Source: Baffinella frigidus (lineage: Eukaryota > Cryptophyceae > Cryptomonadales > Baffinellaceae). Taken from it: 33,071 bases of DNA. The position numbers were made by a program, and so were the translations under genes. The notes under the pieces were generated by a model that searched no databases, was not told where the DNA came from, and saw only the letters and a list, made by a program, of their open reading frames with translations. This document shows positions 1 through 33,071 of this stretch, piece after piece. The first letter of the stretch is position 1, and each line of letters begins with the position of its first letter. The stretch covers positions 168,837 through 201,907 of the forward strand of contig MU646570.1 in the NCBI GenBank assembly GCA_026770585.1, read 5' to 3'.

Positions 1-92
1 TACACCCTACACCCTACACCCTACACCCTACACCCTACACCCTACACCCTACACCCTACACCCTACACCCTACACCCTACACCCTACACCCT
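1..92. repeat. Perfect CCCTACA heptamer array
   Basis: About 13 uninterrupted copies of TACACCC (CCCTACA), one base away from the plant-type telomere unit CCCTAAA. It sits at the window edge, downstream of the UBC gene stop. The unit is perfect here, unlike the degenerate heptamers elsewhere in the window. It could be a local expansion of a telomere-variant repeat; nothing shows that this is a chromosome end. Confidence 0.9.
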
Positions 93-270
93 GGATTCCG
101 CGCTGTAACACCCAGGAATTCGTAGTTTTATGAGTACCCAATAAACGTCGTTCTAGACCCTGGAAGAAGGTCGGGGGGAATGGCGTGGCGACTATTCTCA
201 AGTTGACGTCCTCGGTCCACCATACAAATTCGTCAACTTTGGAGCGGGGAAATGCCTCGGGGTTAGAGTC

Positions 271-441
271 TCACTCGGGTTGACAGACTATTCTTATGTT
301 GACATCCTGGATGCGTGGTACAAAAACGTCAACTTTGGGGCGGGGGAGTGCCTTGGCGGCGTCCTCGCGCGCGTCGCCCTCCCAAATGTCGCACTGCCGC
401 AGGATCGATCTCCGCTTTTTCGCGAAGTGGTGCTCGATAAT
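271..441 (-). CDS. UBC gene terminal exon with repeat-derived tail
   Basis: Acceptor CCGAACACAG, phase 0, stop TGA at 273-271. The first ~30 residues (IIEHHFAKKRRSIL, QCDIWEGDAREDAAKAL) continue the BIRC6-like C-terminal helix. The last ~25 residues, from PRPKVDVFVPRIQDV on, coincide with a copy of the 53 bp dispersed repeat that also supplies the stop. The true end could lie earlier if an unseen donor is used. Confidence 0.72.
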   Translation of the reverse strand: MIEHHFAKKRRSILRQCDIWEGDAREDAAKALPRPKVDVFVPRIQDVNIRIVCQPE

Positions 442-3400
442 CTGTGTTCGGGTAAGGGTGTCAGGTTTCAAGTTGAGTGTGCAGGGTTGAGGGGTGTGAG
501 GGTGACGCCTGCGTTCACAAAGTTGACGTGTTTGTACCACACCCAGCATGTCAACTTAACAATAGCCAGCTATGAACCTCCGCGAAGACCTCCGACGGCT
601 TCAGGCTGTGCTCGAGCAGGGCCGTCACGACCGGTACCCACACAGCGGGCTAGTTTCTTGCCGATTCTGAGCGAGAATCGGTTAGGATATCCGCACCTCG
701 GCGAAAAGCTCCGAGGGTTTCAGCGTGTGCTCCAGCAGAGCGATCTTGAGCGTCGACGCGCGCGTGCACTAAGTTGATTTGCGGGTTGAGGGATTGCGTC
801 GCGCGGACTATTCTTAAGTTAACATCCTGGGTGCGCGGTACAACCCCGCCACTTTTGGCGCGGGAACGTGCCTCGTCGCACCGAAATGGCGAGACCAAAT
901 AGCCTGAGTTCGGTCATACCTCCGCGAAGACCTCCGACGGCTTCACGCTGTGCTCGAGGAGCGCGATCTTGAGCGTCGACGCGCGGGTGCGCGCGTTGTA
1001 CTGCTTCGCCCCCATGTCCCCGTGCCGCGTCCCCTGAAAGGTGAGGGTTTCAGGTTTTAGGTCCCCGTGCCTTGTCCCATGAAACACCACGCTAGGGCGT
1101 AAGTAGTAATTTCAGATGCAAGGCTTAGACAAACATCCCCTGTAGCGCGCGTGGGCGCGTTGTACTGCTTCGCCCCCGTGTCCCCATGCCGCGTCCCCTG
1201 AATGCTCGCTGTGTGTTGGGTCAACAGACGTACCCCCGGGGAGGTCAGGGGATCGCGCGGGGCCACGATGTTTTGTCCCTGAGCATGTCAATAACGAGAG
1301 GGTGTGAAGCGAGGTGCGGCGCGGGACTTGGATGCTGCAGGCATGGCTTTTGTGCCAACCTTGGTCGGATAGCGAGGGGGCAAATGGATCGGGTATTTAT
1401 TCGATTCAGTGCCCATATGGGCACTGAATCCCCCACAAGTTGGACACGACCCGTACCAATTTTTTAATTCGTTCCCGAATTCAAAAGATCCGTTTGCCCC
1501 CTCGCTATTCGACCAAGGCATAGCAACAACCAACCTAACACGCCACCAATAAAAGCCAGACGTAGCATACACGTGGAACTTGAATCGGTCATCTTCCGAA
1601 ATGAGAGGTGCCACACGAGAATGCTAGAGGGCCCTATTTAAAACCAATGTGCTTGTAAAAGTGGGCATTTGCGTAGTAACTTTCGTTGATTGGTGACGTA
1701 ACTAGCCATATATTGGCCAGTCACGAGGATGGAACTCCTTATCCTGGTACAAATATTTACAACCCCACATATAAACAGGATCCTCCAGCATTCTCGAGTG
1801 GTCGGGAGCGGGGTGCACCTGGATGCTCTCGAATCCGGGTTCGTGGAAGTAGGGATGCGGCACCACCATCGAGACCAGCACCCTTTTTAAATGTCGATTG
1901 TAGGCGTGTTGTACGGAGTTGGTCACGTGACCGCCCGAAACGCGGGAGTACACGTGACCAAACATACGAAAATTACTGCACACTACCTCACATGTACAGC
2001 TCCCCGGGTTTTAAAAAGGGTGTTTGGTCCGCCTTGTGTGGGGCACCTGGATGCTCTCGAAGCCGGGTTCGTTGAAGTAGGGCTGCGGCACCATGATCAG
2101 CCCTTGGATTGAGACCAGCACCTGTTTCCGCCCCAAAGTTGACGGATCTGTACCACACACCCAGCCTGTCGACTTAAGAATAGTCCGTCAAGCCGAGAGA
2201 GACCTTGATCAGCCCTTGGATTGAGAACAGCACCTGGCTGCGTAATTGTCCGATTGATATATGTGTTCGTACCAGGACATTTTAGATGTGCTACCGTGTG
2301 GGGTGTTGGACACCCGGTTTGATCAGCCTGTGGCTCGAGACCTGCTCCTGCTTGCGAGCTCATTTTATAATCATACCCAGTAGGGAAAATATTCCCAGGT
2401 GTGCAACCATTTTAAAGGGGAAATATTACCAGGTGTTTAGCCATTATAATGTGGCGAGCTGCGATCAAGCACACTGCTCCCTTGATGCATGCGGGAATCC
2501 AGCGTGCCTCTTCGCCGTTCCGGTGCAACTCAAGCGCCCGGAACCACACTGCGGGCTGGTATTCTAACCCCTAACAGTACGAAATGGCTCTAATGCCAAG
2601 CCAAATCTCATTTCAAAACGACCATGATCAGCCCTTCGAGACCAACATCTGGTGCGGGGGTTGGGGGTTGGGGGTTTTGCCAGCTGGGGCCCGGCCACGT
2701 CCTAAAGTTGACAGAATTGTACCACACACCCAGCGCGTCGACTTAAGAAGAGTCCGTCAAGCCGAGGGAGACCAGCATCTGCAGGAGCGCCAAAGTTGAC
2801 GGATTTGTACCACGCACCCAGACTGTCGACTTAAGAATAGTCTCGCAAGCCAGCTCCGAGTTTGGGGGGGGTGAGACCTGGAGGAGCGTGGAGAAGCGAA
2901 AATCGAAAAGGAAAATGAGAATTTGGTCCGGCAGCCTGCCAGCTCGATTGGTACCTCGCGCCCAGACTGCCGACTGAAACGTAGTCCGGCAAGGCAACGC
3001 GAGTGAGGCAGAGCTACGATACTTCGGCCCTGTTCGGAGGGTTGAGGGTGCGGCAGACCTGCAGGAGCGTGGAGGTGCCGTCCGGCTGCCAGCTCGGGCC
3101 CGGCCACGTCCCGAGGAGCGAGAGGCACACCTTGCCGTCCTGGTAGAGGTTCGGGTTGAACCGCACGCGCCCCCCGCCCGTCGTGGCAAAGTGCACGAGC
3201 GGCGGGGCGTGCGGGTAGTCCTCCGGGAGGAGCATGTCGAACTCGAAGAGCCCTGTTTCGTAGGGGGTGTCCTCTGGTCCGGTTATGAGTGCTTTGATGA
3301 CATCCGGGCGGTCCTCGTCGACGCGCACGAAGATCGAGGAGCCGTACTCCACTGGCAGGTCCTTGGCGAGCGACGCCATCTCCGTGGCGATGCGCGCCAT

Positions 3401-4084
3401 GCGTCCCTTGCGGCTGATGGGCGCTGTCTTCGCGGGTGGCTGCTGTGTGTGGAACGACCCCAGCCCCAGCGAGCGCCGCGAGTGCTTCGCGCCCGGGGTG
3501 AGGGAGATGCCGAATGAGACCTTTTGATCCTCGATGAGCTTGACCAGTGCGATCGGCGCGAAGCTTTCTGGGCGCATCACCCGCACGTATTCCAGCGCTT
3601 CCTCCCCCCGCCACACCGCCTCCTCGCTCGTCAGCGGCCGCGACACTGGCTCAAGCTGAGGGGGCGCCGCCGCATCCTTGTCCACCTTCGTGGGCCTGCG
3701 AACCATGGCACTCTCAGACACCTCTGCCCGCGATGACGGCGATCCATGCTTTGGTGCAACCAATCATAGCCCTTCGTTGCTCCCCGGCCCCCCTCTCCCT
3801 TTTTCACCGTTTAGGGGCGCGCCCCGTCCATGGAGGAGCTGTGGTGTGGCATGGATCGCCGTCATCGCGGGCAGAGGTGTCTGAGAGTGCCATGGTTCCC
3901 AGGCATCGCGGGCAGAGCAATCGCCCTCAATGCGCGCACAAAAAATCTGGGAGGGGCCTCACCGGTCCTCAACCTTCTTCACCGCGTCCGTAGCCTTCGA
4001 AGGCCCCTCCCCGTCATCCTTCTCACCTTTCTGCCCTCCGCTACTGCCATGGCCACCCTTGACCTCCTTGGAGGCCTTCATCCT
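271..4084 (-). CDS. BIRC6-type ubiquitin-conjugating enzyme (UBC domain), five exons
   Basis: Predicted E2-type ubiquitin-conjugating domain of the large BIRC6/Apollon (and UBE2O-like) class, which transfers ubiquitin through a catalytic cysteine. Exons on the minus strand in reading order: 4084-3963, 3695-3059, 2121-2047, 1033-920, 441-271. Splice phases agree at all four junctions. Exon 2 carries the core: FVRVDEDRPDVIKALITGPE, a DYPHAPP turn, RFNPNLY in place of the usual HPN motif (as in BIRC6), and GKVCLSLLGTW with the presumed active-site Cys. Exon 3 gives VLVSIQGLIMVPQPYFNEPG, exon 4 STLKIALLEHSVKPSEVFAE and exon 5 IIEHHFAKKRRSIL, matching the known order of BIRC6 C-terminal helices. 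About 372 residues are visible. Human BIRC6 is far longer, so either this is a short relative or 5' exons were missed. The last ~25 residues come from a dispersed repeat. The gene is divergent to the SOUL gene. Confidence 0.82.
575..770 (-). pseudogene. 3'-side partial copies of UBC exon 4
   Basis: Two decayed copies, about 697-766 (STLKIALLEHTLKPSELFAE then GTGCGG) and about 579-634 (ALLEHSLKPSEVFAE then GTTCAT). Both keep the 3' part of the exon and a donor-position GT but have no acceptor or 5' half. They lie downstream of the intact exon in the gene's sense. Confidence 0.75.
920..1033 (-). CDS. UBC gene exon 4
   Basis: 114 nt, 38 codons, phase 0 on both sides, acceptor CACCTTTCAG, donor GTATGA. 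It starts GTRHGDMGAKQYN and ends STLKIALLEHSVKPSEVFAE, aligning in order with the BIRC6 helix region (ATVKWAMLEQ in the human protein). Half-copies flank it on both sides. Confidence 0.82.
1062..1200 (-). pseudogene. 5'-side partial copies of UBC exon 4
   Basis: About 1152-1199 has acceptor ATTCAG followed by GTRHGDTGAKQYNAPTRA, then diverges. About 1062-1083 keeps only the acceptor region and GTRHGD-like bases. Both carry the 5' part of the exon only and lie upstream of the intact copy. Confidence 0.75.
1819..1881 (-). pseudogene. 3'-side near-full copy of UBC exon 3 with 12 nt deletion
   Basis: Reads VLVSMVVPHPYFHEPGFES and ends with CAG|GTGCAC. The donor survives, but codons matching IQGL are deleted and the acceptor region is damaged (AAAAAGGG). 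It lies downstream of the intact exon. It could be a mutually exclusive exon only if the poor acceptor works; decay is more likely. Confidence 0.7.
2047..2121 (-). CDS. UBC gene exon 3
   Basis: 75 nt, 25 codons, phase 0 on both sides, acceptor AAACAG, donor GTGCCC. It encodes VLVSIQGLIMVPQPYFNEPG and a few more residues, the segment that follows the active-site exon in BIRC6-type UBC domains. It is the only fully intact copy among at least five partial ones between 1819 and 2786. Confidence 0.85.
2139..2191 (+). mobile_element. 53 bp repeat, best copy with 8 bp terminal inverted repeats
   Basis: Begins TTGACGGA and ends TCCGTCAA, a perfect 8 bp inverted pair, inside UBC intron 2. Further copies are at about 2704-2760 and 2791-2845, with a diverged one at 2940-2990. 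It resembles a very small MITE, but the length is too short to assign a superfamily. Confidence 0.55.
2208..2786 (-). pseudogene. 5'-side partial copies of UBC exon 3
   Basis: Partial copies at about 2208-2236 (CAG then VLFSIQGLIKV), 2319-2352 (weak), 2625-2655 (CAG then MLVSKG, stop) and 2760-2786 (CTGCAG then MLVSLG). All hold an acceptor-like CAG plus the first 8-11 codons, never the donor half. They are separated by 53 bp repeats and G-rich heptamer-like DNA. Confidence 0.7.
2680..2960 (-). pseudogene. 3'-side fragments of the UBC catalytic exon
   Basis: About 2873-2895 repeats the exon end (TCCACGCTCCTCCAG|GTCTC). About 2680-2703 repeats the TWPGPSW-coding segment, and about 2935-2960 the neighbouring CCAGCTCG part. 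They lie downstream of the intact exon. Confidence 0.6.
3059..3695 (-). CDS. UBC gene, main catalytic exon
   Basis: 637 nt between acceptor TTCGCAG and donor GTCTGC. It encodes a linker of about 115 residues and then most of the UBC fold up to STLLQ. The presumed catalytic Cys is in GKVCLSLLGTW. In BIRC6 the domain continues directly with V-L-V-S after this point, which is exactly how the next exon starts. The ATG at 3763 would lengthen the frame upstream, but that stretch overlaps a 49 bp inverted repeat and is better read as intron. Confidence 0.85.
3702..3897. repeat. 49 bp inverted repeat upstream of the UBC catalytic exon
   Basis: Left arm about 3702-3751 and right arm about 3847-3897, essentially perfect reverse complements (AACCATGGCACTCTCAGACA at the left outer end), separated by a ~95 bp loop. 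A short direct repeat CATCGCGGGCAGAG follows at 3903. It may be a foldback element or a local inverted duplication in the intron. Confidence 0.8.
3963..4084 (-). CDS. UBC gene, candidate exon 1 (first recognised)
   Basis: Lysine- and glycine-rich coding segment (RMKASKEVKGGHGSSGGQKG ... VKKVED). It lies between an acceptor TTGCCAG and a good donor GTGAGG, and ends in phase 2, which fits the single leading G of the next exon. No conserved domain is visible. Support comes from splice signals and phase only. The reading frame stays open upstream to an ATG at 4279, so this could instead be a first exon with a start there. Confidence 0.45.
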
Positions 4085-4840
4085 CTGGCAAGGAGCGCCT
4101 TTTTCGCAGCTGAGAGGAGGTTCGTGCTTAGCCTCGTCGGCCAGACCGTAGCAAGACACCAACAGACGCGGTGGCCGCTGAAGCACGACGTGCCCCGTAG
4201 CCCCCAGATGATTGTGAAAAAGTGCCGTAAAATTATTTTTGCTTTTTATATCTTTTAAATCTTTAGGGGGGCATTCCATCTGCGTTATTGGAGCTGTTGG
4301 TTTGTTTTTGGAGCTGTTTGTCCACTTTTGGCAGAGAATCGCCCTGCTCTTCTGAAAAACCTGTGCAAATTCAAAGATAATTGACTTTGAAATACACCCC
4401 CTCTAGATGCTAGAGGCAATCGCAAAAGTCAACTCATTCGCCCTCTATTCAACTTTTGCCAACTTCCAGATTCGTTTGGGTTCGTGGAGACGAGCTTTGT
4501 CCTCGGCGGAGACGAAGACAAGCGAGAAGGAGACCAAAATCTGGAGCGGAAACAAGAATCAGCAAAGGTATCCGCTCTCCGACTCCGTCCCGTCCTGCCC
4601 TATCCCCAGACAAGGATAGGACGGGACTTTCCCCTCAACACCTTTCACCTGCTCTTCAACAAAAAGTTGCAGACCAAGGGCGGAAAGAGCGGGAGAGGAA
4701 CACGGCACCAAGTTCCAGAGAAGTTGGGGTCTGCAACTGCAGGACCGGGGTCACGCGTGGTTCATATAGGCGCACTGGCTAAGTTGTGACTGCCCCACTG
4801 GCTGACTCGCAGACTGACTGTCAGACTGACTGACTGACTG

Positions 4841-4879
<39 letters not shown>

Positions 4880-5753
4880 TGCTTGCTGGCTGGCTGGCTG
4901 TGTACTGACGAACGAAGGGACACCTGGCGCATGCGACGGTGTAAGTGGGCTGGCTGGCTGACTGACTGGCTGTGCGCCGACGAACGAAGGGACACCTAAG
5001 CAACACCTGGCTCATGCGGCGGTGTAAGGATACAGTACACGTAGGACCACCCCCTCCCTCATCCCTCCCTCTTTTTCTCCCTCCTAGCGTCTCGGATTCA
5101 GGAGCCCGCGCATCGAGCAGCGGATGGGGCTCTCCCAGTAGGGGAGTCGCATCGTGGGAGGAGGTCACTTGATTGTCCTGGGGCCCTGTTACCGCAGTGG
5201 ACCTGGTAACAACGTAGAGGTCCTGGTGCCCTGTCACCGCGGTACAGGTAACAGGTTGTCCCAGATTCCGCTGCCCCCGATCCGGGAACGAGGCCTCTGT
5301 TCCCGTTGCCAGAAACAAAGCCTTGCTCATGACGCTGTTTGGAACGCAGGTTCGTGGGCCGGAGACGGAGACGAAAATCTGCTGGGCCCGGAGACGCGGC
5401 GGAGACGGAGACGGTGCAACGAAAAGCAAAGACCCAGAGACGAGTGTCGTGCGTTTCCGCCCGTCTCCGCCAACCCTGAGGACAGTGGGGAGGGGGCGAA
5501 CGAAGAAACGGGGGGGGCAACGAACCAGCGGAGAACTACGGCAGCAGCTTCCACAATTTCGAAACACCACCAACCCCGCTTCGTGCGAACCCATGGGCTG
5601 GGAATAGATTCCGACCACCAGCGGGCATGGGAGCTTGAGCAGTCGATCACCCGGCAGCAGGCCCGTGCTGCCAAGCGGGGGGAGGACCTGGACCGCGAGG
5701 AGGCGCTTGGCTTGGTGGCGCAGGAGCACCACAAGCAGGACAGCTGTTGGAAG
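4085..5753. other. Intergenic region between divergent UBC and SOUL genes
   Basis: No convincing gene. Contents are an AT-richer stretch (4220-4400), a purine-rich GGAGACGAAGACAAG segment (4480-4560) resembling 5350-5420, a CTGG/CTGA microsatellite, and an imperfect ~45 bp tandem duplication (GTCCTGGGGCCCTGTTACCG and GTCCTGGTGCCCTGTCACCG) near 5176-5255. Any promoters for both genes should lie here, but I see no motif that fixes them. Confidence 0.6.
4796..5030. repeat. CTGG/CTGA microsatellite with duplicated flank
   Basis: Tetranucleotide tract GACTGACTGGCTGGCTGG from about 4796 to 4902. A ~60 bp flanking block with GACGAACGAAGGGACACCT appears twice (about 4907-4945 and 4978-5030), each followed by CATGCGRCGGTGTAAG. 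Long frames across the tract are repeat artefacts. Confidence 0.85.
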
Positions 5754-5939
5754 ATGCGCAGCTGCCAGGCATGTGTGTGCTTCGTCACGTTGATCGTCCT
5801 CTGCTCGGTCACTGTCTCCGTGTCCTCAAACATATTCACGGTGGACCCGCACGAATTCGGGGAGATCAAGAGCTCGGATCCGCCGTGCCATCTCTACTCG
5901 GACGCAATTGAGAGCCCCTGCTTCACGACCGTCCGGACG
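5754..5939 (+). CDS. SOUL gene exon 1
   Basis: Encodes a short basic/Cys-rich start, a ~20-residue hydrophobic segment (signal peptide or anchor), then VDPHEFGEIKSSDPP and IESPCFTTVRT, the first SOUL strand. Donor GTACCG, phase 0. The ATG has A at -3. The same frame runs upstream with acidic/basic residues (RAWELEQSITRQQARAAKRG), which may also be coding. Confidence 0.7.
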
Positions 5940-8900
5940 GTACCGCCACCCCGCCCGCCAGCCACCGAAAGACAACCACGAGGGATATGTCACCTCCACT
6001 AAATTTCACCAAGACTAAAACCTCAGGGTTTAGTCTTGGGGGGGGGGTTACTCAAGTCCGCCCCGATCTGGTTCACGTGAAGTGGCTGGTGGGCCAGCAA
6101 CCTCTTGCAGCGTCTCTCCAGTTTTAGTAGAACGGTCGTGGGATGTTCGGCACTCCTGCAACTAACCCGAGCAGTTTCCAACCTCCAATACCGCAAACAC
6201 TTCACATTGTCATGGTGCATGCTAGTAATCGCGGGGTACTCGACCTCTCTCGGCGCCCCTACCCAGCCAGAGCCTCGGCGGGGGTGCATACTTGGCGTCG
6301 GGCCGTGTTGGTGTTAATAAAGGCCTCTCTGTGGCTGTTTTGTTTACGTGTAGGTCGTGGCCTGACAAGCCCTCGACGGAAGGGAATGCATGGTGGCCAC
6401 GTTGGTTTTGATCCGTACTACACGCACTTTTCTCTCGGCGGGCTAAGCCTGAAAAAAGTCTCTTCCGCTGGGGTTGTTGCACTGCACGGTCCTCAATTCA
6501 GCCAGAGCTCATCCACACCAGCCAGAGTTCATGCTTACGCAGGGCTTCTTTCTCTCGGCGCCACCGCGATACTCTTCCATACCTATCACCTCGTATGTAT
6601 GTAGGTCCTACTGCAACAACCTTTGTATTGTTATGAAACTTGGACGTCCAATAAATTTTGACAAACCTACAAGATCGTAAGAAGGTGAGTCCTACTGTCA
6701 CACAGAGAGTTTGTGATGCTATACAGATATCCAATGAATTGACCTACCTACCTCGTAGTGAGGTAGATCTATTGCACAACCTTTTATTATTATTTTACAT
6801 TCTTGGATATGCAATGGATTTCATGGTGGTGGGGTCGCGTGTCGTCCTATCGCTCCTTCTGCCGTACAGCGGTCGTGTTGGTCAACTTATTAAACCTCGC
6901 GTTTCCCCTGTTAATCAAGGCCTCTTTCTCTCGGCAGGAGCCTGACTTTCAAGTCCGGGAGTACACCGGGGGGTTCATGGGGTAAACCCCGAACCATAAA
7001 CCATAAACTATAAACCATCAACCATAAACCATAAATCCTCAACCCTCAACCTTGAACCAGGTTGTGGTTTTCCACGGCGTCCTTCCAGGCTGGCTGGGAT
7101 GAGGTAGGCAGGCCTTGAATCCTCAACCTTGAACCCCAAGCCCTAAACCCTGAACACCCATCCCCTAACCCTAAAGGTAGGCCCTAAATCTAAACCCTAA
7201 ACTCTAAAACCGCAACCCCAAACCTCAAACCCCAAACCCAAAACCCAAAACCCAAACGGGATGCCCCTACCTGCTCCCAGGCCCCCAAATCCTATGTCCT
7301 GCTCCCAGCCCCTTGTAGGCCCTCAACCCTAAACTCGAAACCCGAAAGCGTGCTCTGAGCGAAGCGACGCAGCGGGCAAGGCGCGACGCTTGCCTGTTTC
7401 TGTGAGGGTTTCCACTTAACAGCGCCCGAGTTCCTTTCCCCCCGGATGTCCGGGGGAAATGCGGTTAGAATCCAATGCGAATTGGTAAGATTCTAGTACA
7501 AATTGTGTAGATGGACCGTATCCGTGAAGTCCCCGGTGGTTGCTTAATGGTCTGGTGCAACGCCTGCCCACACGGCGGACTAATTTAGGACACTTACGTG
7601 ACCAGTCTCACGAAAGTTACTTCACAAATGCTTACGTGTAAAAGCAAAAGGTTCCAAATAGGTCCCGCTAGTATTCTCGTGTGGTAGCATACAGCGGGCT
7701 ACGAAGGGACGTCTGGTTGGATATCAAGCAGGGTTCGGTAAGGATATCTGCAGGAACAACCCTGTGTCCCTACGGATGGCCTACCGTAGGGTCCTAGGGC
7801 CTGTTCACGTATGGGTTATTCGCGAAATCTGGGTGTAGTCCGCTGTGTGGGCAAAGAGCCTCCGTTGAGGCTGGCGGGCGCCCTTTCGCGTGTGGAGAAC
7901 ATCTCCCAACCGCTATCGAGCGACCTAAGCACGTTTTTAAAAGCTGGGGCCGGAAATCCGGTCTCAGCTTTTTCACTTTAAAAGTCCATTTCCCTTAGGA
8001 GTCAGGTGAAATTTTTACAATCCTTGAAAATTGTGTCATGTCCTCGCTCGGCAGCGGTCTGCGTAACTTCGACTTGCACCCCAGGGGACATACGATTTTG
8101 AGACATTAAAAGTAGTGCCATGTTCAGGACAAACTCCCTCGTCTACAATAGTGTATGGAAAACTCCTTTGCAAAGGAATATCGAAAATCTTGATTTGGGT
8201 AAGGTCTGAGGGGTGGTGGATGTGCGAGAAAAATCGGTAACGTGATTGAGATTGGAGAGACCATCAACCCCAAACCCTCAAACGGTAACAGGCGATGCAA
8301 AAGGGGTTTCAGGCCAACTTTGACCTTATTTCGGGGGACAATGGCCATAGGGGGCGCAATTTATCTCAGAATCGGGGCGGAATTGGAGCCATTCCGTAAA
8401 CTTAGGGCTTAAATGTCCTTCGGTGTGTACCGGAAATCGTTTAGATGGACGTCTGCTGACGTCACGTTGAATATAATAGGGCACGCGACCAACGTTCTCG
8501 CGGTGTGCAGGCGATGCAAAAGGGGTTCCAGGCCAACTTCGAATTCATTTCGGGGGACAACGATCACCGGGAGCGGATCTACATGACCACCCCCGTCCTC
8601 GCCACCAAGGTGCGAACCGCGTCTCGTAATGCAACCTATTTCGCAAAGCCTGTATACCACACATCGGGCTACCTAGAGATTTTCGGGCACTCAGTGCCAG
8701 AGTTTCCGTTACCTTATCCGTAGGAACCCCCCTATGCCCCTACGGGTGGCCTACCGTAGGGTCCCTAGGTCTCATTGCTTAGGGGTTATTCAAAATCCCT
8801 TTGAGGTCCGCTGTGTGGAAGGCATTTCCGGTACAAACCTTGGTATTTAAGGGGAACGTGAGGAGTGTTTCGACCAAATTGGCGTGGTGTGACATGGTGA

Positions 8901-10671
8901 GGGTGGCTTATGCTTTCTTGGCGTGAAACTACCACAGGGAGCGCATTCATACGCGAACGTCCTGAAAACCGGGGAGTTGGGCCTAGGGTATTGTCTACGG
9001 TAGGCCGTAGGGGCCTAGGGGGGGTCCTACGAAACATTAGGTCCTAGGTTCCCTACGGCCTACCGTAGGCAATACCGTAGGCCTAACTACCCGGTTTTCA
9101 GGACATAACCCTATTAGCATGTCCATGACCCAGTTCTCGCCAGCCAGGCGAGACGTTCTTATCATGTGTTGCTCAGATATTCTTTATTCCTCACAAGCCT
9201 AGGATTGATGAGGCGCCGTTCGCATCGCGTCTCCTGACAGATTATATGTTGCAAAGCGTGCATTCAAAGGATTTCCGGTGCACATCCTGGTATTTAAAAC
9301 CGCAAAAGTGAGAGATGGCTCCAACGTCAAGCCACATCTGAGACAAGGGAGGGCGTGTTGATGACGACCCCCGTGTTGATGACGACCCCCGTCCTCGCGA
9401 GGCGAGACACATTCCGTATCTCGTTGCCGTTTGGGGTTTTGAGGTAAGGGTCTCGCCAGCCAGGTGAGAAACCGTTCTTGACACCACCAGAGCCAGACTC
9501 TCCATATACCAGCCAATGAATGACAGGACGCATCTCCTGCTTCCCAGCATATATATGGCACGTGTGGAGACCGTCGAAATATCGGGGAATACGATGTCTT
9601 GATCCCTTAAGTGGCCATGCCATCAAATTTGGCGGCCAAGAGGTCCTAGGCAGGTCCTAGGGCCCTACGGTAGGGCATATGAGCCTACTGGCCACTCAAG
9701 GGATACCGAGCGATTCATATTCAGTGCCACGGAAAATCAACAGGGAGATCTGCGAAGCCCGGTGTGTGGGAGGTTGGTCTGCGGCTGGCAACAGCAAGGG
9801 TTGAGAGAGTGGGGTTGGGGGTTAGGGTGCAGGGTGCAGGGTGCAGGGTGCAGGGTTGAGGGTTCTTGGAATCCTACACGGAGCGCAACACGCTCCTTCC
9901 TCAAAATTCTCAAGTCTCGAATCCCCACACCCCAAAACCCACACCCCACACTCCACACCCCAAAACCCAAAACCCGAAACCCACACCTCAACATCCAAAC
10001 CCAAAACCACAAACCACAAACCACAAACCAAAAACCACAAACCACAAACCCCACACCCCACACCCCACACCCCACACCCCACACCCCACACCCCACACCC
10101 CCAAATCCGCAAGGCGGCACCGGGTGGAAGTTCACATTCATTCCAGGGGACCGAAACAGCAACCTCAGCCCTCGAATCGAGTGCCCTAACCCCCCCCCCA
10201 AAAAAAAAACCGAAACCCAGACCGCAGACCCTCAACAGGACGGTGGTGGGTGGAAGGTGATGTTCTTCCTCGGGGACCGGAACAGCAACCCGCCGAAGCC
10301 CGCGGATCCGGTCATCCTGCTCGAGAACTGGGCCGCGCCCATGCGCATCGCTGTCTGGAAGGTAATCCACACCTCTGTATCGCCTCCAACTTTGAAACGG
10401 GTTCGGTTTATCTCGATCCTGGTACTAATTTATTCGATAGATGGACTGTGGTCCGGGAAATGACCGGGTATTTCACACGGTGGGAAATTTTGCAGTACCT
10501 TACGGGTGGATTAAATCGAGAATTTGATTTCAGGGGGACGTCTCAAAATTCGAGGTCGCAATAGCAAAGGCAAAGATGAACACTTGTAACAGCGCCGTCA
10601 CCGTTGTCCGGTTTTGTTGATGAATGGCGCTCTCGCGTTGAGCGTTGAGCGTCACGCCCGCCGTGGTCACC

Positions 10672-10705
<34 letters not shown>

Positions 10706-10789
10706 GAGAGCGTGAAGAGAGAGACGGAGAGGAGGGAGTGAAGAGAGAGGAGAGAAAGAGAGAGAAAGAGAGAGAGAGAGGGAGAGAGG

Positions 10790-10821
<32 letters not shown>

Positions 10822-12121
10822 AAGAGATCGAAAAGTGGGCGGCGCCCCTCGGCGTCGCTGGCTGCAAGGTATGTCCGCTGTCGAGCGAGGAGGGAACACC
10901 CTGAAACGTTTCAAGGACTTTCAACTGAAAGCCAAGGTCGTTTATCGGCCTTGACTGTCATAAATGTGGCGGGTTGGCTGGACAGCGGCGCACCCACTTT
11001 GATCGGCCACGCGCCATCTGCGTGTTTCGGTTGCGTGCACGTGTGCGGTGTGCCTGCTGCGGGTGTAGACGCCAACCTGTAACCTCTAACCCCTGAGCCC
11101 TTCACCCTAACACCAGTTTGGCGGCTGGGCGACGGAGAGCAGCTTCACGGCCGAGGAGAAGAACTTCCGCATCGCCCTCGCCCGCGCGGTGCGCTTCCTG
11201 CCCTACCTGCCCTGCCTGTCCTACCGAGCGACCCTACCGACCCTACCTACCCTACCTACCCTACCTGCCCTACCTGCCCTACCTACCCTGAGCCTAAGCC
11301 TACCCAACCTACCCAACCTACCCAACCCTAAGCCCTAAACCCGAAACCCCAACNNNNNNNNNNNNNNNNNNNNNNNNNNNNNNNNNNNNNNNNNNNNNNN
11401 NNNNNNNNNNNNNNNNNNNNNNNNNNNNNNNNNNNNNNNNNNNNNNNNNNNNNNNNNNNNNNNNNNNNNNNNNNNNNNNNNNNNNNNNNNNNNNNNNNNN
11501 NNNNNNNNNNNNNNNNNNNNNNNNNNNNNNNNNNNNNNNNNNNNNNNNNNNNNNNNNNNNNNNNNNNNNNNNNNNNNNNNNNNNNNNNNNNNNNNNNNNN
11601 NNNNNNNNNNNNNNNNNNNNNNNNNNNNNNNNNNNNNNNNNNNNNNNNNNNNNNNNNNNNNNNNNNNNNNNNNNNNNNNNNNNNNNNNNNNNNNNNNNNN
11701 NNNNNNNNNNNNNNNNNNNNNNNNNNNNNNNNNNNNNNNNNNNNNNNNNNNNNNNNNNNNNNNNNNNNNNNNNNNNNNNNNNNNNNNNNNNNNNNNNNNN
11801 NNNNNNNNNNNNNNNNNNNNNNNNNNNNNNNNNNNNNNNNNNNNNNNNNNNNNNNNNNNNNNNNNNNNNNNNCCCCCATTAAGGTAGGTTATTTCAGGAT
11901 GTGATTATGTGTGTGGTGCGCAGGGGGTGAAGCCTCTGGAGGGGCGCTCGGCGATGATCGCGCAGTACGACTCGCCGTGGACGCTCTTTTTGCGCCACAA
12001 CGAGGTCCTCTCCAACAATCCGTTTCAACGTGTCCATCTTCTCCATCAAATACCGATATTGATTGACGTGTTGATTAATGCCTCGTTGGCAGCTAGAATC
12101 ACTACAGTTTCTTATGATTGA
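5754..12121 (+). CDS. SOUL-family haem-binding protein, seven exons
   Basis: Predicted SOUL/HBP domain protein (PF04832 family), which binds haem or other tetrapyrroles; algal members may be plastid or secretory. Exons: 5754-5939, 6938-6981, 7061-7103, 8511-8609, 10239-10361, 11117-11188, 11924-12121. Every junction is GT-AG and phase-compatible, giving ~254 residues. Landmarks in order: hydrophobic N-terminus CVCFVTLIVLCSVTVSVSS; IESPCFTTVRT; DFQVREY; WFSTASFQAGWDE; GFQANFEFISGDN; RIYMTTPVLATK; GWKVMFFLGDRNSNPPKPAD; FGGWATESS; QYDSPWTLFLRHNEV. This is the canonical SOUL order (YEVRxY, W-ST, GF-YI-G-N, MTxPV, PPxP, FGG, Y-SP-RxNEV). The ATG at 5754 starts a plausible signal sequence, but the frame is open from 5154, so a longer cytosolic N-terminus is possible. 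The ~38 residues after NEV are not family-like. A 519 nt assembly gap lies in the last intron. Confidence 0.88.
5940..6300. other. SOUL intron 1, 5' part, with repeat shared with 15.6 kb
   Basis: The segment GGGATATGTCACCTCCACTAAATTTCACCAAGACTAAA near 5980-6020 has an inverted relative near 15600-15695 (TTTAGTCCTGGTGAAATTTA, then CATATCCCGATCTGG). No coding signal. Confidence 0.55.
6304..6570 (+). pseudogene. 5'-side partial copies of SOUL exon 2
   Basis: Three decayed copies of the acceptor edge GGCCTCTTTCTCTCGGCAGG: about 6304-6338, 6418-6460 (continues with AAGCCTGA...AGTC, like the exon) and 6532-6570. All lie upstream of the intact exon and none has the donor. Confidence 0.55.
6938..6981 (+). 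CDS. SOUL gene exon 2
   Basis: 44 nt micro-exon, acceptor TTTCTCTCGGCAG, donor GTAAAC, phase 0 in and 2 out. Encodes EPDFQVREYTGGFM, the YEVRxY strand of SOUL domains. Three decayed copies of its 5' edge lie upstream. Confidence 0.8.
6985..7340. repeat. Degenerate telomere-like heptamers (CCATAAA, CCCTAAA, CCCAAAA)
   Basis: Imperfect heptamers, C-rich on the SOUL sense strand, surrounding exon 3 and supplying its acceptor tract. Confidence 0.85.
7061..7103 (+). CDS. SOUL gene exon 3
   Basis: 43 nt micro-exon, acceptor CTTGAACCAG inside a CCATAAA/CCCTCAA heptamer array, donor GTAGGC. Its leading G completes the codon opened by exon 2. Encodes LWFSTASFQAGWDE, matching the W-ST... segment before the GF-YI-G motif. 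Confidence 0.8.
7493..7556 (-). repeat. Dispersed repeat related to 25.86 and 28.17 kb
   Basis: The reverse complement reads ACTTCACGGATACGGTCCAT and continues to TTGTACTAG, matching 25858-25975 and 28168-28290 (GGCTTCACGGATACAGTCCA). A family of at least three copies in both orientations. Confidence 0.65.
7687..7850. mobile_element. Foldback element, CCACACAGCGG family, copy 1
   Basis: 164 bp with near-inverted ends GCATACAGCGGGCT...AGTCCGCTGTGTGG, an interior TAAGGATATCTGCAGGAAC block, the shared core CTACCGTAGGGTCCTAGGG, and GGGTTATTCGCGAAAT near the right end. Lies in SOUL intron 3. Confidence 0.72.
8288..8345 (+). pseudogene. 5'-side partial copy of SOUL exon 4
   Basis: GGTAACAG acceptor then the first ~50 nt of the exon (AMQKGFQANF, LISGDNG) before divergence. 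Close to the intact exon in sequence, so relatively young. An intact acceptor AG remains, making it a potential decoy splice site. Confidence 0.82.
8511..8609 (+). CDS. SOUL gene exon 4
   Basis: 99 nt, 33 codons, acceptor GGTGTGCAG, donor GTGCGA, phase 0 both sides. Encodes AMQKGFQANFEFISGDN and RERIYMTTPVLATK, the most diagnostic SOUL block. Confidence 0.88.
8657..8818. mobile_element. Foldback element, CCACACAGCGG family, copy 2
   Basis: 162 bp, ends CCACACATCGGGCT...GGTCCGCTGTGTGG, with CCGTTACCTTATCCGTAGGA, the core CTACCGTAGGGTCCCTAGG and GGGTTATTC. Inserted 47 bp after SOUL exon 4. Confidence 0.78.
8959..9104. mobile_element. Foldback element with GTCCTGAAAACCGGG ends
   Basis: 146 bp, ends GTCCTGAAAACCGGGGAGTT and AACTACCCGGTTTTCAGGAC (inverted). 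The interior is almost wholly palindromic with two CTACGGTAGGCC/GGCCTACCGTAG cores. One copy seen. Confidence 0.75.
9346..9412 (+). pseudogene. 3'-side partial copy of SOUL exon 4
   Basis: Repeats the exon end twice in tandem (TTGATGACGACCCCCGTGTT), then continues MTTPVLA. It lacks the 5' half and lies downstream of the intact exon. Confidence 0.6.
9602..9704. mobile_element. Foldback element, ATCCCTTAAGTGGCCA family, copy 1
   Basis: 103 bp with ends ATCCCTTAAGTGGCCA...TGGCCACTCAAGGGAT and the core GGGCCCTACGGTAGGGC. A second full copy is at 23584-23685; two reduced copies are near 13239-13275 and 13509-13546. Confidence 0.75.
9791..10105. repeat. Heptamer-like array that flips orientation
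   Basis: GGGTGCA units to about 9856, then ACCCCACA/AAACCAC units from about 9925 to 10100. The C-rich side lies next to SOUL exon 5. Frames here are repeat artefacts. Confidence 0.85.
10106..10170 (+). pseudogene. 5'-side partial copy of SOUL exon 5
   Basis: Reads GTGWKFTFIPGDRNSNLS versus GGGWKVMFFLGDRNSNPP in the intact exon, then diverges. Upstream of the intact exon; the acceptor has decayed. Confidence 0.75.
10239..10361 (+). CDS. SOUL gene exon 5
   Basis: 123 nt, 41 codons, acceptor CCCTCAACAG, donor GTAATC, phase 0 both sides. Encodes GWKVMFFLGDRNSNPPKPAD and NWAAPMRIAVWK, the strand, PPxP and strand region before FGG. Confidence 0.87.
10669..10830. repeat. GA-rich microsatellite
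   Basis: Long GAGAGA tract with scattered variants in SOUL intron 5. It generates spurious Arg-Glu or Ser-Leu frames. Confidence 0.92.
11117..11188 (+). CDS. SOUL gene exon 6
   Basis: 72 nt, 24 codons, acceptor CACCCTAACACCAG (heptamer-derived), donor GTGCGC. Encodes FGGWATESSF and a helix ending ALARA. The frame continues into CCTACCTACC repeats, so the donor is chosen at GTGCGC because it is in phase with the next exon. Confidence 0.82.
11215..11353. repeat. CCTACCTACC and CCCTAAA array
   Basis: CCTACCTG/CCTACCAACC units grading into CCCTAAACCC, running into the assembly gap. Confidence 0.85.
11354..11872. other. Assembly gap (519 N)
   Basis: Run of N in SOUL intron 6. The flank is heptamer repeat, so the true size is uncertain. 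Confidence 0.99.
11924..12121 (+). CDS. SOUL gene terminal exon
   Basis: Acceptor GTGCGCAG. Encodes GVKPLEGRSAMIAQYDSPWT then LFLRHNEV, the C-terminal SOUL signature, and runs to a TGA at 12119-12121. The residues after NEV share DNA with the flanks of downstream partial copies, so the functional end may be close to NEV or an intron may start at GAG|GTCCTC. Confidence 0.78.
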   Translation, partial: GVKPLEGRSAMIAQYDSPWTLFLRHNEVLSNNPFQRVHLLHQIPILIDVLINASLAARITTVSYD

Positions 12122-12775
12122 GGTACCCCTGTACGACTCGCCATGGACGCTCTTCTGGCGTCACAACAAGGTTGCCCTACACCCTACACCCTACACCATG
12201 CACCTTACACCATACACCCTACACCATACACCATACACCATACACCATACACCATACACCATACACCATACACCATACACCATACACCCTACACCCGACA
12301 CCCGACACCCGACACCCGACACCCTACACCCGACACCCGACACCCGACACCCAACACCCGACACCCTACACCATACACCATACACCACACACCATACACC
12401 ATACACGATAAACGCAGGGTGCAGGGGGCAGGGTGTAGAGCCACAACGAGGTTGCTCCCAGAATCCGTATCTCACGAATGTATTCATTGCTGCCTTTCTG
12501 GCAACGAAAATTACTACACATTTGGATGATACTAATTGGATCATACTATTTCGGATCACATTGGATCATACTCATTTGGATCATACTGGGATCACTCACC
12601 ATGGACGCTCTTTTGGCGCCACGACGAGGTTTGGCCCGAGTAACCGTATTAATCAATGCTCGTTTGGAACCGTATTAATCAATCCTCGGTGTGGCCCTAC
12701 TCCCTGCACTGGCAGCAACATTAGTACGCATGAGTGTGACTCTCAGTGGACCCTCTTCTGCCGCCGAGCTTCAAG
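12118..12775 (+). pseudogene. 3'-side partial copies of SOUL terminal exon
   Basis: Four decayed copies of the YDSPWTLFxRHNEV-coding segment: about 12118-12180 (best; YDSPWTLFWRHN), 12432-12525 (HNEV and following DNA), 12585-12670 (PWTLFWR-like) and 12700-12775 (weak). The copies also share the DNA after NEV (an ATTAATGCCTCGTTGGCA-like block). All lie downstream of the intact exon. Confidence 0.75.
12174..12415. repeat. CACCATA / CACCCGA heptamer array
   Basis: About 34 heptamers (CCCTACA, CCATACA, CCCGACA variants in blocks), inserted between partial exon copies. Blocks of a single variant show local homogenisation. Confidence 0.92.
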
Positions 12776-12789
12776 TCCTAACCCTCAAC

Positions 12790-12985
12790 CCTACCCCTCA
12801 AACCCCACACCCCGAACCCCCAACCCACGCAGGGTGCAGGGTGCAGGGTCTGGGGTGTAGGGTTCAGGGCTCAGGGGTTATGGTTCAGGGTTCCCTCTGA
12901 TCGTGTGATGTTTTTGTCGGTAGTGCCGAAGCCTACCATGGGGGCAGGGGTTTAGGTTTGGTTTTTAGGTGTAGGCTTTAGGGTT
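12790..12985. repeat. Heptamer-like array, C-rich then G-rich
   Basis: CCCTCAAACCCC units followed by GCAGGGT/TTTAGGG units, downstream of the SOUL gene. Confidence 0.75.
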
Positions 12986-13013
12986 GACCATCAACGTGCC
13001 CTTGTTCTCAAGT

Positions 13014-13145
13014 AATCGGGTTACACGTGAACAAGGATAAGAGCACGCAGCGTCCCTAGGGGGTGCCCAGGCTCCAAGGAACAGGCCTACCGTAGGAACC
13101 TAGGGCGGTGCGTGCTCTTATTCGCGAGTAACTCCAGTAACCCCT
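13014..13145. mobile_element. Foldback element related to the CAGGGGTTACT family
   Basis: Arms GGATAAGAGCACGCA and TGCGTGCTCTTATTC around a CTACCGTAGGAACCTAGG core. The ends resemble the element at 19910-20029 (GGTTACT...GAATAAGAGC) but are damaged. Confidence 0.6.
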
Positions 13146-13352
13146 CCCCCCCCTGATGTTTTGGCGTTGAAGCCCTGATCCTACAAGGCCATGACGGAAG
13201 GGACCTAAATGGTTGCCATGTGGGTTCCGGTCCGTAATCCCTTAAGTGGCCAGGATTTCCTTGAGTGGCTATCGCTCTTTTCTCCCCTCGCGTTCGCGAG
13301 TAACCCCTGTAACGAGAGAGACCTTTTTTTACTACCAACACGGCCGCCATGG

Positions 13353-13405
13353 GGATAGTATACTATATAATTTGTATAATATACTATGTATATAGTATAC
13401 TATCC
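13353..13405. repeat. AT-rich perfect-arm palindrome
   Basis: GGATAGTATACTATATA at the left is mirrored by TATATAGTATACTATCC at the right, in a GC-rich setting. Could extrude as a hairpin. Function unknown. Confidence 0.8.
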
Positions 13406-13692
13406 ACGCCCCCCCCCAGTTGCGCGGCCGGGTTGCCGTATTTATACTCCCCACCGAGGACGACCGAGGCTGTGTCTGACCCCCCCCCCCCCTCTGGCGG
13501 ATCCGGAATCCCTTAAGTGGCCAGGGTTCCCTTAAGTGGCTAACGATGTGTTCTCCCCCTGGCGGCAGATTTGGGTGGTTGTGATTGACGATGTCACGTC
13601 GGAAGTGTCTGCCAACGCAACAGCGCCCTAAGTCAACAACGGTCTAAGTCAACGCAACAACGGACTAAGACACACTCTGTGGGGGGCACGTA

Positions 13693-13868
13693 CCGAGGCG
13701 GGCCTGTCTGTCCCGAGGCGGGCCAATCCATCCCGAGGCGGGCCTGTCCATCCCGAGGCGGGCCTGTCTATCCCGAGGCGGGCCTGTCTATCCTGAGGCG
13801 GGCCTGTCTGTCCCAAGGCGAGCCTGTCCAACCCGAGGCAGGCCTGTCTGTCCCGAGACAGGCCCATC
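13693..13868. repeat. 21 bp tandem repeat
   Basis: About eight to nine copies of CCCGAGGCGGGCCTGTCTAT-like units, degenerating to the right. The unit is a multiple of three, so both strands stay open; that is a repeat effect and not evidence of a gene. Confidence 0.85.
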
Positions 13869-13908
13869 CCACGGCTTTCCTGGACCAAGAAGGGAGTGTA
13901 ACCGGCTA

Positions 13909-14057
13909 CAGGGGTACCTCGCTCATAAGGAGCCGCGCCCCCCCCTAGGACTACCGCAGGGCCATAGATAGGCCTACAGTAGGGTCCTAGGGGGAGGCGG
14001 CTCCTCACAAGCGAGGTACCTAGGGGGGGGCGGCTCCTCATTCGCAAGGTACCCCTG
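13909..14057. mobile_element. Foldback element, CAGGGGTACCTCGC family, copy 1
   Basis: Left end CAGGGGTACCTCGCTCATAA, right end GGTACCCCTG, preceded by TA. The right arm (GGCTCCTCA...GCGAGGTACC) is present twice, so this copy is 149 bp instead of ~117. Core CTACAGTAGGGTCCTAGG. Confidence 0.82.
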
Positions 14058-14288
14058 CGAGGGTGGCGACGCGTGTATGTATTTTCGGCAATCCCCTTAC
14101 ATGTATGTATGGTAGGGGGCAATGCGTGTTCCATTACACAACGTGTTGCGAGGTCGTGTGCGGCAGTTCGCTGGGCGTGTGTGTGAGGACATAGTCCAGG
14201 ACGAGCCCGCCTCGGGCCGTTCGGTCGACTGCACTCGGGTTAAGTGCAAAACGAGCATCGATTGTTGCCGCCATGTACAGGTGTGGAA
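14058..14288. other. No recognised gene; open frame without homology
   Basis: A plus-strand frame from 14122 reads through this stretch (RVKCKTSIDCCRH) and ends in the adjacent foldback element. I recognise no family and see no splice or repeat support. Confidence 0.4.
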
Positions 14289-14449
14289 CCACACAGCGGA
14301 CTTCGAAGGGATTTTGAATAACCCCTAAGCGATCAGACCTAGGACCCTACGGTAGGCAACCCGTACGGACATATGGGGGTTCCTGCGGATAAGGTAACGG
14401 AAACTCGGAGATTTCCTACCCGAAAATTCCTTCGAAGCCCGCTGTGTTG
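14289..14449. mobile_element. Foldback element, CCACACAGCGG family, copy 3
   Basis: 161 bp in inverted orientation to copies 1 and 2: CCACACAGCGGACT...GGGTTATTC reversed, CCCTACGGTAGGC core, GATAAGGTAACGGAAACTCGG, right end GCCCGCTGTGTTG. Confidence 0.8.
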
Positions 14450-14544
14450 AGGTGTGGAAGGAAGGAAAAGAGAGGTTTAATAAATCGACAGACACGACAG
14501 CTGTACGCCAGCGGGAGAGGTGGGACGAGACGTGATGGCTCTAG

Positions 14545-15200
14545 AAAGGCAGCATGGCTTTTCTGCAGATACGTTCCAGTATCCGCCTATGTTGGAAGCT
14601 CGAAGAACCTAAAGAGCCTAAAGCAAGTTCGCCCGCAGCCGAAGGGTGGATCGTTCACTAGAACGTCCCGCGTCTCGCCCACTAGGGCGAGCTACCCATC
14701 TGGGGATAACCCCATGTAGGCATAGCCGGAGTGACTTTACACAAGTCACGTCTTATAAGTATTATAGTACACGGTTCCTCCGGGTTCCTCCAGGCCCAAC
14801 AGCGAAGCCACCAACCAACCGCCTGGTGTGCATGATGCTATCGGCCTTGGTGGCAGCAAGGGCCCAGCAGTGTCAACGGGGTCACAACAGGAGCACAGGA
14901 CCTTGTGAAGGCGGGCACTCGTGTAGGGGCAAATCGCAGTAGCTCAGGCGCCACAGGGGTCAACATCAAGGCCACAGCAGCCATAAAAATTCGACTTTTT
15001 TCTTTTCCGGGCGGGCCCGCACAGGGACTGACGGGCCCGCCCCAGGAATGATTGTGGGTACATTTTCGACATTTGGGGCACCCCGTGCCACTGGACTGGG
15101 CCCGCGTCCTGCCTTTTATCCTTGAGGTCCTTTAGGTTCTTGGAGCTCCCAACAAAGGCGGACACTGGAACTTGTCCTGCAGCAACGCCATGCTTCCTTG
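14545..15200. mobile_element. 656 bp unit with ~78 bp inverted ends
   Basis: Left arm 14545-14622 and right arm 15121-15200 are imperfect reverse complements (AAGGMAGCATGG, CTGCAG, GTTCCAGTRTCCGCCT, GAAGAACCTAAAG). The interior has no recognised coding sequence. A non-autonomous foldback element is likely. The same arm sequence recurs at 15989, 17202, 17892, 19309 and 19451. Confidence 0.65.
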
Positions 15201-15230
15201 CCGCCTGGGCACGCAAGAACGCGTGCCTTG

Positions 15231-15346
15231 CAGGGGTGCCTCGCTCATAACAAACTGTTCAACCCCCTAGGACCCTACAGTAGGCCTGTGCCTAGGGCCC
15301 TATGGTGGTCCTAGGGGGGGGGGGGCTCCTGAGCCAGGTACCCCTG
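15231..15346. mobile_element. Foldback element, CAGGGGTACCTCGC family, copy 2
   Basis: 116 bp, ends CAGGGGTGCCTCGCTCATAA...CAGGTACCCCTG, followed by TA. Interior CTAGGACCCTACAGTAGGCC and CTAGGGCCCTATGGTGGTCC. Confidence 0.82.
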
Positions 15347-15988
15347 TACGCGCATAAAGGTTCGTAACGGTGTACCGCGAAAAGAATATCGATGTGCTGT
15401 GCGTACGTATTGCACACTCTCTAGATGAGGTTTGGTGTGTTGCTGTGCGAAGTCCGATACCTAGGGCCGTGTGGCAATCTTAGGAGGGGGGCGGTGTCTT
15501 GCAAACTCATTCGGAGGAGTACGATTTCGAGGACCTCCGATCCCATGTTGGTGTAGCTGAAGGCTAGAAACTAAGACGCGACTACGCTAGGTCACGTCTT
15601 AGGGTTTAGTCCTGGTGGAATTTAGTCCTGGTGAAATTTACTGCACGGGACATATCCCGATCTGGTAAACTTCGGGTGGCTGGTGGAGGTGTTCAATGTA
15701 CAGCACATTCAATGTACAGCACGGGTTACTCGAACTTAAGGATAGTGGCCCTATGCTCCTAGGACTGGCTTTACGATAGCAGCCGATTAGGCATCACATG
15801 GAAGGGCTGCAATGACCTCCAGCGATCTTCAAGGAGAAATTTGGCAGGCTCCGACAGGCTCCGATTCTAGTTGGGCGAAGCGTGTGGCAAAACGGCAAAT
15901 TCCTCTCCACATTGATAAAGCCAGAAATGTCCAGAAATGAAGGGCGGGGCGCAAGGCGGAATGGCGCGCCTTTTGGCGTTTTTGTGGG
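15347..15988. other. No gene recognised
   Basis: Holds the inverted relative of 5980-6020 (about 15600-15695), a duplicated TTCAATGTACAGCACG (near 15693-15724) and otherwise unique-looking DNA. No frame with family resemblance. Confidence 0.45.
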
Positions 15989-16073
15989 AAGGAAGTATTG
16001 TTTTTTGCAGAACCAGTTCCAGTGTCCGTGTCCGCCTATGGTGGGAGTTAAAAGAACCTAAAGGGCCTACAGG

Positions 16074-16817
16074 ATGCCCGGTTCTGGAGCACTAACTAAG
16101 CCTGGCGAAGAGGGGTTGAAGATCCTCCCGGATGCACCAGCTAAAGCGATCAGCCGCACCCACGGTGGCGGATCGCATGATCGCGCGCTTGACCTCATTG
16201 GGCGTTACGAGGTTGGCAGCGAAGGAAGGCGCTTGAGACCGATGCGTGCGCGAATCACGAACGAGTCGCCGGGGTGGTTGCCGATGGGCTGGTCATGCTC
16301 GAGCACCCGCGGGCACGCCCAGCGCTCACTCCCCGTCAGGAGGACGGAGCTGGACCGCCGAATAGTGATGATGGGGACGGCGCCTAGTAGAGATGCCCGG
16401 CCCGGCTCGACCATAGAGAGACGGCGGGCGCTGGCGCGCGGCTTCTGCCTGAGGCTAACTCTTGCCACGGCGTGGCTTGGCGAGAGCTGGGGTTCGTACC
16501 TCTCGAGGAGTATGCGTGTGTGGTGGGCTGCGGTGTCAAGATCCTGTGTCGATCTTGAAAATGAAGGCGAGGACAAAGAATCCGGGGACGAAAATTCGAT
16601 TTTTGCGCCCCTCGCATTTGACTCGTTTCTCATGGATTTGATTAGTTTGGACGTGATTTCGTTTAGAAGGCCCGAAAGGCTCGCTTCGTACCGAACCATA
16701 AAGGAACGAGCACGTCTCGCTTTCACGTCTTCTCAAGTTTATTGGACTTGTCTCGTCCAAACCAAGAATGGATTCACAAAAATGAATTTGGATCCAAGAA
16801 TGGTCAACCTTGGGTAA
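16074..16817 (+). other. Open frames of unknown meaning on both strands
   Basis: A 247-codon plus frame and a 173-codon minus frame (16205-16726) overlap here. I recognise neither. The 3' part (TCTCATGGATTTGATTAGTTTG) recurs near 18940, so part of the frame is repeat. This could be a decayed element gene or chance. Confidence 0.3.
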
Positions 16818-18418
16818 AGACTCGGTTGGTACCTGCGTTTCCGTTTCCGTTTTCTTTATTAGAAGGGGTTCGCCGTGTTGCCTGGCCCATTATTCCCAAA
16901 TGGGTAGATCCCCCGCGCACTCTATCATGCGGATCGCCCGCCCATCTGGTTCCGAAGTGCGCTTCCCCCGAAGGATGCGCTTCTCAGAAGACCCGGGTTC
17001 GCGGTAAACGTCGAAGAAGAAGGGGGAGGGTTGAGGATATCCCAACAACCTTATCGGACGGAGTACGCCCGTCGGTTGCGATCAGCTCTCCAATCCTCCG
17101 GTGAATGAAAGGGAGGAATTAAATTGATGGGGTGTTGCCATCAATTTACTTCGAGTTGGCTCCCAGTTGAAGTCAACTCCTGAAGTCAACTCCTCCATCC
17201 GCCTCTGCACTGGAGAGCAAAACGCGATCCGAAAGCAAAAATGCGTTCTCTGCAGATCCCTTCTACGGAACGGCGTGTCGTCGGCATATGTTGGGATAAA
17301 TTAAAACCTAAAGGACCTAAAGGCTGCATGCGATCGAATCCCCACGGTTGTATCGCATCTGACCATCATTTTGACTCATGCTCCGACCCCATAATTAAAA
17401 GATATTCGAGACGTGATCTTTCGCTAGACATGACAAAAGCAAAAAGTGTATGTGGTCAACTGTCCTTGAAATGTCACATCCCTACGTGAATGTGAACTTT
17501 CTCGACTCGAGGAAACAAATGTTTGTTTGGTGTTCTTGAGTAAAGTTCAAATTGCTCCCATAAATGGGCATAAATGGCTTGACATCCACCTTCCGATTTG
17601 ACTAGCCACACAACATGTTATGATTGGATTTTCGGCCCAAATCGGGCCTGGATTCAACTCCAACAATGGATTTGGATCCAAAAATGTCCAACCTTGGGTA
17701 AAGTCTCGGTTGGTACCTACAAAACGTGATCTTTCGCGAGACATGACCTTGCAGGGGAATTTGACAAAAAATAAAAGTGTACGTGGTCAACTGGGGGACG
17801 TGAGTTCGAATTCACGTTTTTAAGTTCTCAAGTTTTCTTGGGCTGTCACATACCTATGTGAATGTGAACTTTCTCGAATCAAGAAAACAAATCTCTGTTC
17901 TTTAGTTCCTTGAGGTTTTAAATGCTCCCAACATAACCCAACGAAATGCTCCCAACATAAATGCTCCCAATATAACCCAACCAACATAACCCAACGTCCG
18001 TAAAAAAGGATCTGCAGAGAAAGCATTTTTGCTTTTGGATTGCACTGAGCTCTCCAGTGCAGGGGCTCGTGAAGAGGGGATGAAGGGTAGTTCTCTTGGG
18101 GTTCGTGAAGGTTTACCAATTGGTTACCATGCTCACGCACACACCGAATCCAGGTCAGCCTTTGTGAGGCTTATGGTATCCCATGGTTCAAGAATAAGAG
18201 CTCCAACCACGGATACTCCAGATGTCAAGAGGGAGCAAGATTCCGAGGGGTGGGAGGATTGTGGGGGGGGGATGAGGTGAAATCAGCCAGACACCAAACA
18301 TGAGAGGAGAGAAAGGTGGGTGTGTAGCGGTTTCCCTCACTGTACGTGTTTGTTGCCATTGAGTGAAGTTCAAATTGCTCCCATAAATGGCTTGAAGTCC
18401 ACTTTCCGATTTGACTAG

Positions 18419-18601
18419 CCACACAGCGGGCTACGAGGGGATTTTCGGCCCAAATCGAGCCACCTTTCCGTTACCTTTCCGTTACCTTTCCGTTACCTTA
18501 TCCGTAGCAACCTCCCTATGTCCCTACAGATTGCCTACCGTAGGCCTCTAGGTCTTGTCGCTTCCGGGTTATTCGAAATCCCTTCGAAGTCCGCTGTGTG
18601 G
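18419..18601. mobile_element. Foldback element, CCACACAGCGG family, copy 4
   Basis: 183 bp, ends CCACACAGCGGGCTACGAGG and AGTCCGCTGTGTGG. Longer than its relatives because CTTTCCGTTAC is repeated three times before CTTATCCGTAGCAACC. Core CTACCGTAGGCC. Confidence 0.82.
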
Positions 18602-19702
18602 TTGGACGTACGAGATTTGGTTGAGAAGGCTGAAAAGGGGGATAAAAGTTTGCAACAGTTTGAAATGAGACCTTGGCGACCGACAAAAGTTCGCTTCTTC
18701 CCCCCTGGTCTTTTGGTTTTTACCACACATTCTCATTTCCAATTGATGGATTTGACTATTTTGGTAGTTTAGAAGGCTGAAAAGCGGAAAGATTACGTCT
18801 CGCGTGAGTAAGAATCGAGCCCCCAGCCATCGTTGACCGTGTCAAATCTGAGGATTTGAACCTCGTAGGCTCTCCCCCTTTTTGGACAGGTGTTCAGACA
18901 ATGTGCGAAAAAATATTTTTCCGTCCAAACTAGTCATTTCATTCTCATGGATTCGATTAGTTTGGAATCGGTGTGGCTGACGAGAACCCATCAACCAATA
19001 CAGGGATATCTAGGTTACAAAAACCCATCACTTGAGAATCCGCACCGGATTTGGGGCCTGTGTGTTCTAAATTTGTACTAGAAGTTTGGCTAGATATCGT
19101 GTTAGTCAACCCGCAGGTACCAATTTAGGGGGAAAAAACCCGATCGAGGCTCGACCAAGGCTGTAAGTGGTTGTGGGATCTCAGATAGGCTGACAGCACT
19201 CTTCGAGAAGGGCTGCGGACGGTGTTGCAGGTTGTCAACACAGCTGAGATGTCCTGGACGGGCGAGATGTCCCGAGGCCTCGGGGAAAAGGGCACCATGA
19301 GTGGGCCCGGGAGGTCCTTTAAGTCCTTTAGGTTTTAATTTCTCCCAATATGGCCCAACGACACGCCCTTCCGTAGAAAGGAACCGCAGAGAAAGTATTT
19401 TTGCTTTCGGGTCGCGTTTAGCTCTCCAGTGGAGAGGCTCAGGAGATCCCGCCTTTAGGTCCTGTAGGTTCTTCGAGCTCCCAACATAGGCGGACACCGG
19501 AACTTATTCTGTAGAAAGACCATGCTTCCTTTCGGATCACATCAAGCCCCCCTGTACAGAGGATCGCGGCAGAAACCAAGCTCGTTTCGCGAGGATCTCC
19601 GATGTACCGTGTCAAGATGGTCTTCCTCAGGTTATGAGGCTGTGATTGGAGCCCTCAAGCTATGTTGGGCACGTGACCCTGATGATAGCTTGACATACCG
19701 TA

Positions 19703-19818
19703 CAGGGGTACCTCGCTCATAAGAAACTGCCCCCCCCCCTAGGACCACCACAGGGCCCTAGGCATACCTACTGTAGGGTCCTGGGGGGAGGCGGTTTCTT
19801 TTGAGCGAGGTACCCCTG
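19703..19818. mobile_element. Foldback element, CAGGGGTACCTCGC family, copy 3
   Basis: 116 bp flanked by TA on both sides. Ends CAGGGGTACCTCGCTCATAA and GAGCGAGGTACCCCTG. Core GGGCCCTAGG and CTACTGTAGGGTCC. Confidence 0.88.
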
Positions 19819-19909
19819 TACACGTCGAATGCCCAACTGGGTAAGATCTATTATGGGGAATACAGGAACATGTGCCAGTAATGCTGGGTGTGATCCGCAC
19901 ACAGGTGTA

Positions 19910-20029
19910 CAGGGGTTACTTGAAAATAAGGGCTCACACCCCTCGTAGAGTGGTCCTAGATAGGCCCATAGGCATAGACCTACCGTAGGCTCCTACGGCG
20001 TGGTGGACCTTGTTTTCGAGTAACCCCTG
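19910..20029. mobile_element. Foldback element with CAGGGGTTACT ends
   Basis: 120 bp flanked by TA on both sides. Ends CAGGGGTTACTTGAAAATAA and TTTTCGAGTAACCCCTG, with the CTACCGTAGGCTCCTACGG core. A half copy lies in both arms of the 20.3/22.6 kb inverted repeat, and an end fragment at 25676-25710. Confidence 0.83.
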
Positions 20030-20154
20030 TACCCCCTAGGGGCTGCGAGAGAATGGCATGAGAATGGCATGGGGTGACGTCTTCTTGGGCTTGCCTCTCC
20101 ACTAACTTTAAAGACAATCCCTGATTGCATTGATAAGAGTCGGCCAAGACACCC

Positions 20155-20360
20155 TCTCCCCCTCTCTCTCCCCCCCCCACCCTCTCTCTCTCTCTCCCTG
20201 CATGGCAGTCGAGAGAGCACCGCGTCAAAGCCCATTTTCACTTTCTCTCTCTCTCTCCCTCTCGCTGCAAGGGAGTTGAGAGAGCAAAACGTGCCCCCCC
20301 CCACACCTCTCTCTCTTTCTCTCTCTCTCTCGCTCCCTCTCTCTCTCTCTCTCTCTCGCA
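20155..20360. repeat. CT-rich microsatellite
   Basis: CTCTCT tracts broken by short unique pieces. Similar GA tracts border the other arm of the inverted repeat. Confidence 0.9.
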
Positions 20361-20746
20361 GGCGTACCACGAAAGACAGCTGGTGGGAGCGTGTGCCCCC
20401 CCAGGGTGTGATCAGCACACAGGGGTCACTTGAAAATAAGGGTCCACACCGCTCGTAGGGTGGTCCTAGGCTCGTAGGGTGGTCCTTGGTAGCGTGTGCC
20501 CCCCCAGCACATTCTGAGAGGACACCAGATGCCCTCTCCTCAGTCCACCATTGATGCGAGAAATGCGTACTGAACCAACGAGACACTCGCAGCTGGCTTA
20601 CCCAGAAGACTGCGTAAGGCCTCGTCGAGAGGCCAGGACCGGGTCGGTAGGCGTGCTGCAAGGCGCCATCTGACAAACCCTCGTTTCGAGAAGCTCGATT
20701 CATTAACACACTCCTGTCCGCCTCACACTTCAAAAGGGGGGTTCGG
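20326..20746. repeat. Left arm of a ~0.4 kb near-identical inverted repeat
   Basis: Reverse complement of about 22645-23060 with only scattered differences, including shared CT/GA tract edges and an internal duplicated CTCGTAGGGTGGTCCT. A frame is open through each arm but runs into the microsatellite, so I do not call it a gene. High identity implies recent duplication or gene conversion. Confidence 0.9.
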
Positions 20747-21437
20747 GCGAAGTCGGCGAGAGGGACGACACCAAGCTCTTGAACCCCTTGGCAAATCGCC
20801 CCGCCAGCGTCTTTCCCCTCTTCGCAGGCCCCGTATGGCTTGACAAGCCTGGCGGGGATTGCGGCATGTGCGCAGCCATGGTTCGAGGTGTTAAGACGCG
20901 GTTCATCGCCCTGACGCGTGCCACAGCAGCCGGCTCCGCAGACTCCTTGGCCTTCTCTCCCGCGCCTCGTGCCCCGACAAGGGAGTCGTGCTCTCTTATG
21001 TGCGCCAGCACCTCATCGAGGTCCTTGAACGTGTGCTTACCACCAGAAGAGATGTCCTTACAAGAAGAGCTTCGGCCGTGTCTTCCCTCGAAGAGAGACC
21101 CCGAGGAGCGCTGCTCGCGCGTGTCGGGGCTCGGTGGAAACCACCCGTGCAACTCCTCTGGTGTCATCTTGGCGAGCGCCGCGTCGAGGTGCCTGAACGA
21201 GTTGTTCTCACGATTGTCGCTACCGATGCGGCTGTTGGGCGAGGGGGGGTACGTCCAGGAGGGAGGGTTCCCCTCTCCCAAATGGCACAGTCGCGGGGCG
21301 CGCAGTGGTAACGTCGGGTGTGTCATTCTTTCTCTTTCCTGTATCCTTCTGGCCGCCGTCAAGGAAACGTCTGTCTTTTGTGGGGGCCTGTCATATTTTT
21401 TTTGCGACTCCTCCAGGACTCCCTTAGTGCTGATCAT
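20730..21437 (-). CDS. Unrecognised hypothetical protein, 235 codons
   Basis: Single open frame ATG 21437 to TGA 20730. I do not recognise the family. Composition is hydrophilic and rich in Ser, Pro and charged residues. Two similar motifs are visible, NSFRHLDAALAKMTPEELHG near residue 80 and HTFKDLDEVLAHIREHDSL near residue 135, suggesting an internal duplicated helix (F-x-x-LD-x-x-LA). A basic C-terminus (GRFAKGFKSLVSSL) precedes SPTSPEPPF. The stop lies inside the left inverted-repeat arm, so the C-terminus may be truncated or captured. A segment of its coding DNA (about 21246-21280) recurs inverted at 21690-21726. It may be a real gene, an exon, or cargo of an inverted-repeat element. Confidence 0.45.
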   Translation of the reverse strand: MISTKGVLEESQKKYDRPPQKTDVSLTAARRIQERERMTHPTLPLRAPRLCHLGEGNPPSWTYPPSPNSRIGSDNRENNSFRHLDAALAKMTPEELHGWFPPSPDTREQRSSGSLFEGRHGRSSSCKDISSGGKHTFKDLDEVLAHIREHDSLVGARGAGEKAKESAEPAAVARVRAMNRVLTPRTMAAHMPQSPPGLSSHTGPAKRGKTLAGRFAKGFKSLVSSLSPTSPEPPF

Positions 21438-21584
21438 GTCCAGGCACGTCCATGTTCATTTTACAACACAGATCGCTATTCTGGGACCAAAATGTCAATG
21501 AAATGTCACGTGGAGTCAGCCCGTCTAAGGTTATTCGCCGGACATGTTAACCTCCCGCGTGAAGAGGTGTCATTAATTTGAGGT

Positions 21585-21640
21585 GTACATGTACGTGATA
21601 CCTGTGCACATGTACGTGATACCTGAGAAGATGAACGTGT
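21585..21640. repeat. Short tandem duplication, ACATGTACGTGATACCTG
   Basis: Two copies of TGTRCACATGTACGTGATACC-like sequence, then a diverged third (AGATGAACGTG). Confidence 0.6.
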
Positions 21641-21778
21641 TTGACTGCTCAAGAAACCCCCCAGAAACTGCCCAAGACCTGTATTCCTGATATTTGGGAG
21701 AGGGGAACCCTCCCTCCTGGACGTAGGACCTACCCCTCCTCGCTCAAGAAACCCCCCAGAAACTGCCCAAGACCTGTA
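21641..21778. repeat. Direct repeat of a 36 bp block around an inverted gene fragment
   Basis: CTCAAGAAACCCCCCAGAAA...GACCTGTA occurs at 21641 and 21743; an inverted copy is at about 22617-22650. Between the two lies an inverted copy of 21246-21280 from the hypothetical ORF. Confidence 0.75.
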
Positions 21779-21873
21779 CGAGTCCGGGGGTACGAAGCTT
21801 ATGCACCTACCATGATATGAATATGCACCTACCATGCACCTACCATTGTGCATATGAATATGCACCTACCTTA

Positions 21874-22556
21874 GGCCCGGTTCTCACGAAAATTCTGGAA
21901 TGTGCTCGTATTTTATCGTATTTGCAATCGCATTACCGGATTTTGTACGCTTCCCGACGAAATAGAAAGACGCAATCAAAATCGTCCGGTAATTGAGCCA
22001 TTCTTTCTGGGAAGTTGTGAAACCGGCCAAAAGTTGTTAATATTGACTCAACTCCCAAAGTCCATCTAATCACCGCAATTCATCATCTGTAGTAAAACGT
22101 TTGATGCATCCACCCATGGATGTGGCGGGNNNNNNNNNNNNNNNNNNNNNNNNNNNNNNGCGGGCGTTCCTCTGAGCTATTCAGATCGACGGTGCGAGCA
22201 AAACTTCCCCCTTGGCCCCCCCGAGAGGACCCATGGATTCGAGCATGCCCCCCACCCAGGGAATTTGAATTCGTGAAAAAAAGAATTTGCTGATTCGAGT
22301 AGTAAAACGGATCCGCGACTGGAAATATCGAATCGGTGCGAGGTTGCACCGATAGAAAATCGCATTACCGGAAATCGCATTACGGGATTTGGGTCTCGGT
22401 CCATCTAGTCGCTTCACCCAAATCCCGTAATGCGAATCATGATCAAAACAAGCAACAGATGTAGCGGTACGGGATTGTAAAATTTGTACCAAGAAAGTGA
22501 ATAGATGGGCTTTAAAGGCATTCCGGGATCTCCAAAAATTTCGTGAGAACCAGGCC
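21874..22556. mobile_element. TIR DNA transposon (non-autonomous) with TTA target duplication
   Basis: Ends GGCCCGGTTCTCACGAAAAT and ATTTCGTGAGAACCAGGCC are inverted repeats with one mismatch in the outer ~18 bp. TTA flanks both sides (21871-21873 and 22557-22559). A GGCCyGTT-type end with a TTA/TWA duplication is typical of PIF/Harbinger-like elements (established knowledge). Internal CGCATTACCGG and CCCAAATCCCGTAATGCG form sub-terminal palindromes. No transposase frame is seen; 30 N lie inside. Confidence 0.82.
22130..22159. other. Assembly gap (30 N)
   Basis: Run of N inside the TTA-flanked transposon. Confidence 0.99.
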
Positions 22557-22644
22557 TTATGCACCTACCATGATATGAATATGCACCTACCATGATATGA
22601 ATCGTGAAGCTTACGACTCGTACAGGTCTTGGGCAGTTTCTGGG

Positions 22645-23060
22645 AACCCCCTTTTTGAAGTGTGAGGCGGACAGGAGTGTGTTAATGAACCGAGCTTCTC
22701 GAAACGAGGGTTTGTCAGATGGCGCCTTGCAGCACGCCTACCGACCCGGTCCTGGCCTCTCGACGAGGCCTCACGCAGTCTTCTGGGTAAGCCAGCTGCG
22801 AGTGTCTCGTTGGTTCAGTACGCATTTCTCGCATCGATGGTGGACTGAGGAGAGGGCATCTGGTGTCCTCTCAGAATGTGCTGGGGGGGCACACGCTACC
22901 AAGGACCACCCTACGAGCCTAGGACCACCCTACGAGCGGTGTGGACCCTTATTTTCAAGTGACCCCTGTGTGCTGATCACACCCTGGGGGGGCACACGCT
23001 CCCACCAGCTGTCTTTCGTGGTACGCCTGCGAGAGAGAGAGAGAGAGGGAGCGAGCGAAA
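22645..23060. repeat. Right arm of the ~0.4 kb inverted repeat
   Basis: Reverse complement of 20326-20746. Begins GAACCCCCTTTTTGAAGTG and ends in GA microsatellite after CGTGGTACGCCTGC. Confidence 0.9.
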
Positions 23061-23205
23061 GAGAAAGAGAGAGAAAGAGAGAGAGAGAGAGAAAGAGAGA
23101 GGGAGGGTGGGGCGCGGGGGGGGGCGTGGCGTGCACATGGTGCTCCCTCTACTGCCTTACAGAGAGAGGGAGAGAGAAAGAGAGAGAAAGAGACAGGGCG
23201 GTGCA
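23030..23205. repeat. GA-rich microsatellite
   Basis: GAGAGAAAGAGA tracts around a short GC-rich GGGGCGTGGCGTGCAC piece. Confidence 0.9.
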
Positions 23206-23374
23206 CGCGGTGGTCTCGGTATCGCGATACACGAACCTGCACCCCTGCAGCACCCCACGTGTACTCTGTGGACACGCCGAAAGTAGGAGGATTCTCTGTG
23301 ACTTTACACAGTCACATACCCTGTCGGCCAAACCACCGCCAACGAGTTCACGTGGGCCTACGCCCAGGACCCTA

Positions 23375-23494
23375 CAGGGGTACCTCGCTCACAAGAAAGT
23401 GTCCTCCTAGGACCCTACAGTACATGTAGGTCTATGCCTAGGGCCCTATGGTGGTCCTAGGAGGGGGCGGGTTCTAACGAGCGAGGTACACGTG
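23375..23494. mobile_element. Foldback element, CAGGGGTACCTCGC family, copy 4
   Basis: 120 bp, preceded by TA; left end CAGGGGTACCTCGCTCACAA, right end mutated (GAGCGAGGTACACGTG). Interior CCTAGGGCCCTATGGTGGTC. Confidence 0.83.
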
Positions 23495-23583
23495 CAGCAC
23501 AAGAAAAAACGTTTCTCCGCAAACGTGGCCGCTCTCTCATTTTCTTTCATTTGTCGGCTGCCAACAGATGAGACAACCGCTCT

Positions 23584-23685
23584 ATCCCTTAAGTGGCCAG
23601 CGGGTCGAAAAGGACACGCAGAGTTCCAAGGCAGATCCTAGGTCCCTACGGTAGGGCGTATGAGCCTACTGCCCACTCAAGGGAT
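23584..23685. mobile_element. Foldback element, ATCCCTTAAGTGGCCA family, copy 2
   Basis: 102 bp, ends ATCCCTTAAGTGGCCA and GCCCACTCAAGGGAT, core TCCCTACGGTAGGGCGTATG. The right half is nearly identical to copy 1 at 9602-9704. Confidence 0.8.
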
Positions 23686-23712
23686 AGCTCCGCGCCTTTG
23701 TTGCGGGTTTGG
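23684..23712 (-). pseudogene. 3'-side partial copy of glycosyltransferase last exon
   Basis: The reverse strand reads RNKGAELS versus RQKGAEL in the intact exon at 24111-24191. Downstream of the exon in the gene's sense. Confidence 0.5.
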
Positions 23713-23985
23713 TCATACAGTGGACTACATGTACGGACCTTTCATCAAAAGTCAACTTATCCTGTGTGCAGTTAACTTGAAGGATTTTCTAATGCAAATT
23801 TGGAGACGTTACCGCTAAATCCAGCGGAACCAAAACCCTCGAAGCCCACCGTGTGGAGTATTGCTGCGGTCGCTTCTTCTTCTTTATTAATCCCAAGCCT
23901 GGAGATGAGTGATCCAAAAGTGTATGCGCCTTACCACGAGCGCGCCTCGGTACAGTGGCAGGGCCTCAAAAGTGGAGGTCTTCTA

Positions 23986-24102
23986 CAGGGGTACCTCGCT
24001 CACAAGAAACCAACCCCCCCTAGGACCCTACAGTAGGCCTATGCCCAGGGCCCTACGGTGGTCCTAGGGGGGGCGCAGTTTTTTACGAGCGAGGTACCTC
24101 TG
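23986..24102. mobile_element. Foldback element, CAGGGGTACCTCGC family, copy 5
   Basis: 117 bp with TA on both sides; ends CAGGGGTACCTCGCTCACAA and GAGCGAGGTACCTCTG. Lies 8 bp beyond the glycosyltransferase stop codon. Confidence 0.88.
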
Positions 24103-24110
24103 TAGGACCT

Positions 24111-24191
24111 TCATAGCTCTGCGCCTTTCTGGCGGGCTATGAGTGTTGCTGCGATCGTGCGTAGCTCCGCGAGCACCAACGCGCCCACCCT
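24111..24191 (-). CDS. Glycosyltransferase candidate terminal exon
   Basis: 81 nt including stop TGA at 24113-24111, acceptor CCAAACGCAG, phase 0. Encodes RVGALVLAELRTIAATLIAR then QKGAEL. A diverged copy at about 24330-24365 differs mainly at third codon positions in this same frame, which supports coding. It is weakly similar to the C-terminal helix of GT4 enzymes. Confidence 0.55.
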   Translation of the reverse strand, partial: RVGALVLAELRTIAATLIARQKGAEL

Positions 24192-27100
24192 CTGCGTTTG
24201 GAGAGTAGGGTTTAGGCTTTGGGGTTTGAGGTTTATGGATTAGGGTTGAGGATTTAGGGTTTAGGGTTTAGGGGTTGGGGTTTGAGGTTTAGGGTTTGGA
24301 GTTTAGGGTTTAGGAGGGAGAGAGATCGTGCATAGTTCCGCCAGGACGAAGGCACCCACCCTCTGGGTGTGGGGTTGAGGGTTTTGGGAATAAGGAGTGG
24401 GGTTTAGGGTGTAGGGTGCAGGGTTTATGGTTGACAGACACGCAACAGCAAAAGGGGGGAGGCAGGGGGGGGGGCTGAGGGTTGTACAGGGCTACCTCGC
24501 TGATCAGAAACAGCCCTCCCCCTAGGACCACCATAGGGCCCTAGGGATAGGCCTACTGTAGGGTCATAAGAGGGTGTTGTTTCCTATGATCGAGGTACCC
24601 CTGTACCGCTCCCTGACCCTGGCTTGGAGTAATTTCTGAGCTTAACTGGCTTTTAGAGGTTTAAAAGACCTAGGTGTGTACCAGAAATCCTTTAGATAGA
24701 AACCCTTGCAAGATAGAATGTATTCTGGACTGGGACGCAATTGTCGAAAGGGGTGAGGGAGGGGGGGGGCTGCTGAAGGCTCCTTCGCACTACGAGAGAG
24801 CGAGCGAGAGAGAGAGAAAGAGAGAGAATGTGTGTGTGTGTGTGTGTGTGTGCGAGAGAGAGAGAGGGAGAGAGGGGGAGAGAGGGAGGGAGAGAGAGGG
24901 AGGGTGGGAGAGGGAGGGAGGGAGAGAGAGAGAGAGGGGGATAGGGAGATAGGGAGAGAGAGAACCTTTCATGAGATGTTGTTGGGGTTACGGGTTTGGG
25001 GTTGACGGTTTACGGTTGAGGGTGTAGGGTGTAGGGTATAGAATTGAGGATTTATGGTTGAGGGGGGGGCGAGATCTGCGGGGTGTATCGCCCCCTGACC
25101 CACGCCCCCCCACGCTTCCCCTCCTTCCGAAGACGCAGGGGTCCCATCCCAAGTGAATCAAATCGTGGCGACCCCCTGTAGTAACTTTTAGAAGGGATAC
25201 ACTTCAATCGTAGCGTCCATCTATCCACCATCCTAGGAAATCCCTAGGTCCCTAGGGGCTTGCTACCGTAGGGTCTCAGGCGTTGAGGGGTGGGGAGAGA
25301 CCTGTGGGTTGTACCGCTCCCTGACCCACGCCCCCCCACGCTTCCCCACCTACCCGTCGTGCAGGGGTTAGCGTGCAGGGTTCAGGGTTCAGGGTTCAGG
25401 CGTTCAACACAAATCAAGGGCCCTGTAAGGGCGTTTTTTTTCCTGACCCACGCCCCCCCTACGCTTCCCCACCCACCCATCGTGCGGTGGTTAGTCGTTA
25501 GGGTGTGTTCTGTGGGGTTTGGGGTTTAAGGTTTAGGGTTTGGGTTTTGTGGTTTAGGGTTAAGGGTCTAGGGTTTAGCGTTTAGCGTTTAGGGTTCAGG
25601 ATTCAGGGTTTAGGGTTAATAGTAAAAATCAAGGGTCCTGGAAGGGCGATTTGTTCGCCTTTGAGGGCTGGGGTATCCAGGGGTTACTTGCGAACAAGAA
25701 ATCACACCTGGTACAATATGGTTTCTGCCATTTGGCATCAAACTCAGGCAGCCCGCTGTCGAGCGAATTGGCACATATAAGACAGTCAGGACCAGAATTT
25801 GGTCCGTTATGGTGTTCCCTTTTCGCGCGGCAGCGGAAACGCTCCCACTTCGCAGCCAGTGGGGGCTTCACGGATACAGTCCATCTCAACGATTTGTACT
25901 ACAATCTTCTCCATTGCCCTCTAACCTAACCGGAATTTCGCCTTGATTCAAGGTGAAAAGTTCTTGGGTCACTGCTCAGTGAATGGTTCCGATCTGTGAT
26001 GACAAACTCTAAGTGGTCACTCGCAGCGGACCAACTCCCTCCGTGCGCTGATTAAAACGCGCTTGACATAAATGTGGTGTAGTTGCATTTCTGCACTAGG
26101 GTTCCTGCTCTAAATTCATAGGCGACGCCATGCAATTTAAACCGTGTTTTTGCTATCCTGGGGAGTTTTTTATCCTATGGTAAGGTAAAGCTATGTCGAT
26201 GCTAAAATAGAAAAATGTGACACAATTCACCCTTAAGATAGCATAAAAGGCGGTGTAAATTGCATGGCCTCGGACACTAAAACGCATTTTATGGCGAGCC
26301 CGGTTCGCTCAGGGAGAGGAAGAGCACCTCCCCCGCGCTTGCAGGGTTTAGGGTTCAGGCTTTAGGGTTAAGTACAAAAATCAAGGGTCCCGATAGAGCG
26401 AATAACCCGAGATGGGCCCATCGGTTCGTGGACTGTTGGACCACCCATTTCTAGGCTCGAGAGCAATTGAAAATAATTCGTCAAAATTAAATAATATTTC
26501 TCAACACGCGATGAGGAAAAAGAGGACCTCCCGGGCGCTGGCAGGGTCGGAGAAGACACTTCGGAGCAGCCGCCTCAGCCCATCCACCTGAAAAACAAAA
26601 CACAGTAAAGAGGGGGAGAGCGTTGCTGGATTGAGAAGGTGCAGCTGAGCGGGACTGCAGAAACCCCCAACCCTGTCGCCCGTACGGACTACCGCAATGA
26701 AACAGCAGAAGAAGAAGAAGAAAGAGAAGGCTCGTCGGAGAAGCTACCTCAGCCCATCCACCTATAAAGAAAAACCGTCATAAAGAAGAAGAAGAAGAAG
26801 AAACTGCAGAAGAAGACAAAAATCGTACCGCGCCCGGAGGGGGGCGACTACGAAGTTTTAAAGGCCCTGGGTTGTAGGGACTTGTACAGCCTATTTATTA
26901 GCTGGATATACAATCCTTTTAGGGATCTTCACGTCCTGAGTTGCGTCGTTTCCTCCTGATGACTGGAGCCGTCTATGAGAATATGGGCGCATGATTTTTA
27001 GGGTTCGCATTGCAACGACCAAGAAGACGCGTTAAAAAAATACAAAATAGTTTTGCGTCCACTAATTCGAAAGGGGTCAAAACAACTAACTTTTGTGTGG

Positions 27101-28572
27101 TAAAGATTCCATTTATTCGAAATCCATTAATGCAAGCTAAGAAGGTCGCATGTAAACAGCACACCATTTACTATTCTTTCATATCCCCGACCGGTGAGAT
27201 GTCATGGCTGTTCGCTTCATAATGTCTCCGAGAGGACGTGATGTCTCTGCATATTATGCAGATTGACTAGAGCCATTTGAATTCTCGTAGTTTCCTGGCC
27301 CCGGGCGCGGATAAAGAAAGAGAAGCAAACTATTTGTTTTATTGGTTTTTGACTCCCGCAAGCCGCTCAAACGACTCCAGGAGTCGCATTGCCTGGAAGG
27401 GTTCACTAGGAGAGGCCCGTTTGGCCATTTTATATGTCTAACTCTGTCCACTTGAATTTGGGCTCCCCATAAATTCGCCCCCCCACCCGAAATTTCACAG
27501 GTGAACTTCAAGGGGGGGGGTTCGAAATTCACCTGTGAAATGGGGGGGGGGGCGAATTTATGGGGAGCCCAACTCTAAGTGGGACAGAGCTGGTACGCGT
27601 GTTTCCGACTCGCGGAGGGCTTGTCGTGTAAGCAAGATTCGTCATTAAGATATCCCTACTATCAAGGAAATTTGATCACTGTTCTTTTTCTTCCTGTTCG
27701 GTGGCATCATCTCCAATCTTGAACATGACGGACAGTACCGAAGGGTCAGCCCATAGATGGCCCTTGAATGCGCCCTCCCGCACCGGAACCTAGGTTTGGG
27801 GTTTGGGGGTTGGAGTGTGGGGTTTTGGGTTTTGGCTTTTGGGTTTGGGGTTTGGGGTTGAGGGTTGAGGGTTGAGGGTTAGGGTTTAGGGTTTCGGGTT
27901 TAGATTTTATGGTTCCGGGGTTCGGGTTCCGGGTTTCGGGTTTCGGTAGAGACCAGGCCGTCGATGGGGATGAGAAAGGAGTTGTGCTCCTTCATGAATT
28001 CCGTGTTCCCAGACCAATTAGTCGCCATTGTCGGTACTCCCATCGCCATCGCCTGGGTTGCGGTGTAGGGGTTAGCCGTCAACAATACACCCAACGCATG
28101 AATTCCAGTTCAAAATGTCAACCAAAACATGGTTGGACGAGCCGGTATCGAGCCCCGCCACTTAGCAGCCACCGGGGGCTTCACGGATACAGTCCATCTA
28201 AACGATTTGTACTAGAATCGTATCCATCGCCCTGGAACCTCACCGGAATTTCACCTTGAGTTCAAGGTGACAAGGTCCTCGGTCGCTGCCAAGTGGTCGA
28301 TCGATGCAGAGCTTTGCATCGGGGAGGACCTAGCTCTGCCTCACACGGTTTCGTCTGTCCAAATTGGCGAGACCGCAAGTCGATTCCCCGGGGTTTTGGT
28401 GCAAACCCGTCAACGTGTGGAATGAAAACGATGAGTGAACCCGAGTGAGGCAGAGCTAGCGGGCCTGGATGCCCTCGCCGCGCGCCCCCCCCACTACACG
28501 TTCTGCCTCTCTCCGCCAGGGGCTTCGTACCGGGCTCGGGGCTCGGGGCGCTGGGAGGGAGGAGCGCGTCCC

Positions 28573-28612
<40 letters not shown>

Positions 28613-30785
28613 CCTACCGATGAGGGAAGAGCGGCACACCAAAACAGCCCGCGTTTATAGTGTATAGCGTCATCTGTTACGATATTCGTAGGACCAGCCT
28701 ACGTCCTAGCGGTATTGCCCACCGTAGGGTCCTATGGGTTATTCACGTACGGGCAGTGCACGAAATGGCTTCACAGCTGCGAAGAGAGTGGAACAAAGAA
28801 GAGGAGGGGGACCTCAATGTGCGGCCGCCCCCAGCCCTCCCCACGCGACGCCAACACAAAGCAGTCCGCCCCTGCCAGCATCATTTCACCTAAGACAACT
28901 TCCCCCAACATTTCACCTAAGGCAACTTCCCCCGACAAACACAGTCAGTGAAGTACCCCGCTTTCCAAAGCAGTCCGCGTCCCGCCAGCATCCCCCCATT
29001 CATTCAGCGCCATCAAATCCCGAAAATTCTCAGGGCTTATTGACATAAATCTGAGATGGATAGTGGGTTATTTCACTGCCACCTAGGATATGTTACCTTA
29101 AGTCAACAAAGCCGATTCTCGGTATCAAGTCGCCATTTTGTTTAGATGGAACTGCTCCCAGAGCAGGCATTTGACTTAAGGCTGTGGTTTTCGGGGGGAG
29201 TTGAGTTAGGTGAAACGTTCTGGTTCAGAGTGTATTTCCCTAAGCCCCCAGCCCTACGGCAGCAGTCCACCCCTGCATTCCCGCGGAATTTCCTCAACAT
29301 GGTTGAGAGACCAGGGGTTAGGGGTTCGGGTTTAGGGTTTAGGATTTCTAGGTTAGAGTTTTGGCTTTTGGCTTTACACCAAACATGAGGGTTTAGGGTT
29401 TAGGGTTTAGGGTTCAGGGTTTAGGGTTTAGGGTTTAGGGTTCAGGGTTTAGGATTTAGGGTTTAGGGTTTAGGGTTTAGGGTTTAGAGTTTGAGGTTTG
29501 GTGTTTACCCCAACCTTCAGGGTTTAGGGTTTAGGGGTTACCAGCGTACAGGCGCGGGAGGTCCTGCAGGGGGAGCTCGTCCTTGAGGATGATGATGTGC
29601 GAGAGAGGCGCGTCGGGCGCCATCTTCAGCGTCTCGCGCGCGAACGTTGCCACCTGACCGTGCGAGCAGGAGAGAGGAGAGTTATATCATATATGATATA
29701 TATACATTTTATATAATCTATTGTATACGTCATATACATGTAGTAATCCATAATGAAAATATAATCTATCATATATATAATCTATGAGTATTACATAATC
29801 TATAATATAATCAAACTGAGGGATGTTTTCAGCGGTGCAGGCCTCGCGGAAGTGCGAGAGAGGCACACGTCAGGGAGCTTCTTGAGCCATCTTCTGACGC
29901 GAGACGTCTCGCGCAAACGTTGCCACCTTGCTTAGGGTTCAGGGCCTGAGGCATACGACGTATACATGTAGTTGTATAATCTACAAGTATTATATAATGT
30001 ACTATGTAATGAAACTGAGGGATGTTTTCAGGCCTCGCGGATGTGCGCGAGCGGCGCGTCGGGCGCCATCTGAAGCTTCTCGCGCGCGATCGTCGCCACC
30101 TGACCGTCACAGCACCAGAGCAGAGTTCACCACCCCGTATACAAGTTGTTGTATAATCTATAAGCATTATATACTCTATTATATAATCAAACTGAGGGGT
30201 GTATAATCTATAAGAATTATATAGTCTATTATATAATCAAACTGAGGGATGTTTTCAGCGGTGCAGGCCTCGCGGAAGTGCGAGTCAGGCAAACTTCGGG
30301 GCGCATCGTCAGCGTGTCTCGCGCAAACGTTGCCACACGAGCGCGATTCAGTATCGTACACGTACTTGGTTCTAGCCCTCTCTGGACGCCTTAAGTTGAT
30401 GGTCCGACGGCATAAGGTTAACAAAAGTATCTCCTGAGTGCGGCGTAGGGTCTAAGGCTTGAGGCACCGCTTACTCAGACGTACATACTGACTTGGTTTT
30501 TCTGGAGCTTTTCGCCTCTACCCACCCAGTGGGTTTCGAGGGTTTCGTTGGGGCCGGAATTCCGGGTGGTACGTGACTAAGTTAATTGTCTTCGGGCAAG
30601 CTGACTTTTGATGAAATGTTCGTAATCCACCGTGTGGACGGGATCAAGAACACGCACCCGATCCTCGGGGGGAGATGAGTGGAACGGTCTCGGGGCGGCA
30701 TGCTGCACATAGCCCCGGAAAGCGCTGTATATATACATATAAATATATATGTATATATATATATATATGTATACATAGATATAGG

Positions 30786-30828
<43 letters not shown>

Positions 30829-31127
30829 AGATGGATAGATGGATACATAAATAAATAAACAGACATAGATAGATAGATAGATAGATACTCTCTCTCTCGC
30901 TAAGCTTGTATCTATACATCTATCCATGTTCATATAAAGCAGGGGTTGGCGGTAGGACGCATGCGTTGTTCGAACTCGGACGCACCCGCTCTTCCAACTC
31001 GGAGTCGGAGTGGAATGCCGTCGTGCGCATGTACAGCGCCGTCTCTCTCTGTCTGTCTCTCTGTCTCTCTCTCCCCCTTTCTCCACATATCTATATATAT
31101 CCACATCTGTCTATCTATCTATCTATC

Positions 31128-31200
<73 letters not shown>

Positions 31201-32299
31201 AGCTAGCTACCTACCTACGTACCTACCTACCTACCTATCAATCTAGCTAGCTATCCATCTACTTATCTATCCATGTACACTAGGCGGTCGGCAAGAGCAC
31301 GCACCCGCTCCTCGAACTCGGAGTCGGAGTGGTAGGCAGTCGTGCGGATGTACAGCGCCGCTCCTGCGTTCGGAGCGCCGTTTACGAAGGGGAAACCACC
31401 TTTTACGCATGTTTAGCCTCCGTTGATTGAGGGGAAAACCTCGTTTTCGGGTGGTCACGAGGTGGTCACGCGGTTCGTGCGCCCCCATGAACCGCCGGAT
31501 AAGGCATTAATCTCCGGATAAGGCCAGTAACCTCCGGATATGGTCTAGGGACACGCGCCTGAGTCAGGGGAGGGGAACTCGGTGAGATTGACGTAAGTGA
31601 AGCAGCCGAAGAGGACCAAATCGAGGATTTACGTTGGCCATTTTTGCGGGAGGGGCCTACCGAAAACGAACGAATGCCCAGGCAAATGGTCTTGCTTCAA
31701 TCTCAATTTGGTCCACTTTGATGCCCGGTGGTCTTTCAGAATTGACAGGGGCACGCGCCCGAGTTAGGGGAGGGGAACCGGAACCCGGCGAGGAAGGCGC
31801 GCAGCAGAACATTGTGATCCCGAAACCTCAAACGATGGCTCTGGAGAGCTCTGGAGAACCCTTTTGACTTTCTCAGTGATTTGTGCTGTTCATCACGGGG
31901 TCAGCTTCTGGGTCTGTGCTGACAATATCAAAGATGCGGAGGAGTCCCGGAGATGACCCTGGACCTCAACCCCAAACCCCGAACGGCACGCGCCTGGGTC
32001 AGGGGAGGGAACCTCGGTGCGGAATGCGGAGGGGGCTTCGATGGGAATCCAAAATCAATCAAAGCAATTCATAAATGCATTCACGAAGATTCCACGCCAG
32101 GGGGGTCGAAACTTCCACGTTTGACATCTTTCCAGGGAAACCCCTTGGATTCTTAAGTCAACCACGGCAGATCTGTGGTGGATAAGGCGTCGGTTTCCCT
32201 GGATAATTCTGGCGTGGTTGGGAGGTGCCTGAGTCAGGGGAGGGGAATTCGGCGAGGAAGGCACGCAGCAGAATGTCCCAGCCTTTTCGCTCCTCCCAC
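24111..32299 (-). CDS. GT4-like glycosyltransferase, C-terminal eight exons (5' incomplete)
   Basis: Predicted GT-B fold, group-1 (GT4-like) glycosyltransferase, which moves a sugar from a nucleotide sugar to an acceptor. Exons in reading order (minus strand): 32299-32229, 31363-31281, 29653-29542, 28871-28813, 28052-27954, 27789-27739, 26587-26528, 24191-24111. Phases agree at all seven junctions, giving ~204 residues. Landmarks: WEERKGWDILLRAF; ALYIRTTAYHSDSEFEERV; SHIIILKDELPLQDLPRLYA; ADCFVLASRGEGWGRPHIE; AMAMGVPTMATNWSGNTEF; FKGHLWADPS; VDGLRRLLRSVFSDPASARE. The catalytic-type E-x7-E motif lies in GEGWGRPHIE, and WSGNTEF is the usual donor-binding loop. Only the C-terminal Rossmann half is present; the first exon opens in phase 2, so more lies upstream. 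Introns are full of TTTAGGG arrays, simple repeats and partial exon copies. The substrate is unknown. Confidence 0.86.
24195..24450. repeat. TTTAGGG-like heptamer array
   Basis: Degenerate GGGTTTA/GGGTTGA units on the plus strand, that is C-rich on the sense strand of the glycosyltransferase gene. Confidence 0.88.
24318..24372 (-). pseudogene. 5'-side partial copy of glycosyltransferase terminal exon
   Basis: Acceptor-like CCAGAG followed by VGAFVLAELCTI, then divergence. Upstream of the intact exon. Confidence 0.6.
24487..24603. mobile_element. Foldback element, CAGGGGTACCTCGC family, copy 6
   Basis: 117 bp with TA on both sides; ends CAGGGCTACCTCGCTGATCA and ATGATCGAGGTACCCCTG (compensatory-looking change in both arms), core GGGCCCTAGG and CTACTGTAGGGTC. 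Confidence 0.88.
24790..24965. repeat. GA-rich and TG microsatellite
   Basis: GAGAGA tract, (TG)n at about 24831-24851, then GAGGGAGG-rich tract. Confidence 0.92.
24985..25625. repeat. Heptamer arrays with a tandem unique-sequence block
   Basis: TTTAGGG-like units at 24985-25065, 25365-25400 and 25500-25620. Between them TGACCCACGCCCCCCCACGC recurs at about 25096, 25321 and 25443, each followed by CTTCCCC, indicating a ~120-220 bp tandem duplication in the intron. Confidence 0.82.
25858..25975 (+). repeat. Dispersed ~120 bp repeat, copy A
   Basis: GGGGGCTTCACGGATACAGT, then TTGTACTA, CATTGCCCT, CCGGAATTTCGCCTTGA and TTCAAGGTGA. Matches 28168-28290 over ~115 bp. TTGATTCAAGGTGAA at the right end is partly palindromic. 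Confidence 0.75.
26127..26268. mobile_element. 142 bp MITE-like element
   Basis: Ends GCCATGCAATTTAAACCG and CGGTGTAAATTGCATGGC are inverted repeats. Homology extends inward (TTTTTGCTATCC / TATGCTATCTT), about 35 bp arms in all. AT-richer than its surroundings. No second copy in the window. Confidence 0.75.
26300..26345 (-). pseudogene. 3'-side partial copy of glycosyltransferase exon 7
   Basis: The reverse strand reads GCAAGCGCGGGGGAGGTGCT, matching the end of exon 7 (AGCGCCCGGGAG|GTCCTC) and its donor region. Downstream of the intact exon. Confidence 0.55.
26528..26587 (-). CDS. Glycosyltransferase exon 7
   Basis: 60 nt, 20 codons, acceptor TTTGTTTTTCAG, donor GTCCTC. Encodes VDGLRRLLRSVFSDPASARE, the helix that follows the WAEPS-type motif in this family. 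Without the donor the frame stops at 26501. Confidence 0.78.
26700..26820 (-). pseudogene. 5'-side partial copy of glycosyltransferase exon 7, with GAA repeats
   Basis: About 26728-26765 reads, on the minus strand, TATAG|GTGGATGGGCTGAGG then a stop (VDGLR*LLR). It is flanked by GAAGAAGAAG microsatellites at 26707 and 26785-26815. Upstream of the intact exon. Confidence 0.7.
26830..27440. other. Glycosyltransferase intron 6, no features recognised
   Basis: AT-richer unique-looking DNA. Open frames near 26973-27222 on both strands show no family resemblance and lie inside an intron of the modelled gene. Confidence 0.5.
27442..27589. mobile_element. 148 bp near-perfect foldback element
   Basis: Almost the whole element is one hairpin. 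Ends CTCTGTCCACTTGAATTTGG and AACTCTAAGTGGGACAGAG, then GGGCTCCCCATAAATTCGCC mirrored by GGCGAATTTATGGGGAGCCC, and GAAATTTCACAGGTGAA mirrored by TTCACCTGTGAAAT. Arm identity is high, so it is young or under conversion. Confidence 0.88.
27739..27789 (-). CDS. Glycosyltransferase exon 6
   Basis: 51 nt, 17 codons, acceptor CCCCAAACCTAG (end of a heptamer array), donor GTACTG. Encodes VPVREGAFKGHLWADPS. The frame stays open to 27676, but the donor is chosen because the next exon continues the family motif. Confidence 0.8.
27795..27945. repeat. Heptamer array between glycosyltransferase exons 5 and 6
   Basis: GGGTTTGGGGTTTGG, GGGTTGA and GGGTTTCGGG units (C-rich on the gene's sense strand), filling nearly the whole ~165 bp intron and abutting both exons. 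Confidence 0.9.
27954..28052 (-). CDS. Glycosyltransferase exon 5
   Basis: 99 nt, 33 codons, acceptor CGCAACCCAG, donor GTCTCT. Encodes AMAMGVPTMATNWSGNTEFM then KEHNSFLIPIDGL. Confidence 0.88.
28168..28290 (+). repeat. Dispersed ~120 bp repeat, copy B
   Basis: Relative of 25858-25975 with the same order of blocks. Confidence 0.75.
28331..28458. mobile_element. 128 bp element with 14 bp inverted ends
   Basis: TAGCTCTGCCTCAC at the left and GTGAGGCAGAGCTA at the right. A solo end (GTGAGGCAGAGCTA) also occurs at 3003-3016, in the UBC gene. Confidence 0.6.
28573..28612. repeat. GA microsatellite
   Basis: Uninterrupted GAGAGA tract of about 40 bp. Confidence 0.95.
28685..28755. mobile_element. 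Foldback element fragment, CCACACAGCGG family
   Basis: GTAGGACCAGCCTACG, then CACCGTAGGGTCCTATGGGT and TATTCACGTACGGGCAGTGCAC resemble the right half of the element at 7687-7850. The left end is missing. Confidence 0.55.
28813..28871 (-). CDS. Glycosyltransferase exon 4 (E-x7-E motif)
   Basis: 59 nt, acceptor GCTGGCAG, donor GTCCCC. Two leading bases complete a Gly codon, then ADCFVLASRGEGWGRPHIE. It has the strongest catalytic signature of the gene, yet is short enough to be missed by ORF finding. Confidence 0.88.
28885..28935. repeat. Short tandem repeat, CATTTCACCTAAGRCAACTT
   Basis: Two and a half copies of TTTCACCTAAGACAACTTCC-like units in intron 3. Confidence 0.7.
28966..29285 (-). 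pseudogene. 5'-side partial copies of glycosyltransferase exon 4
   Basis: About 28966-28992 (minus: TGCTGGCG|GGACGCGGACTGCTTT) and about 29258-29285 (minus: GAATGCAG|GGGTGGACTGCTGCC). Both hold the acceptor edge and first codons only, upstream of the intact exon. Confidence 0.65.
29315..29540. repeat. TTTAGGG telomere-like array
   Basis: The most regular heptamer array of the window; many exact GGGTTTA units at 29387-29490. It abuts the donor of glycosyltransferase exon 3. Confidence 0.93.
29542..29653 (-). CDS. Glycosyltransferase exon 3
   Basis: 112 nt, acceptor CACGGTCAG, donor GTAACC. Encodes VATFARETLKMAPDAPLSHI and ILKDELPLQDLPRLYA plus one base. Confidence 0.84.
29670..30260 (-). repeat. 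Tandem units of AT-rich intron plus exon edge
   Basis: Units containing TATATAATCTATNAGNATTA, TATAATCAAACTGAGGGATG and TTTTCAGCGGTGCAGGCCTC recur at about 29750-29850, 29980-30040, 30150-30205 and 30208-30270. Each array step carries a piece of exon 3, so intron and exon edge were duplicated together. Confidence 0.8.
29838..30340 (-). pseudogene. 5'-side partial copies of glycosyltransferase exon 3
   Basis: Three copies at about 29838-29928, 30018-30105 and 30252-30340. The middle one is best: acceptor CGGTCAG then VATIAREKLQMAPDAPLAHI. All keep the acceptor side and first ~20 codons and then run into GAGGCCTGCACC and intron. Upstream of the intact exon. Confidence 0.8.
30640..31055 (-). pseudogene. 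3'-side partial copies of glycosyltransferase exon 2
   Basis: About 30945-31055 reads ALYMRTTAFHSDSELEERVR before diverging, with a further partial duplication inside it. About 30640-30672 keeps only HSSPPEDRVRVL. Both lie downstream of the intact exon. Confidence 0.75.
30725..30905. repeat. TA and GATA microsatellites
   Basis: (TA)n around 30727-30780 and (GATA)n around 30777-30890, in intron 2. Confidence 0.95.
31040..31265. repeat. CTGT/CTCT, CTAT, TA and CTAC microsatellites
   Basis: Compound microsatellite next to glycosyltransferase exon 2. It causes many spurious Tyr-Ile-rich frames. Confidence 0.95.
31281..31363 (-). CDS. Glycosyltransferase exon 2
   Basis: 83 nt, acceptor CCGAACGCAG, donor GTGTAC, phase 0 out. 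Encodes ALYIRTTAYHSDSEFEERV and RALADRL. Confidence 0.82.
31495..31545. repeat. Short tandem repeat, CTCCGGATAAGGCNNTAA
   Basis: Three units of CCGGATAAGGC(A/C)(T/G)TAA-like sequence, the last one changed to CCGGATATGG. Confidence 0.6.
31550..32032 (-). pseudogene. 3'-side partial copies of glycosyltransferase exon 1
   Basis: Copies at about 31748-31812 (NVLLRAFLAGF ... PSPNSG), 31550-31590 (TEFPSPDSG) and 31983-32032 (PSPDPG-like). They hold the 3' part of the exon and the same CAG|GC boundary. Downstream of the intact exon. Confidence 0.72.
32229..32299 (-). CDS. Glycosyltransferase exon 1 (first recognised)
   Basis: 71 nt, acceptor CTGAACTAG, encodes WEERKGWDILLRAFLAEF and PSPDS. It begins with one base of a split codon and ends with one base, matching the two leading bases of the next exon. 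The donor is GC (CAG|GCACCT) instead of GT; related copies nearby also have GC here. Confidence 0.75.
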
Positions 32300-32304
32300 C
32301 TAGT

Positions 32305-32890
32305 TCAGGGTGTAGGAATGAGGGGTTCGGTTTTAGGGCATGGGGTTGAGGGTTGAGGGTTTGGGTTCCTCCCACCTACTGGTTACGAGCCCCAGGGTTT
32401 TGGGGTTTGAGGTTAGGGTTTAGGGTGTAGGGTTTAGAGATGAGGGGTTTGGAGTTTGGAGTTTGGAGTTTAGGGTTCAGGGTTCAGGGTTCAGGGTTTA
32501 GAGTTTAGGGTTTAGGGTTTAAAAGTTTGAGGTCAGGGAGTAGATTTGAGGGTTTGGAGTTTGGGGTTTGGAGTTGAGGGCGCGCAGCAGGACATCCCAG
32601 CCTTTGCACTCCTCCCACCTAGTTCAGGGTTGAGTGTTGAGGGTGTAGGGTTTAGGTTTTACGGTGTAGGGTTCCGGGCGTAAGGTGTGGATTCCTCCCT
32701 CCTGGTCCAGGTCACGAGCCCCATGGTTTGGGGTTTGGAGTTGAGGGTTCAGGGTTTGGAGTTGAGGGGTTTGAGTTTAGAGTTTAGGCTTTAGGGTTTA
32801 GGGTTTAGGGTTTAAGGTTTAGGGTTTTGAGTTTAGGGTTTAGGGTTTTGAGTTTGGGGTTTACGGTTGAGGGTTTAGGGGAACAATTTA
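32305..32890. repeat. TTTAGGG-like heptamer arrays
   Basis: Degenerate GGGTTTA/GGGTTCA/GGAGTTT units broken by partial exon 1 copies. C-rich on the glycosyltransferase sense strand. Confidence 0.9.
32580..32625 (-). pseudogene. 5'-side partial copy of glycosyltransferase exon 1
   Basis: Acceptor CTGAACTAG then WEECKGWDVLLRA, cut off by a heptamer-like array. Upstream of the intact exon. Further acceptor-edge pieces are near 32365-32385 and 32690-32725. Confidence 0.78.
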
Positions 32891-33071
32891 CTGGGCAGGG
32901 CCGTTTGTTTACCACGGAGATAACTCATCTTTGAAGGGTTGGTAGAGCGGTTTTCGTATCTATTGGCGACCAAAACACTGAAACAGCGGCACATGTTGAC
33001 GATGGTTGTGCTAAACCGGGGAGCAAGGGAGAGAGAAATGGAGGGAGGGAGGTGGGGGGGGGGAGGTCTCG
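32891..33071. other. Window end, no feature recognised
   Basis: Short unique-looking stretch ending in GGGAGGGAGG. Further upstream exons of the glycosyltransferase would be expected beyond it. Confidence 0.4.

Follow-up and report, generated by a model that had tools for sequence, protein, structure and literature searches.

Introns of the cryptophyte alga Baffinella frigidus hold many decayed, mostly partial copies of the exons that adjoin them. Within a window of 33,071 nt (contig MU646570.1, positions 168,837 to 201,907), a BLAST search with 17 exons of three genes returned 27 copies at E ≤ 0.02 (Table 1). All 27 are in sense orientation and lie at most 0.8 kb from their own exon. Furthermore, all 27, and all 19 exon-by-side groups, follow a side rule proposed in a first-pass annotation of this DNA, in which the side of a copy is tied to the exon edge that it faces: copies of the 5' part of an exon lie upstream of it, and copies of the 3' part lie downstream. 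The copies probably arose by repeated local direct duplication across exon borders, with one end of the copied unit in the exon and the other at or past the splice site.

Exons and their copies in the window

The UBC gene was defined by exons U1, U2, and U3, which are joined by P0001 at 100% identity; its protein is identical to a record from Baffinella frigidus. For the SOUL gene, the Pfam SOUL score was 91 bits for S1-S4 joined versus 26 for the S1 ORF alone. The glycosyltransferase exons were located with P0121, a protein of this family encoded on a contig of 1.6 kb, which added six exons (G4-G9) that the first-pass annotation does not name; these later exons gave six matches, all of which obey the side rule. 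Pfam scans of the stretches 13-28 kb and 4-8.5 kb in six frames, and of 28-33 kb in four, detected nothing, and the stretches with glycosyltransferase exons stayed blank because these exons are too short. An 80-aa piece of the glycosyltransferase had no related match in PDB and NCBIfam.

Table 1. Exons of the three genes and copies around them. Bases are counted within the source exon; "outside" marks copies outside the 27 counted.
Feature	Position	Strand	Evidence and remarks
UBC exon U1 (3' 243 nt, part used in searches)	3059..3301	-	ORF; Pfam UQ_con; P0001
UBC exon U2	2047..2121	-	P0001 match
UBC exon U3	920..1033	-	P0001 match
UBC exon U4, inferred from reading frame	335..441	-	P0001 model ends just past U3
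3'-side copy, U1 bases 191-215	2678..2702	-	96%, E 1.5e-4
Junction-like copy, U1 end/U2 start, outside	2766..2790	-	scores 11 (U1 side), 9 (U2 side)
5'-side copy, U2 bases 14-32	2621..2639	-	E 0.012
Weaker 5'-side copy, U2 bases 3-28, outside	2320..2345	-	E 0.033
5'-side copy, U2 bases 1-32, AG before	2202..2233	-	94%, E 2e-7
3'-side copy, almost whole U2, in frame	1819..1881	-	90% over 52 nt, E 2e-13
5'-side copy, U3 bases 1-53	1145..1197	-	92%, E 2e-14
3'-side copy, U3 bases 44-114, with GT	697..767	-	83%, E 3e-15
3'-side copy, U3 bases 59-114, with GT	578..633	-	86%, E 3e-12
SOUL exon S1	8511..8609	+	Pfam SOUL
SOUL exon S2	10239..10361	+	Pfam SOUL, joined exons
SOUL exon S3	11117..11188	+	Pfam SOUL, joined exons
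SOUL exon S4	11924..12004	+	Pfam SOUL, joined exons
5'-side copy, S1 bases 1-65	8292..8356	+	83%, E 1e-13
3'-side copy, S1 bases 73-92	9379..9398	+	95%, E 0.007
5'-side copy, S2 (bases 10-52 aligned at 10122-10164)	10113..10164	+	79%, E 9e-6
3'-side copy, S2 bases 83-123, with GTA	10828..10868	+	78%, E 7e-5
3'-side copy, S4 bases 42-81, with GT	12131..12170	+	88%, E 4e-8
Short 3'-side copy, S4 end (11 nt), outside	12440..12450	+	~20 nt shared flank
3'-side copy, S4 bases 47-81, with GT	12594..12628	+	89%, E 7e-7
3'-side copy, S4 bases 41-73	12733..12765	+	E 0.014
Glycosyltransferase exon G1, GC donor	32229..32299	-	P0121
Glycosyltransferase exon G2	31305..31363	-	P0121
Glycosyltransferase exon G3	29542..29653	-	P0121
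Glycosyltransferase exon G4	28813..28871	-	P0121
Glycosyltransferase exon G5	27954..28052	-	P0121
Glycosyltransferase exon G6	27739..27789	-	P0121
Glycosyltransferase exon G7	26528..26587	-	P0121
Glycosyltransferase exon G8	25302..25349	-	P0121
Glycosyltransferase exon G9, with stop codon	24111..24191	-	P0121
5'-side copy, G1 bases 1-52	32567..32618	-	79%, E 3e-8
3'-side copy, G1 bases 38-71	31994..32027	-	E 6e-4
3'-side copy, G1 bases 27-69	31761..31809	-	E 6e-7
3'-side copy, G1 bases 44-71	31559..31586	-	93%, E 1e-5
3'-side copy, nearly whole G2	30986..31041	-	89%, E 2e-14
5'-side copy, G3 bases 1-60	30275..30336	-	77%, E 8e-9
5'-side copy, G3 bases 1-60, shared flank	30040..30099	-	88%, E 7e-15
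Weaker 5'-side copy, G3, outside	29849..29926	-	E 0.022 twice
5'-side copy, G7 bases 1-38, with AG	26724..26761	-	84%, E 1e-6
Weak 3'-side copy, G7 bases 41-60, with donor, outside	26328..26347	-	E 0.16
5'-side copy, G8 bases 1-30, shared flank	25442..25472	-	97%, E 3e-7
3'-side copy, G8 bases 3-48, shared flank	25076..25121	-	91%, E 5e-12 unfiltered, 5e-6 filtered
3'-side copy, G8 bases 23-48, seemingly split by dispersed repeat	24475..24619	-	split by eye
5'-side copy, G9 bases 1-39, with AG	24324..24362	-	82%, E 5e-6
Copy of G9 bases 56-79, 3' of stop codon	23684..23707	-	88%, E 0.005

The counted copies comprise 26 matches obtained with the low-complexity filter and the match at 25442-25472 from an unfiltered run. 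Three unfiltered matches run against the rule and were left out of the counts, namely an antisense G8 match in G-rich sequence (23107-23129, E 0.015), an antisense G4 match 12 kb away (E 0.022), and an antisense self-match within U1 (E 0.008). None of the 27 is a far match; the search at E ≤ 0.02 covered the whole window. Forty dinucleotide-shuffled exon sets, the comparison that the first-pass annotation had proposed, gave 10 matches, none of them local. Copies were found for 12 of the 17 exons; in the same window search, S3 and G5 had none, U4 and G6 had none at E ≤ 0.02, and G4 had weak ones only, none at E ≤ 0.02.

In 9 of the 11 5'-side copies, the match begins no more than 3 nt from where the exon begins, and in 12 of the 16 3'-side copies it ends no more than 2 nt from where the exon ends. 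Most copies lack one of the two exon edges and are partial, as had been claimed of them all; three on the 3' side comprise almost the entire exon (U2 at 1819-1881, G2 at 30986-31041, and G8 at 25076-25121). The claimed number of about 40 was not reached, as 27 pass the threshold and some weaker ones exist besides. The places listed at the outset do hold copies, both on the 5' side (near 8288, 10106, 1152, 2208, 29838, 30018, 30252, and 32580, with that at 29849-29926 weak) and on the 3' side (579, 697, 1819, 12118-12775, and 31550-32032, with only 11 nt of exon at 12440-12450). The place near 30640 missed the BLAST threshold, but by eye its exon end and donor flank are identical to G2 at 20 of 22 positions.

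The U2 copy at 1819-1881 lacks 12 nt with the frame kept in the alignment, and about 10 nt in front of the U3 copy at 1145..1197 resemble the U2 end. The last 17 nt of the G2 copy, together with 6 intron nt, form a 23-nt unit that by eye occurs again directly after it. The weaker G3 copy at 29849..29926 is a unit repeat with 30253-30336 (73%). Around the S4 copy at 12440..12450, the farther spacer is alike over 39 columns, and part of the spacer in the S4 array is repeated. The split G8 copy matches at 18/18 positions at 24602-24619 (E 0.002) and at 12/13 positions at 24475-24487 (E 2.1). The U1-U2 intron contains MITE-like repeats between copies and exons, and the junction-like copy at 2766..2790 adjoins a MITE-like repeat and shares a long flank.

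Copies at other places in the genome

We also searched around twelve matches to kinase exons, located at ten further places in the genome and chosen before their sequence was read, in stretches of 1.9-2.3 kb each. Seven of the ten places yielded 20 copies (7 of the 12 matches with copies, 5 without), and the counted copies lie on eight contigs: that of the window and seven of the ten others. All 20 are in sense orientation, and 18 lie on the predicted side by the midpoint of the matched core, with midpoints taken by hand; by this measure, the other two are on the wrong side.

An assembly or haplotype artefact might be suspected in an assembly with many runs of N, but the copies are 0-29% off their exons, their flanks are mostly unlike, and one rule recurs on eight contigs, making this explanation hardly credible. 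Among 20 random stretches drawn, 16 were all N and one more was 42% N; in the four readable ones, local-only repeat pairs numbered 51 direct versus 1 inverted, these pairs being non-independent and counted without regard to exons. Random non-core segments at the kinase places gave 3.96 direct and 1.03 inverted matches each, counts that we set aside because copy-copy and neighbouring-exon pairs are mixed in.

Copy edges, flanks, and origin

In the mechanism that we favor, stretches straddling an exon border would be duplicated locally, directly, and repeatedly, the copied unit having one end inside the exon and the other at or past the splice site in the intron. Units made at the acceptor would leave AG and the exon 5' part upstream, and those made at the donor would leave the exon 3' part with GT or GC downstream. 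Sitting in the intron and being spliced out, the extra copy would be tolerated and decay, and the true exon would stay constrained. Later insertions of low-complexity repeats and MITE-like elements would push copies apart. We infer tandem duplication for each event, spreading by such insertions, and constant splicing-out of the copies. A local direct duplication that has one end in the exon yields both the side rule and the uniform orientation.

A hand-picked set of copies that reach an exon edge, some of them weaker and not among the 27, provided 41 edges. In the window, AG stands before 10 of 13 5'-side edges, and GT or GC after 11 of 13 3'-side edges (split by hand); the kinase edges (9/9 on the 5' side, 6/6 on the 3' side) were placed at AG or GT by the analyst. 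Exon and copy have intron flank in common at 15 of the 41 edges, one of which (K42) is doubtful since it was set too early, and no flank similarity is detectable beyond the splice dinucleotide at the other 26. Even among copies at least 91% identical to the exon, 6 of 13 lack shared flank. Flank scores were 9.3 over 11 edges on the 5' side (null 3.2) and 3.4 over 11 on the 3' side (null 2.8), against means of 17-32 in simulations of co-duplication with 20-30% divergence. The 5' flanks of G1, G9, and K38 are repeat-like, and the G1 flank match lost significance with tandem repeats masked (P 0.064). By eye, the kinase copy K35 (L035) agrees with simple tandem geometry, its 85-nt spacing consisting of 36 aligned nt and 49 further nt, and the flank is similar over roughly such a length.

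If tandem duplication were unbiased, duplicates confined to introns would be expected as well, about three per edge event by our rough estimate for random duplication. In the introns of the three genes, we found no spaced direct intron-only duplicate and one inverted pair, versus 17 pairs involving an exon, or 19 in a rerun with short-period masking only, carried out as long-period masking could hide intron-only duplicates. Long-period tandem arrays occur in these introns at 2382, 9923, 11231, 24854, 28882, and 30150, those at 9923, 11231, and 24854 being low-complexity by eye. Tandem duplication with a breakpoint each in exon and intron, as originally proposed, accounts for the side, the strand, and 15 of the 41 flanks; the 26 bare edges and the scarce intron-only duplicates are not fully explained by it alone.

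A tentative possibility is that exon borders are themselves targets. A process linked to splice sites, at work on DNA or on transcribed chromatin, might copy ~20-70 nt of exon edge, with a few nt past AG/GT, into the adjoining intron far oftener than intron sequence, and introns would grow by accumulation. The same bare edges and the scarcity of intron-only duplicates would also fit insertion targeted to exon edges, in which breaks or transposon insertions favor AG|GT and, after repair, the exon edge stands as a long direct repeat on both sides of unrelated filler, with the flank free to differ. The MITE-like repeats of the U1-U2 intron and the GT with which 6 of 16 defined exons begin are likewise compatible with such insertion. 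We nevertheless consider it unlikely, as 15 flanks do match, no single filler family was found, and the repeats (18-71 nt) exceed the 3-9 bp target duplications given for some introners in PMC9860276.

The coding character of the copies bears on whether they are decaying alternative exons, that is, whole or partial tandem exon duplications spliced in once or still. The first 23 copies contained no stop in 316 codons versus 3.2 simulated (P 0.037), with conservative changes (BLOSUM P 0.016) and a third-position share of 54%; the U3 copy at 697-767 differs by seven synonymous and three mild codon changes, and the nearly whole copies of U2, G2, and G8 point the same way. In the enlarged set, differences fell 72:57:131 by codon position (third share 50%, P 0.088), near the 46% that we roughly estimate if the copy drifts while the exon is constrained, and two stops appeared in 621 codons. 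Coding constraint on the copies was therefore dropped. Moreover, most copies lack one edge, and no copy is present in either the P0001 model or the P0121 protein, as expected for P0121 if the copies are spliced out. Decaying alternative exons are thus quite improbable.

Copies of spliced RNA were rejected after exon-exon junctions had been sought in eight introns, with two weak cases whose controls partly overlap. Junction-like copies scoring at least 8 on both sides occur in two of the eight introns, at 2778 and 1197, and together with the GT exon starts at several junctions they recall intron birth, by which an AGGT-bearing coding segment was duplicated in tandem and junction copies were left inside. 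However, in the U1-U2 intron the weaker side of a control pairing also scored 9, as at 2778, and splice dinucleotides or flank of an existing intron are present in many copies, which renders such an origin very improbable. Nor are these introns made of a duplicated exon segment, as in the Rogers model of AGGT intron gain: recognisable copies make up 8.8% of the bases in introns. Repeats that are tandem or of low complexity account for 20.4%, and sequence shared with other fetched stretches for 23.0%. The suggestion that copying is a main engine of intron growth is unproven at this share.

Relation to known systems

Intron lengthening is usually credited to transposons and simple repeats. Our results point to intron growth by border duplication as one way in which introns lengthen, a third source of intron length marked by many decay stages and a sharp side rule. 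Border-crossing duplication would here leave a countable footprint, so that its rate, breakpoints, and cost are measurable. In cryptophytes, gene predictors and surveys of exon duplication may encounter numerous false exon edges. A search of open-licence papers turned up no description of copied exon edges in the introns of cryptophytes.

Border-crossing duplication is known from one potato gene, RdRp, for which a single tandem duplication across an intron-exon border has been published (PMC4974935), and such copies are common here. There, too, the duplicated unit joins the 3' part of an intron to the 5' part of the exon that follows, and the exonic piece of the upstream copy comes to lie in an intron; the potato case is one event that created a new intron in one gene, whereas here many copies of varied decay and from both exon edges lie inside introns. 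Direct copies beside their source, as in potato, were found in 27/27 window and 20/20 kinase cases (all sense). As regards a breakpoint pair of one in the exon and one in the intron, intron flank is shared at 15 of the 41 edges, and at the remaining 26 the copy stops at the splice site as far as similarity can be detected.

In the system covered by a review (PMC3443670), exon sequence is also duplicated in tandem and hidden by splicing; the duplicated segment there is exonic, whereas most copies here reach or pass the splice site and keep the AG or GT/GC edge. Tandem exon duplication leading to mutually exclusive exons, as described in PMC6071210, similarly duplicates an exon with neighbouring intron locally, and intron similarity rises with exon similarity. 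It yields whole usable exons, in contrast to the mainly partial, decaying pieces here; most of our copies lack one edge, and P0121 contains none. Introners resemble the present case in the bulk gain of intron sequence but, according to PMC9860276, form a dispersed family with short target duplications, whereas the sequence copied here is the neighbouring exon. As to an element recurring in many introns, the 17 exons have no far match in the window, and the U2-U3 intron holds a separate dispersed repeat of ~190 bp.

Exon models and their intronic copies

Copies of exon edges were sought for 17 exons of three genes. The UBC protein (exons U1-U4) showed 100% identity to a Baffinella frigidus (Cryptophyceae) record across 76% of the joined query. 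The SOUL exon model is a prediction based on the Pfam score of joined S1-S4; the joined exons gave 91 bits to Pfam SOUL and the S1 ORF alone 26 bits. The glycosyltransferase exons were mapped with P0121, a 503-aa protein with Pfam glycosyltransferase domains and 100% identity across 95% of an 80-aa window piece, which placed three earlier-named exons (G1-G3) and six more (G4-G9). We took its source to be transcript-like, as its longest contig (1,624 bases) is too short for these introns. The 14 introns have a median of 901 bp and the exons one of 81 bp (U1 cut, U4 inferred).

Features in and around the three genes
Feature	Position	Strand	Remark
Window	C266:168837-201907		382-Mb assembly
UBC gene		-	U1-U3 match NCBI protein; U4 inferred
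SOUL gene		+	S1-S4
Glycosyltransferase gene	reaching 24,111	-	G1-G9
Glycosyltransferase first exons	C266 212030-212155 and near 211812-211883		~11 kb upstream of G1; long N runs between
Diverged match to glycosyltransferase residues 57-77	C266 210505-210567		may be another copy (C266 201908-228999 examined, stretches L009-L011)
Dispersed repeat, ~190 bp	1611-1801		U2-U3 intron; at least 40 further places in own genome, 90-95% identity
MITE-like repeat, ~60 bp	180-350, 518-570, 803-880, 2110-2195, 2698-2851	both	short inverted ends by eye; within or near UBC introns; ends ~11 nt from U2 acceptor; matches elsewhere in genome
Inverted repeat, 387 bp	20358-20744 / 22644-23030		99% identity; 1.9 kb apart
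Short-unit tandem array	13700-13860		intergenic; by eye

We searched both strands of the entire window with each exon, keeping matches at E<=0.02. This gave 27 matches (26 with the low-complexity filter, one unfiltered), none antisense and none beyond 0.8 kb; the count omits two antisense matches of the unfiltered run, one of G8 to G-rich sequence (E 0.015) and one of U1 to itself (E 0.008). At least one copy was found for 12 of the 17 exons, and none at this threshold in the window for U4, S3, G4, G5 and G6. Judged by midpoint, all 27 matches (19/19 exon-by-side groups) lay on the predicted side, with 5' exon parts upstream and 3' parts downstream. The exon start was reached in 9 of 11 5'-side matches and the exon end in none; among 3'-side matches, 12 of 16 reached the exon end, one of them the start too. 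The 3' copies of G2 and G8 are almost entire exons, with midpoints of 0.53.

The comparison with shuffled exons proposed in the first-pass annotation gave 10 matches over 40 sets, none local. Real exons had 1.53 local sense and 0 antisense matches each. The corresponding values for control segments of like length were 0.18 and 0.26 in introns, 0.39 and 0.31 at 13-24 kb, and 0.11 and 0.02 at 4-8.2 kb.

The side rule beyond the first exons

G4-G9, absent from the first-pass annotation, contributed six of the matches, one from G7, three from G8 and two from G9, each of them sense and on the expected side. Outside the window, we examined 12 kinase exon matches with short open frames, drawn from 108 listed, at ten places on ten contigs; their edges are our own reading of unannotated sequence, and E<=0.02 here refers to ~2-kb stretches. 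Seven of the 12 had copies, 20 in total. All 20 were in sense orientation, as in the window. The original claim of a side rule without clear exception, made for the three genes, held in the window; at the kinase places 18 of 20 lay on the predicted side (midpoint of the matched core). Both exceptions, in stretch L036, hold bases 59-94 and 59-114 and were found on the 5' side. Both seem to have been copied in turn from the 5' copy at 1535-1621, given that the first has the same inner end. One L034 copy (bases 59-95 of 147) lies at the exon's middle.

It is accepted that introns can be gained by tandem duplication (PMC3443670), and one such duplication across an intron-exon border is documented in a single potato gene (PMC4974935). 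Against the literature searched, what looks new is how common the copies are, that the rule applies on both sides, and that decay has reached varied stages.

Edges, decay and pairs with and without exons

AG preceded 10 of 13 5'-side edges in the window, and GT (9) or GC (2) followed 11 of 13 3'-side edges; with the kinase edges, split by hand, the figures were 19/22 and 17/19. A GC in place of the GT donor occurs near 32228 in G1 and two G1 copies; in L038, near 1150 and 1429, the exon donor is GT and that of its copy GC. Intron flank beyond the splice dinucleotide was common to copy and exon at 15 of 41 hand-picked edges (K42, a kinase edge, is doubtful): 7/13 at >=91% copy identity, 3/12 at 85-91% and 5/16 below 85%. 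Sharing is clear for G8 (both sides), G3 (30040-30099), the U1-U2 copy at 2778, and kinase edges K35 and K36. By eye K35 is simple, the copy 85 nt upstream corresponding to 36 aligned and 49 further bases. Not every copy is so simple: the U3 copy at 1145-1197 has 92% identity, yet shares only TTCAG, and the U2 copy at 1819-1870 has 90% identity, yet a flank score of 5 across 7 nt. Flanks simulated as co-duplicated at 20-30% divergence had mean scores of 17-32; the observed means were 9.3 at 5' edges (null 3.2) and 3.4 at 3' edges (null 2.8).

Across 621 codons, copies and exons differed at codon positions 1:2:3 in a 72:57:131 pattern, with two stops, which fits a coding-constrained real exon and a drifting copy. 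An early hint of constraint on the copies weakened with the larger data set.

Within the three genes, 17 local-only pairs included an exon, all direct, and all seven direct pairs without one linked two exon copies; intergenic stretches held five direct and three inverted pairs. Lighter masking gave 19 exon pairs and the same seven copy-copy pair kinds. It also showed a single inverted pair of intron segments, together with six intronic tandem arrays of long period, three being low-complexity. Since introns are ~8x exon length, random local duplication would, on a rough argument, be expected to leave more intron-only pairs, an expectation softened because both members of such pairs decay. Either exon borders are favoured, or exon copies last longer than we can explain. 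Of 20 random 10-kb stretches, 16 were all N; the four usable ones held 51 direct and one inverted local-only pairs, many of the direct ones being members of the same arrays. Pairs recurring elsewhere numbered nine direct and eight inverted.

Composition of the introns

The 14 introns comprise 12,577 bases once N is left out. Of these, tandem or low-complexity repeats made up 20.4%, and 23.0% matched other stretches examined. Recognisable exon copies, with weaker ones added by hand, accounted for 8.8%, so the proposal that such copying is a main engine of intron growth is not shown; exon-edge copying is one contributor, perhaps a larger one if decayed copies were counted. Telomere-like C-rich motifs (CCCTAA and variants) occur 71 times in sense and 10 times on the other strand of these introns, frequently beside acceptors, and could be a source of branch point and pyrimidine tract.
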